Shown here: piece by piece, positions 1-64,000 of the stretch | How positions within the stretch are numbered: the stretch's first letter is position 1 | How the letters are laid out: each line of letters opens with the position of its first letter | Assembly: GCF_019649055.1 (NCBI RefSeq) | Contig: NW_026570276.1 | Coordinates: 62,001-126,000, forward strand | Direction: 5' to 3' | DNA from: Paramacrobiotus metropolitanus | Taxonomy: Eukaryota; Tardigrada; Eutardigrada; Parachela; Macrobiotidae | Length of the DNA: 64,000 bases | Position numbers and translations under genes: made by a program | The notes under the pieces: generated by a model | Databases searched by the model: none | Told to the model about the DNA's origin: nothing | Seen by the model: the letters and a program-made list of their open reading frames with translations, nothing else

Positions 1-3000
1 GACAGAACTATTGCTTCAGAAGTTAAACAAGTCTGTCACATTAGGCAGAACGCTTTTCTTGTGGATTTTGCGAAACATCCGGATGTTTGAAAATCATTGT
101 TGTCATGATTCGCGTTTTCCGCATATCAGGAACTAAATGACTGTTATTGTAAAAAGAAACCTGTTAGAGCTGGAAAAATATTTATTCCCAACAAGAAACG
201 AAACTTAGTATCCACATTGTCGATTTGTCAACCGTATGTCAATTTGTCAAATGTCTTTCAAGCTGGCAGCCAACCAGGCATTATGGTTTGGCCGACTCTC
301 CAGATGATTTCCTTGAATTAAATAGACAAAACTACCGCTTCAGAAGAAAAATCAGTCATTCCCAACAAAAAACGATTTTTGTATCCATCTTGTCAGTTTG
401 TCAACCGTATGTCAATTTGTCAAATGTCTTTCAAGCTGGCAGCCAACTAGGCATTATCGTTTGACCGACTCTCCAGATGATTTCCTTAAATTAATTAGAC
501 AAAACTACCGCTTCAGAAGAAAAATCAATCATTCAGAGCAGAAAAATATTTTTTGTATCCACTTTGTCAATCTGTCAACCGTATGTCAATTTGTCAAATG
601 TATTTCAAGCTGGCAGCCAACCAGGCATTATCGTTTCGCCACCTCTCCAGATGGTTTCCTTGAATTAATTAGACAAAACTACCGTTTCAGAAGAAAAATC
701 AGTCATTCCCAACAAAAAAAATATTTTTGTATCCACCTTGTCAATTTGTCAACCGTATGTCAATTTGTCAAAAGATTTTTAAACGAACAGCCATCTAGGC
801 ATTATTGTCCGGCTTCCTCTTTAGATGACTACCATAAATCTTTCAGACAAAACTATTGCTTCAGAAGATAAATAAGTCTGTCGCATTAAGCAGAACGAGT
901 TTCTTGTAGATTTTCCGAAACATCCGGATGTTTGGATATCATTGTTGTCATCATTCGCGTTTTTCGCATATGAGGAACAAAATGACTGTTATTATAAACA
1001 GAAACCTGTTAGAGCTGGAAAAATATTTATTTCCAACAAAAAACGAAATTTGGTATCCACATTGTCAATTTGTCAACCGTATGTCAATTTGTCAAATGTC
1101 TTTCAAGCTGGCAGCCAACCAGGCATTATGGTTTGGCCACCTCTCCAGATGATTTCCTTGAATTAATTAGACAAAACTACCGTTTCAGAAGAAAAATCAG
1201 TCATTCCCAACAAAAAAATATTTTTTGTATCCGCCTTGTCAATCTGTCAACCGTATGTCAATTTGTCCAAAGCCTTTTAAACGGGCACCCATCCAGGCAT
1301 TATTGTCCGGCTGCCTCTTTAGATGACTACCATAAATCTTTCAGACAGAACTATTGCTTCAGAAGTTAAACAAGTCTGTCACATTAGGCAGAACGCTTTT
1401 CTTGTGGATTTTGCGAAACATCCGGATGTTTGAAAATCATTGTTGTCATGATTCGCGTTTTCCGCATATCAGGAACTAAATGACTGTTATTGTAAAAGAA
1501 ACCTGTTAGAGCTGGAAAATATTTATTCCCAACAAGAAACGAAACTTAGTATCCACATTGTCGATTTGTCAAACGTATGTCAATTTGTCAAATGTCTTTC
1601 AAGCTGGCAGCCAACCAGGCATTATGGTTTGGCCGACTCTCCAGATGATTTCCTTGAATTAAATAGACAAAACTACCGCTTCAGAAGAAAAATCAGTCAT
1701 TCCCAACAAAAAACGATTTTTGTATCCATCTTGTCAGTTTGTCAACCGTATGTCAATTTGTCAAATGTCTTTCAAGCTGGCAGCCAACTAGGCATTATCG
1801 TTTGACCGACTCTCCAGATGATTTCCTTAAATTAATTAGACAAAACTACCGCTTCAGAAGAAAAATCAATCATTCAGAGCAGAAAAATATTTTTTGTGTC
1901 CACTTTGTCAATCTGTCAACCGTATGTCAATTTGTCAAATGTATTTCAAGCTGGCAGCCAACCAGGCATTATCGTTTCGCCACCTCTCCAGATGGTTTCC
2001 TTGAATTAATTAGACAAAACTACCGTTTCAGAAGAAAAATCAGTCATTCCCAACAAAAAAATATTTTTTGTATCCACCTTGTCAATTTGTCAACCGTATG
2101 TCAATTTGTCAAAAGATTTTTAAACGAACAGCCATCTAGGCATTATTGTCCGGCTTCCTCTTTAGATGACTACCATAAATCTTTCAGACAAAACTATTGC
2201 TTCAGAAGATAAATAAGTCTGTCGCATTAAGCAGAACGCGTTTCTTGTAGATTTTCCGAAACATCCGGATGTTTGGAAATCATTGTTGTCATCATTCGCG
2301 TTTTTCGCATATGAGGAACAAAATGACTGTTATTGTAAAAAGAAACCTGTTAGAGCTGGAAAAATATTTATTCCTAACAAGAAACGAAACTTAGTATCCA
2401 CATTGTCGATTTGTCAAACGTATGTCAATTTGTCAAATGTCTTTCAAGCTGGCAGCCAACCAGGCATTATGGTTTGGCCACCTCTCCAGATGGTTTCCTT
2501 GAATTAATTAGACAAAACTACCGTTTCAGAAGAAAAATCAGTCATTCCCAACAAAAAAATATTTTTTGTATCCGCCTTGTCAATCTGTCAACCGTATGTC
2601 AATTTGTCCAAAGCCTTTTAAACGGGCACCCATCTAGGCATTATTGTCCGGCTGCCTCTTTAGATGGCTAAAATAAATCTTTCAGACAGAACTATTGCTT
2701 CAGAAGTTAAACAAGTCTGTCACATTAGGCAGAACGCTTTTCTTGTGGATTTTGCGAAACATCCGGATGTTTGGAAATCATTGTTGTCATGATTCGCGTT
2801 TTCCGCATATCAGGAACTAAATGACTGTTATTGTAAAAAGAAACCTGTTAGAGCTGGAAAAATATTTATTCCCAACAAGAAACGAAACTTAGTATCCACA
2901 TTGTCGATTTGTCAAACGTATGTCAATTTGTCAAATGTCTTTCAAGCTGGCAGCCAACCAGGCATTATGGTTTGGCCGACTCTCCAGATGATTTCCTTGA

Positions 3001-4700
3001 ATTAAATAGACAAAACTACCGCTTCAGAAGAAAAATCAGTCATTCCCAACAAAAAACGATTTTTGTATCCATCTTGTCAGTTTGTCAACCGTATGTCAAT
3101 TTGTCAAATGTCTTTCAAGCTGGCAGCCAACCAGGCATTATCGTTTGACCGACTCTCCAGATGATTTCCTTAAATTAATTAGACAAAACCACCGCTTCAG
3201 AAGAAAAATCAATCATTCAGAGCAGAAAAATATTTTTTGTATCCACTTTGTCAATCTGTCAACCGTATGTCAATTTGTCAAATGTATTTCAAGCTGGCAG
3301 CCAACCAGGCATTATCGTTTCGCCACCTCTCCAGATGGTTTCCTTGAATTAATTAGACAAAACTGCCGTTTCAGAAGAAAAATCAGTCATTCCCAACAAA
3401 AAAATATTTTTTGTATCCACCTTGTCAATTTGTCAACCGTATGTTAATTTGTCAAAAGATTTTTAAACGAACAGCCATCTAGGCATTATTGTCCGGCTTC
3501 CTCTTTAGATGACTACCATAAATCTTTCAGACAAAACTATTGCTTCAGAAGATAAATAAGTCTGTCGCATTAAGCAGAACGAGTTTCTTGTAGATTTTCC
3601 GAAACATCCGGATGTTTGGATATCATTGTTGTCATCATTCGCGTTTTTCGCATATGAGGAACAAAATGACTGTTATTATAAACAGAAACCTGTTAGAGCT
3701 GGAAAAATATTTATTTCCAACAAAAAACGAAATTTGGTATCCACATTGTCAATTTGTCAACCGTATGTCAATTTGTCAAATGTCTTTCAAGCTGGCAGCC
3801 AACCAGGCATTATCGTTTCGCCACCTCTCCAGATGATTTCCTTAAACTAAATAGACAAAACTACCGTTTCAGAAGAAAAATCAGTCATTCCCAACAAAAA
3901 AATATTTTTTGTAACCGCCTTGTCAATTTGTCAACCGTATGTCAATTTGTCAAAAGATTTTTAAACGGGCAGGCATCTAGGCATTATTGTCCGGCTTCCT
4001 CTTTGGATGGCTACCATAAATCTTTCAGACAAAACTATTGCTTCAGAAGTTAAATAAGTCTGTCACATTAAGCAGAACGCGTTTCTTGTAGATTTTGCGA
4101 AACATCCGGATGTTTGGAAATCATTGTTGTCATCATTCGCGTTTTCCGCATATCAGGAACGAAATGACTGTTATTATAAACAGAAACCTGTTAGAGCTGG
4201 AAAAATATTTATTCCCAACGAAAACGATTTTTTGTATCCACCTTGTCAATTTGTCAACCGTATGTCAATTTGTCTAATGTCTTTCAACCTGGCAGCCAAC
4301 CAGGCATTATCGCTTGGCCACCTCTCCAGATGATTTCCTTAACCTAATAAGACAAAACTACCTATTCAGAACAAAAATCAGTCATTCCCAACAAAAAAAC
4401 ATTTTTTGTATCCACCTTGTCAATTTGTCAATCGTATGTCAATTTGTCAAAAGCCTTTTAAACGGGCAGCCATCTAGGCATTATTGTCTGGCTTCCTCTT
4501 ATGATTACTACCATGAATCCTCCAGGCAAAACTATTGCTTCAGAAGTTAATTAAGTCTGTCACATTAAGCAGAACGCGTTTCCTGTAGATTTTGCGAAAC
4601 ATCCAGATGTTTGGAAATCATTGTTGTCATCATTCGCGTTTTCCGCATATCAGGAACGAAATGACTGTCATTATAAACGGAAACCTGTTAAAGCTGGACA
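1..4700. repeat. Higher-order satellite array, about 173-bp monomers in a period of about 1343 bp
   Basis: The same long unit recurs with starts near 1, 1344, 2685 and 4028, giving periods of 1341-1343 bp. Each unit has a block of about 846 bp with four monomers and a block of about 497 bp with two. Monomers begin near TTGTCAACCGTATGTCAATT and repeat every 172-175 bp. Each block ends in a divergent spacer of about 300 bp carrying a 16-bp palindrome. Copies are nearly identical over the period while monomers within a unit differ, which is higher-order satellite organisation. The array enters from the left edge and decays near 4700 after one last 497-type block. Open frames in it are by-products of the repeat and are not called as genes. 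Confidence 0.93.
73..88. repeat. Perfect 16-bp palindrome of the satellite spacer
   Basis: AAACATCCGGATGTTT is its own reverse complement. It recurs once per spacer, near 917, 1415, 2262, 2757, 3602 and 4099. The last copy near 4596 has one substitution that breaks the symmetry. A dimeric protein site is possible but not shown. Confidence 0.8.
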
Positions 4701-5372
4701 ATATTTATTTAAAAAAAAAATCAGTGAAAGCAAGGTTGCTTATAGAACCACTTTTTTTTTATCCTGGTGCTTATAGAACCACTTTTTTTTACCCTGGAAG
4801 ATGGCTTGTGGTTTTTGTTTGCCATTCCTGATGGCAAGTGTGACTGAAACAGACAAGACTCATGTTAACTTGTTTAGGGCACAGAAAGCATGACGAAAGC
4901 GCTAGAGAATGGAATGATTGCGCTATCCTGTGAGTGCACATGAAAGAGTGGCCAAAGTCCACTCTTCGGTGTGCACGCAATCAGTGTGGCGGCACTGCAA
5001 GCGCAGAATCGGCAAGACCGAAGGAAAGCGCAGTACAAGAGAAGGTTCTTCGTCCCATCCTGAACAATTTTTGAAAAACAACTTCTAGTATCAGTAACAA
5101 TTCGCAACGATTTCAGAAAATTTCATACTTTGATCAGACTAAAGAAAAATCATTTCCAAATAGATTTGTGAATCGTGTTTGTGGAAAATGTTTGTGTACT
5201 TTTTAGAAAATATAATAAAGTAACTTTGGGTGTAAAAAAGTTTGTTGTTTTCAGTACCGGTTGGGTTTTTTGAAAAATCGCTCCACAATACTTTAGCCTT
5301 TCTAACGGAATACATTGCTGTGCTTAAACAAAAAAATTTAAAAAATCTGCTTGAATTGTTATTGCGTCCGCA

Positions 5373-5478
5373 AAATTACGACTTTAAATCAGTCATTACA
5401 CTTTAAAATAACCAAACCGAGTTTAAATTACGACTTTTAATCAGTCCTTACACTTTAGAACAACCAAACCGAGTGCAA
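5373..5478. repeat. Tandem duplication of about 53 bp
   Basis: Two adjacent copies both read AAATTACGACTTT early and end ACCAAACCGAGT, with a few substitutions. They lie inside the long inverted-repeat element. The rest of its interior, about 5479-6690, shows no gene I can support. Confidence 0.75.
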
Positions 5479-6931
5479 ACCTCTACTAAATGTAGTAAAA
5501 ATATCATAGTTTTTGGTGCAATACACAGTTATCATGCAGCACAAAGACACGCATTGCGCCAGCGAGAATAGTCAAAAGAGGTCGAATCAGTAGAATCTCT
5601 ACTTAAGCAATGTGTGTGCTCTGTAGCTAAAAAAGTTAAATAAAAGAGAACGCTACGTTTCCCATTGTTACATACCGTAGAATTCAGATTCCAAAATTCA
5701 TTTCCCCCGGTTTCATTTCCGCATGCAAGTCAATGCAGTTCTGCATGCACGCATTTCCGTATACTTTTAAAATTTACTGGAGTTGAAGCGAGTGCTGTAA
5801 TACTGTAGTAGCGGCTTACAAGTTAGACCACACAATGTGGTGTACGGAAATTTCATTCAGATTGCGCGGTATTCGTACACGGGAGCGTGTACAACGCCCA
5901 GCAGGAGAAAACAGCTACGGAACCAGACGTTGGTCTTCAACTATATAGCGCCGCTACAGTACGTACGTACTACATACTTATTTATGCACTTATGCGTCAG
6001 AGCGTAGTGTTGTGCTTCCACTTTACATTGTCATACACACTGTTTCCTCGAATGTGTTGCTGTCTGAACTCTGAAGGCTGACAACCTTCGAGACAATTTT
6101 ACTATTTTGACGACCTCCCGGGGAGCTGATCCGCAGAAGCGTTTTTTGTCAGCTCCCGATAACCGGAACAGTGTGGCGCATGTTTGCTTACAAACCGACA
6201 GCAACTTGATCCGGTTACTTTATAAAGAGCTGATGTCGAAATTGCACCCGCCCGTGCATTCAAGACCCTTCATGGGCAATGGTGTCAGCCGACGACACAC
6301 GTTTTCACGGACTGTGGTTATCTGTGGTTCAACCTACAGTGTCCGTGTTAACCGTTTTTAGATAAAGCGTTCCCAGTTGTACCTTGTGGATTTATCTCCG
6401 GTTTAATTATTCACTCACTAATAAATTAATTAGCAAGACCTACGAGAGCTAGAACAGTCCAAAATAACGATATTTGCGGACCTGTCGTTCGTAATTAACT
6501 TGAGACAAAGGCTTCAATTACGTTTTTACTGCTGCTTCGAAGTCCCTTTTTGCTTTTTGTGCTATGGGATACCTAATAACTGTTTCCGATCACTGAAAAA
6601 AATCCCAAACACCTTGTCGTCGCCTGACGCCAATGCCCGTCAACGGGTTAAACAAGATGCGCAAACGTTTTTCATAAATTCTTTTTGAAATTGAATTCTT
6701 TTTGAAACGCTTCACAATTCTTTTTGAAAATAATTTTTCTTTAGTCTGATCAAAGTTAGTAAGTTTCTGACACCGTTGCGAATTGTTATTGGTTTTAGAA
6801 GTTGTTCTTCAAAAATTGTTCAGGACCGGATGAAGAACTTTCTGTTGTACTGCGCTTTCCTTTGGTTTAACCGATTCTGCGCTGCAGTGCCGCCACACTA
6901 GATTGTGTGCACACCGAAGAGTGGACTTTGG

Positions 6932-7187
6932 CAAAGCCAGTAGAATATACTAAGCCTTGAAGCTGATCTTATCAGCAAAGCGGAGCTCCGCTGAGTTAAC
7001 ATACGAGTCTACGGAGAAACGGCTGAAAAAGTCGTTTGAAAAATCGTATTAATTCAGCCGTCCAAAATGCGCAGGTGTGTTGCACGGTGGCCACCTGAGA
7101 GTTAACGCTATCCAGTTTTCTATGCACTGATCGAGTATGCTTTTTCGAACCATGAATTTTAAAGAATTTTCGTAGCGAATATCAATT
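6932..7187. mobile_element. 256-bp interspersed element with 8-bp target duplication
   Basis: The insertion starts CAAAGCCAGTAGAATATAC and ends ATATCAATT. It is flanked by GACTTTGG on both sides (6924-6931 and 7188-7195), and it interrupts the right arm of the surrounding inverted-repeat element, which continues on the other side. An inverted copy of the same length lies at 9486-9741. It has no coding capacity and no clear inverted ends, so the class is uncertain. Confidence 0.8.
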
Positions 7188-7345
7188 GACTTTGGTCACT
7201 TTTCATTTGCGCTTTGCCTTCCCATTGTCTAGCGCCTTTGTCATGCTCTACGCGTCCTCACTGTGTAAACATGAGCCTTGTCTGCTTCTGTCACACTTGC
7301 AAGCTGGCATGGTATATAGCAACCACAAGGCATGTTCCAGAACGA

Positions 7346-7975
7346 AAGAATACCTGATGTGCGATAAGCAACCAGACTAGTACACCTGCCCGAAAATCGG
7401 GAGCACAAGTCATAAAAAATAATTAAAAAGCAATTAACAGTGCTTACTAGGAACAGGCATGGTCACAGAGAGACCTGCCCGACTACCAAAAGTGACAATC
7501 GGTAGGACGAAAGTGCACATGCGAGAGGTATGTGTCTGCCCGTGAAGGGAGAATTTGGTCTGCCCTGTGTCTGCCCGTGGCCGGTCAATCGCGCGTGTAG
7601 TTTTTCGCAAGGCGAAAGAGGCAAACATCCCTTTCAAACGCATGACGCGGTGCTTCCGAGTCCTGGTATCTATAGCATGGGTACTAGCAAAGCCAGTAGA
7701 ATATACAAAGCCTGGAAGCAGGCATATAACACGGTCACGTCCTCAAGCCAACTCCGCTGATTTGAAGGGAGCTCAGACCAGCCTCCTTTGATGGTTGGTG
7801 AAAATTAATTCGTAAGTAATTCCTCGTTCAAGATAGATGGATGTGCTTGCAGTACCAGGTGTACAAAATGGATGTAGCTTTTGAAAAAAATTATAACTGA
7901 ACCAGGAAAGTAATCCAGGATGTTTTGGCAAACGCCCTATTCATCCCATTTATCGCGCGATATTAGCCTTCTGCG
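7346..7975. other. Intergenic stretch with a partial copy of the 256-bp element
   Basis: No gene is supported here. From 7688 the sequence repeats the first 35-40 bases of the 256-bp element (CAAAGCCAGTAGAATATAC) and then diverges. It is preceded by GTACTAG at 7681-7687. The same heptamer follows the inverted copy at 9742-9748, so 7688-9741 could be one larger element with inverted ends and a 7-bp duplication. Confidence 0.5.
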
Positions 7976-9155
7976 CGTCCGATCACTTCGGCCGCGTTAC
8001 ATTTCGGCCGCACAGGTTCACTTCGGCCAACGTTCATTTCGGGCGTGCCTCACTTCGGCCGACTCTCAATTCGGCCAACGCTCAATTCGGCAACTGGACA
8101 TTTCGGCCATCATAAGTTTCCCTGGGTTTCCCACGGTTTTTGGGTTATCTAGGATTTTTAGGTTTATTATGGTTTCATTGGTTTCTTAGGTTTTCAGGTT
8201 TATTACGTTTTTAGGTTTCTTAGGTTTCTTAGGTTTTTTGGGTTTCTTAGGTTTCTGTGGTTTCTTAGGTTTCTCAGGTTTTTAGGTTTATTAGGTTTAT
8301 TAGGTTTATTTGGTTTTAGGTTTCTTAGGTTTCTCAGGTTTTTTGGTTTATTAGGTTTATTCGGTTTTAGGTTTCTTAGGTTTTTCAGGAATAGCAACCG
8401 CCACAGGCCAGAAGCGGGCGAAAGAGTTTTTTAAGCAACGGCTATCTGTTCAAATTCAACGAGGAAATGCTATATGTGTGATGGGTATAATCCCAGATCG
8501 GGATGGCTTTGAGGAAGTGTTTTTCTTATGAATTTGTGTTGTTTTGAGTACTTAGTTAGTACTTACGAGTGATACTTATTAAAGGTCTTAGTCGGTTTCT
8601 TAGGTTTCTATGTTTCTTATGTTTCTTAGGTTTTCTTAGATTTGGTATCGTCTCTTAGGTTTTCATAGGTTTTATACAATTATTTTGTTGTCATTGGTTT
8701 TCTTAGGTTATCCTTAAGTGCTTCATGATAATATTATGGACATTTCTTTTCTTTTTTTATGTTTTCTTGGTGTATTGTGGTTAGGTTTCCAGTACGTACT
8801 TTTCCTGTAGGCTTCGTGACTTCGGGTCATCGAAAGGGAGACATGATGGTGACCGTAACACTTGAAGAACTGCTCACACAAATTGTGCGTGCAAAATGAT
8901 ATGAACGCGGCCATTTGCTATCACTTTTTTGATTCGACGGTTTTAATTTTTCGACAAACTTATATCGAAAGTAACGTTTTCTTGTAGATCAAACCAAACT
9001 GAGCGTCGGCCGAAATGTACTGTGGCCGAAGTGATCGGCGGCCGAACTGAATGACGGCCGAAGTGAATCACGGCCGAAGTGAATCGCGGCCGAAAAACTT
9101 TGGCCGAAATGAGCGTGGCCGAAATGAAAACGGCCGAAGTGATCGGTAGCCGTCT
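7976..9155. mobile_element. Foldback element 1: inverted arrays of 16-bp units around a TTAGGTTTC core
   Basis: The left arm, about 7980-8115, holds eight units with core CAYTTCGGCC. The right arm, about 9008-9150, holds about nine units in the opposite orientation (GGCCGAARTG). The core from about 8150 to 8700 is a degenerate TTAGGTTTC minisatellite. Ends read CGTCCGATCAC on the left and, inverted, GGCTACCGATCAC on the right. This matches the foldback class, whose long inverted repeats are built of subrepeats. I could not settle a target duplication. Long Asn/Lys/Leu open frames on the minus strand come from the minisatellite. Confidence 0.85.
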
Positions 9156-9179
9156 TTCTGAATTCAGGTCATGTGCGTT

Positions 9180-9466
9180 CTCTCAGGGCCTAGACTCCAA
9201 CTCTGACTCTGACTCTGATTCTGACCACTCAAACTCTGACTCTGAAGGTTTCTTAGGTTTCTTAATAGGTTCTTAGGTTTCTTATGTTTCTTAGGTTTCT
9301 TAGGTTTCTTAGGTTTCATAGGTTTCTTAGGTTTCTTAGGTTTCTTAATAGGTTCTTAGGTTTCTTAGGTTTCTTAGGTTTCTTAAGTTATTCTTAGGTT
9401 ATTCAGTCAGAGTCAGAGTCAGAGTTTGGACAGTCAGAGTCTGAGTCAGAGCTTGAGCGTGGGCCC
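9180..9466. mobile_element. Foldback element 5: inverted (TCTGAC)n arms around TTAGGTTTC repeats
   Basis: The left arm is a hexamer array of CTCTGACTCTGAC type. The right arm is its inverse, CAGTCAGAGTCAGAGTC. Both outer ends carry GGGCC. The core at about 9245-9405 is TTCTTAGGTTTCTTAGG-type repeat, like the core of the neighbouring foldback element, although the arm unit is different. No coding capacity is seen. Confidence 0.75.
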
Positions 9467-9485
9467 GTTCACATTTTGATGAATG

Positions 9486-9741
9486 GATATTCGCTACGAA
9501 AATTCTTTAAAATTCATGGTTTGAAAAAGCATACTCGATTAGTGCATAGAAAACTGGATAGCGCTAACTTTCAGGTGGCCACCGTGCAACACACCTGCGC
9601 ATTTCTGACGGCTGAATTAAAGACGATTTTTCGAACGACTTTTTCAGCCATTTCTCCGTAGACTCGTATGTTAGTAACTCAGCGGAGCTCCGCTTTGCTG
9701 ATAAGATCAGCTTCAAGGCTTAGTATATTCTACTGGCTTTG
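9486..9741 (-). mobile_element. Inverted copy of the 256-bp element
   Basis: It matches 6932-7187 in reverse complement over its full length with scattered substitutions, including the GCGGAGCTCCGC palindrome and the terminal CAAAGCC. The two copies bracket the two foldback elements. No perfect target duplication of its own is seen; the GTACTAG after 9741 pairs instead with a copy at 7681. Confidence 0.8.
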
Positions 9742-9767
9742 GTACTAGCCCTTGCTTATCGCAAATT

Positions 9768-9807
9768 TCATTAACATCGTAACTACTTTTTGTTACGATG
9801 TTAATGA
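9768..9807. repeat. Perfect hairpin with 16-bp arms and 8-base loop
   Basis: TCATTAACATCGTAAC at 9768-9783 is exactly inverted at 9792-9807. No U-run or gene context suggests a terminator, and its role is unknown. Confidence 0.7.
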
Positions 9808-10660
9808 CGGATTGTCCACTCACTTCGCTCAGTGTTATCAACGGCGGAGCGGTCATTGGTTTTGTTCTGCTTTTGCCCATTGGTTTTACTGCAGGTGCTT
9901 CCAGTGTTTCAGTTTTTTGGGATTTTTGTGTGCCGTAAAACCCAAACCCGGTTTTTGGTGGCCTTCCTCTTACCCTGTTTGCTTCGCGGAATAGTGTGAA
10001 AACCGGCAGGCTCTTTGACTCTTTCCCAGACTTCGGAAAGAGTTTCCCAGACTTCGGATACCGACATTTTCCCGCTATTCATCCGCCTCTTTGGCGTCCA
10101 GCTGCTTAAACTGTTACGGTTATTCAGAACGACTGCGGAATGACCGGTTTGACACGCCACAGGTTCCGACCTATTCAGCGAATTCACCACAAACACGTCT
10201 GCTTTCCACGTTTGCTGCATTATAAATCCATATCTTTTCCGATGCCATTTCTTGTGAAAAAGCTTTGAATGCGGCACTGACTTTTGCTCTGGTACGATGA
10301 TTTTCGGAACACCGGAGCCTTTGCAACTTCTTCCCCGTAATCTTTTTCTTCGTTCTATATAGTGACGACTTCAAGAGCATCTTGAACCACCGCATGGTAA
10401 AGGCCAACAGTTTCTCCCGAGCTATCTGGTGCAACTCTGCGCCATCTTGTAAGACAATCGTCAACGCTAAACAAATCGACATTTCGCATTTGTTGAACGC
10501 ATAAAATATAAACATTTAACTTTTATTTGAAGAAAGTAAAAAAACGGTTCGCAAAGCTAAATTCTGTGCGCCCGGATATCGGGCGCAGAACCAAAATCTA
10601 TGCGCCCGATTTGTCGGGGCGCATAGCAGTCACCTTTTCTAATTTACCTATTGTGTGTTC
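9808..10660. other. Unassigned region with a 114-codon minus frame and GC-rich hairpins
   Basis: A minus-strand frame at 10171-10515 (114 codons, ATG start) has no family I recognise and may be spurious. At 10567-10628 two adjacent GC-rich hairpins occur: GCGCCCG...CGGGCGC, then CTATGCGCCCGA paired with TCGGGGCGCATAG. The second resembles the palindrome at 20082-20115. Nothing else is supported. Confidence 0.4.
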
Positions 10661-10990
10661 TGGATTTATTTCTATATTTACACGTTAACGAACAGAAGGG
10701 ATCGGCTTATGAAGATCTGGCCCTCGACTTACAGATAGGGATGTTAATTTGCTAAATACATTCAGAGTGCGGACTGCGCGGTGGGTAACTTAAGCCGCAG
10801 ACCAAGTGATTGATACGTATAATGGCGCTGGCAGTAGTAAAAATATTGGCATCAACTTACGGTAAGCGAAATTACAATGTAGTTAAAGATTGCTTACAAT
10901 GTCGATTTTTACCGGTGTACCGCTGCAGCGCTTAGTATAATTGGAACCATTATTATGGGGCAGATCCCATTATTATGAATGTAACTCCCA
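10661..10990. repeat. Partial third copy of a dispersed repeat
   Basis: The segment shares the motif ACACGTTAACGAA, followed by similar spaced blocks (GGACTTA..., TGCTAAATA..., GTGCGG...), with 21395-21690 and 31205-31370. It is more diverged than those two. No coding sequence is seen. Confidence 0.55.
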
Positions 10991-12842
10991 ACCCGAAAGA
11001 CCTAAATGACGGAACTAAGAAAAAATATATGAATACGAAGATTCATATATGAATTGATTGGTGCTGCTGCAGTTCCAGTTCTGACAATTTGACAAAAGGA
11101 CAACTTAAAGCATTTTGGAAGGGTTTGAAGCTAGGCAGGATCCGAAGTTAGGTACGGACTACAAGAGCATGAGAGACTTGCGAGCCGCCACTGGAGCGGG
11201 TGCGCAGAGGCAGTCTCCGAAAGTGTTCAAATGCAAATTACATGACGATCGCCTAAAGGCTTGTTCTGTTTATAGCCGCTGTAGGCGTACTTCAGTTCTT
11301 GGAAAGCTGTTTTAGTTAACCTATGAAACCCATCTGAGCAGATATAAAGATGGATGTAAAAGGGGTAATCTCCAGGAAGCGTCTGTTGTTGGTTGCCGTG
11401 CTGCACTGCTTTTCTCTATCAGCTGATGTTTTGTAGCGCGAATCTTTTGGAATTCCGCACCCGGGAGAGCGGGGCTGGTGTACAACTCATTTAGCAAAAT
11501 TCGTACTTTCACATTTTGCCATCTTTCGATGGGCTCAAACAATACACACTCTTAAATGTTCAGTAACCGCTTTAAGAGCGGTTACTTTCCGCAACCTATA
11601 TTTCTCTCAACGAAAAAAAACGCATTGCACGAAATTATTCGGAAGTCTCAATCTTACGCTAATTTACGATGAATACTGAACAATAACTTCAAATATCATG
11701 CCCCCTCAAATTGTGTACTTTTAAAACAATTTTAACAATAACGATTTCTAGAAACTATTCTCCTTTAAGTTGGCAAAAGGTCACGCTAAGTGACACCAAG
11801 CACATTCAATTAACCTCTCGCTCAACCTGAACCACATAGTTTAAGTGCGGGAAACCATCGCACGGATGGTTCTTTAATCGTTTTCCCAGAAAAGGTTGCC
11901 AACCATTCTAGTAAGATTTCAAAAAGACCCTGGAAGAGTTAAGGGCCTCGGGGGGATGATGATTCGACAAACCTAGCTCCGTGTTACGCAAGACGGCAGC
12001 TGGACGTCTGTTTAAGGCTTGGAGACGCCAAGCCTTAAACTCTCTCCGAGCACGAACGCCCGGTTGGCTTGTTGAAGATCAAGCAACATCGAAGTGCAAT
12101 AAATCATTTAGCACCTTGGGAACGATAGAGTGTAGAACGTCTTTTGAATCAATCTGTCACGGAAGACAGCAGTTCTTGATAAAAGGTTGGCGTATCCTGA
12201 AGTGCAGACGTTTACTTCTCCCTGTGGTTGTGGCCCTCCAAGATGAGTTCGACGCTGGGCACGGCCGTTCCATGCGTTTCTGCCTTTGCTTCGATCCCGT
12301 TGTGCTATCCTGAAACGTTGCTCTTCCCTAGTAACGCTTTATTAATAAAGGTAATACGTGGGACAGGTATTAATCGGCAGACATCCCCAGTAACCACCAT
12401 CGTCATCCATACGAATGGTACAACGTACAAAATTAGTAAGCACATAACTCGTTTATACATGTAATAAACTTGTAATAAACTTGTAATAATCTGCTTTAAC
12501 GGTATGTGTGAATTAACAAGAATTCGGGAAAATGAGATTCTGTAAGCTTGACATGGAGCGCGCACCATGTCTGATTGGGTCTTTGAGCTCTGTTGGGGGA
12601 TTCGGGTGGAATTTCCATGACCCTCATTCGTTTCCGTCCTTCCATATATCGCTCGACATTATCACGTCTGCCCTTCATAATGGAACAATAGGGACACACA
12701 TATATGCCTCGGCTGTGGTGGGAGCGGGCTAATTTCGGCCTCGGCCACATCTCGGCGGTAATCCATTAATAACTCTTTATTGGCAATAGCCACCCAAATA
12801 ACAAAAGATGCATGCGCTGACACCCTACTTAATCGTTAGAAT
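10991..12842. other. Gene-poor intergenic region
   Basis: I recognise no gene. One minus-strand frame at 12496-12750 contains CPYC followed by residues reminiscent of a C2H2 finger, but its histidine positions are not conserved, so it is at best a relic. A single AAAGGTCA near 11775 fits chance expectation outside the giant retrotransposon. Confidence 0.35.
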
Positions 12843-14990
12843 TTAAACATTAAAAAAACAACCAAATTCCCGGTCCTCCCTCGGGTTAAAAGGTAACGTA
12901 CTCAAAACAGCCGTAGCATTTCCTTTGACAACAGCAAGGCTGAATCGCTGCTTAAGGAAAGCGGTGGAACGCGCTTCTCCTGTCAAATCCCGAATTTTGC
13001 GACCCATAAAATGTAAAAATTCACTTAAAGCCGGACCAAATACTCCAAGGGTTTCCATTACTAGAGGGTAGAAAAGATATCCGTATTCCAAAAACGAATA
13101 ATTTCCACGCTTCGCAGTTTCAGCCAGCTGGGCTACGCTGCCACATTTCTTGGAGCTTCCAGTGACATGAGAGTCAGCAACCGTACACCAGCTGGTTACA
13201 TCCCAAACGATCGGTTTTCCTTGTCTAACTGGTATCAGTGTCATCCCGTCCGGTCTTTTTGCGGTGGTTGATGACAAGCCGTTCGGTTCGATCTCACAAG
13301 GAAAACCAGCGCTTTCACAACAGTTTTTCGCGATGCTGTTCATTTCTTTATGTCTCGCCCATCGTCCTTTAGTCGTTTTGTTGCAGGATAGTCCATGATG
13401 ACCGTTGTTTTCGACTTGTTTCCCACATGCGTTACAGTTGTGCGCCACCACTACTGGTAAACCAAATCGCAAACCAACACCAATACGTACATCTTCATCC
13501 CTCAGGAATGTCCCCAAACAAGGTGCGGGTAATGCATTCAGCCAGGCTCCCGAATCTCTGTTTAAAGCTGACAGCAAAACCGCCCTGGCGCGCTCATTAC
13601 CTTCGATAGACGACATTAACGTGGATATGTCCCGTTCGATCACTGGCGTGTCCCAGGCGTACTGAAACTTCCGAACACATTCCGGGGGAATTTCGCCCTG
13701 CGTCAGTTGGATCCAAGATTCCACAGCGGTTTTTGTCAGGCACTCTTCAGAAGGCTGGTAGAATTCGGAAACCATAGGCAGCACAGAGTACACCGATGCC
13801 AAGTAGGCACAAACAGCTAATGTCTCAATGCGTCGTGTCCCCAAACCACCACGCCGTACTGGAAGAGATATCTGAGTCCATTGCGCTTCGGAAATCTTCA
13901 CGTTGAACAACTGCTCCACCCCACCCGTAGACAGCTATCGTATTCTTTCAGCAAGTCAAGGTGTTCAAAACCACGAGAACTGCGCAGTCCGTACAAAACC
14001 TTAGGAACGCTGAGGCAATTTTAAGGAGAAATAAACTGTAGTGTGCCGGTAATTTCTTCAATCGTTGTACAAAATTCTTTAGTTCCTCCGTTTTTCCAGT
14101 TAAAAATCTCGCGCACGCTGAGAAGGTCATCGGTGCTCCCAACAAAGTGAAGTTGTCGGGACTGAGCTGAATCATATCTGGCCAAGTGCTTAATAATGTT
14201 GCACGGATCATGGAGTCATCTGCATCACATGTTACGATGGGAAAGAATTCGCACTTGCTGAAGTTTAATTCTAAACCCATTTTCGCGGCCCGTTCTTCAA
14301 TTCGTTTTATGGCAGCCATTACTTTTCTACTGTGCCAGCCATTGTCACGTCGTCAAGGAAGGCCAGAAGCAGTTCGCAATCTAAATCATCGAACAGCGGT
14401 AGCGTGGCTAGGTTGTACCCAAAGGGACCCGACGGGTCACCCTGTTGCACTCCGCGGGCGGACGTCAGCGTTTCTTCACCACAGACCAAATGGCTGCTGT
14501 AGCGGTAGGATTGCCAGAAATAACCATAATACGCAGGGAAATGTTGACGAACAGCTTGCAGCAGTGTATCCCGTCTCAGAAGGTTGAACGCGTTTTGAAG
14601 TCGAGTTTCACAATTACGCGCGGTCCTGCGTGTGGGGTTTCCATAGGCCCGGACCCCGTGGATAATTGCTTCAGCTCCGCCCTTCGTCCCGAAACCAAAC
14701 TGCACGTTCTTACACAATTCCTTCATCCGCTCAGTGCAGCTATAACTCACAACTTTTGAAACCAAGCGCCGAAAAGTTTCACCAACCGCAATGGGACGGA
14801 TGCCGCCATCTTTTTTGGCCAACGGGATGAGGTTGGCGCCGAAAAAGAACGGTCGGATGTCTTCAGGGACGTCGTTTTGTAGCACATCCATTAATTATAC
14901 AAGCCATTCCTTTAAATGCACAGGTGGGTTTTTGTAAAATGGGATTCTCTCGCCGGATAAATCCACATTTTTGGATGGCATCCCCGTGTC
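12843..14990 (-). pseudogene. Non-LTR retrotransposon reverse transcriptase with C-terminal CCHC/RPD nuclease domain, broken
   Basis: Three minus-strand pieces (14319-14891, 13948-14319, 12843-13919) together give RT and its C-terminus. RT motif B (GVQQGDP) and motif C (FLDD) are visible in the first piece. The second continues the thumb. The third has a CNACGK...C-type zinc finger followed by RPDG and WDVT, the arrangement of a restriction-like endonuclease as in R2-type elements, and ends near 12843. A TAA interrupts the frame just above 14891. The motif-A stretch reads LDF only in the neighbouring frame (about 14591-14614). A further shift lies near 14319. The 5' part is missing. This is an old, dead copy; the clade within REL-type elements is not determined. 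Confidence 0.85.
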
Positions 14991-17159
14991 AAACCAACCA
15001 ACGGCATATGCCGCATATCCCCGGAAAGCCGCGCTAAATCAGGAAAATCCGGGCACCGAACCTAATATAATTAAGTTGTGCAGTGAAACTTACTTTCCGA
15101 ATGCCCATTCTTGGGGACGCCACTTTATAATACATATATCGATGATTAAAATGTAGAACGTTCTCGCAGAGTGCACCACCGTCTTGTCTCGTCTGCCTTC
15201 TGATTGGCACTAGAAAACTTGATTCTCTGTACTATCCAAAAGGTCGACTCTTGTCACTTGGTACCTATGCCGCGTCCAGTATTTCACCGAATTCCTTTAT
15301 TCGTATTTGCATCAAATGAGTCGCATTCTGCAAAATATGTGAAAGCTCCTCCGAACAACAGCTTTACAGGAAGTAGTTGACACTTATGCCACTTACGTTT
15401 TAAAAAAAAAACTTACTTCCAGTCCAGTAACAGGTTTTACAATCCCGCATCGCCTTGCACTGACAGCGTCGGCATTGACCTTTGGCTGGACAGCGCAGAC
15501 ATCAGCGTACTTTTTGTTGTTCAGCTTTTAGTGCATATAAACACTGGTATGTAAAATCATTCCATATATCTGTGAATTTACCCGACTGCAACACTACAGC
15601 AGCGCCCCCATCCAGTCATACACTCTATAACGATGGTATCGGCATTAACACCAACTACCGTGTGTTATGTTTCATGCACTTTCTCACTTGACTCTCAATT
15701 ACAGAATTACTGCTGGATGGTCAACCGCGCGATGTCGTCGATGGCTCCATCGCTGCCTTTTCCGAAAAGACACTGACCTTTCTAAACACTTGTCTGTGTG
15801 TGTACCGTTTAGACAACGCCCTTCGGCCATTCACCTCTGCGTTCCATCAGCGGTGGGCTTTGTTTCGATGCTCATTCATCCGGCCGAAGGAGAGCTTTTC
15901 TCTCCAACTCGCCATCAGCTTCCTCCTTGTCTCTTATTTTCCGAGATACCATCTCTTTACTTTCAGGCTTCATCCACAAGACATCTACAGGTTCTTCCTT
16001 GTCCTCCGGGCAGTTTTACCCGCTGGTCCGGATTTAGTTGTGTCGTTCCTTTTTCTGGCTACGCCCGTGGTTGTGTGGGTACCTTACACGTTACCTTAAA
16101 CATTATGTAATCTTCACTACATCCTTCACGCCAATTGTGATATAAGTATCGCGGGCGTATACTTGCCGGTCGTTTCATTGCCGATGTTGTCCACGCATCA
16201 TGACAACTAAGAAAAAATCTCGTGTCCGATCCAAAACTGCCAACCTTTTCTATTTCTCTACCATTAAAAACCGCTACTTTTCATGGCGCTTCATAGGTAA
16301 ATGCAGACAAAATTACACAAGGAAAAAGCGAATTCTATGTTGACACGCCCAACCGATATTAATGTCTATGCAGCCGAGAATACCAAAGCAATTGCGTCGC
16401 ATTACAGAACAGCGAGCGAGAATTAAGCACATTATAAACTGTTGATCGATCCTCGGCAACTATTTCGCCTGTGGTGGCTTCTGGTAGCTTCTCAACCAGA
16501 ATCGACAACGCCCGGTTGTGCCTGTTGGTGGTGCGTCCGGCGGTCGACTAAGACAGCCATGTGGCCAGTGGGTCTCCGCCTTCCCCGTCGAAATGCCACG
16601 CGTATGCGGGAGCACCATTTCTCGGAAGCGTGGGAAGCGTTAAAACCGAAGAACAGGAGACGCATCTGTAGATATGAACGAACTTGACAGGTTGAGGATG
16701 TCAGAATCCCGGTAGTATGTTAATGCAAAAGCAGCGGCTGGTTATTCTAGTTTCCACTGCCTACGCTATCACACCGATTTGTAATGATTTTATCAAGCGC
16801 CATTGATTACCACTATTATGTGAATTTAGCGAAAAAATACCCTTCCAGCCTTGGGCGGTATCACGGGAATACCGTATATACTGGCGTCTGGCTATCACCC
16901 GCCTCACTGCGCGTTACTGCCTAGAAGCAGCGCGACTGGAAACGGAATTTTAAGTTGAATGGTTTACCAGCTTCGCCCGTTGTCCAACCATCATGTAATT
17001 CTTAAAAAGGTTGCAGAGATTTCTTGGCATGAATTCTCTGGTGTACTGCAGTGGCAGTGCAAATGATAAATTGAAAATATTCTAACCTGTAACGCAAAAA
17101 GTGAATATTCTTCGTCCGTTATTATCCAGTTCCAGTAGTAACAACTCGTATGTCATTAT
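14991..17159. other. Intergenic region, no gene seen
   Basis: Several open frames of 60-147 codons overlap one another with no recognisable motif, signal peptide or splice framework. I see no repeat shared with other parts of the window. Confidence 0.35.
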
Positions 17160-17730
17160 CATATGTCGTTTGATTGTTTTGCTACGTAGCACAAATATTG
17201 GGTTGTAAATTCCATCGTATGCAATTTCACTTCCTGAAGTTTTCCGTATTCGGCATCCTTTCTGCTACCATTGGTTCTGGTTGCAAGAGGAACTGCCGGA
17301 AGCGGAACGTTCTTTGAAAATGCATTTACCGCGTACATATTTATTACCGTACAGAGTATAAAGCAGATTACTTTATACATCACAATTATTGGTTTTTGTG
17401 TTTTTATTACTGAATCGTAAATTATTTAACTATAGGTGTTTAATAGTTACACAGCTTTCTTCAGTCCGGCAACATTTTATGGAAATTGTAAGGACATATC
17501 TGATAAACATGACTGTTTGATTAAGGAAATCATATCAAAAGACGTACAGTAAAAACGTTCGTCTTTTCAAGAAATACTCAGTGTGATCAGTTTTATTAAC
17601 TTGTTTGTTTGATCAGACCACAATCTATGTAGAAATTGCGATCGAATTCAAAGCGGAACACGACTGATGAGGTAAGCGCTGTTTAAACGGCAGGGCGATA
17701 TGCAAATAAACAAATTAATCATCAATTTCC
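17160..17730. repeat. Partial third copy of the Kazal-upstream segment
   Basis: It shares ordered blocks with 27920-28430 and 62600-63110. These are TTTTCCGTATTCGGCATCCT with AGGAACTGCCGGAA, then AGTCCGGCAAC, then AAAGCGGAACA...GATGAGGTAAGC, and ATGCAAATAAACAAA. The similarity fades near 17730 and no Kazal exon follows, so this copy lacks the gene. Confidence 0.75.
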
Positions 17731-19659
17731 GAACTTGGCAGGGCATTTAAAATAAAAAATGCGATGCCGCTAACGGCGGGTGCAAGTAACTGTGTTTGGT
17801 TCACGTTGGCAAGATGGTGATCTCGATCCGATCCGGAAAAATTTTCCGAATTAAAGGCTTTTCAAGGAAATTTTTTAGACCTCACTATTTAATAGTAAAG
17901 TATCACCAATTTTCTTAAAAGGCCAACCGTTTCACCGAAAGCGTCAGGCTTTTTACCGAAATTGGCTTCATCATACCCAAAGGCTTAATCCGGTATGAGT
18001 AAAAAAATGATTTTAATTGATACAATATTAAAATAATTTTAAATTAGGATACAGCATGGTTTATACATGTATCTTAAATAAAGATCCCACTTTCACTCAT
18101 ATTAATTTTAAAATTGTACGAAAAGCAAAGCGGAAATGCAAAATGGCAATGAAAATGTAACCGATACAAAAATAAGATACGAGTACTGGAAGCGCCATTA
18201 CGTACATCGAGAACTCGCCCGCCGCCGCCTTACGTCACAAGAAATACGGGTTCGTTTCCAAATACGAGTTAGTTTTGAATAAATGGTCAAAATTATTTTA
18301 ATACAGAATAATTAGCGCGGAGATGACGTTGAATGTATGTAATATTATTTTTTCCATTTACAAAGTATTATGATTAGGCGCTGACTGTTGTGGGGTCTTA
18401 CAAACTGTTTTTTGAGGAAATTCAGACAGCCAGTCACAGCCTTTTCATATTCAGTGGAAATTCTGGTGACTCAAAAGCAGATCTGTTCGCTGACTTTGGT
18501 GTTTCTACATCCTCCTCGATTTAGGCATGTCTGCATTAGGCTGCATCACGCCTGCATGTATGCATTTTTGAGTTTGTGCCTTTTTACATTGGTTTTATAC
18601 ACGATTCTGCATTAATGCAAAATGAACAGATACTGCAATTTGCTTGTGCACGGACTTATGGCACTTGGGCCAACGCATCTTTTGGCTAATACTGTAATAC
18701 CTCGAAAAAAACGCAAAAAAGAGTATGTTAGGCGTGGAATATAACCTATGTTGATACTGTTTCCGTTCGTATTTGGACCAGACCGGTGTGAAGGCCGGAG
18801 GGATCCAGCCGATCAGGCTGAAGCCGATAAAGCAAGAAAATACAGCTTCCTGTCAAAATTAAGGATATGAGTTTACGACCGTCGACTTCAAAATGTATGG
18901 AAGTTGGGGTACAGCGGCCGAAAGATTTATTAAAGAGCTCGTTAAGAGAATTTTGCTACCAACCGGCGAGATTCGTAGTCTGGAGTTTTTGAGCCAGAGT
19001 ATCTCTCCAGTAATTCAACTTGGTAATGCTGCTGCTGTAATCAGTACCGTTGAGAATGTCTATAATATTTTGTTTAACCGTAATTTTATTATTAACCGTT
19101 GTTTTATTAACAAGATTTACAATGTGACTGGCTTGTGCTAATAAAGATGACCGTAACTAGATCTTGGATATTGTTATCGCGCTATTGAAATACAGTACAC
19201 AATCAAAAACCGCCAATTAATGTGTGCTACTGCGCTGCATGTATTCTGTAAGCTGCAACGAAAGTTGTTGGTTGCGCAAATAAAATTTTTTTGAAAACCA
19301 TACGATAAAAATGGGAAATAAAAAGCACAATAAATAAGAACACACATGCCGCCTGACACTCAGACCAGCTGACCAGCGGGACACCCACTGAACCCTTAGG
19401 CACCTGGCCCACCGCACGCAATTAAACATAGAAACCGACTAGAAAGATGGAAACAAAGATAGAAAATGAATTATTACATAGAAAACGCAAGAAAACGAAC
19501 GAAGTATACAGTAAACAAAAAATATATAACATTAGAAAACATTGGGAAAACATTCGAATAACATACGAAAAAACTATTTTCTTAACGAATCACGAAAACC
19601 TGAATAAAACATAAGAAAGTTAAGAATAATAAGTTAGGAAACCTTTGTCGTTCATGTAC
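17731..19659. other. Intergenic region with an A-rich degenerate repeat
   Basis: No gene is supported. At 19430-19620 a degenerate run of GAAAAC/ATAGAAAA-like words occurs, which may be a worn relative of the inverted TTAGGTTTC minisatellite seen elsewhere. Short frames near 18893-19141 have no recognisable domain. Confidence 0.35.
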
Positions 19660-19899
19660 GGTGGCTTAAATGTCTGGTGGCCGAAGTGGCAGCGCACCCA
19701 TGCAAGTACTGTGCATGCTTACATCCATATGTATGGCCAGGACCAGGCAGGTACGACGTGCGTACGATATACGCGTCGTACTGCCTGGTCCTGGCCACTG
19801 CAATAGGTCGCTAAATGTACTGCAGGTAATATCGTAATTGTGACGAAATTAGTGCCTAAGTCGTATCGGCGTTCAAAATGCGAAGACCCCATCAAAGGG

Positions 19900-20665
19900 C
19901 GTCCCATTATTTTGTCCGCCATTCATTTTGTCCACCGTTCATTCTGTCCACCATTCATTTTGTTCACCAATCATTTTGTCCACCAATCATTTTGTCCACC
20001 ATTCATTTGGTCTACGATACTTAATTCAATATACTATAAATACAATATTACCACTTGATTTAATATTAATTTAACGAAAAGTGCTATGCGCCAGGAATTT
20101 TCCTGGCGCATAGCAGTGACCTTTAATTTAATATTAAGTACGGTAGTTAAAATAAAACACGCAGTAGACACGGTCTGGGCGTAAGATGGAAGCATGTAGA
20201 TGCGCGCTGTATTATGTGCATAAATCGAACTCATCCGTATCGCTTATTTACTGTTTGCTTATCAGTTGTAACGCATACAGCTGCGCAGAACTAGGTATAG
20301 CAGCAGTATTACGTACAAATTACCTCACTCAATATTGCTGCGGCAAGTGTGCAGAATTTTGCAATAAAAGATTGTAATATCTGCCATATAAAATGAAACC
20401 ATAGATATGAATGTCTGTAAACGTTCTCATAGTACGTACTTAATACTTATCGGACTACTATGCGAGTTTATTAAATTCATACTAGCTTTGTCACAGAAAA
20501 AATGGAAATACGGTACTTTTCGAATTGTATCGTAAACAAAGTGTACGGTCGACAAAATGGATGGTGGACAAAATGAATGGTGGACAAAATGATAGGTGGA
20601 CAAAATGATTGGTGGACAAAATGAATGGTGGACAAAATGATAGGTGGACACAATGAATAGACACG
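19900..20665. mobile_element. Foldback element 2: inverted arrays of CATTTTGTCCACCATT units
   Basis: The left arm, about 19905-20010, has six or seven 16-bp units. The right arm, about 20547-20655, has the same units inverted. Ends read CGTCCC on the left and, inverted, CGTGTC on the right. The flanking 10-mers CATCAAAGGG and CATCAAAGTT share eight bases. The paralogous repeat at 30450-30480 is uninterrupted here, which confirms an insertion. The interior is AT-rich with a 34-bp palindrome and no gene. Confidence 0.88.
20082..20115. repeat. Perfect palindrome with 16-bp arms inside foldback element 2
   Basis: TGCTATGCGCCAGGAA is inverted exactly after a two-base centre. Related CTATGCGCC...GGCGCATAG hairpins occur at about 10600-10628, and a looser one at about 62008-62035. 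Confidence 0.75.
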
Positions 20666-22085
20666 CATCAAAGTTTGTTAAATCGAATTCAATGTTAAAC
20701 TAATAATATTATTGCACATAAGTAAGCGCGTTCCTTGTAGTTGTACGTGGAAATCTTCAATGTATTAGTACTATTGTTACTACGCAACAATAACAGTCAG
20801 CGCTCGCCTGCTATGCATTACTACCGAACAACAAATTCCACTGTTGCTGTTATCTAAACTGCAAGTGCATTGTGGAACAGTTACGTAACGCTCGCGTCGG
20901 GCTATCGTATTCAGTTAGCTAGTAATCACAACAGCCATGCATTTAGCTAAAAATATTATAACTGTGATTATCTCGGAAATTATCCGCTTTCCTATCGAAT
21001 CGCTACTGAATGCTGAACTCAGTCAGTTGCTGGTGTTTTTAGTAATGAACCATTACTGTGCTTACAAATATACATATTATCTGGGAGCAGCGTTCTTGAA
21101 CACTCGCAGGGAACTTCGCACCAGCGGGGAAATTCAGGTACGTAGAATTCTTGAGCACCGGTAGTTGTGTCAGCATGTGTGCATGCTTGCTTAGATTTTG
21201 AGGTAAATGGCCTGCTCAAGTGGCAAGCCGCCTTATCTTCGTATGCCTGTTAAAACTAAATTGGAGGCAAACAGCTTTTCGACTACGGACACCTTTGTGG
21301 CAGGTTTAATAAATGCACAACTTTTTAAAATTTTCTAATGTGCTTGTAATGTACTTGTAATGTCTTCAAAAAGTGCTAGAACATTTACGTACTTATTTTG
21401 AGTTATTTCTACACGTTAACGAATAAACTTCATTTGCTAGAGTAGATTAGCTCCTGGACTTAGGAATGCTAAATAAATTTAGTGTGCGGTAGAAAAGTAA
21501 AGCCACAGATAATTTAAAGTGATCGATGCAATCGCAATAATAAGTACAAATTATACAATGGTTCTCGGCGTAGCGAAATGAATTGCCGGTTGTTTACAAT
21601 GACGAGTTATTCTTGCCGCAACGTATAATATAAATCGCAACCATTACTCCTGCTCGCGGACCTCCTTATTATTATTAGCCCTCATTATTATTTAAATAAC
21701 GGGCACAGGTTGGACTGTTAACCCGTGCTGGTGCCATCGAGGACAAAGCTGAATTTCTTCAGGTTTGCGTGATCACCCCAAAGGTCACAGAAGTCTCACG
21801 ACGTTCTTTCGCGTTCTTATGGTGAACTGTGCGGTTCAAAGTTTTACATGGGATTGGAATACCGTTACTGTATCTGCGCGAAAACTTTTATTTTTCTTCC
21901 CTTCAACGCGCGGGTGCACTCTCGCGCTATGAGTATTGGCTACTTGCGAGAGCATCTTGGACGAGAGTTTTTCGCGGCGCCACTGGTAAAAAACCGGTAT
22001 TATTTTGAATTTTTTTTTGTTTTGAGGGTGTACTGGGAGAATTTAACAGATTTTACTCACGACGGCCAGACTACCTTCGCAACTA

Positions 22086-23429
22086 AATAACAACTGATCT
22101 GAACCACTCGTTACTTACATCAAAAATATAAATAACTACGGTAACGGCAACGTTTTCGGCACGTAATATTTGGGGCTGCCTAACCATAATCGAACTGATA
22201 AAAACGTTCACCCCTAAACCCTTTGCTGTAAACCACACGGATCGAGTTTTTATCTGGCCACCCAAGCAAATTCGCGTACGATGCAAAAAAAATTGAACCG
22301 AATAACAAGACAACATCGTCTGTTGCCTAGAACAAGCCTTCCATTGATTTTCATCCGACACAACCGGTAAATAATCCCAAACTTGTGAGAGCCTGAAATA
22401 GTTTGTTGCCAAATTCCTGTTTATTCGTAAATGTGACGTTTAACACCACAAAATACGGGACGTCGACTACGTTACGTATTGCCTTGTTCAACGTACACTA
22501 TGCTCTAACGTTTTGATGCAGACACGATATACAGTATGTGAGTCCTACGCGTATAACGGTTCGTGTGGTACCGTACTTGTAGACACCTAATCCCGCTTCG
22601 TTGACAAATGAAACACGGCGCAATGGATTTTTAAAATATTGAACAATACACTGGTTAAAATAATTCAAACAACCCATTTCTGAAGTCATTTTTGTCTGCA
22701 CTGGTGTATCAAAACAGGACCCAGAGATCACAGCTTTTACAGCGGTCTAGATTTTTCATAGAAATCATAGCGGTCTTTCCGCAGAAAATACGGCGCGCAA
22801 GATTTTTGGCGCTTCAACAGACTGCGAACTTTTAGCAGGTTATAGTGCCCGGTACAGAAGCTGGAACTCTTGACGTGCAAAATGTACGCAATCATCATCT
22901 TGTACCAGCACGCCCATAGGGCAATAGCAGAAAACTATTCTGGATGTTAAGAATATCATGGCTGCGTCACAATTCTATTTTAGAAACCATGAAAACGGCA
23001 TCGAATCCAGAATTGTTTGGTAAAGAAGGTCTTATCTGGTGTTCGAGTGTGGTGCTACCATCGATGCCGAGGCTGGTGCCAGGGTTGGTGCCAAGGGGGT
23101 GTCGGAATATGTTTCCGGGTCGATAACATGGTGCACAGTGTTCGACGGCGGTGCTTACGTCGGGGTTCTGGGTGGTACCGAGACTGGTGCCAGCGGAGTG
23201 TCGGAGATGCCAGTGCTGGACTTGCTTGTTACCGTGGACATGCTTGGGGTGAAGGTCTTCGTTTTTGTCCTACCGGCACGGCCCCAAGTGAACTGTTACG
23301 ATCTACACACAGCAAGCGATGAGATAATAAAATGATGATGAAAACTTGTGACTAAATAGTACACGAGTCACGAGTTGTACTACATTTGACTGCACTTCGG
23401 GCGAATTCATCTATACTGACTGGTTTAAA
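22086..23429. other. Intergenic region with a GC-richer stretch
   Basis: From 23039 to 23335 the plus strand is open for 98 codons and GC-richer than its surroundings, with a loose internal repeat (GGTGCCA...GTGTCGGA occurs twice). I recognise no domain and no clear splice context. The remainder shows nothing supportable. Confidence 0.3.
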
Positions 23430-25477
23430 TCAACCTTCGAGAGCTAGTATACTTGATAAAAAAAGCTGCGTTCGTTTATCCATCAATTTTAACTTCTCGA
23501 CCAACTGATACCAGTCTTGAGCAGAATAACTGCCGCTGCTGTTGTAGTAGTACAAAAATTACAAAATTACAAAAAAACGATGTCGTTCTCTTGAAGTTAC
23601 TAGCGCCAAAAGAATTCGTACTGTGAGTACCTAAAAGGACACTGCGGATGATTATGTCAGTATGTCTGACATATCTCGCTGGAACGAGCGGTTTGAAGCT
23701 GTTTGGTCAAGATGTGGCAAATTTCCATTGCTCTTTTGCGTCTGTAATATTTTTTGATACATCGGTCAATTAGTTTATTTCCAAAGTAAACGATAAATGT
23801 ACACTGATAAATTAGTTTTGTTAAAAAGTTTACGAAAAATGAGCGTTTGATGTTAACATACTCGTCCATGGAGGAGTGCGGCCCCCTTTACGGTACAGTA
23901 CGTGGACCGCCACCCTTGATAGCTGGCTGCGCTGCACAACACGTGGTTGGGTATCCCTTATTTTCACTTGCCCTTTTGTCTGTCCCGTATATTTAGTGTT
24001 TCGCAGTGATCTTGCTATCTCGGGCCTGATATTGGATTGGAGCTGCGTAATACAATCTGACTAAATGAGGAGGCTACGGCCTATGTTAAAAAGCCAGCGA
24101 ACAGCCTTTTCTGCCCGCTGAGGCTGGTTGATCGATGCAGCCTCTCTGTTGTGACTATAAATAGACTGAAGACAGCGCATTCCGGTGCTGCCAAAAAGCG
24201 CAAGCGGAGTGCTGCCTTGCTGTATCGATCGATCGCGCACATGTGTGTGTGGAGGTAAATCTCGCATTCACTTACACACGTATGAGTGTGGCTGTCTGTG
24301 CGCGTACTAGCTGTACAAACCGGTTTTCGCTGTCTTCACTACAACGCATACCCTAAACCCGTAGCTTCCTTTCTTGCTCGCATTGTAGATGGAGAGATAC
24401 TTGTGCAGAAGTGGACTAGAATAAAATAAAAATTCAGAATTGTAGCGGCGCGAGAATGCTGCCAGACTCGGTGCCGGTGTTGGGGGATTGCGTCGTTGCT
24501 AGGCTGCGGTATTGCGCTTGCGAAGCTGAGGGATTGCACAGCTGCTCTCGGGGGGAGCTGCGAGACTGCGGGCTTGCGAAGATTGCGAGAGTGTCACGTA
24601 TACAGCACGACCTTTATATAATTATATTACGTGTTGCAATAGTCACCGATAATTGTATCATTTGTATGAGCAGCAAAATAGTTGCAGTATTCTGCAACCA
24701 TTCTTCAGTAAATTTTGAATGGCATAGCAAGTATGGTAGTACGTATTTAAAACCATGATCCTGAAACTGAAGGAATTTTTGAAACTCATTGATGATTCTG
24801 ATGAAAACGCTTTTAAGTTTTGTATTGAGCACGGTCTATTAAAATTATAAATTGTGTCCCCGATACATAATAAAGAAACATTGCTTATAAAAAGTAGAAA
24901 CGATCGGTCGTTGTTCTGTTTATATTTAGATGCTGTGAGCCACCTTATACTCGTTTTTCTTTAATTCGAAACCATTTGGATCTGGAAAGATCACGTAAAA
25001 GTATTGGAAAGTATTGGAAAGATCACGTTTGAATTTATGGATGCTACAGCAGAATCTTGGTATATGTACTGGAAGACTATTCTTAGGGAATTCTGTTTTA
25101 CAAGGAACTTTTCTTGCAGGTCAATAATTATAGAGTCTGTATGGTTGTTTTGTACGTACTTAATTCACTGCCTGTACTCACGCAACGCGATCCCTCTACT
25201 TTATGATTGTTGCCTTTATAATACGTAATGGCCTTTATAATTATGGCCTGTATAAAGTGTGCCGGTATGCCAGCATGCCAGTACGTTTAAAGCATGGCAG
25301 TTTTATGTCAACAGGAACAACATCTGCTTGCAATTCATAAATGAACAAAATCTAATAAGTTTTTCTGAAGTTCATACTACCGTGTTTTGTCTGGTATGAA
25401 TTTCAAAATTAGTTTCGTAGTCAGAAGCGGCAAAATTAGGATTCTTCCGTACAAACCGCGGATTAGTGATTCTCAAC

Positions 25478-25666
25478 TTATTTCCTTCCGTAAAAAAATA
25501 ATGCGAATTGTGGAATGGTGTCCTGAAACAATGCTTCTCTCATTTTTGCGCTCTGGTCGGTGATACCAAAGGAAAGAAATTCCGCAGACTTTTTGTCCTT
25601 AAACAACTCTGTAGGTCCTTTGGTATTAGACACGACTCCATCAATGGTGCAATTAAGTACATTCAA
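25478..25666 (-). pseudogene. Coding fragment, possibly RPA1-like OB fold
   Basis: The minus strand is open for 62 codons and includes a segment EFLSFGITDQSAKMREALFQD. The duplicated copy at 59021-59122 keeps the same pattern with substitutions, which suggests former or present coding constraint. The pattern resembles the strand layout F-x-F-D-L-x-D-x-S-x-x-I-R-x-x-x-F of the first DNA-binding OB domain of replication protein A 70. Such domains also occur in some Helitrons. Similarity is limited to about 25 residues, no gene model could be closed, and the call is tentative. Confidence 0.3.
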
Positions 25667-26574
25667 AATGCAAAAATTGGTCTAATTTTTGTTAATCTCA
25701 ACCTGTGGTGCATCTTATGACATGCTGCACTTTGCTGCTTCCTGTGGACTTCAATAATTAACATTTCTTTGGAGGCATAAAAGTTCTCCCGCTTTATTCC
25801 TACTGGCACCCATTGATTAAGTAAGGTTTAAATATTTTCGGCTGGTGTGTCCAAGAGATAAAGTTTGTGGGGGAAACCAGCACGCGTATTCATCTTTGTT
25901 CGTTTTTTTCACAATTGTTGCGAGCATTTCCAGCGAGATCTCAGGAAAACCGGGAAGAGGTCAGGGCGCTGACGATTCAGGTTGAAGCGACCAAAGAGAT
26001 CCGGTAATGTACTAAAAATGATCGTTTAACAGCGTACCATAAAGACGGACAGTTTCATGGTTTCCGAGGGCTTTTCCACCATCGCTTTATCGATAGTCAG
26101 TGCATTGTACGGCTGCCAAGCTGAAACCGAAACCGATATTAGATGAATCTTTGCGAGTACAAAGGGTAACGTTACCTATTTTTTAATTATTACTGTACCA
26201 TTAGCTGTACAGATATTGGGAGCTCCGTTTGCTTGTCCCACGACCGCGGACGGAACAGGCACAACGTGTTTAGGATCCGACAAAGCACGCACATTTAGAG
26301 CTCTACTGGGCGCTGCAATTTGCAAAACAGTTTCACTTTTGGTTTTATTAATGCACTAACCAATCCAAAAATGCCAACCTTTACTTTGCACATTGCCAGT
26401 TTTTACTTTTGAGAGTCTTGTAGATAGATTCGATGGGAATTGCGCTCATTGCGATAGGATGCACAATGGCTCACTGCCACCAAAACCGTTCGTTAAAGGC
26501 CATCGAATGCAAACATGCAACAGATAAACCTTGCGATCAGTCGAGCGCATTATTCATTATCGAAGTACACTCAC

Positions 26575-26804
26575 CTGCTCTTGCCACTTGAGGTCCGCGT
26601 TTTCTTCCGCAAGCTTTTGAAAATTTTTCTGATTCTGTCTCTCATTGTTTCCATGCTTTGGAATCCTTTAAGCAAATCGATGAGATGCTCCCGGATCTCC
26701 GGATCGCGGGGTCTGCCGATCAAATCCAGCAGGGTTCGGGTTTTTAAAAAAAGTTTCATTAGGATTTCCTCCATGTAATCTTGGGGGAAAACGTTGGTAT
26801 TCAT
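26575..26804 (-). CDS. Candidate first coding exon of an unidentified gene
   Basis: An ATG at 26804 opens 230 nt coding for a helix-rich, basic stretch (about 76 residues, ending in Lys/Arg/Ser). The exon ends at CAG followed by GTGAGT, a consensus splice donor, exactly where the open frame would otherwise stop. This would leave the intron in phase 2. I could not find the next exon with confidence, nor a family for the product. There is no signal peptide. It may be a real small gene or chance. Confidence 0.35.
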
Positions 26805-28706
26805 GCTGTTAAGAAGTGTGGTGAACGATGCTTGCGAAATTAAAACGGAGTCGACTGTACGGTTTTACTATTTTATGATTTCACTATTTAATATTGTAGA
26901 TATTAACCATTAACCTTGAGCGAAGAATAACGAGAGCGAACCTGACCTGTAAAAAGTAACCTCAAAGTAAAATCGCTCAAAGTAATTTCCATCTCGGCAG
27001 GTTGTAGAATATGCGGTGTCAGTGGTGAGTCTCTTAATTTACGCATACGGCATATTACATAAGTACCAATCGCCTCTTCAGGGCAAGTTCCGCCCATGTG
27101 TTAAAATACCTGGTACGGCATTTTTGGTCTCTATGCCCCGCATTCCAAGCAAGCCACTAAACATGGCCTGTTGGATTCGCTGATCATCTGGGTTTGAATG
27201 TGGTCATGAGGGAACACGTGCGTTACGCTGATTTTTTCCTATTCCACCTCAGATCAGTGTGAAACTTGTTGCGTGCGGACATCTCCGTTATCCTAAACTT
27301 ATTCCCTTGTCGGATTAATAGCATTGGACAGGAGTAGCAAGAGCCGTAAATATAAAAGAACGTCGCAGGTGAAGGAAACGAATGGTAACCTTCACCTGCG
27401 GTGTTCTTAATAAGTCAGCTATGAGGAAAGGGTTGGTGAACTTTATTTCCGTTAAAAACACTATTCAGCAATTCCTGTCCCGTCACAAAAACAGTGAGGA
27501 AACTGATTTGCTGACTGCTAGTAAGTAATATTATCATTGAATACCTAGTTATGCTCAAGTTAGGTATGTACTGTTGAATGTGGAGCCATCGCCCATCGGT
27601 CGTCACTCATCACGCACATCACCCCGTTAATCTAAGGTAGCCGACAGAACAGTCCCACATTAACAATACTACTGCGGAGTGCGGACTCCGTCAACAAACA
27701 GCAGTAAGAGTAAGTACATAAGGCGAAAAATCTGACGTTGCGTCTCGTTTTTTCTCACGAGACATTCAGCGAAGCTTCCTTGTAAATATCATTTTCAATG
27801 AGGATAAAAATCATAAAAGTATAATCGGCCCGCTTACTTAGTCAATCAGACGTTTGGCGCTATTGTAATACAAGTCTTATAATTATATTCAGATTTAGAA
27901 CATAACGCTTTTGTTTACAATTTTCGAAGGTTTTCCGTGTTCGGCATCCTCTCTGCTCCCAAGATGCAGGTTGCAGGAGGAACTGCCGGAAACAGAACGC
28001 TTTTCAGAAATGCTTTATAAGACATGAAGATTGGGAAACATTGTTGGTAACATGTGAAACAGAGATCTTTATGTATCACGTAGAAGTGCAGAATTTATAA
28101 ATCGTTAATACATTTATTCGTCGAGAAGCTACAGTCCGGCAACATTTCCTGGTAATCGTATCAAAATCAGTTTCGACATATGCTTGGTTAAGAAGTATTG
28201 TTTGTGCGAAGCCTGCAACACGAGCGCTAAACAGTGCGTAAGTAAAACAAGCCAGAAATTACTGTACAGTACCCAGTCAGCTAAGTTTGTAACTTGTTTG
28301 CGGCTTATTACCACCAGTTTGTTAAACTTGCGCTCGCATTTAAAGCGGAACAAGATTGATAGTAAGTAAGCGGAACAAGGTAAGCTCTGTCGAGACCGCA
28401 GTGTACTATGCAAATAAACAAACCGATAAGCTATTGTTAGCTTGATAATGCAAATACGATATTTCCGTAAAACATCCGGCAAATAATAACAAAAGGCAGT
28501 CGCGGTACTTTACATCCCATCAGCCACGTGCTAAATGCAATATACTCGTATTTAAGGAAAGGCGCATAAAGTGCACGAGCCTCAGTAAAATATTCTCGCT
28601 TTCGATTCGTCGAAGTGTAATTCATCCAGTAGTTTTTTTTAAATTTCTTCTCGCTTTGTGCGGAACAAGTCGAACAACTACCTAGTAACAGTGCTTTAGT
28701 GTTAAA

Positions 28707-29192
28707 ATGAAGATGTTGATGTTTTCAGTTCTGTTGGTGCTCGCGTTCGCAGGTACTTACAATGTGCAAAACATTTGTCTGATATTTGTGCAATATTTAC
28801 TTCATAACTTTCTTTTGACAACCCACAGCCGCCAGCCATGCTCAAGGAGGCGGGATCAGTGGAGGCTGTATTTGCCCGGCAATCTACAAACCGGTGTGCG
28901 GAACAAACGGTGTCACATATTCAAACTCTTGCCAAGCCCAGTGTCAAGGTACAAATGCAAGCAAATACAAAAATTTTGCGCATTTTCTACTCCGCTATAG
29001 CATTCAACAAATCCCCAGTGCCTTAATTCCTACACATAATTATTATGGCAATAAAGTCAGCGGTAGAAATAATTTGCTTACGTTTTCCTGTCTGTCTCGG
29101 TTGTAGCTTTTCCTGGAGAAAATTTTTACAATCTTTTTGTACATCTTTCAGGGGTAGGAGTTGCTTATCAAGGCCAGTGCAGACAAGGATAA
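28707..29192 (+). CDS. Secreted Kazal-type protease inhibitor 1 (three exons)
   Basis: Exons are 28707-28752, 28829-28948 and 29152-29192, all with GT-AG introns in phase 1, giving 68 residues. Exon 1 encodes a signal peptide ([15 protein letters not shown]). After a Gly-rich linker comes one Kazal domain: CIC, then [14 protein letters not shown], then C-x3-C, and a final Cys in YQGQC. Kazal domains insert a loop before the C-G-x-x-G-x-T-Y core into serine proteases; the residues on the N side (PAIYKPV) would set specificity. Spacing is atypical: one residue between Cys1 and Cys2, and ten instead of about seventeen before Cys6. It is paralogous to 63434-63926 with identical exon lengths. Defence or digestive control is a guess. 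Confidence 0.88.
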
Positions 29193-29242
29193 CCACAAAA
29201 GACGGTTTTTTACAACATTTATGGTCCCTCCAATGATATCAG

Positions 29243-29248
29243 AATAAA
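29243..29248 (+). promoter_or_regulatory. Polyadenylation signal of Kazal gene 1
   Basis: AATAAA lies 51 bases after the TAA stop codon of Kazal gene 1, an ordinary 3' UTR length for such a small gene. Confidence 0.6.
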
Positions 29249-29260
29249 AGTAAATACAGT

Positions 29261-29748
29261 CTAATTTCTTTGGCTACTGCATGGAGTGTAGACATTGCGA
29301 CTGCATTATTTAGCACCTGGGTACGGTAATTTAATTAGTTGTGCCAGTTGCCAATTGGCTTACAATTATTTATCAGCTTTAGTAATCAAGCAGCGTACGT
29401 CGTGCTACAAATTAAAACCCAATGAAAAAGCTTACCTAACAATTTGCAAGTTGTTTTCTGCACTAGAAATAGTAATGGTGTTTTTCGATTTTTAATTTTT
29501 TGCGATAGCTCATTTAGCTTGCGATAGCTCATTTATATGATCGATTGATCGTTAATTTCAAATACTGTAGCCGCCCGCACAAGTTGCCCCACAGAGTGAG
29601 GTATACGGATGTTTGGCCTCACATTGCTCGCTGTTCAGCGCAGTGTGTGCAGGGAGAAGGCAGCGGCCGGATCTGCCAATGGAGTACCTAAAGGCGTCTG
29701 TTGAATATTATATAATGAAATGACGCGCCTGTCTCGTGTTATGTATTG
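29261..29748. other. Intergenic, no feature seen
   Basis: AT-rich sequence between Kazal gene 1 and the G-rich inverted-repeat element. There are short frames only. Confidence 0.35.
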
Positions 29749-30239
29749 CCGTAATTATCGAATTTGTGGCCCTGGGGTGCAAATAGTTCGAAGGTTATGG
29801 CGGAGGGGGGCTTATTTCGGGGAGGGGGCGTAATTTCGGGGGGTGGCATTATTTTTCAAACGGTATATTTTGGAAGGGGGCATTATATTTCAAACAACTG
29901 CGCATTCTGTTCTAGTGAAACTGAACGCAACAGTTACCGGTATATCCAACTACACGACCTTACGAACACACATTTTGGAGCATATTCTTACCTAAGCAGC
30001 TGTTTCTCAACAAACACCGCATTATGTTGATGTCCGTTTACTGCTTACCCATCAAATTAAAATATTTGTTAGGAAGAAATTTGCGGTGTACTTATCATTT
30101 TGCAGCGCTTGACATTTAATAGCGGCCCCTGGGGCGTAATTTCGGGGGGTGGCACTATTTTTCAAACAGGATCGGGGAGGGGGGCTTATTTCAGGGGGGG
30201 CTCTTATTGCGGGGGGAGCCACAAATTCGATAATTACGG
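29749..30239. mobile_element. 491-bp MITE-like element with perfect 22-bp inverted ends and G-rich subterminal runs
   Basis: The first 22 bases (CCGTAATTATCG...) are the exact reverse complement of the last 22 (30218-30239). Just inside both ends the plus strand carries G-tracts of four to seven in direct, not inverted, orientation: GGCGTAATTTCGGGGGGTGG occurs near 29827 and 30132. The G-tracts could form quadruplexes. There is no coding capacity. A target duplication is not evident. Confidence 0.75.
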
Positions 30240-30284
30240 TAACTAGTATGTAATCCCCTGATTTCAGCTCGCCTCGGCTCAAAT

Positions 30285-31563
30285 ATATTATGGTGGCCGA
30301 AGTGGCAGGATACCGGTGTAAGCACTGTACTGTGCGTGCCTGTGCATACGTACGCACCGGCACATCGTACCTGCCCATTGCAGCAGATCGCTCTGACATT
30401 GCACATAATTGTAGCGACATTAGTGCCTAAGTCGATATCGGTGATCGAAATGGGAGGACGCCTTCCAAGTTTGGTTAATCGAATTTGATTAAGTTTTTAA
30501 ACTACGAATATTATTATTGCACATAAGCGTGTTCCTGGTAGTACGCGGAAATTTCGAAAGTCGTTACAATACACTATTGTTACTACGCAACAGTGCGCAG
30601 TGGGCGCTCGTCTGTTACGCATTACTACCGAACAACAAATTCCACTGTTGCTGTTATCGTGCTGTGCATTGCTGTTGCTCAATTGTATCGTGGAACATTT
30701 ACGTAACGCTCGCATCAAGCTATCGTATTCAATTAGCATATAATAGTAACAGCCATTATCTAAAAAATGTAATAATTTTAATAGTCTCGAAAATATCCGC
30801 TTTCCCTTGGCGGCGGTAAGCATCGCTATTGAATATAGACCTCGGTCAGTTGGTGTTTTCAGTCCGTAATGAACCATTACATACAAATACATTATCTGAT
30901 AGCAGCGTTCTTGAACACTCGCAGGGAACTGCGCACCAGCAAGGAAATTCGGGTAAGTAGAATTCTCGAGCACAAGAGTTGTGTCAGCCTGTGGGCATGT
31001 TCGTAGATTTTGCGGTAAAAGACTTGCCCAAGTGGTAAGCCGCCTTATCTTAATATGTCTTTTAAAATTCTATTCGTATTGGAGGCAAACAGCTTTTCGG
31101 CTACGGACACCTCTGAGGCCGGTTTAAGAAATGCACTAACTTTTAGAATTATCTGATGTACCTGTAGTGTGTTCTAAAAGTGCTAGAATATTTACGTACT
31201 TATTTTGAGTTATCTCTACACGTTGCCGAACAAACTTCATCGGCTAGATTTGGTCCTGGACTTAGAAGTGCTAAATAAACTTATTATTGTGCGGTAGAAA
31301 AGCATAGCCACAGATTTTTTTAAAGTGATCGATACAATCGCAGTAATAAATACAATAATGGTTCTCAGCTTAGAAGTGCTTTTATTTTCAAGCTTTTATT
31401 TTCATTCACGTTCTCGGATGTAGACAGTAGTCACAGCGCGAGAGCACTCTCGCGCTGTGACTATTGGCTACACGCGAGTTTTTCGTGGTGCCACCAATGG
31501 TAAAACACCGCCATTATTTGAGAATTTTTTATGGAGTTTTGGAATCTGGGGCCATTTAACTGC
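30285..31563. repeat. Dispersed repeat copy 2, split by the giant retrotransposon
   Basis: It is collinear with 19660-22085 without that copy's foldback insertion. It breaks at 31563 after CCATTTAACTGC and resumes at 55909-55913 with ACTGC then TTTTACTCATTACTGCCAGAC. Copy 1 reads through the equivalent point (AATTTAACAGATTTTACTCA). The repeat contains no long open frame. Confidence 0.85.
31428..31463. repeat. Perfect 36-bp palindrome (17-bp arms)
   Basis: TAGTCACAGCGCGAGAG is followed, after a two-base centre, by its exact inverse. The paralogous position in the other repeat copy (about 21910-21940) keeps only the right arm, so the symmetry arose or was lost locally. It lies about 100 bp from the retrotransposon insertion point. 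Confidence 0.75.
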
Positions 31564-31924
31564 TCTAATGGTAGATCCAGAATAGATCCACAGACGGAGA
31601 CAGAAACGGAATCTATCCCGTGGAAGTGAGCAATACGATCTGGATTGCGAACTATTGCGAAATCACAAAACGTCGCACCGTAAACTGCTGACTTTTTAAT
31701 ATTGAAAGTCTGGAGAACAGAAAATCAACAAGTGATCGGCGCAGCTCGATCGTAAAACGTAGAGCCAATTCAACAGCGTGCAACGCTGTGCAGCACGTGC
31801 TATGCCGCGCCCACTATCAGAACGCAAGCCAATCACAAGAGACACAACACAGACACGTAATCCAAAGGCGTAGCGCCACAGGCGTAGCGCCACTGACGTG
31901 AACGCTAGTGATCCCGGTCTCACA
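31564..31924 (-). repeat. 3' LTR of the giant retrotransposon
   Basis: Identical over 361 bp to 55549-55909. In sense orientation it begins TGTGAGACC and ends CTACCATTAGA, so the 3' terminus is not the usual CA. It contains a 14-bp direct repeat (GTGGCGCTACGCCT twice), an inverted CCAAT box (TGATTGGCT), a GCACGTGC E-box and an AT-rich AATATTAAAAAG that could serve as TATA. The sequence just before it in sense direction is not a clean purine tract (CATCCCCCCAGAGGCA). Confidence 0.95.
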
Positions 31925-33366
31925 TGCCTCTGGGGGGATGCCGAGCTCCTGTGAGGCTGGACACACTCCCGGATCCACGAGAAGACGACGGTCGCCGGTG
32001 TCTGTGTGCGCTCAAAAACATCAAATTCTCTTAATCCATTTATCATATCACATCAATTCCATAAGGCACAATTCCATTTAATACGATGTGAATAAAGAGA
32101 TCCAATTATAAAAATACTATCAGAAAACAGATCAACAGTTAAACAGATCAACAAAAGTATTAATCAAAATGTAGACTAGGATCCTCCATTTCTGACTCGT
32201 AAAGGTCACAGGTCCTGTCCACCGTTTTCCGCACTTTGGCCCATTCCGCTCCGTTGAGCAACTTCGCGCATCCGTAATGCGACTTTCATCACAATCCGCT
32301 TTGAGAATCGGGTGCGTATCAAGTACGACTTAGGAATACTGCTTCATCTTTGGAATATGGTGCGTATCAATTGTACGACTTCAAAATGAGATCCATAAAG
32401 GTCATGGAGAGACGTCATGTAGACAAGCGTAGTTCGCTTCCTCCCTGGTAAAGGTCATCCTTTGTTGAGATGATCCGTTGAGATGTGCGACTCATTTTGG
32501 GTTAATGGTCCCAAAGGTCATGCGACTTTGATTCCATTACCGGTGACTTTGTTGGGCAATTGATAATCCCAAAGGTCATCCAGCTTCTCTTCAAAGTTCC
32601 GTTAAAGGTCATGGAGGGACTTAGCCGATTTTCTGCGGCTTTCAAGCACTTCTTTGCTTGCCTCCCTGGTAAAATTTGCAGTTTGACCTTTTCCGTCGCA
32701 CATCCAACTTCAGTATGCCTCGAGCGGCCAGAGTGCCGGCAAGTTTACCGTAGCATCTCTGATGGGGCCGGCCAATTACCGCATTGAGTTTACCCCATGA
32801 AATTTCCACATTTAATCTTTTACTCTTGTTCGCCGCTTGTGGCTAACATTACTACGAGAAACCCGGCTTGGTTACCGTAGTTTTTCTCGTTTTAATTCTG
32901 ACACTGAGTCGCCTGAAAAGAGTGCCGGCGCAGTTTACCGTAACAACTCTAATGAAGCCGGCTGATTGCCGCATTAAGTTAACCTCATCAATATTCCACC
33001 TGTTGTCTTTCTCTTTTTCGCCGCTTGTGGTCCCGTTTCGTATTCAAGAGATCCGGCTTGATTACCGTAGTTTCTCTTGTGCATTTATAACACTGAGTCG
33101 CTTAGAGAGGAGGGCCGGCTAACTGCCGTAGCAACTCCCTTGGGGCCGGCTTTATAGACCGAATCAATTTCAACCCCAATAGATATTCCACATGATTTCT
33201 TTTAGGCAATTCTGTGCTATAAACGCTGCAAACAACAATACACAAATACAGTTAATGTTAACATGTCGAATGTCACGCCCTTTATACAACACCGTTTTTC
33301 ATTTTTGTGACGTACCGACAAATTGCCGTAGACGTCCTTTCAATAGTGTGATCCTAACGATCAGCG
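31925..33366 (-). other. 3' untranslated region with direct repeats and receptor-like half-sites
   Basis: From about 32717 to 33180 a unit of about 190 bp repeats two and a half times, each with GTTTACCGTA or ACTGCCGTA and a GCCGGC stretch. The word CGCCGCTTGTGG occurs near 32837 and 33018 and again in the 5' leader near 55207. Six AAAGGTCA copies in plus orientation lie between 32201 and 32611. No open frame is convincing. Confidence 0.75.
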
Positions 33367-34032
33367 CTATTCCATTTCATTTGAATCGCCCTCGCCATCT
33401 CTTGGCGGGCGTTTCTTAGCGCTTTCCGGTTGGTTTCGATCGGAAGTTCGGTCAACTGGTTCCGTCGAGTCGACTTCCATGACCTTTGTCGGGTCGACTT
33501 CGCGTTGGCCACGACCTTTACCTTGGCGACTTCGCTTAACCGCCTCAAGTCGATGGCGTGCGTCATTTTCTTCTAGTCGCAGTCTTCGGTTATCGGGGTC
33601 GTTAGCTAGGCGACGTTGCACATCAGCGAGATTCTCCCTAAGCTGCTGGTTCCGTATACCGCGTCGTCCCATCTGATTGGGAGCACGTTCCGGACGTCGG
33701 TCGCTTTTCTTAACTAGGAATTCATCGATGTACGTTTCAATTCCGTCCACTGGTTCGACGTAGTCACTTCCCAGGGAATCTTTGATTTTGTTGACCCTTT
33801 CTTCGACTTGGGAGGCATGGCGCTGTATCAAGTTGCCCTTTTCCATTCGTGTCTTACACTTTTTCAGCGCCTTTCGAGCTGTGTGCGCTATGCTGATATG
33901 TTCCATGGGTTGTCCCAATTTAGCGACATGAGCTCGGAAGAACGGTGGAATGTCGTCCTTCATAGTATTAGACACCAATTGATTCTGTGTCTTGTAATGT
34001 GCCAATCTCGCAGCGAAGACCTTTTGCCCCAT
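33367..34032 (-). CDS. Accessory frame 3c: basic, Arg-rich C-terminal part
   Basis: A 221-codon frame in the third register. It overlaps the end of the preceding accessory frame by about 73 nt and lies -1 relative to it. The product is helical and charged, with heptad-like stretches in the middle and a tail rich in Arg, Asp, Pro and Ser. No domain is recognised. It probably continues the protein of 33960-34949, reached by frameshift or separated by an indel; no canonical heptamer is seen at the overlap. Confidence 0.55.
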   Translation of the reverse strand: MGQKVFAARLAHYKTQNQLVSNTMKDDIPPFFRAHVAKLGQPMEHISIAHTARKALKKCKTRMEKGNLIQRHASQVEERVNKIKDSLGSDYVEPVDGIETYIDEFLVKKSDRRPERAPNQMGRRGIRNQQLRENLADVQRRLANDPDNRRLRLEENDARHRLEAVKRSRQGKGRGQREVDPTKVMEVDSTEPVDRTSDRNQPESAKKRPPRDGEGDSNEME

Positions 34033-34949
34033 CCTTTTGCGGCATAGTCCTTCGGATCCACCTGTAATCCGATCGATGCTCTCGCAGCTAACAACTTGAA
34101 AGCTGGATTCACATATCGTAAAACGAACTGGGCCACGTATTCTTGTCGTTCCGGATAGTCGCGATAGTAAAATTGGGTCATCCCAATTGGGTCCGTTGTA
34201 TCCAGTGGCACATCCAGTAGGCTCAAATCGACCAAACTGTGTAACCCATTCCGCCTAATAGGGAGATAACAATCCCGTGCCGAATCGCGGTGGATGAATA
34301 ATCGACGAAAAATTCCTTGTTCCACTCCCTCTTTAATTTCTTTCGCGTAACCCGAATCAAGTAAGAATTGACTCAGCTGTCGCAGAATTGTGCCAATTTT
34401 GTTAGCTTCGACCGAATCCGATTCAATACCAAAGTATCGACAAATTTCGACCGTTTGCTCATCGATATCAGTCGTGTTGTATTCCATATCAATACTTTCA
34501 GGACGTCGGCTGTCAAATCTGGAGTTCTGTCGCTGATCAGCCTGGCGATGATTATCCGGTTCTCGTTGACCTTCCAGTTCACGTCTCTCTCCTGACTCAG
34601 GCTGCGACGGTTCATTACTCACCGGTGTAGCCGGTTGGAGGTCAGTATCCAGAATTATGTTCCGTCGATGAGTTACATTCTCTTGAGGAGCTTCCGCAAT
34701 CGAGCTGGTCCCTTCCATCGCATTGTCTTCTTGTACGACGCTCACAATTGGATCCACGACGTGAACCATTGACTCCACCCGCTGATACTTTGGAGGTGAA
34801 TCTTCCCGTTCGGTGCTTGATGACCTTTTACTTGCGCCCGAGTCACAGGTCGCGTAAAATGCAGCTCTCTGTTGCCATCTTTTATCTTGTGGGTCGGGTG
34901 TCCGATTCCGCGTGTGTTCGCGTCTTTTGTCCCATGACCTTTCAGGTGT
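33960..34949 (-). CDS. Accessory frame 3b: continues the RS-rich frame after an in-frame TAA
   Basis: This is the same register as 34950-35846, separated only by TAA at 34950-34952. Open sequence runs through a Ser/Arg/Pro-rich linker, an acidic stretch, then a folded-looking segment of about 140 residues (ICRYFGIESDSVE... to ...PAFKLLAARAS) with regular hydrophobic spacing. I do not recognise the family. Either TAA is read through, or this is a separate ORF starting at an internal ATG (VESMVH), or the stop is a mutation. Confidence 0.6.
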   Translation of the reverse strand, partial: TPERSWDKRREHTRNRTPDPQDKRWQQRAAFYATCDSGASKRSSSTEREDSPPKYQRVESMVHVVDPIVSVVQEDNAMEGTSSIAEAPQENVTHRRNIILDTDLQPATPVSNEPSQPESGERRELEGQREPDNHRQADQRQNSRFDSRRPESIDMEYNTTDIDEQTVEICRYFGIESDSVEANKIGTILRQLSQFLLDSGYAKEIKEGVEQGIFRRLFIHRDSARDCYLPIRRNGLHSLVDLSLLDVPLDTTDPIGMTQFYYRDYPERQEYVAQFVLRYVNPAFKLLAARASIGLQVDPKDYAAKGWGKRSSLRDWHITRHRINWCLIL

Positions 34950-35846
34950 TTACATTCTGACATTGCGATTCCGGAATGCAACTCCCATCGGCACCTGATG
35001 TCCTTGCTTCTCGGGTTCTGTACGGAATGTCTCCGCACGCCGTTTCTCTTCACGTCCTCTTGTGGTTGCCAAGATCTTTGCCGTGTCGATTTTCCTCTGA
35101 ACACCCGTTTCTGTTACTTCATTTCCATGGCGCACCCATCCTCTTCCGCCACGGTAATCTCGGTCGCGAGAGTGTTCGCGTGACCTTTCACTGTGGTAGT
35201 CACGTGTTCTTTCGCGAGAGTGTTCACGTGACCTTTCGCTCCGTCTTTCAGAAATCCGTTCATGTTCACGTGAATGTCCGCGTGACCTTTCTCTATGCGG
35301 AGGCGATCGAGGTCGAATGAAACCTTCGTCCCGTTTAAAACTTCTGAGTGCTTGCAGCACATCGCTTTCGGTTCGGCGAGATTTACGCAGATCATCCATA
35401 CGTCTTTCGACTTCCTTCTTTATGTATGGTGCCGGCGCGAACCCGTCTTGCAGTCGTTTCTTCTCCCGCAGCAGCATTTTGAATATCTCGTCTGACATAG
35501 CAGCTGGATCTTTCGTTAACGTTTCGATTTGTATGATGAGCGACTGTCGTACAAGTTGCATTTCGTCTTCATTAAGGCTGGCCATGCCCGTGGGTGCAGC
35601 TAAACCCGACGTACTGGGCAATGCTTCCCGTGCGGCCTGTTCACTTGCTCTTTTATTTTCCGCATTAATTTTCGCTCTGATTTCATCCTCCATTTGCTGA
35701 ACACGCATCTTCTCTTGATCTTCTTCAAACTTCTTTCGATACGCGTCTGTTTGTGGACATTTCAACGGTTCCAAGGTGTCATCCCAACCAGGTTCGTTGT
35801 TTCCGGATCGCTTCTCGATAACGATCTTCGAATAGCATTCGCTCTT
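34950..35846 (-). CDS. Accessory frame 3a: RS-repeat protein
   Basis: The frame is open from after TAG at 35847 to TAA at 34950 (about 298 codons); the first part has no early ATG and may be entered from the zinc-ribbon-like frame by a shift. A helical Glu/Arg/Gln region is followed by a dense Arg-Ser/Arg-Glu block (RSREHSRERTRDYHSERS is typical) and a short Gly/Arg segment. Such RS domains mark splicing factors and nuclear-speckle proteins in host genomes. In a retrotransposon this could act on nuclear RNA handling, which is inference. Part of the RS richness comes from embedded AAAGGTCA octamers. Confidence 0.65.
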   Translation of the reverse strand, partial: KSECYSKIVIEKRSGNNEPGWDDTLEPLKCPQTDAYRKKFEEDQEKMRVQQMEDEIRAKINAENKRASEQAAREALPSTSGLAAPTGMASLNEDEMQLVRQSLIIQIETLTKDPAAMSDEIFKMLLREKKRLQDGFAPAPYIKKEVERRMDDLRKSRRTESDVLQALRSFKRDEGFIRPRSPPHRERSRGHSREHERISERRSERSREHSRERTRDYHSERSREHSRDRDYRGGRGWVRHGNEVTETGVQRKIDTAKILATTRGREEKRRAETFRTEPEKQGHQVPMGVAFRNRNVRM

Positions 35847-36063
35847 CTACTGGGATGCTGCCGTAATTTCTTGCGCTTATGAGATTTCGAAAAACGTCCA
35901 AGTTCCCACGTTTGGCTTCCATGATCCCAACAAGCGTGACGGTATGTGGGTCTTCCAGCTTGTGAATACAAGTGTAGCAAGGGAATTTCTTATCGACCTT
36001 TTTGTTATTCCTTAAGCAGTCCGGACACTTTGGATTATAGCCCGTAAACTGATCGATGTCTGC
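35779..36063 (-). CDS. Accessory frame 3, N part: zinc-ribbon-like
   Basis: A 94-codon open stretch in the third register, bounded by TAG upstream and TGA at 35779-35781. It has CPDC and CYTC pairs (C-x2-C ... C-x2-C) with basic residues between, suggesting a small zinc-binding fold, then a helical segment. The only ATG is internal (35930-35932). The next frame lies +1 and overlaps, so the junction at or near UGA is either a +1 shift or an indel. Between 36064 and 36253 I see no coding sequence, only four octamer copies. Confidence 0.5.
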   Translation of the reverse strand, partial: ADIDQFTGYNPKCPDCLRNNKKVDKKFPCYTCIHKLEDPHTVTLVGIMEAKRGNLDVFRNLISARNYGSIPVEERMLFEDRYREAIRKQRTWLG

Positions 36064-36253
36064 CTATTTGTTCCTGTAACGTGGTGACCTTTCTCACGTT
36101 ATCAGCACTTTCTGACTACTGTGACCTTTTCTATTAGTCCTAGTACTGCTTTCAGTTGACCTTTCGTAACACTTTTCTCTTTCGTTTTAAACTGTTTATG
36201 CTTTTCTGTAATATGCAGGGTTCATTACTCGCTGCATATTACACTCGATTAGT

Positions 36254-39200
36254 TCACTCGGATTCTTTCGTCGATGGTTTATACGGCTTGAAATCAATTC
36301 GGCCATCTGGATTAATATGAAGCACTTCGTCCGCGATCAAGGCTTCAACGGCATTCTTAATCCACTCTTTATCGCTTTCAATATTCAAATCTCCCAATTC
36401 GTAATTGACGGCCATGAAGTTCGAAAGGTCATTCCATGACGCCCCATTGGTACCGCCAATGGCGTCCAAAGCCACGTCTGTGATGGCTATCTTCCAGGCC
36501 TCCAGTTCCATTTTCAATCTGGGCGTTCGTTCCTGACCCTGTTTCGGGAGGTAGTAAACGACTTTGTTATCCTTATTGTATTTACATCCCAGCTTTCCTT
36601 CTTTATATGCTCGTTTCAGAGCTCGTTCAGTCATGTTAAGTGACGACCTTCCGTTCGTATTTATTGCCACTTGTCTTTTCAGGTCTGTACCAAGCATTTC
36701 TTTTTCCCGAATAATCTGGAGCGCAGCCTGGACTTCGTTCCATGTACGATTATTCACGTCCAATGCCGGCCCTAACGTGTAATCTGTAGCCTCCTTTGCC
36801 GGTGTGCCGCTACTTTTCTGGGAGGATGCCGAATCCGTTGGGTCGGCTGTCGCTGTTTCGTCGATTCTCAGCTTTGCCAATGATCCTGATGATGACCCCG
36901 CTGATTTTGGTTCGGCTATCTTCTTCTCCTCTTGCGGCAAAGTCTCTTGACCTTTTAGATCGCCGACCGACTTGGATCGTTCCTTCTCAAAGACCTCCTT
37001 TAATGGTATGAACAGTGATTTATGAAACACCTGTCGCGCCGAATCCGCTTCAGCTTCTGCCGCTGCCTTATCCATCGGGAGCATGACCTTTTCTTTCTCC
37101 CGTTTGTCTGAAGCCTCATGACCTTTCGGTTGAACTTCTGCGGTAGTTTCAGATGTCTTCGGACCTTTCGACTGTTCGTCTTTTTCTGTCGTAAGTCCAG
37201 AAGGAGCCGTTATAGTAGCGTCGTCGTCGCTTTCCGATTCCGAATCCATTGGGCCTTTTGTCTTCGATGAAACTGTGACCTTTTCCATATCCTGACTGTC
37301 GGACATATTACAGTGGATCTGTCTTTCCGGTGGTATTAGACCAACTCTCGTGTATCGGATCGGGTGTCCTTTATGTGCGTTTGTCGTGGCAAGGACGTTC
37401 TGTTTAATCAACTTTGGCAGTACGCGTTCGGTTGCCGTGTCGATCTCCTTTATCATCCCGTTCCCATCGTTCCAAACTGCGTTGATGTATTGGCTAATCC
37501 GGTGACTCGTTGACCCTAATGGGCTTGTCATTCCCGCGATTGCCCTTTCTACTCGCATTGGGACCGCTTCATTCGGAGTTGTCAGCGCTTTATCCGAACT
37601 GGCTGGTCTGAACAACTTGGCCCCATACGAAAAACTCGGGTGCTTCTGTATAAGTTTTCCTGCGTTCCGCGCGAATTCCAATACGACGTCGAACTTTTGT
37701 TTAGTGAAGCTACGATGTTGTTTCTTCAAATACGTCTTCAGGCCTGCTTTAAATTTGGATGTCACCGATGCTGTTCTTATTCGTGTGAAATTCTTTTCAG
37801 CTCCGTTGTACGCTTTGATTATTTCATCGACCGTGTTCAAATTATCATCATCTGGACCATCAAATTCTTCATCCGAGGTGAAGTCCAGTTCACTCTCTCC
37901 ATCTGGTTCAGTGTAATTAACCGTCGCTAATGCATCGATTTTCGTGACTGTCTTGCCCTTTCCTTTGGTCTTAACGGGTTCGCTCTTTGCTTTTTTCCCT
38001 TTATCCAGAGCTTCCGCTAAGCTTCTTGGCTCAGTAGTCCTTGACCGTGTTGTTTTCGAATCGGTATGTGACCTTGCACTGACCGTCGAAGTGCTTGGAA
38101 GGCTCACTTCCGATGCCTCCGATTCACGCGACGTCTCCCGTTTCGCTTTTTCACGAATCTGTTTGTCCTTGCGCTCTTTTGGCGTGGATGCGGAAATGAC
38201 AATGGGGACAACTTGTTTCACTGCTATGACTTTTCCTTTGGGTTTTAACGGTTCTGACGTAGCCGAATTGATAACTTTCTTTGAAGTCGTAGGTGTTGAT
38301 GACCTTTCCCCAACTTCGCCAACTGACTCGTCCAATATCTCAACATCATGCGACGCTGGTTCATCTCTTTTCTTCTTCCCGGTGCTTGTGCTATCGCTTT
38401 CGTCACCGCTCTTCTTCTTCTTATCTTCTTCCTCCTGTCGTTTCTTCTTATCTTCTTCCTCCCGTCGTTTCTTGAGAAAATCGCCTTTCTTAACCTTGTC
38501 ACGGTTCATGGCCTCTTCCAATCTGGGCGCTTTTCTCGGTTTGACTTTTGAGGGCTTGACTTTTAAGGGCTTTTTATGCTTGTCGGCCGTTTCTTCGTCT
38601 GAGCCTTCTTCCTCAGGTGGGTCCTCGTCTTCCGACTCTGGTTCGTCGTCACCAGGTGGATTACAATGGGCACAGTTTGGTTCATCACACTGAAGGTGCT
38701 CATGACTTCCTTGGGCAATCTCAAGTACTCTTTGTAGCGAACGTCTGGCCCCTCCTGTTTTAGTTATATTTGCCGACGTGCCCTGCGCCTCTTCCGTCTC
38801 TCCGGCTCCGCCTTCTTGTGCCGGGGGATGAATTTCCAAGTGTCTTGTCTCTTTCGGAGATCCCTGTGAGGCGACCTCCCACAAAGGGTTCTTCTTAGCG
38901 TCGTAAAATACCGGTTTGTACGTTCCATCTTCCATTCGTCTTGTGAGTCGGAAATGTGCTCCATCGATCTCCGCTCGATGCCGCATCATGCTGATGAGTG
39001 TGCTTGCTTGAACCACGGCATCTTTTCGGTCGCTTTCAGGTATCAGATCCCATAACTGGTCAATAGCTGCCTGATTCGCATTTCGGGCGCTCTCTTCTGA
39101 TACATCCCATGGGGCATATGGAATCGGGTCTCCTGTTATTGGGTCAACTATCACCGCAGTTATGGTTTCCACAGCTTCTCCATTGTCAGCGAAGAGTCTG

Positions 39201-41176
39201 AGGGTGACCTTTCTGCTTGTCGCTTCTGTATATCTCGGGACCGACTCATAATCATCTGACGATCGTTTCTTCGGATCTGGATCCGCCGTCGGTTTTGAGC
39301 GAGTTCTCTCTTTGATCAACAGTTTGCCGTCCGTTGTGTATGTATATGCCAAGTGGTCATCATCTGTGCCCACTTTGATACGGATCCATGCATCTTCTTC
39401 GGTTGCAACTTTAGATACCACGTGCTTCATCATCTGAACGATAACTCTTGGGTTATGACGTTCTTCTGGGGGAATAAACTGTAGCGCCTCATTGACTACC
39501 GTTTTTGACTCTTTCCCAATGGCATCCTTAACTGACCTATCCGCGAGGGGATTATACGAGTCGATCTCTTTGTTCGTTTTCTTATCGACTATTCGTGCAG
39601 TGACCTTTCGTTCTTTATGATCTTCCCCAGTGTACTTGGCCGTGAAACTTCTACACTTCGGGAATCGAATCTGACCTTCTGTTCCAGCTGGTGTGGGTGG
39701 CGCGCTCTTTCTACCCACTGGGACTGGGCCTTGTGGCTTTGCCGGCTCAGCTGGTGTTGCTTTACCTGACGTGGCTTTCTTCGTTCGCTGCCCTTTCTTG
39801 TCGGTTTCTTTTGGGCTTATCGTTGGTGACCTTGCTCTTTTTCCGCTCTTCGTGGCTCCGCTAGATGGTTCTGTAACCGAACTAGTGCGTCCACGTACTG
39901 ATCCTGCGGTCGAGCTGTCCCGTGACCTTTCTCGTTCAGTTAATTCGGCATCAATCTTTCTCTTTGTTGCCAAAAGGTCACTGTCGGACATTTCATCCAC
40001 CGAAGTGGTTTTTTCGACTGATGGCTTGGATGTTCCTGCGCTGCTGGTCGTTGGCATTATTTTCTCTTCCGGAAATACTTTAAGGTATTTCAAAACCTTC
40101 TCGATAATCCGCGGCCACTGCCTGCCATGTACTGCCGGATGATATTGCCACATCGATGCAATTTTTATCGCTAATTCTTTGCGCTTGACTTCTATCACTT
40201 TTGTTTTTTCTTTCAACGCTGTGTGGCATGGTTTGATGACTGCCTCCAGGCTGATCAACTTTCCATACCATCCATGTTCATCTTCCACTCTCATGTGAAT
40301 TCTGTAAAGGTCACGGCACATCCTGTTAAAGTCCTGAATGGCCGTTCCGTCCGCTTCTGTCAACTTTTCTGCTTTGTCCACGATTACGTTTAAACGCGCA
40401 TCATCCTCTCTGAGGTCCAAAGGGAGTTTCGGCGCGTACTCGTGTACTGAAGGTTCGCCTGGTGGCGTCAACCGTAACCCATCTGGTCCAGTTTCGTCCA
40501 AGTTAGGGCCCAGTGATGGCAATATGCCTCGCGGTCGTGGTGAATCGAACCGGTTTCCGCCTCGTCTTCCTCCTCTCTGTGGCGAGTTCCGGTGAGATCG
40601 TTGCGCTCCAAGTTGCTGCGGTGTTCTCATGCGAGGCGCTCCTATGTCCGACAATGACAAACCTCCCGTCTCCGGAAAGGGCGGTAATATCGGAGATGAC
40701 CTTTGTGACTGTACTGGGGTCACTAACATTCCGCTGAATCCCCCATGTCCCGTAAATCGGTTCGGTGGAGTCTGTTGTGGTGGCGGCATCAACATTCTTG
40801 CCGGTCCCACTATCACCTGCGATGGTCCCGCCGGTGGGGTATACGATCCTGGATACGGTTGATAAGGGGCGCCCGTTACTTGTCCCGAGTACTGGGTTCC
40901 GGCAGGTGAGCCGTGGTGCACCCAGTTAACCGTACCCTGATAATTCGTCTGCTGTCCTGGATCGTGGTACACGTAATACCCCGGTCCGCCGTAATAACCT
41001 CCTTGGGTTGTTCCAGGTTCGTTCTGAGCCGTTCCCACTGACGACGTCGATCCTTCGCCATATGAAGTGTCATAGCCGTATTCACCTTCCATTCTTATAG
41101 GTGTTGATGCTTTTAGTGGGTTTCCGATACTTTCAGAGTCTGAATTATCCGAGTTTTGTCGTTCCAATCTGTCCAT
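36254..41176 (-). CDS. Giant accessory ORF downstream of integrase, 1640 codons, no recognised homology
   Basis: Uninterrupted from ATG at 41176 to TAG. Residues 1-230 are Gly/Tyr/Pro/Gln-rich and disordered-looking. About 250-360 is a helical region. A long Lys/Glu/Ser/Thr-rich, low-complexity middle carries two or three islands with regular strands and a Cys-rich patch (CDEPNCAHC). The last 200 residues contain two similar helical modules (NRTWNEVQAALQII..., and GASWNDLSNFMAVNY... ending in a hydrophobic wing DGRIDF) that look like winged-helix folds. No signal peptide or membrane span is seen, so it is not an envelope gene. It starts 127 nt after the integrase stop, in the register of pol. 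Its intact length in a young element argues for function. Confidence 0.8.
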   Translation of the reverse strand: MDRLERQNSDNSDSESIGNPLKASTPIRMEGEYGYDTSYGEGSTSSVGTAQNEPGTTQGGYYGGPGYYVYHDPGQQTNYQGTVNWVHHGSPAGTQYSGQVTGAPYQPYPGSYTPPAGPSQVIVGPARMLMPPPQQTPPNRFTGHGGFSGMLVTPVQSQRSSPILPPFPETGGLSLSDIGAPRMRTPQQLGAQRSHRNSPQRGGRRGGNRFDSPRPRGILPSLGPNLDETGPDGLRLTPPGEPSVHEYAPKLPLDLREDDARLNVIVDKAEKLTEADGTAIQDFNRMCRDLYRIHMRVEDEHGWYGKLISLEAVIKPCHTALKEKTKVIEVKRKELAIKIASMWQYHPAVHGRQWPRIIEKVLKYLKVFPEEKIMPTTSSAGTSKPSVEKTTSVDEMSDSDLLATKRKIDAELTERERSRDSSTAGSVRGRTSSVTEPSSGATKSGKRARSPTISPKETDKKGQRTKKATSGKATPAEPAKPQGPVPVGRKSAPPTPAGTEGQIRFPKCRSFTAKYTGEDHKERKVTARIVDKKTNKEIDSYNPLADRSVKDAIGKESKTVVNEALQFIPPEERHNPRVIVQMMKHVVSKVATEEDAWIRIKVGTDDDHLAYTYTTDGKLLIKERTRSKPTADPDPKKRSSDDYESVPRYTEATSRKVTLRLFADNGEAVETITAVIVDPITGDPIPYAPWDVSEESARNANQAAIDQLWDLIPESDRKDAVVQASTLISMMRHRAEIDGAHFRLTRRMEDGTYKPVFYDAKKNPLWEVASQGSPKETRHLEIHPPAQEGGAGETEEAQGTSANITKTGGARRSLQRVLEIAQGSHEHLQCDEPNCAHCNPPGDDEPESEDEDPPEEEGSDEETADKHKKPLKVKPSKVKPRKAPRLEEAMNRDKVKKGDFLKKRREEEDKKKRQEEEDKKKKSGDESDSTSTGKKKRDEPASHDVEILDESVGEVGERSSTPTTSKKVINSATSEPLKPKGKVIAVKQVVPIVISASTPKERKDKQIREKAKRETSRESEASEVSLPSTSTVSARSHTDSKTTRSRTTEPRSLAEALDKGKKAKSEPVKTKGKGKTVTKIDALATVNYTEPDGESELDFTSDEEFDGPDDDNLNTVDEIIKAYNGAEKNFTRIRTASVTSKFKAGLKTYLKKQHRSFTKQKFDVVLEFARNAGKLIQKHPSFSYGAKLFRPASSDKALTTPNEAVPMRVERAIAGMTSPLGSTSHRISQYINAVWNDGNGMIKEIDTATERVLPKLIKQNVLATTNAHKGHPIRYTRVGLIPPERQIHCNMSDSQDMEKVTVSSKTKGPMDSESESDDDATITAPSGLTTEKDEQSKGPKTSETTAEVQPKGHEASDKREKEKVMLPMDKAAAEAEADSARQVFHKSLFIPLKEVFEKERSKSVGDLKGQETLPQEEKKIAEPKSAGSSSGSLAKLRIDETATADPTDSASSQKSSGTPAKEATDYTLGPALDVNNRTWNEVQAALQIIREKEMLGTDLKRQVAINTNGRSSLNMTERALKRAYKEGKLGCKYNKDNKVVYYLPKQGQERTPRLKMELEAWKIAITDVALDAIGGTNGASWNDLSNFMAVNYELGDLNIESDKEWIKNAVEALIADEVLHINPDGRIDFKPYKPSTKESE

Positions 41177-41303
41177 TAACTGTGCTTACCTTCTATAAAA
41201 ACGAAACAATAAAGGTTAACTTTTTGCACAGTGGTTACCTTTCTTTTTGCCTTCCCAACTCCTATTTTTAATTAAGTGTGACCCCTTATTTATGTCTATG
41301 TGG

Positions 41304-42959
41304 TTATTTGTTCTCTCGTCCTTTAGTTATCCGATCAAGGAGTTCTTTCTCGGCTGCGTCCTCAGGTTCGCCTTTTTGAGTTAGCAGTTCCGTAGGAGTT
41401 GGTTTCTTTTTCTTCTGCTTGACCTTTCGCTCGTTGATTGCTTTCGCTATATCGCGGCCCAATTGTTCAGCTTTCGATTTGACCGCTTCCATCTCCTCTT
41501 CTCTCTTTTTTATGAGGTCATTCTCATAACCGGTAACAGTGCGTGGTTCGAAAAAATTCGGGTCACGCTCTGACATCTCAGCGTCCGTACGCTGTTTCGA
41601 AAGGTCATCCTTATCTTCGGTAGCAGTGCGTGGTTCGAAAAAGGATTGTTGCAGGTCTTTTTTGGAGGTACGCTCTGGTACTTTTGAGGTCGGTTCGTTG
41701 TCTTGCTCCAGTGACCTTTCTGCCAAATTACCAGCCTCTGCGTTCAACTTGATTGTGACTGCCGTTTCGAAATCCTTATCCTCTTTCCGCTTTCTTCCTC
41801 TTTTCTTTGCAGGTTTGTTTTCTTTTTTCCTTTCAGGTAGCGGAGGTGGTTCGAAAAAAGGTTCTTTTTGATGAGTATGCTCTGCGCCCTTATCCACTTT
41901 TTCCCTTTCAGGTAGCAGAAGTGGTTCGAAAAATTGATTGGTACCATTTTTCGAAGCAAGCTCGGCTTCTTCCGTTTCTTTTTCGTTCAACGTTCGTTGC
42001 GAATCTTTCTCGTCGGGTAGTGGCGGATGCCACGGCTTTAACCGATCAATGGAAACCACTTTTAGATCCGCTTCCTTCTTCGGATTCTGCTCGATGACCT
42101 CCGCTTCGTTTGTTCGCGGGAAGCTAAGAATTTTCCACACTTTATCGTATTTCGACTTAAAGTCCGATTGGTTTTCTTTTTTCCCTTGTTTCGTATCCTT
42201 TGGTAGCCGTATCAATACGAAATCTCCCACTTTAAAGTTCGGCTCAGACTTCTTCTTGTTGTAAATCTCCGCGTTCTTCTCATAAGCGTCTTTAATATTA
42301 CACCGTGCCACTTCTTCTGCAAAGGTCAAGTTCTTCTTCATGGTCTCCACCCATTCGTCTGGAGTCCCATAATCATCGGGTATATTCGTTTTTGTAACCA
42401 CATCTTCCGGCATTGTCATTTCTCTGCCGTGTAGCATGTAGTATGCCGAATAACCCGTTGTGGCGTGCACGACTCTGTTCATCGCCGAAATAACATATGG
42501 GAGATACTTGTTAAACTTTCGTTCGTTTCCCGCTTTTAGGTATTGCGCCAAGCCATCAGCAATCGTCTGCATCTGTCTCTCCACTTGGCCTTGACCTTCT
42601 GGATGATACGCCGTTCCAAATGTGTGTTTAATTTTAAACACATTGGTGACCTTTGCCAATACTTCAGCTGTAAAGTGTCGTCCACGATCCGTATGTAGGA
42701 TGTGCGGTGCTCCGTGTACCAATATCACGTGCTTCACGAACACTTTGGCAAATTCTTTAGCCGTTGCTGTCTTCATCGGTACCGCGATCACGTATTTCGT
42801 CAACTGGTCGATGAACACTGCTATGTACTTGTATCCGCGTTTCTTCGTCGGTAACAACGGCCCTTTCAGATCAGCGTACACTCGGAAGAACGGATGTCCG
42901 ACCTTTATCTCTTGTAATTTTCCGGGTGGGCATTTCCTCGGTGTTTTACGAACTGGCAT
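41304..42959 (-). CDS. pol: Integrase catalytic core and C-terminal tail
   Basis: Contains the rve core with D30 (YADLKGP), D91 (HTDRG) and E127 (GQVER), a D-D-35-E triad, so the active site is intact. A GPY/F-like module follows (GDFVLIRLP...W.I...RLKPW). There is no chromodomain. The tail of about 200 residues is Lys/Glu-rich and carries four FFEP motifs, paired with LPER or RT(A/V)T. The frame lies -1 relative to the upstream pol frame and overlaps it by 55 nt; the zinc-binding half of integrase is in that upstream frame. No canonical slippery heptamer is seen at the overlap, so the break may be a one-base indel rather than programmed. Confidence 0.9.
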   Translation of the reverse strand: MPVRKTPRKCPPGKLQEIKVGHPFFRVYADLKGPLLPTKKRGYKYIAVFIDQLTKYVIAVPMKTATAKEFAKVFVKHVILVHGAPHILHTDRGRHFTAEVLAKVTNVFKIKHTFGTAYHPEGQGQVERQMQTIADGLAQYLKAGNERKFNKYLPYVISAMNRVVHATTGYSAYYMLHGREMTMPEDVVTKTNIPDDYGTPDEWVETMKKNLTFAEEVARCNIKDAYEKNAEIYNKKKSEPNFKVGDFVLIRLPKDTKQGKKENQSDFKSKYDKVWKILSFPRTNEAEVIEQNPKKEADLKVVSIDRLKPWHPPLPDEKDSQRTLNEKETEEAELASKNGTNQFFEPLLLPEREKVDKGAEHTHQKEPFFEPPPLPERKKENKPAKKRGRKRKEDKDFETAVTIKLNAEAGNLAERSLEQDNEPTSKVPERTSKKDLQQSFFEPRTATEDKDDLSKQRTDAEMSERDPNFFEPRTVTGYENDLIKKREEEMEAVKSKAEQLGRDIAKAINERKVKQKKKKPTPTELLTQKGEPEDAAEKELLDRITKGRENK

Positions 42960-45900
42960 CCTTGACAGGCGAGTATGTAATTCTTCACATCTGTACTCAT
43001 CCTGTCCCAGTAATATCGGAGTCTTATTGCTGACAGTGTTTTCTCAAATCCCAAATGTCCCGCTGCTTTCTCGTCGTGCAATGCGTGGATTATCGCTCTT
43101 CGCATTGACAACGGTACCACATATGACCTTTCAAGTCTCCCATTTTTGTCCTTTATGCGGTATAATATGCCGTTCCATAACTGGTAGTGCACTTCGAATT
43201 TCGATCTTGTTTCCGCGTCTGGTAGATGTTCCAATTCGTCTATAATCATCGCCAGATGAGGATCTTTTAACTGTTTATTCCGCAACTGCAGATTCGAGTC
43301 ATCCTCTTCTTCTTCGTCTCCTTGTAGGTTAACGATGCGGACTGTTGCTGTGCTGAGTTCATTCCAATCTTTGATGACCTTGCAGCGTGGTAACGGTTTG
43401 TACCTCTTTTTCATTTGTTTTGGGAATCTCAGCAACTTAATCGGGCACTCATTTAACGCTTGTGCCACCTTATCCGTTTCCCAAAGGTCATCTTTCTCTG
43501 GTCCAACATTAAGTCCTGTGACCTTCTCATTCTGTACTGTAAATTCCGCATCAAGTCCGGTGACCTTTAAGTCACTAACGGCGGGCAACCAGCCTTTGAC
43601 CCGGTTCACTTTTGCCTCGTTTTCAGCCGACTCGTTCGCCGTAGCTGAAGTGACCTTTAATCTTTTTTCTCTCTGTTCCACCATCTGCAGAAACAATTGT
43701 CCAATTTCAATTGCTGGTTCCTTCGTGTCGAATTCCTTCTTATAATCCTCGAAGTTTGGAATCTCATCGAATTCCTCTTCTTGACACGTCGGGCCTTCAA
43801 TTGGTGCTCTTGATAACGCGTCCGCATTGTCGCAGTACTTTCCCGGTTTGTATTCAATTTTGAACTGGTGACCTTGCAAGGCCATTGCCCATCTGGTCAA
43901 GCGCGGGTTCATTCCGACTTTATTCGTCTCCGACCTTAACAAATTGGTCAGCGCCTGATGATCCGTCCTTACAGTAAATTCCGCGTAATCAATGTACGGT
44001 TTGAATTTCCTGACGGCGATTACTACTGCCAGACATTCCCATTCCGTTACGCCGTAATTTTTCTCGGCTCCATGCAGAACGCGACTCGCATATGCGATTG
44101 GATGTCCATCTTGTGACAGTACGGCTCCAATTCCCTCTTTGCTCGCATCGCATTCGATAACGGTCGGTTTTGCGGGGTCAAACTTTGCCAGTACTGGACC
44201 TTCGCATAACAACTGTTTCAAACTGTTGAATTCATCTTCATGTACCTTCGTCCAGTCCTTTTTCACATGTTTATCTTGTTTCAGCAGCTCATACAAGTGG
44301 CAAGTCTTCTGTGCGTATCCCATTATGAACTTGCGGTAATAGTTCGCTAGTCCAAGGAATGACCTTAATTGTCTTTCGGTCTGAGGCCGCTTGAACTCGG
44401 AGACCGCGGTGACCTTTTCCGGGTCCATACGAATTCCGTCTTCGCTGAGTATATGACCCAGAAATCCCATTTGTCTCATTCCAAATTCGCACTTGGTTGG
44501 TTTAATCGTGAATCCCGCTTCAACCAGACTCATTAAGACATTTTGCAGATTCTGCATGAAGATCTCATAAGTTTTTCCAGCGAAGATAACGTCATCAATG
44601 TACCCGAAAACACAACCCTTTCTTTTTGCTTTCGACAGTACTTTATCCATACACAATTGAAATGTTGCTGGTCCGTTGCACACTCCAAATGGCATTCTTT
44701 TAAATCGGTACATTCCGTCTTGCGTAACAAAGGTCGTCTTATTGATTGACGCTGGGTCCATCGGGATCTGCCAGAATCCACTTTGTAAATCCATTTTTCC
44801 GTAATATTTGTTGCCCGCACACGCATCGAGCAATTCATCTGGGTTCGGTAGCGGATAATTGTTCTTTCTCGTTAACTTATTAAGCATGATGTAATTGACA
44901 CAAAATCTTGTTCCCATTGTTCCATCACCGTTTTTCTTTACTGCCAGCACAACTGGGAAACTCCACTCGGCGTCTGACGGCTCAATTACATCTTGTGCCA
45001 ACATTTCTTCGATATGCTTCGTTATAAATTCACGGCCTGTCCAACTCGTTCTGGCCGGGTTGCATTTAATTGGTTTCGCATCTCCCGTATCGATTACGTG
45101 AGTGACCCCTTTCACATCTCCATACGGTTTCTTCGATGTGGGAAGGACCTTCCAGAATTCCCAGAACGCGTTATACACGTCGTTTTTCTGCTCTTGGGTA
45201 AGGTCAGGTCCCAATTTCAAGTTTTGAATTATCTTTGTAAGTTCAGCTTTCGTTGTATCGTCCACCTCAGGATCTTCGAGTACGTTCTTTACTGTCCCTG
45301 CGTTGACCTTTACATTTTCCATATGTTCATACGGCTCAACGTAGCCGAGAAGCTGATTTTTCTTCACGATTCGGTATTTGCTACTATGATTTGCGATGAC
45401 GATTTCGAAGTATTTTCCCCTGTGGTCCGTCACTCCTGCCAACGGTTGCACCTCAGTTTCCGCTTGTGGGACCGGTGTAAACATCAACTTGTTTTGAGCC
45501 GGTGCATATTTTCCCATCTTGACCTTTACGCGTGTACAGTTGGACGGTTTCAGTTTAATTCTTTGATCACTGTAGACTTTAATCACGTCTTTCGACATTC
45601 TGGCTTTTTCCACTTTCAGTCTTCTGACTTTAATATCCTTTTCTTTTTCTTCATCTACTTCGTCATCCTCATCCAAGTCCATTAAATCCTCTTGCTCCGA
45701 AAGGTCACTTACACCTGAATCTTCCGAAGTTGTTGAATTGTCACTTGAACTCGTCCACTCTGAATCCGAATTACTGCTCTCATATTCCTGTGCAGTGGCT
45801 TGACCTTTGTCAGCCTTTTCAAGTGGGCGTTCATCAACTCCCTCGTCTTCCGATGAAAGGTCACTTTCGTTTTCTCGCGAATCGCTAAGTTTTTTCGTTT

Positions 45901-48900
45901 TCGAATTTTTGAGCAGAGGTTTGTCCCCTTCTTTTGCCTTTCGTCCATTTCGTGCAGCGACTCTTGGGTGACCCCTTGCTACTCGAATTCTCGTTGGTGA
46001 CCTTTCTGATTGGTCGGAGTTTGACCTTTCTTCGTCCGATTTTGACTTTTCCAATTCATTTATTTCTTCCAAACTCGACAGTGGCTTTTCGGTCAACTCG
46101 ACCGGCGGACATTCCTCACCGTTATCGGGTGACCTTTCCCCGTTTTTTGCCTCAGTTACTGGGTTTTGCTGTTCATTCGATATTCGTTCAACTTCTTCTT
46201 TAAACTTCTTCCACATTTCGCCTCTGTCCGTTAACATCTGTGCAATGTCGAAAGCCGACTTTGAACTTTCTTCTGTTTCATTCGATTGTCCTTCGGCTAT
46301 CTCTTGAACTGGTTCCTCTTTCTCTGCTTCTTTGACAGTCCCTTTATTGGCTTCGTCCTGTTGAACTGTTTTGTAACCTTTAGGTCGTTTAGGACCAACG
46401 AAAATGCAGCTCGCCATCAGTTCTTCGGTGACCCATTCATCATTCGGAATCGTTTCATACATGCACCATGTATCACCGCCTCGTTCGGGGTAATCCACTC
46501 CATCTGGATCTGGTGCAAAGGTCACCTTTTTCTTTTGCATTAATCCCGGTAATCTTCTTTTCCGGGTTACCTGTAATTCTCGCATCTCTTTTACATCAAA
46601 TCTGGGGATTTCCTCTTCAAATTTATTCCAATATTTTTCGAATGTTTTTTCGTTTCCCTCTTTTAACGCGTTATAGTACACTTCAAGTGATTCGTAGACA
46701 GGTGTACCAAGTCCTGCCGGGAAGATGATCGTTCTCCCTTCACCTTTATACATGTGGTTCACACGGAAGTCCCAGAAAAGGTCAACTCTCGCTTCTTCCC
46801 ACATTTCTCCTTCTTCGGTCATCTCTTCTATCTCTCGTTCAAATCTCCTTTCTGTTGCTACCGGATCGAGAGGATCTTGGATTCCTTTCTCGACACGTTG
46901 CAACCAATGGTTTAACCATCTGCCTCTTCCAATTATAAAACTTTCCACACATGACAACCACGTTCGATATCTATTCCAATGATACCGTTCGATGTGTGGT
47001 TTCCACATTTCGTTTGTCCGCATGATGCTTTTCGCTTTCTTTTGGGCATGACCTTTAAGGTCTGCTAATGCGGCATTACATCTTGGCCATTCTGAAGGGT
47101 CATCTTGAGAGGCATTTTCACGACATTCGGCACATTCCCATTGTGGTTGTATTCTGCACGGGTCCTCGAAATAGCCGTGGTGACAACTCCTGGCTCGTTC
47201 GTCTGAGGTTAGTGACCTTTGACTCGTTTGCGGATTAACATCTTCCCGTGTTGTGGCGTCTTGTTCACATTCGATTGGGGTCACGCTTTTATCCTCCGAG
47301 GATATTTCAATGACCTCTAGTTCTTTTTCTGTTCGGTGACCTTTCAATTGTTCGAGTGCCTTGTCACGGATTTCGCTTGTAAACATCTGTTCCTCTTCAG
47401 TTATTCGCTTCAAAACCCGTAACCTTTCACTCTTTTTATCCTTCCCCACTTTAGCCGTCTTTATTTCCAGTGCCTCTGGTACTGGGATAGCTTTTTCAAC
47501 ACCCTTTTCTGTGTCTCCTTGCTTACAGTCATCTGCGATCATACTTCTCCCGTCCGGGAGAAATATGATCGCCTCATCCGTGTCTGGCGCGAGTGGTTCA
47601 TTTATCCTTTCGTTGACTTTTTTGACATTTACGCTTTCGCTAATCTTCTCCGGTGCCTCTGGTACCGGGATTATCCGTTGGCTAATCTCGTTCGGCTGCA
47701 CTCTCGTCATTCCCGGTGCCTCTGGTACTGGGATGACCTTTTCTCTTCCCTTTTGTGTCAGCATTGTCCTAATTAATGTGTTTTCGATCTCCTGCTGAAT
47801 CATTTGCAACTGCTCAAATGGTGACAAATCTTTTCGCGTCATCTTTTTCTTTTCGTTTCCCGGTGCCTCTGGTACTGGGATTAGCGTTTTATTAACCGTT
47901 TGAGCATTTCCCGTCTGTTTTACAAGTTCGGTGACCTTTCCGACTTGAACTTTGGCGGCTGGTTTGGGGTCATCTTCTTTCTCTTCTTCGCCTTCATTAT
48001 CCATCAGTACGAACTTCTTCTCTAAGAAGTCGAATCCCAGAAGCACTTGTACGTCGTCGCACTTCGGTCGGACGTAGAAGGAATGTTCGCTTGTCTTCTT
48101 TCGTAAGGTCACTGGTGCTACGCAGTAATGCGTCACCAGGAATCCTGACGTTCCGCTAATTCCGTTTATTTTCACCAGTCTATCTGGTGGCAATGGGAGC
48201 ATATGAAGTCCATTCTTCTCGCAAAACGGTTTGCTGATCAGCGACGTCTCAGCGCCGGTGTCCAGCATTGCGTTGACCTTTATGTCTCCCACTTTCACTT
48301 CGTGTGTATATGCTTCAATTCTCTTTGGTAACTTTCCATTTTGAATCTTCAAGGTGTGAATCTTACATTTCACAGGGATAAGCGATACTGGTCCCGGATC
48401 CATATCGGGAAGCACTTGTCCTTTTGCTGGGGTGCTATGACCTTTCAGTATCTCGCTCAGCTTATCAATCCTATGTGGAACGTTAGTCCGAACATCGTAA
48501 TATTTTCGCGGTTTTTCTTTATTTGTTCGCTTCTCTGTAGCCATTTTACCATCGGTGACCTTTTCCACATTCTGCACTTGCTCATTTGCTTTTGTGCCAG
48601 GTGTGTGACCTTTTGTCACTTCGTTTATCGTCTGATGAATCAGTTCCTCTTTACGGTTTTCATTTCGCTTATCTCGCAGCTTCTCAATGACTTCACTTGT
48701 TATTTGGTCAGCTTGCTTCAGTTCCTCTGCTTCACTATCTTTCATCTCATCTGGTGATCTTTCATATGTGACCATATCATATCCCTTTTCGGTCATCCAT
48801 TCGATCACCTTTGCGGACACTTCATTGTTCGTTTTCGTCTGATCAATTTGTGAAGACATTCCATCTGTTCGGGCTGGTGACTTATCGTTGGCATCCTTTT

Positions 48901-49588
48901 GCAGTGCTTGAGATAAGTCCCGTGACCTTTCAACTGCGCTACTCTGTTGCGTTTGCGCCATCTCGTTTGACCGTCGTTTTTGTTCGTTTTGCGCTAAGTC
49001 CTGTGACCTTTCGTTGCGCTTCATGACAAATCCGCCGTTTGTCAGCTTTTGTATGGGGACTTTTTCTCCGTAATTCGGCGGTTTATCCTGTGGTGGAGCA
49101 TTACGTGAATAATTCCAATCAGCGAGTGTCTTCTTATATTCCTCTGGATTGAATACTGGGACTGGGTTCGATGACCCTTGCGCTGGTTTCCCGGTAACCA
49201 ACTCTTCCAGTCGCTTTCTTTCACATTGCGTTCGCAAATGTTGCATGTCCCAGTAGTCCTCTTGTGACATTTTCACTTTCTGCTTCGCTTTCGGCGTTAC
49301 GGGTATCCACATCCCGTGATTCCCATTTGGTCTGTAGGCCACTTTTTGCCACCTTTTCTTCTGTTGTAACGTTACTGCATCGTCAAGTGAGTCATCGGAG
49401 TTCTGTTGTGCCAATTCGCTATTCTTTTGCTGCGCTGTTCGCAGTGTCAAGTCTGTTTCTTGACCTTTTAACACGACGCTGTCGCCGTGACCTTTGGCGT
49501 TCGCACTCACTCCTTGACCTTTCACTTGGATTTTTCCCACAGAGGGTGACCTTTCGTCTTTACTACAAACGGTGATATTCTGCTTAAT
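42905..49588 (-). CDS. pol: Pol: aspartic protease, reverse transcriptase, RNase H, integrase zinc-binding domain
   Basis: Open for 2228 codons after TAG at 49589-49591. Protease DTGA lies near codon 440, with a second strand pair ending LLGFDFL. Four near-copies of IPVPEAP follow. A long acidic linker of about 900 residues separates protease and RT. RT has FCVNYIMLN, the LPNPDELLDA-type region, and YIDDV near codon 1660. RNase H begins at VIECDASKEGIG and has TDHQAL. The HHCC zinc domain of integrase ends in CQGC near codon 2205. All catalytic motifs appear intact. No ATG lies near the start, so translation from upstream gag (read-through or shift) is expected. Length is roughly twice a usual gypsy pol because of the linker. 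Confidence 0.93.
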   Translation of the reverse strand: MKQNITVCSKDERSPSVGKIQVKGQGVSANAKGHGDSVVLKGQETDLTLRTAQQKNSELAQQNSDDSLDDAVTLQQKKRWQKVAYRPNGNHGMWIPVTPKAKQKVKMSQEDYWDMQHLRTQCERKRLEELVTGKPAQGSSNPVPVFNPEEYKKTLADWNYSRNAPPQDKPPNYGEKVPIQKLTNGGFVMKRNERSQDLAQNEQKRRSNEMAQTQQSSAVERSRDLSQALQKDANDKSPARTDGMSSQIDQTKTNNEVSAKVIEWMTEKGYDMVTYERSPDEMKDSEAEELKQADQITSEVIEKLRDKRNENRKEELIHQTINEVTKGHTPGTKANEQVQNVEKVTDGKMATEKRTNKEKPRKYYDVRTNVPHRIDKLSEILKGHSTPAKGQVLPDMDPGPVSLIPVKCKIHTLKIQNGKLPKRIEAYTHEVKVGDIKVNAMLDTGAETSLISKPFCEKNGLHMLPLPPDRLVKINGISGTSGFLVTHYCVAPVTLRKKTSEHSFYVRPKCDDVQVLLGFDFLEKKFVLMDNEGEEEKEDDPKPAAKVQVGKVTELVKQTGNAQTVNKTLIPVPEAPGNEKKKMTRKDLSPFEQLQMIQQEIENTLIRTMLTQKGREKVIPVPEAPGMTRVQPNEISQRIIPVPEAPEKISESVNVKKVNERINEPLAPDTDEAIIFLPDGRSMIADDCKQGDTEKGVEKAIPVPEALEIKTAKVGKDKKSERLRVLKRITEEEQMFTSEIRDKALEQLKGHRTEKELEVIEISSEDKSVTPIECEQDATTREDVNPQTSQRSLTSDERARSCHHGYFEDPCRIQPQWECAECRENASQDDPSEWPRCNAALADLKGHAQKKAKSIMRTNEMWKPHIERYHWNRYRTWLSCVESFIIGRGRWLNHWLQRVEKGIQDPLDPVATERRFEREIEEMTEEGEMWEEARVDLFWDFRVNHMYKGEGRTIIFPAGLGTPVYESLEVYYNALKEGNEKTFEKYWNKFEEEIPRFDVKEMRELQVTRKRRLPGLMQKKKVTFAPDPDGVDYPERGGDTWCMYETIPNDEWVTEELMASCIFVGPKRPKGYKTVQQDEANKGTVKEAEKEEPVQEIAEGQSNETEESSKSAFDIAQMLTDRGEMWKKFKEEVERISNEQQNPVTEAKNGERSPDNGEECPPVELTEKPLSSLEEINELEKSKSDEERSNSDQSERSPTRIRVARGHPRVAARNGRKAKEGDKPLLKNSKTKKLSDSRENESDLSSEDEGVDERPLEKADKGQATAQEYESSNSDSEWTSSSDNSTTSEDSGVSDLSEQEDLMDLDEDDEVDEEKEKDIKVRRLKVEKARMSKDVIKVYSDQRIKLKPSNCTRVKVKMGKYAPAQNKLMFTPVPQAETEVQPLAGVTDHRGKYFEIVIANHSSKYRIVKKNQLLGYVEPYEHMENVKVNAGTVKNVLEDPEVDDTTKAELTKIIQNLKLGPDLTQEQKNDVYNAFWEFWKVLPTSKKPYGDVKGVTHVIDTGDAKPIKCNPARTSWTGREFITKHIEEMLAQDVIEPSDAEWSFPVVLAVKKNGDGTMGTRFCVNYIMLNKLTRKNNYPLPNPDELLDACAGNKYYGKMDLQSGFWQIPMDPASINKTTFVTQDGMYRFKRMPFGVCNGPATFQLCMDKVLSKAKRKGCVFGYIDDVIFAGKTYEIFMQNLQNVLMSLVEAGFTIKPTKCEFGMRQMGFLGHILSEDGIRMDPEKVTAVSEFKRPQTERQLRSFLGLANYYRKFIMGYAQKTCHLYELLKQDKHVKKDWTKVHEDEFNSLKQLLCEGPVLAKFDPAKPTVIECDASKEGIGAVLSQDGHPIAYASRVLHGAEKNYGVTEWECLAVVIAVRKFKPYIDYAEFTVRTDHQALTNLLRSETNKVGMNPRLTRWAMALQGHQFKIEYKPGKYCDNADALSRAPIEGPTCQEEEFDEIPNFEDYKKEFDTKEPAIEIGQLFLQMVEQREKRLKVTSATANESAENEAKVNRVKGWLPAVSDLKVTGLDAEFTVQNEKVTGLNVGPEKDDLWETDKVAQALNECPIKLLRFPKQMKKRYKPLPRCKVIKDWNELSTATVRIVNLQGDEEEEDDSNLQLRNKQLKDPHLAMIIDELEHLPDAETRSKFEVHYQLWNGILYRIKDKNGRLERSYVVPLSMRRAIIHALHDEKAAGHLGFEKTLSAIRLRYYWDRMSTDVKNYILACQGCQFVKHRGNAHPENYKR

Positions 49589-49789
49589 CTATTCTTGCCT
49601 TGCCAGCTTCTCTTCTTCGTCTTCTGAACAGTTCCAAAACTTTGGCTTTATCTCTCCGTAACAGTCGCAACTTGGTTCATTCGCTTTATCATTTTCTGCC
49701 AAGTATTTTGCGGAATTTTGCGTGTTGCTCATTTTCCTCTTGCGCAGTATCGTTCTGCGGTGGTGATTTTTGGTCTTTCGATTTGCCAT
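49589..49789 (-). CDS. Short frame between Gag and Pol, in register with Pol, ending in TAG
   Basis: This frame shares Pol's register and is separated from it only by a single TAG. Its C-terminal 40 residues are acidic with a Cys pair (SCDCYGE). The preceding Gag-extension frame overlaps it and lies -1 to it, ending in TGA at 49689-49691. The natural-looking sequence switches from one frame to the other within the overlap. A +1 shift at the UGA or an indel would join them; the TAG would then require read-through. Confidence 0.5.
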   Translation of the reverse strand: MANRKTKNHHRRTILRKRKMSNTQNSAKYLAENDKANEPSCDCYGEIKPKFWNCSEDEEEKLARQE

Positions 49790-50350
49790 TTATCTGTTTC
49801 CGGAACCATTCGTGGTGCATTTCCACTTCTTCTGCGGTATCAGTTTGTGGTTTCTTTTGGTTTAACAGCGCTTGTTGAATCTTGGCATTACGTAATGCAC
49901 GACGTTCAGCTAACACTTTCTCGCTGCAATACGGTGACCTTTCATTTTGCTGCACTTTTTGCAGTGTCGCGCTACCGTCACGACAATTCCCACTCGCAGT
50001 ACCATTCTGCGGTGACCTTTGGTCCCGTTGCGCGTTTCCACTCGCAGTACCATTCTGCGGTGACCTTTCACTTTGTGACGGTATCCCTATAACCGTTCCA
50101 TTTCCTTTTTGCGATGACGGCATCCATATAGCCGTTTCTCTTTGCTGTGGCGGCATCCATCTAGCCGTTTCTTGTGGTTGCGGCATCCATATAGCCGGTC
50201 CATTTTGCTTTTTCGCTGACGGCATCCATATAGCCGTTGCAGTGGTCACGTTCACTGCAGTACCATTCTGCAGTGGTGACCTTTCCCTTTTATCCGGTGG
50301 TTTAGGGTCGGGTCGATCAGTAGGCTCACCGGTGCCTACTGATCTTGCCC
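49689..50350 (-). CDS. gag: Gag C-terminal extension reached by -1 frameshift
   Basis: The -1 register is open from the frameshift site at 50351-50357 to TGA at 49689, adding about 220 residues. It contains five copies of an (I/R)WMP or related (IGIP) motif separated by Gln/Lys/Ser-rich linkers, and two near-identical NGTASGN blocks. It ends in a charged helical segment. The DNA repeat unit at 49989 and 50040 (CCATTCTGCGGTGACCTTT) carries the element-wide octamer. The same register is also open upstream to 50645 as an ATG-starting shadow of the Gly-rich Gag tail, which I do not count as a gene. Confidence 0.65.
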
Positions 50351-50357
50351 GTTTCCC
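50315..50357 (-). promoter_or_regulatory. -1 programmed ribosomal frameshift signal
   Basis: In the Gag frame the heptamer G_GGA_AAC (50351-50357) is correctly phased. Six nucleotides later begins a perfect 11-bp stem, GATCAGTAGGC with GCCTACTGATC (plus arms 50334-50344 and 50315-50325), with an 8-base loop. The zero-frame TAG stop lies within the stem. G_GGA_AAC with a 5-7 nt spacer and a strong stem is the established viral -1 layout. The -1 frame stays open for 220 codons. Confidence 0.85.
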
Positions 50358-51559
50358 TGAACCGGCGCTCCACCTTGTTGCGCGCCCTGCACATTTCCTT
50401 GCGCTTGCTCGTTCACCGGGCCACCTCCGTTTGGCTGGCCACCACCCTGTTGGTAGTTTCCTTGGCCGCCGCCATTGTTCTGGCCCCCTCTGAAGTTTCC
50501 GCGGCCGAAGCCTCTGTTTCTTCCTCTGAAGCCGCCGCGGCCAAAGCCACCACGGCCGTAGCCGCCATTCTGGCCACCGCCATTTCCATTTCCGTAGTTT
50601 CCGTTGCCTTGCTGGTTCTGAAAGTTTGCTTTTGCCTGATACCATTGCGTGATCAGGTCATATCCATTTGCGACCGCTTGGCGCCAACCACCAAGCCCGC
50701 GCAATCGTTGCCACTCGTTAAAGGCAAACAGGTTCGGGTTCTGTTCTGGTGGTGTGTTGGCGAATTTGCACCCCTGTGTTTGATGATTGCCGTACATACA
50801 GTACTGGCACATCTGCACGTTGTTCGCAACCCATCCGTCAATTATCTGAAACTTGAATTCGGTTCGTGACCCTTGATTTTGCTGTTGATTCCCTCTGAAG
50901 TTTCCTTGACCTTGGCCTTGTCCCTGATTCTGGAAGTTCCCTTGACCTCCATTCCAGTTTCCATTTTCGTATCCATTTCCGCCGAAGTTTCCGTTACCCC
51001 CTCCTTGTTGTGGTAACCCGACATTCATAGGGACCATATTCTGTGGTGCAGGTGGGGCCACATTCTGGGGAGCCACATTCTGGGCTACCGGTCTCACTTG
51101 AGCTGCTGCCTGTATCGCCGCCACCATCGCATATGTTATCGGTTGTCCCGTCTGACTGTCGATAAAGGTCACCTTTTCCGTGACCTCTCTGACCGGAGTC
51201 TCCACACGGTATTCGACTGGTTGCTGGGGTGGTGCAGCTGCCATTCTCTGTGGCGGCACATTTTCGACTTGCCCTTGGCGGATGGTCACGTATTCCTGAT
51301 TACGTTGACCTTTAGGCGCCTTATATTTCTCTTCGCCGGTGGCCCAATGTCGGAAGAAGTCCTTCACGTCCGTTGGCGTCTTGCACTTTTGTATCCGCAA
51401 TGCCTTGTAGAGTTCATTGTCTCCTCTACATCCTTCAATTAAGAATCCGACTGCTTGTTTCTCCGTGATGATTCTTTTTGCTTTGAATCGCATCATCGCC
51501 TGATAATACTGGTCCAGCGATTCTTTTTCCGAGTTCAAATTTCCTTGCATAGGCCTCAC
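50336..51559 (-). CDS. gag: Gag, capsid end and nucleocapsid
   Basis: The frame begins within the capsid-like region (ESLDQYYQAMM matches the retrotransposon Gag helix pattern). It continues through a Pro/Ala/Gln linker and contains one zinc knuckle C-x2-C-x4-H-x4-C (CQYCMYGNHQTQGC, near codons 251-264). A Gly/Asn/Gln-rich tail with RGG/RGF boxes for RNA binding follows. There is no ATG at its head; a TAG in this register lies just upstream of codon 1. It must be joined to the preceding frame, which lies -1 to it, within about 51545-51565. No known +1 signal is evident there, so this junction may be an indel. Confidence 0.88.
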   Translation of the reverse strand: MRPMQGNLNSEKESLDQYYQAMMRFKAKRIITEKQAVGFLIEGCRGDNELYKALRIQKCKTPTDVKDFFRHWATGEEKYKAPKGQRNQEYVTIRQGQVENVPPQRMAAAPPQQPVEYRVETPVREVTEKVTFIDSQTGQPITYAMVAAIQAAAQVRPVAQNVAPQNVAPPAPQNMVPMNVGLPQQGGGNGNFGGNGYENGNWNGGQGNFQNQGQGQGQGNFRGNQQQNQGSRTEFKFQIIDGWVANNVQMCQYCMYGNHQTQGCKFANTPPEQNPNLFAFNEWQRLRGLGGWRQAVANGYDLITQWYQAKANFQNQQGNGNYGNGNGGGQNGGYGRGGFGRGGFRGRNRGFGRGNFRGGQNNGGGQGNYQQGGGQPNGGGPVNEQAQGNVQGAQQGGAPVQGNGQDQ

Positions 51560-52750
51560 GTAAGCCTAAGACTTCTTCATCTCGATCACCATATTCGTCT
51601 TTGAATTTGTCCATCCACTCTGTTATTGAGTATTCAATTCCATCTTCGGCTGCGATGTCCTTTTCCCCTTCAAACCATGTTTTTGCAGGACCTTTCACCG
51701 CACTTGCTATCTCAATCATGATCTGATCGTCCGTTAGCTGATAAGTCCTTTGGGTTTCTTTCACCAATCGTGTCCACCCACTCACTGTGTCACGACTGCC
51801 GTCAAAGGTCATGAGTGGTGTTTTCCTGGCCATCGAGTTGAGTGCTTTTGTCAATTGCACCGCTGTATTTTCTGCTCTCTGGTCATCGTCTTCTTCGCTA
51901 CTTCCATCATCACTTTGATTTCGTTTCGCCTTTCCATACCGGGATTTCCTAGGACGCTCCTGCCGGCTGGGTGGTCTGTCCCGTCGCCCTTCATCGATGA
52001 ACACGTTTGTTTCAAAATGCGAGGGAAATTGTGAGGGGTCACCTCGACTCATATGCGGGTTACTTTCCGAAGGTGGCTCTTTGTCTTCTTTGCCCTTTTC
52101 TCCTTCTCTTTCATTTTTAACACTTCCCTTACCGGTGCCGGTTCGTAGCGGCATCTCAAAGTGGAAGCTTTTGCCCGTGCCCGTTTCATGCGCCTTGCTA
52201 TAACTGGGCGGGGGCGATTCCACCGTTGCTGTCCTGACTCCGTGTTGTAGGAGCTGTTCATCTTTGTGTTTGTTGGACATTTGAAGAGCTTTATTCTCAT
52301 CTTCAAGGCGCTTAATCCTTAAATCGGATTGTTCTTTCTCATTCTTCAGGTTCTGATTCTCTTGGTTGACCTTCGACATCTGCTGATGCAGTTGAAGCGT
52401 TTTGTCTTGAATGACCTTTTCAGTATCATTTTCCACTTTTCTGATGTGTTCCGCCAACTGAGTCACATCCCTTTCCAACGTCATGTATTCTTCGGCTGCT
52501 GCTTTTAGCTGATTTTTCGTCACGGTGACCTCATCTTCTCTTGTCATCGCCGTTTGTGTCATATCAATCAGCTCCGTATTCAGTCTGATAATCTCCTGTG
52601 TCTTCTGATGGACCGTTTGTTGCCACTCTTTATCCTTCAACTCGAGCACTGTGACCTTTTCGTCCAAGAGGTGTGCCTCATGTTCCCACCTCGCGCCTTG
52701 TTCTGCAATGGCCTTGGCGGCTTCTTTTAACTCTTTTAACTCATCGGTGA
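51435..52750 (-). CDS. gag: Gag, coiled-coil and capsid N-terminal part
   Basis: The frame is open from the A_AAA_AAG site. It first continues the heptad pattern of the upstream coiled-coil frame (KELKEAAKAIAEQ), then a Pro/Arg/Ser linker, then a retrotransposon Gag-like helical domain (MTFDGSRDTVSGWTRL... WFEGEK... WMDKFKDEYG). No ATG opens it. The last 40 codons before its stop run in a register different from the Gag continuation, so they are probably not used. Gag would thus be split across this frame and 50336-51559. Confidence 0.8.
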
Positions 52751-54109
52751 CTTTTTTGTTGTCGTCCTCAAAGCCTTATTCTCTTGCATCACCTGTCTTA
52801 TTTCATTGTTCAGTCGTACACCTTCGGTGGCTGTAAGATCTCGCAGGTCCTTTGCCACCTTAGCGGCTTCATCAGCCCTTCTCTGGTGATCGTATGACTC
52901 TTTCTGGAGGGTCCCGATACTCTCGTCACGCAGCTTCAGGTCATTCCTGAGCTTGAAGACTTCAGTGGTGTTCGTCAACAACCTCTGAGTAGCATCGGCG
53001 AGTTTGGTTGCGTATTCATCTCGTTTTGTTTCCGCTTCGGTGACCTTTAGTTTCAGCGAGTCACATTCGTCCTTCAATTCGGCTAAGTGCCGTGACCTTT
53101 CCGCTGTTTCTTCTGACATACTCTCGTTAAGTTCACTGACCGCAAGATGACCTTCCATTTCTCTGTCATCTACCATTTTCAAGCACTCCTCAGCGAGTTC
53201 TTTCTGACGCTCGTATTTAATCTTCCATTCATCCGCTGCGCTTTCCAAATCGGCCTGTTGTTGCTCCAGTTCATAGATACGAGCATCCAGAGATCCTATC
53301 CGATTTTGATATTCCTGTTTCCTCTTCGTCACCAGGCCTTCCTTAGCTTCGAGTTCCTCTTCCAGCTCCTTCACGCGTCTCTTCAGAGTTGACGTGGGAC
53401 TGTTAGGTGAGGGCGGTCTAACATTGATGACCTTTCCTGTTTGTGTCCGTTCAATAAGGTGCTCGGGTATGTCCTTAAATGGTGTCACCCCTTCAGCACG
53501 GTCAGCTTCTTTCATCGCAGTCTGGAAGGACATATTCATCGTCGCTTCATCATCCGTGAAATATGATTCGTTCGATTCATCCGAGACCATTGGAGTTGCC
53601 CAAAGGTCATCACCGACGGTCTTATCGTTCAGTGAAAGGTCATCCAATCCCAGTTCCGCCAAGTTCTCTTCGGTGACCTTTGTCTTTTCCATTTCCGATT
53701 GAGTCAGGTTCACATTTTTATCCTGCTCGTCCGTTGCGCTTGTGGTAGCATCCGACTGTGATGCTCCCACCGGTTCCGCTCCCCTTTCTGTGGGTTTTTC
53801 CTCCCCGGTGACCTTTTTCTGGTTCATCGGATTGCCTCCCGCCGTAGACGCGGGAGTGTGCTTCTGGTCGTCGCTGGAGCTTTCCTGATTAGCGACTGAC
53901 TCGAGCGCCTTCTGATAAGTACTATCAGAGCCTCGTGAATCCTTCTTCTCGAATGCCTTGGGCGCTCGAATGTTCCGCTCATGTCCAACTGGACGTGAGT
54001 ACGGGTACAAATCTTTTTTGTACGGGTTTGGTGCGCTTTGCTGTGAACTGCGGGAGCTTTTGCTTCCCTGACTGCTGTTGGATGTCGGTTCCTCTTGGTC
54101 ATTGTCCAT
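52736..54109 (-). CDS. 5'-most ORF: disordered head and long coiled coil
   Basis: Starts at ATG 54109, the first good AUG after the 1.4-kb leader, and runs 457 codons. The first 100 residues are Ser/Gln/Lys-rich with no fold; about 100-230 is acidic; 240-450 is a nearly continuous coiled coil (long runs of Glu/Lys/Leu with heptad spacing). The coiled coil continues directly in the next frame past an in-phase A_AAA_AAG. It probably forms the N-terminal part of Gag or an oligomerisation partner, comparable in position to the extra ORF1 of Ogre elements. Confidence 0.85.
   Translation of the reverse strand: MDNDQEEPTSNSSQGSKSSRSSQQSAPNPYKKDLYPYSRPVGHERNIRAPKAFEKKDSRGSDSTYQKALESVANQESSSDDQKHTPASTAGGNPMNQKKVTGEEKPTERGAEPVGASQSDATTSATDEQDKNVNLTQSEMEKTKVTEENLAELGLDDLSLNDKTVGDDLWATPMVSDESNESYFTDDEATMNMSFQTAMKEADRAEGVTPFKDIPEHLIERTQTGKVINVRPPSPNSPTSTLKRRVKELEEELEAKEGLVTKRKQEYQNRIGSLDARIYELEQQQADLESAADEWKIKYERQKELAEECLKMVDDREMEGHLAVSELNESMSEETAERSRHLAELKDECDSLKLKVTEAETKRDEYATKLADATQRLLTNTTEVFKLRNDLKLRDESIGTLQKESYDHQRRADEAAKVAKDLRDLTATEGVRLNNEIRQVMQENKALRTTTKKSPMS
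52751..52757 (-). promoter_or_regulatory. Candidate -1 slippery heptamer A_AAA_AAG
   Basis: Correctly phased in the coiled-coil frame, six codons before its TAA. The -1 frame continues the same coiled coil. I see no strong stem within 10 nt downstream. A homopolymer indel would look the same, so this is weaker than the signal at 50351. Confidence 0.55.
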
Positions 54110-54184
54110 GTTGATCGGATAACTTGGACGCTCCTGTCAATTGTTCTCACACACACGTTATTGTATGGTTTATTCAATTTTCCT

Positions 54185-54658
54185 AAAGGTCACTCTGTAC
54201 CTCCGAAATTTTTCTAAGTCCTTATTAAAGGTCACTTTTTGACTGAAAAATTTCGACTAAGTCCCGTTTAAAGGTCACTTTTTCGTTAAAAAGTTCGAGA
54301 GATTTGCCCTAAAGGTCACTCTTTAGACAAAACTTTCGAAGCCGTTTTACAGTTGGAGCACGTTTACGAATGAAATCCTACAGCTGCTGATGTCGCTGTA
54401 CCACTATTCACTTCAATTTCAACTTCGTTAAAGGTCACTATTGATCACTTTCAGATCATAAAGGTCACTTAACTATGTCAATTTGGTCAATTCCAACTTT
54501 TTGGTAAAGGTCACTTTTCGACTCAATTTCTGTTCAAAGGTCACTTTCCAGCTCAATTCGAGTTAAAGGTCAATTTCCAGCTCAATTCTATTAAAGGTCA
54601 CTTTCTAGCTCGATTTTGATCAAAGGTCACCTTTCCTTTGTCTCAACTCAAAAGGTCA
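54185..54658. promoter_or_regulatory. Leader array of twelve AAAGGTCA half-sites
   Basis: Octamers start at 54185, 54227, 54270, 54311, 54430, 54460, 54506, 54536, 54565, 54593, 54622 and 54651. All are in plus orientation, antisense to the element. The later ones are spaced 28-30 bp within a degenerate unit AAAGGTCACTTTCCAGCTCA. AAAGGTCA equals the extended half-site bound by monomeric nuclear receptors. The array sits between the primer site and the first ORF. Confidence 0.85.
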
Positions 54659-55229
54659 CTTTCTGTCTCGATTATCTCGTCTCAGATCAAATTTCCCATT
54701 ACAGTTCAAGTTCAACGGAAAATCCCCATTCGGGTTGTTTACTTCGTTCTGATTCGTCCGCTAGCTCGAAATATTCAGTTCAACTTTCGACCAATCACAG
54801 CTCGGGTAACTGACCAATCACGTTAAACCATTTAAATTTTATATTAGCCTGACGTCACGGTCAACGGCCAGACATGCGCGTCGTGTGCAAAACTCCGCCT
54901 ACTTCTACGCTCAGCTCAGTACGGACCAATAGAAATTGCTAAATTTACCAACTAGCCAATCCCGTAATTGATAACGGTTTTTCTACCTGTTCACCGTCTG
55001 TCCGTTCCACGTCCGTCCGTTCCACGGGGAGAGTGATCCAGATGATCCAATTCTTCTTCCAACTCCGTTCCCGCGTCGCCGCTGTTCCGTAGCGTGCCTC
55101 GCGCTATTAGTAGGCTACTGTGCCGGCTGTGCCGTAGCAACAGTAATGCTCTACTCCAGTTTGGAGGAGTCTGATCTGGCAAATCCGTGCGCCCCTTTTA
55201 GCGCTTCGCCGCTTGTGGCCCACGGCTTA

Positions 55230-55369
55230 GGATTCGCTGAATCCTTGCCGAGTATCGGTGACACCAGTGTAGGTCTTCGCTGAAGACTCTACACCGAGGA
55301 ACACCGACGACTGAACTCTTGAACTCTTGCACAGCTGGGGCAACAGCACGGTTCTTCGCTGAAGATACC
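55230..55369. repeat. Three leader hairpins sharing the apex TTCGCTGAA
   Basis: Hairpins lie at 55230-55244 (GGATTC-GCT-GAATCC), 55267-55294 (GTGTAG...TCTTC-GCT-GAAGA...CTACAC) and 55350-55369 (GGT.TCTTC-GCT-GAAGA.TACC). They lie 180-320 bp from the primer site in the 5' leader, where LTR elements often keep packaging or dimerisation structures. The function is inferred from position. Confidence 0.65.
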
Positions 55370-55537
55370 GTACCGAAAACCGAAGCTGGAAATCCGCGTC
55401 AGATGAGGCAGTTCACCGCTTGTGGTGTGCGCTTTGCTGTAGGATTGACCTGTGCTTTACTGGTCACGGGCGACGTATCAAATAACAGGCCAACTTTGCC
55501 TGACACAAATCAAATCAGATCAGAGAACCGCTGTCGG

Positions 55538-55548
55538 CTCTGCTACCA
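55538..55548 (-). other. Primer-binding site for initiator tRNA-Met
   Basis: Directly after the 5' LTR, the sense strand reads TGGTAGCAGAG, complementary to the 3' end CTCTGCTACCA of animal initiator tRNA-Met. The match stops after 11 nt. There is no gap if the LTR ends TTAGA. Confidence 0.85.
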
Positions 55549-55909
55549 TCTAATGGTAGATCCAGAATAGATCCACAGACGGAGACAGAAACGGAATCTA
55601 TCCCGTGGAAGTGAGCAATACGATCTGGATTGCGAACTATTGCGAAATCACAAAACGTCGCACCGTAAACTGCTGACTTTTTAATATTGAAAGTCTGGAG
55701 AACAGAAAATCAACAAGTGATCGGCGCAGCTCGATCGTAAAACGTAGAGCCAATTCAACAGCGTGCAACGCTGTGCAGCACGTGCTATGCCGCGCCCACT
55801 ATCAGAACGCAAGCCAATCACAAGAGACACAACACAGACACGTAATCCAAAGGCGTAGCGCCACAGGCGTAGCGCCACTGACGTGAACGCTAGTGATCCC
55901 GGTCTCACA
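55549..55909 (-). repeat. 5' LTR of the giant retrotransposon
   Basis: Identical to 31564-31924. As the transcription-initiating copy it carries the inverted CCAAT box, the E-box, the doubled GTGGCGCTACGCCT and the AT-rich AATATTAAAAAG. It contains no AAAGGTCA octamer, so the half-sites lie only inside the transcribed body. A 91-codon frame across it is a by-product. Confidence 0.95.
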
Positions 55910-55934
55910 CTGCTTTTACTCATTACTGCCAGAC

Positions 55935-56390
55935 CGTGTCTAATCATTTTGTACACCGTTTATTTTGTCCACCATTTATTTTGTCCACCATTCATTTCGT
56001 TATTATTCACCTAATGCGTGTCATCCAGTTTGACTGCTTTTACTACACTGAAATTGTACTGATCTATTGTTTTGATTTTTCAGCTTCCTGATGTTTTCTT
56101 AGGTCTCCTTATGTCTTTTTTTGTATTCTATGTCTTGTTATGTTTTCTTATTTTTTAAGTTATTGGCTGGTTGTAAGAAGAAGGCTTTAAGGCATCAGAT
56201 GGTTTAAGCCTTTAAGGCACTAGAGCACTATCGTTGCAAATGTGATCCAGTGTACGCTGTGTGCCGCAGTTAAATTGAACTCGTTGACGCAATGTATCAC
56301 GTCAAGGAATTCGATTAGCATTGCAATACGCTTACCGTGTATGATTGACAAAACGTAGTAACGTACGATGGACAAAACGAGCGGTGGAGG
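55935..56390. mobile_element. Foldback element 4, shorter relative of element 2
   Basis: The left end is CGTGTCTAATCATTTTGTACACC followed by two to three ATTTTGTCCACC units. The inverted counterpart near 56340-56390 reads GACAAAACG...GGACAAAACG. It begins immediately after CCAGAC, where the paralogous repeat copy continues CCAGACTACC, so it is a separate insertion beside the retrotransposon. The right edge and target duplication are not clear. Confidence 0.65.
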
Positions 56391-56727
56391 TCTTTTTAGG
56401 TCAGAAATTGTGCGCCTGATACGTAATGAAGAAACAGTGCATATAAAAAGATGAAACGTTCATTATTTCCGTGGATATTTAGATGTTGTCAGCCACCTTA
56501 TGCTCGTTTTCTGTGAAATTTGAAACATTTTTCGAAGGATCGCATTTAGCGTTACACAAAACAATTCAGCTGATAAACTGTATTTTTGGGCACACGAGAT
56601 GTTTAATTAGCAGAAAATTTGTTCCGTTAGGGAGTTAGTGAAGAAGTTTGTGTGAGGCAAAAATGTTAAAAGTTCTGCCAGAATCAAAAACTGGAGGAAA
56701 TGGTATGACAGTTGAAACCGATGAATC

Positions 56728-57458
56728 CGTGTCCGACCATTTCGGCATAGTGACATTTCGGCATAGGACATTTCGGCATAAGACATTTCGGCATGAGGAC
56801 ATTTCGGCATGAGGACGTTTCGGCATGTGGACATTTCGGCATACGGACATTTCTGCTGAATACTGTTGTTTTCTAACGTTTTCTTATGTATTCTTATTAA
56901 ATCTTTGTATTTTTAAAAATTTTTTTTGTAGGCATCAAAAAATCATTTGCATCTGAGGCTTTCTTAGGTTTCTTAGTTTCTTAGGCTTTGCATCTTAGGC
57001 TTTCTTAGGTTTCTTAGTTTTCTTAGGTTTCAGGTTTGGCATGTTTTAGGTTTGCTAGGTTTTAGGATTTTTACGTTCTCAGTTTTTTTTAATTCTATGC
57101 GTTTTTTCTTCTTTCTTAGATTGGGTAAATTTCATTGGCATGTATTTTTCTTACCAGGGTCATCACTTTAGTAACACAAGCCAGTTACCATGCATGAGTT
57201 TTACAACAAAAACAGTATTACAGTACTGTTTTTGTTGTAAAACTTATGCATTACTAGTACAGTAACAAAATTAACATTAACATTGAGTAACAAAATTTCT
57301 CCGCTCCTTCCGTCATGATTAGGAATTATCAGTATACTAGATTTTATGCCGAAAAGTCCGTATGCCGAAATGTCCATATGCCGAAATGTCCTTATGCCGA
57401 AATGTCTTATGCCGAAGTGTCCAATGCCGAAATGTCCCTATGCCGAAATGTCGGTACG
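56728..57458. mobile_element. Foldback element 3: inverted arrays of CATTTCGGCATNNGGA units with 10-bp target duplication
   Basis: Perfect 10-bp duplication CCGATGAATC at 56718-56727 and 57459-57468. The left end CGTGTCCGACCATTTCGGC matches the inverted right end CGTACCGACATTTCGGC. The left arm has seven or eight 16-bp units, the right arm seven in inverse. The core at about 56950-57065 is TTCTTAGGTTTC-type repeat, and a 60-bp hairpin lies at 57191-57250. No coding capacity. The minus-strand Met/Cys/Arg/Asn frames over the left array are artefacts. Confidence 0.9.
57191..57250. repeat. Hairpin with 27-bp arms, one mismatch
   Basis: GTTTTACAACAAAAACAGTA at 57198-57217 is exactly inverted at 57224-57243. 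Pairing extends outward to 57191 and 57250 with one mismatch, around a 6-base loop. It lies inside foldback element 3. Confidence 0.8.
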
Positions 57459-57589
57459 CCGATGAATCAGCGTTATGTGTAAGGAATGTAATCGAGGTAA
57501 GCTGCTGTCGAACGAAATAAAAAAACAATGGGGAGTTGTTGGTATATGTCGACGTGAGACAAGGGACGGCTAAGTAGAAGTCTCATACT

Positions 57590-57740
57590 CATAATCGTTC
57601 TTATACTAATACTGTAGTGTTCATAATCATAATCATACGGTTCGTCATAGTCATAATCATATTAATTTTGTGCTCAAAGTTCTTATAATCATAACCATAC
57701 CCACCTTCAAAGTCATGCTCATAATTATGCTCATGTTCAT
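57590..57740. repeat. Degenerate CATAAT microsatellite
   Basis: Runs of TCATAATCATAAT-like hexamers with interruptions. There is no coding meaning. Confidence 0.65.
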
Positions 57741-58925
57741 GACCGTACTCTAAGAACAGGCCGTTCTGCCTCGTTCTGCCTAATGCCTCTGTGCTTAATG
57801 AACAGGCCGTTCTGCCCTCGTCGCTTTGGCGACCCTTCGTGGACGGGTGACTTGAACCGGCGTATGGCTTCTTTGCTGGCGCTGGGGCTGCACTCTCCGA
57901 GTGGGGCCTGTTATCTCTTTTAATGGCACACAAATGCGGCTAGATGCCACGCTTGCGCTGCGAAAGCTGGGCACTGAAGGCGGGGTCGGCGAGCGCATCG
58001 GTGATCCGCATCCGGCATCGCAGCCAGCCACGCCACCGCGTGGCACTGCGACTGCCACTACTGTAATTACAGAATGTAAATCCCAAATATAGCGCACTCT
58101 GCCTTTTTTTCGAGAGTTTCGAGAGGGGAAGCCTAAAATCGCAGAGGGCATTTGTTACGGGGGGCGTTGGAGTTTACTTATTATTATTTCGGGCCACGGA
58201 AAGGGACGTTTAAAACTACAAGGGGCGTTAATTTCAGTGCATTTAAATTAGCAGCACGTAATTTATGGATGCTTCTCTACCCTAATCATCTCTAATCACT
58301 TACGGCCGTGGCTGGACAATGATTTCTGGGAAAACAGCCCGGGTAGTTGACTGTGATGCCCCGGGATGTCCAAAGTTGACTTCGCACTCCAGAAGCGACT
58401 GGCGCGCGGCGCGCCTGTTTTGCACGAGTTTACCGAGACCGTCGCGGGCGGTAGTCTACCGAGACCGTCCCGTAGATGGCTGGTGGAAGTACGCCGCTGG
58501 ACGCCGCTGGAACACGGTTCTACTGCATCAGCTGGCGATGACAGCGGACGTGTCGAAGGAGGTGGGTGAGGCTGAAGCATTTTAGGCGGCGGTATGCGGG
58601 GTGGCCAAACACAACTGGTCGCGCGCTAGGGCGACCGACACTTGTAATTACATATAACTGGTACAAGGGATCGCTCGACATATGTGTACTGGAGTTGCTT
58701 GTTACATGAAGATGCAAGCTTTTTTTAGTCATTTCAGCATCAATTACCCGCATTATTAATATTAGAGGGTGAGGGATAATATATAGCTCACGTTATCTGC
58801 GTACCATGAGGTTATTGTACGTATAATTTGGTTAATAAAAAAACTTTACTGGAACGTGGAAGTTGGAACGCGTTTACTCGTACTTTCGCCCCTTATATGT
58901 AGCTCACAATTTGTTTTCATAATCT
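57741..58925. other. GC-richer intergenic region, no gene seen
   Basis: At 57830-58020 and 58300-58600 the sequence is GC-richer than its surroundings and open in several frames at once, as GC-rich DNA tends to be. GAACAGGCCGTTCTGCC occurs twice (57755 and 57804). No domain is recognised. Confidence 0.35.
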
Positions 58926-59020
58926 GATGTAGCAAAATTCAAAATTTTTTCCCAAAATTCGTGGATTAATTATGCGTAGCTTATTGGCTTCTTTGAAAAC
59001 TTGCATTTAGTCTGCAATCA

Positions 59021-59122
59021 AGTCCTGGAACATAACACCACGAATTTTGGCACTTTGGTCTGCTATGTCGAAAGACAGAAATTCTCCAATATTTGAGCTG
59101 ACTCCGTCAATCGTACAGCTAG
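59021..59122 (-). pseudogene. Duplicate of the possible RPA1-like fragment
   Basis: Minus strand, reading the same pattern as 25478-25666 (CTIDGV then EFLSFDIADQSAKIR). It keeps conservative substitutions and a 24-nt shorter spacer, all in frame. Persistence of the frame in both copies is why it is listed. Flanking exons are not identified. Confidence 0.3.
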
Positions 59123-59349
59123 CAATAAAAAATTTAGTCGGTTAAAAAAGCCATTAATTCAAAGTGTTACGCATCTTATGTCATACTATACTTTGCTGCT
59201 TCCAAGTTGACTTCAATGATTAACTTCAATGATTATTTCTTTCGGTGCACGGAAATTCTCCCGCTTTATTCCTATTGGCTTCCATTGATTTAATAACGTT
59301 TGAATATTTTCGGCTGGGGGTGTCCAGGAGGTAAAGTTTTTGGATAAAT

Positions 59350-60090
59350 TTTTAAAAGCAAAATACTGTATTATAGTATTTTAAAAGGTTACAAGAAGAC
59401 CGAACTGACATGGTAGTGGATATCTAGTATCTGCTTTGTACATGCTCCGGAGAAGCATGAATGACACTGACATTTTTCAGTTTGGCAACACGTGGAGCAT
59501 CATTTCTCTGTAATTTTCATAAACGATTTGTTAGTTTGAACATTTGCAGAAAAATATATTTTTAAATGTGCAGTCAGGTTATTACTGTTCAGATTATTAT
59601 TAATATAATTTAAAATATTTTTATTTGAATTATTAATTTAATGTCATTCAACGTTTTGTCAGTTTTAACACCTCTAGGGTAATATATTTCCAAATGTGTA
59701 CCCATGGAATTATTACTAATATTTTTATAATATAAATTTGTTATAATTATTATAACTATAATAATATAAATTTATGATTAAAGTAGCCACAAACTTTGCT
59801 TGTTGACATACTTAATTTCAGATTGAATCCGTCCTGCATTATCAGTAGCTAAGTGCTGCACGATTTCGCTTATGCCGCATTATAACAAGCTCGCTTTGCA
59901 GTGCATCGCGGTTAAGGATTCTCTGAAAACGTGAAGATTTCCTTGGTGTAAATATTTTCTGCGTCAGCACGAAAAATCTGTTGTTGTAAGTCCGAAAAAC
60001 CTGCAAGTGCTGGTGCAGATCTGTAATCTGTTAGTGAAAAACCTGTTGGAAAAATTCCTGTTGGTTCGATGATCGAACGCACCATCTGTA
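59350..60090. other. AT-rich spacer, no gene seen
   Basis: At 59560-59780 there is extreme AT richness with TTATAAT-like words. Nothing codes here. Confidence 0.4.
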
Positions 60091-61765
60091 TTGGTTTGCA
60101 TCAACCGTCGAGAGCCAGTTGATAAAAAACCTGCGTGCGTTTGCTCACCAATTTTAATTGCTCGACAAACTGATACCAGTCTTGAGCAGAGCAATTGCCG
60201 CTGCTATTGTAACCGTAGGCAACTAAAAAAAACGATTGATATTTTCATGGAGGCTGTACTGTTAGTGACAGTGACCTTTAGGGTAAAAAGGAACAAAGAG
60301 GAATCAGTCAAATCCGTAAGCGGTTAAAAATTAAAGGTCCGTTATGAAATGACATGCAACATCTCTAATAATCGCCAGCACTGGGTGCGAACAGAGAAAG
60401 ATGTGTCCGCGAAATTTTTGCTGAAATGGGAGTACAGAAATATTTTTGTAACTCAATATGTTTATTTCAAAACGTATTAAAGAATAACATACCGTTGTGC
60501 AAAACTCCTGAAAGTGTACAGTGTCGAGAGCTTCCAGCCATGTAATAGAAAGGCACGATTACCAGTTTGGCACTTGTAATCTACATCAAGATTACTAAGA
60601 TTTTGCGTCTCCAGTCATATTCCCGAGATCACCTTGCATCTCATGCAGATTACCCGGCTGCTTCAGAGTATTAACATCAAAATGCACAACCGCATGCCCA
60701 CTGTACGGCAAGTACCCCAAATGACGCTGCGAATGATTGTGTCAATATTATGCTTAATGTCTATCGCTGGAAGGAGCAGTTCAAAGCTGTTGGTCAAGAT
60801 GTGGTAAATTTCCAGTGCCCTTTGCGTTTGTAATCTTTTTGCTACGAGTACATTAGTCAAACAGTTCCAAAGTATACGAAAAATGAGCGTTGGTTGTCAG
60901 CACATTGGTCTATGGGGAACATCAGTATGCGCGGCCCCCGTTTACGATATAGTCCGTCGACCGCCACCTTATTGATTGGCTTTTTTCTGTGGCTGTATTT
61001 ATTTATGCAAGTATTCTATAATTAAATATAAATATGATGTTACAGCAAAAAAACCCTGTAAAGGATGTTGAATATAATAAGAAAATATAATAAAAATAAA
61101 GTATTTTTATATTTTTTTCATCGGATGGAGCGAGCATCTGTGGTACGAATACTGCACACAGGTTCGCCACTTCAAACCCAAAGTTTCTGCTGACCAACCC
61201 GGACAGTTGTCCGGCATTGTGCGAGGTACAATGCAAAAATGAAAGTGTGGTTACTTTTTCTCGCTCGGTAAAATCTGTGCCGAAGGCAGTAATTGCCTGA
61301 CGACGTAGTATCGTGACATTTATCTTTTATTTACTCGTATCAGTCGATGTGTAAGTTCTTTTAGGCACCATGAGGCGATAAAAAGCTTGCTGCCTAATGG
61401 TCACAGTTTCACTAATCCTCAAGAACACTTAACAAGAATTTTGCTAAATGCTAATGATGACATTTTTAAGGTAATCAACACTTCCAACCGGCCCTTAATA
61501 TATCCACCTACCGGACAAACATAACCATTAACGGCCATCGTTGCTGAGAGTTGAAAGTGGCAGCCTCATCGAAACGTTCTCGGGGTTTGCTCTGATTTCT
61601 CGCTCATTTTCTGAATCCTGGCGAGTCGTGTCGATTATATATCGCTCGAAGTAATTTCCATGCCGTCACGTTATCGAATATGCGGTGTCAGTGGTGAGTG
61701 GTGGTGAGTCTCATAATTCACGAATGTTACTCAACTGCCAGGCGCCTCTCCAGTTCGTGTTTCGG

Positions 61766-61824
61766 CTATGCGCTAAAATATGTGTACTATGCGCTAAAAT
61801 ATGTGTACTATGCGCTAAAATATC
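61766..61824. repeat. 21-bp tandem repeat, nearly three copies
   Basis: The unit CTATGCGCTAAAATATGTGTA occurs twice perfectly, followed by a third copy that diverges at its end. It is absent from the corresponding place in duplication copy 1 (about 27110). Confidence 0.8.
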
Positions 61825-63433
61825 TTTGTTTTCTGGGCCCCGTATTCCAGACACCCTACTAAAAATCGCTGATCATCAGGATTTGTCACGTCTTGGCACA
61901 GATGTTTATTGTGCCACTCTGGCCGGATAGATACTGAATCATGAAATACTCGTAGTACCACATAAAAATGCGTCCTCTACAGGTCAACACAGCCATGCGG
62001 GTTGCTACGCGCTAATATGGCGCGTAGCCACTACACTACAGGATTTAAATTTGGTCTTGAAGGAACACGAATAATCGGGATATGTCGATCAATATTTCTT
62101 CTTATTTTGCTCTGATCAGGGTGAACATGCTGCGTGCGGACATTCGCGCTTTTCTAAAATTTTTGCCTTGTCGAAAGCAATCTCTATCCCGTCACAACAG
62201 GCAGTCTCATTAAACTACTGTAAAGCCCTGTCTATTATGTTTATATAGTAGTATTGCTCAGGTTTATATATAAGTAATTAGTGTTGAACGTGGAGACATC
62301 GTTTGTCCGTCGTCACTCATCGCGCACATCACACGGTAACCTTATGTTCCAGATGGAACATGTTTCGCGTTGCTACGAACTCCATCTGCAAAAAGTGGTA
62401 TGAAACAAACATGACAAACAATCGAAGACTGCATCTATTGTAAGTTTTTTCCCACGAGACATTTAGTGGAAGCTTTTCTGTATCTGTAGATATCAGTTTT
62501 ATATTTGGATGGAAATGTAATAACATTTTCGGTCCGCTTACTTTGTTACTCAAATGCTTGGCGTTGTTGTACAGATGATATACCACTTTTGTTCACAATT
62601 CTTGAAGGTTTTCCGTATTCGGCATCCTTTCTGCTTCCGTTGTGCAGGTTGCAGGAGGAACTGCCGAAAACAGAACGCTCTTCCGAAATGCGTTTATGCG
62701 ACACATAAATTAATGTGGCTGCGTAGTGTAGAATGGTGGTGACTTTATACAGCCGAAATACTGTAGCTGTTGGTGTATCATTTACACTTACATTAATGTA
62801 AATCAGTAAATTTCTGCACATACATTAATACGAGCACTTTTAAAAGCTTCATACAGTCCGGCAACTTTTCTAGGAAATGCATCGAAACAGTTCGAAACAT
62901 GTTTGGTTAAAAAGTATTGTTTGCGCAAATGTTGAAATACGAGCACTCAACAGTCAGCACTGTAAACAAAACAGAAACTACACAGTGAGCTATCAAGTTG
63001 TTTGCGCCTTATTACCGCCCTTTTCTGATAAACTAGCGCTTGAATGCAAACCGGAAGGAGATTGATGAGGTAAGTCCTGGTGAGACCGCAGTGTCTATGT
63101 AAATAAATAAAGCGATAGGCTTTTGTTCGACTTGACAGTGCAGCTGAAATATCGACGGCATTTCCGTAAAACATCCGGCAAATAATAACACGAAGGCTGT
63201 TGCGGCACTTTACACCTCATAAAAATTTTTGAAGTAAAATGTATTTAAGCACATGTTACATGAATGATTAACATAACATTATTATGTGCACAATCGTCAG
63301 TAAAGTTTTCCGGCTCATGAATACGTTGAAATACTAAATATCCCGCAAACTTTATAAGCTCTTCTCGCGAGATCTGTGTGCACTTCTATAGCGAAAAGCT
63401 AATTACATACAGCAGTTTTATTTTGCTGTTAAA

Positions 63434-63926
63434 ATGAAGATCTTGCTTCTTACAGCTCTTTTGATGCTCGCGTCGGCAGGTAACTTACAATACTTCCACG
63501 CAAAACATATTTGTCTGATAACACTAATTACTTAATAAGCTGACGTTTCAACACCCACAGCCACCAGCAATGCGCAAGGAGGCGGGATCGGTGGAGGCTG
63601 TATGTGCCCAGCAATATACAAGCCGGTGTGTGGAACAAACGGTGTCACATACTCCAACTCTTGCCAGGCCGGGTGTCAAGGTACAAGTAGTAATATACAC
63701 GTTTTGAGTACGTACCTGTTTTTTTGGTAATTGTTTCCAAATTACCACCGGTGCCTTTCTTACAGGAGTAAAAATTGCACCATACCAGTAAAATCAGCGT
63801 TAGTGGAGTAACTGACTTCACCATATGTACCTTGGTAGTGTTTTTCCTTAGAGTAAAATTTCGTAATCTTAACGTGCATTTTCAGGGGTCGGAGTTGCTT
63901 ACCAAGGCCAATGCAGACAAGGATAA
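63434..63926 (+). CDS. Secreted Kazal-type protease inhibitor 2 (three exons)
   Basis: Exons are 63434-63479, 63561-63680 and 63886-63926, the same lengths (46, 120, 41 nt) and phases as gene 1, again 68 residues. The signal peptide [15 protein letters not shown] is followed by a Gly-rich linker and one Kazal domain ([19 protein letters not shown]). Relative to gene 1 the mature domain differs at few positions (Ile to Met between Cys1 and Cys2, Gln to Gly before Cys5), while the signal peptide has changed more. TTTATAAGC about 80 bp upstream may be a TATA box. The intron 2 sequence is not conserved with gene 1. No polyadenylation signal appears before the window ends. Confidence 0.88.
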
Positions 63927-64000
63927 CTAAAAGCGACAGCTTTTAGCAACACTGTTGACTATTTGCGAGCTATGCTCTTTGACCACTGCATTTTACTTAT

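Follow-up and report, generated by a model that had tools for sequence, protein, structure and literature searches.

A short word, AAGGTCA, is held in the genes of a giant LTR retrotransposon of the tardigrade Paramacrobiotus metropolitanus by natural selection as nucleic acid. The element occupies positions 31564-55909 of the window, the whole stretch of 64,000 nt that was analysed (GCF_019649055.1, NW_026570276.1 positions 62,001-126,000, forward strand), and the selection on the word suggests recognition of the element over its full length by a DNA-binding protein. In the explanation favoured here, to which a probability of about 40% is given, the word would be a 9-bp double-stranded DNA site, read by a protein that would coat the element and keep the integrated copy accessible and transcribed.

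As a Ty3/gypsy LTR retrotransposon the element is complete, and its sense strand is the minus strand. Its edges are exact, with identical 361-bp LTRs at both ends and a flanking 4-bp duplication, CTGC; the LTRs start with TG and end with TTAGA instead of CA. A primer site, TGGTAGCAGAG, which presumably fits the initiator tRNA-Met, follows the 5' LTR, and the order within pol is protease, RT, RNase H and integrase. The LTRs, the primer site and this order are shared with Ty3/gypsy elements, from which this one differs by the saturating word, by its length of 24.3 kb and by having several orphan ORFs. Rfam and tRNA scans of the 64-kb window gave no match, and neither did a search for the telomere pattern. 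The features of the element are the following:

55549..55909, minus strand: 5' LTR, 361 bp, identical direct repeat, 0 words
55509..55548, minus strand: primer-binding-site region (TGGTAGCAGAG...), adjoining the 5' LTR
54186..54658, plus strand: leader array, 12 words in a single orientation (TGACCTT on the sense strand), many spaced 28-46 bp
52736..54136, minus strand: ORF J, 466 codons stop to stop, without Pfam family, 8 words
51435..52775, minus strand: ORF I, Gag-like by inspection, 4 words
50336..51565, minus strand: ORF H, glycine-rich, one CCHC-like knuckle by inspection, 3 words
49689..50657, minus strand: ORF G, without Pfam family, 4 words
42905..49588, minus strand: ORF F, pol, 36 words in three registers (domains: aspartyl protease, RT, RNase H, integrase zinc-binding)
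41304..43043, minus strand: ORF E, integrase core, 6 words
36254..41185, minus strand: ORF D, orphan, 1643 codons stop to stop, 15 words
33367..36253, minus strand: remains of gene X, split into ORFs C, B and A (in other copies a single open frame of ~915 codons)
32202..32611, plus strand: 6 words 5' of the 3' LTR, every one TGACCTT on the sense strand
31564..31924, minus strand: 3' LTR, 361 bp, identical direct repeat, 0 words

The original prediction had put roughly 100 AAGGTCA cores in the element and about four in the rest of the window; the exact count was 105 AAGGTCA/TGACCTT in the element (34 plus, 71 minus) and 7 in the remaining 39,674 bases. The longer form AAAGGTCA was found 91 times within the element and 6 times elsewhere in the window. 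Markov models of orders 1, 2, 3 and 4 gave means of 3.5, 6.2, 19.6 and 64.4 AAGGTCA, respectively, orders 3 and 4 already including pieces of the word, and 105 words were reached by none of the 100 replicates at each order. The majority of the words lie within ORFs, where they occupy both strands and, as had been predicted, all three registers. When synonymous codons were shuffled inside the ten stop-to-stop ORFs, with overlaps counted twice, 11.1 ± 3.1 words were obtained compared to the 83 present, with a maximum of 22 in 1000 shuffles. Therefore, the enrichment survives a codon-preserving null. The predicted absence of words from both LTRs was also found, but at 361 bp each this is weak evidence.

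Tandem repeats are present in the leader and in parts of the ORFs, and the proteins are rich in peptides that encode the word, as expected if composition, repeats in the proteins or tandem duplication had produced the words as an artefact. However, K-V-(A-starting codon) tripeptides number 5 in D plus pol of L036, a word-free copy of a sister clade in the same genome (clade III), and 20 in the window, in D plus the homologous, slightly longer, pol stretch; therefore, it is the word that drives the peptides. Given also the registers and strands occupied, the codon null (11 vs. 83) and the fourfold conservation described below, this reading is considered refuted, with hardly any probability left to it. 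Of the places in which a word is synonymously possible, 76/135 are filled (60/99 in sense and 16/36 in antisense).

That the selection acts on the nucleic acid, as originally proposed, was borne out by the comparison of copies. The word is dense in further members of the window's family, with 3.0-6.3 words per kb in 19 pieces of seven copies. In three clade I relatives, which align to the window at 68-81% DNA identity, aligned words were kept at 21/28, 16/21 and 11/15 sites (73-76%), compared to 12.5%, 12.2% and 10.8% for other 7-mers; the counts for clade I copy C97 leave out a neighbouring element in locus L034, and copies C9 and C1:2162000 are closely related and hence non-independent. In the same three relatives, fourfold-degenerate sites within words were conserved at 22/24, 20/22 and 16/18 (89-92%), compared to 0.40-0.47 outside them. 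Similarly, in seven clade II copies 81-92% of the words were kept vs. 49-55%. The conserved footprint spans 9 bp, AAAGGTCA with C, T or A as the ninth base, with raised conservation at offsets -1 to +7 and a G directly after only 2 of the 105 words. Thus, selection for a putative DNA-binding site overrides codon choice, and apparently protein sequence too, across many kb of coding DNA. The fourfold sites also bear on the receptor sponge of the original prediction, in which the copies would jointly titrate a host factor. The genome does hold thousands of clustered sites (4056 word pairs vs. 32 in the control), but a benefit common to all copies would not be expected to conserve single fourfold positions in each of them, an argument that makes the sponge very unlikely.

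Within ORFs, words persisted alike in the two orientations, at 30/39 sense and 14/19 antisense sites of the clade I comparison. This strand symmetry favours double-stranded DNA and disfavours the RNA packaging mark that had been offered as an alternative. For a word acting in RNA, either Gag or another protein would bind it for packaging, or AAAGGUCA would pair with UGACCUUU within the RNA. The UTR arrays are one-sided (18/19 words) and opposite in orientation to most ORF words, so that such pairing is conceivable, and the CCHC-like knuckle of ORF H would suit a packaging protein. However, besides the persistence of antisense words, word orientation within ORFs tracks what the codons permit, and pairing does not account for the avoidance of G at the position behind the word; a role in RNA is therefore rather improbable.

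Regarding spacing, neighbouring words less than 60 bp apart had the same orientation in 85/95 cases, compared to 102/163 at wider spacing, a bias that, like the one-sided UTR arrays, strand symmetry does not predict and that may come from tandem duplication. Start-to-start distances in the window were never below 24 bp, and possible places 7-23 bp apart were both used in 0/11 pairs, compared to 3.45 expected (P 0.014). Hence, there is no DR/IR dimer spacing in the window. Genome-wide, close pairs do occur (701 vs. 36 in the control at gaps 0-15). No helical phasing was detected over 131 spacings at periods of 10, 10.5 and 11 (p about 0.43, 0.44 and 0.99).

The proposed identity of the word as a half-site for monomeric nuclear receptors held in part. 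Receptors of the ERR and NR5A types fit less well, judging by their consensus at positions -1 and -2, since A occupies -1 in 91/105 words and T is not preferred at -2. In contrast, AAAGGTCA is exactly NBRE, the monomer site of NR4A (PMC4777543), which is likewise a single site rather than a spaced dimer; NBRE is known as scattered regulatory sites, whereas the element has about 100 inside its genes. A host receptor of the NR4A/HR38 type could thus bind the words as a monomer and activate transcription, the sites in the body serving as an intragenic enhancer or elongation aid, which would make the element a receptor-driven unit; a hormone-responsive unit, as originally suggested, is conceivable. 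The genome has 63 exon-level matches to nuclear-receptor DNA-binding domains in general, and the leader, close to where transcription is expected to start, holds a dense array of words. But about 80 sites are in ORFs, as far as 20 kb from the leader, and clade III lives in the same host without the word, so this reading is possible but doubtful.

Clade III kept the word at 0/18 aligned sites, and L036, with open frames, has 0 words in 9 kb. Therefore, the word is dispensable in this genome. The same loss counts against the favoured explanation as well as against an unlikely alternative, in which the words would act on the linear cDNA prior to its integration, through a protein that compacts it or carries it into the nucleus; the body-wide distribution and the strand symmetry would suit such a role, for which proximity to a promoter is not needed.

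Several RT sites of clade III read AGATCA where the window reads AGGTCA. With the two gapped sites dropped, this transition was found at 7 of the 16 remaining aligned sites, compared to a background of 13.9% (P 0.0036), and 2/16 had changed all the way to GAGATCA (P 0.02). In the two ORFs of L036, GAGATCA occurs 10 times vs. 2.1 under the codon null, a number reached by 0/500 shuffles, for a 7-mer picked from thousands. Genome-wide there are 105 GAGATCA pairs vs. 20 in the control; among the places listed, 33/100 have a clade III RT no more than 15 kb away, at shared offsets, and thus are inherited and not independent. These sequence comparisons are suggestive of a switch towards GAGATCA as a candidate second address. 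It can be proposed, tentatively, that the coding sequence of this lineage is a double-stranded DNA address in which more than half of the synonymous places are filled, that a dedicated protein coats the element and that related lineages change the address.

Returning to the favoured explanation, putative sites, AAAGGTCA plus C, T or A, would be spread through the transcribed body of the element, words being placed by selection in cis on each copy via synonymous codons and, where the protein permits, amino-acid changes. A sequence-specific DNA-binding protein, encoded by the host or the element, would read the sites and coat the element DNA; such a reader would be a nuclear protein that specifically binds AAAGGTCAC. 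The most likely payoff would be anti-silencing through an effect on chromatin, comparable to what VANC proteins achieve at their target motifs in plants.

No reader was found among the candidates weighed (gene X, ORF D and VANC-type domains). Gene X gave 10 matches, all from P. metropolitanus, without Pfam family or PDB match, and its AlphaFold model was poor (mean pLDDT 45); with 50 of 828 candidates scored, 0/55 matches were located downstream of a clade III RT at a distance of 2-20 kb. ORF D was rejected because clade I copy C9 is dense in words yet has no D match. The VANC domains DUF1985 and DUF287 were absent from the Pfam families matched by full-length gene X and by the ten ORFs of the window, and other kinds of reader are possible.

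A literature search returned no paper naming both Paramacrobiotus metropolitanus and retrotransposon, which is not proof of being unpublished, and the parts seen of a paper on tardigrade repeats do not mention the genus Paramacrobiotus (PMC11071193). Searches on LTR elements loaded with a motif, or on retrotransposons with receptor sites, found nothing of this kind. The family touches on how animal mobile elements escape silencing and how a protein distinguishes repeat families; as it combines ~100 conserved sites per copy with a natural control, a related word-less clade in the same genome, the question is experimentally testable.

Among known systems, the Drosophila gypsy insulator has about 12 Su(Hw) sites in the 5' UTR. 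Both are LTR elements with an array of sites, or candidate sites, for a host factor in the leader, but those of gypsy are restricted to it, whereas the words of the window element run throughout the ORFs. A likeness is also seen in Arabidopsis, where the YAGTATTAY motif of VANDAL21 is read by the DNA-binding protein VANC21, whereas the reader of the window element is only postulated (PMC5735166, PMC10398659). VANDAL21 is a DNA transposon with motifs mainly in non-coding tandem repeats, in contrast to an animal LTR retrotransposon with words mostly in coding sequence. In both, however, a short motif is dense in one family of mobile elements and differs among, or is lost from, its relatives, and density is important.

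The minus strand of the window carries a complete LTR retrotransposon at 31564-55909. Its LTRs are identical (361 bp each), the target site is duplicated over 4 bp, a primer site lies just 3' of the 5' LTR, and the element's domains follow the Ty3/gypsy order of protease, RT, RNase H and integrase. The identity of the LTRs shows that the insertion is recent, despite which gene X is broken in this copy. The top two protein matches of pol (95% and 94%) both come from Paramacrobiotus metropolitanus, and at least 115 RT matches at 85-100% amino acid identity, the window's own included, were found among the matches scored out of 1650 candidates. The features concerned, with other repeats of the window, are:

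31564-55909, minus strand, the LTR retrotransposon
33367-36253, gene X, its 3'-most gene, here split into ORFs C, B and A
36254-41185, ORF D, a 1643-codon orphan
173-4709, satellite-like arrays built on a unit of 174 bp and a higher-order one of 498 bp, containing TTGTCAA repeats
8150-8383, 9246-9400 and 56946-57082, arrays whose 9-bp unit resembles TTAGGTTTC, with 16-bp arrays on the flanks

Gene X is an orphan with matches from this species alone, and its residues 1-913 were covered stop-free in 23 of the 55 matches listed. It has about 915 codons (also L019, 1808-4555), with a zinc-finger-like motif, CPDC...CYAC, at its N-terminal end and a stretch rich in RS. Residues 1572-1622, at the C-terminal end of ORF D, have a linker-histone-like match that stays below the threshold (16.4 bits vs. 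a cut-off of 22.4; E 0.011). The sense strand of the element body is markedly richer in A than in T (AT skew on the window strand between about -0.15 and -0.39 over 32001-55000).

The core AAGGTCA, counted on either strand, occurs 105 times in the element vs. 7 times in the remaining 39.7 kb of the window, the numbers expected in the element being 3.5 and 6.2 under order-1 and order-2 nulls. The enrichment stressed in the original prediction persisted under a codon-preserving null, with 83 words in the ORFs vs. 11.1 expected (maximum 22 in 1000 shuffles). Single-base variants were scarce (1 to 10 each), the base 5' of the core was A in 91 of 105 words, and that 3' of it was C in 57, T in 27, A in 19 and G in 2. 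Word clusters distant from the listed RT matches were also seen on contig C1 (202.6-219.7, 565-568 and 2197.8-2210.1 kb), as were short places with word pairs (e.g. C2:312563 and C5:2092752), some being short dispersed repeats of different make-up; further element families may therefore carry the word.

Pieces of seven copies of the window's own family (clade II) and related copies were each aligned singly to the window. Clade II kept 81-92% of aligned words vs. 49-55% of other 7-mers. Three more distant copies (clade I), two of them closely related and hence not independent, were aligned without the leader in blocks of 68-81% identity and kept 21/28, 16/21 and 11/15 words vs. 12.5%, 12.2% and 10.8% of other 7-mers. 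At otherwise conserved codons, their fourfold-degenerate positions within words were identical in 22/24, 20/22 and 16/18 cases vs. 0.40-0.47 outside, and conservation was raised at offsets -1 to +7 only. Therefore, the constraint lies on nine base pairs of nucleic acid rather than on the protein, bearing out the selection on the nucleic acid originally proposed; as copy counts are not independent, the clade I comparison and the fourfold sites are the key tests.

Clade III was covered by 9 kb of one copy, C44, by RT pieces of twelve others and by place counts. An RT protein tree that took in P0017/P0019, a sister family from the host genome, gave (I,(II,III)), with support of 96/94 for II+III, which makes an ancestral word the simplest reading. 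C44 is 92% identical in RT at the amino acid level, with pol and D open across the 9 kb, where AAGGTCA was absent: 0/18 aligned words were kept, 0/33 synonymously possible places were used, fourfold sites of former words were identical in 4/12 and the core columns were no better conserved than the flanks (0.748 vs. 0.769). RT regions held 0-2 words in clade III (13 rows; one RT piece grouped there, L049, had 5), 3-6 in clade II (13 rows) and 2-4 in clade I (7 rows). Among the word pairs listed within 14 kb of RT on contig C1 up to 2.92 Mb, at least 20 belonged to one clade II copy, at least 6 and at least 7 to two clade I copies, none to two clade III copies or L049, and 1 to an unplaced partial copy at 108,891. 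Thus, the constraint is lineage-specific and dispensable. AGATCA stands at several former word sites in clade III (L036, at C44:718500-727499, and RT pieces L038-L050), and GAGATCA, which is mildly enriched there and also occurs in inherited pairs, is a candidate second word of this clade.

Regarding orientation, clade I kept 30/39 sense and 14/19 antisense ORF words. In seven window ORFs, the word was synonymously possible at 99 sense places (60 used) and 36 antisense places (16 used), so the sense surplus reflects what the proteins permit, and the strand behaviour in ORFs fits a double-stranded site. Words in the leader and 3' UTR were one-sided (18/19), and 85 of 95 neighbour pairs less than 60 bp apart shared orientation; one-sided arrays would need no extra cause if each had descended from a single founder.

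The minimum start-to-start distance in the window was 24 bp, with 10.9 closer spacings expected (exponential). Spacings below 24 bp numbered 4/154 in clade I vs. 23.5 expected (excluding the element adjoining copy C97) and 13/721 in clade II pieces vs. 82.5, a figure that counts related copies separately and still includes the non-overlap of words. Synonymously possible pairs 7-23 bp apart were both used in 0/11 cases vs. 3.45 expected (P 0.014). Genome-wide, close pairs were present, though less common than wider ones: same-orientation pairs numbered 701 (about 44 per gap length; control 36) for gaps of 0-15 and 4056 (about 131 per gap length; control 32) for gaps of 15-45. This short-range avoidance resembles what steric exclusion would produce if the bound unit were bigger than the word.

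Since single sites among some 100 are conserved in each copy, each site would have to aid its own copy; a benefit common to all copies would not be expected to conserve them. Together, strand symmetry in the ORFs, coverage of the transcribed body and short-range avoidance suggest that a DNA-binding protein coats the element, and such a coat would most likely hold it open for transcription. That a host nuclear receptor reads the word is a serious rival: the NR4A site AAAGGTCA (PMC4777543) is identical to the word, and the host genome gave 63 exon-level receptor-domain matches. As for the putative coating protein, VANC21 has a dense, family-specific motif, YAGTATTAY (PMC5735166). Unlike in that system, the words of the element lie mainly in coding DNA, and the Pfam matches of the ten window ORFs and full-length gene X included no VANC domain; on both grounds, the element is not a member of the VANC system. 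By analogy, VANC21 with YAGTATTAY is nevertheless, among known systems, the closest in its working to the mechanism proposed here.
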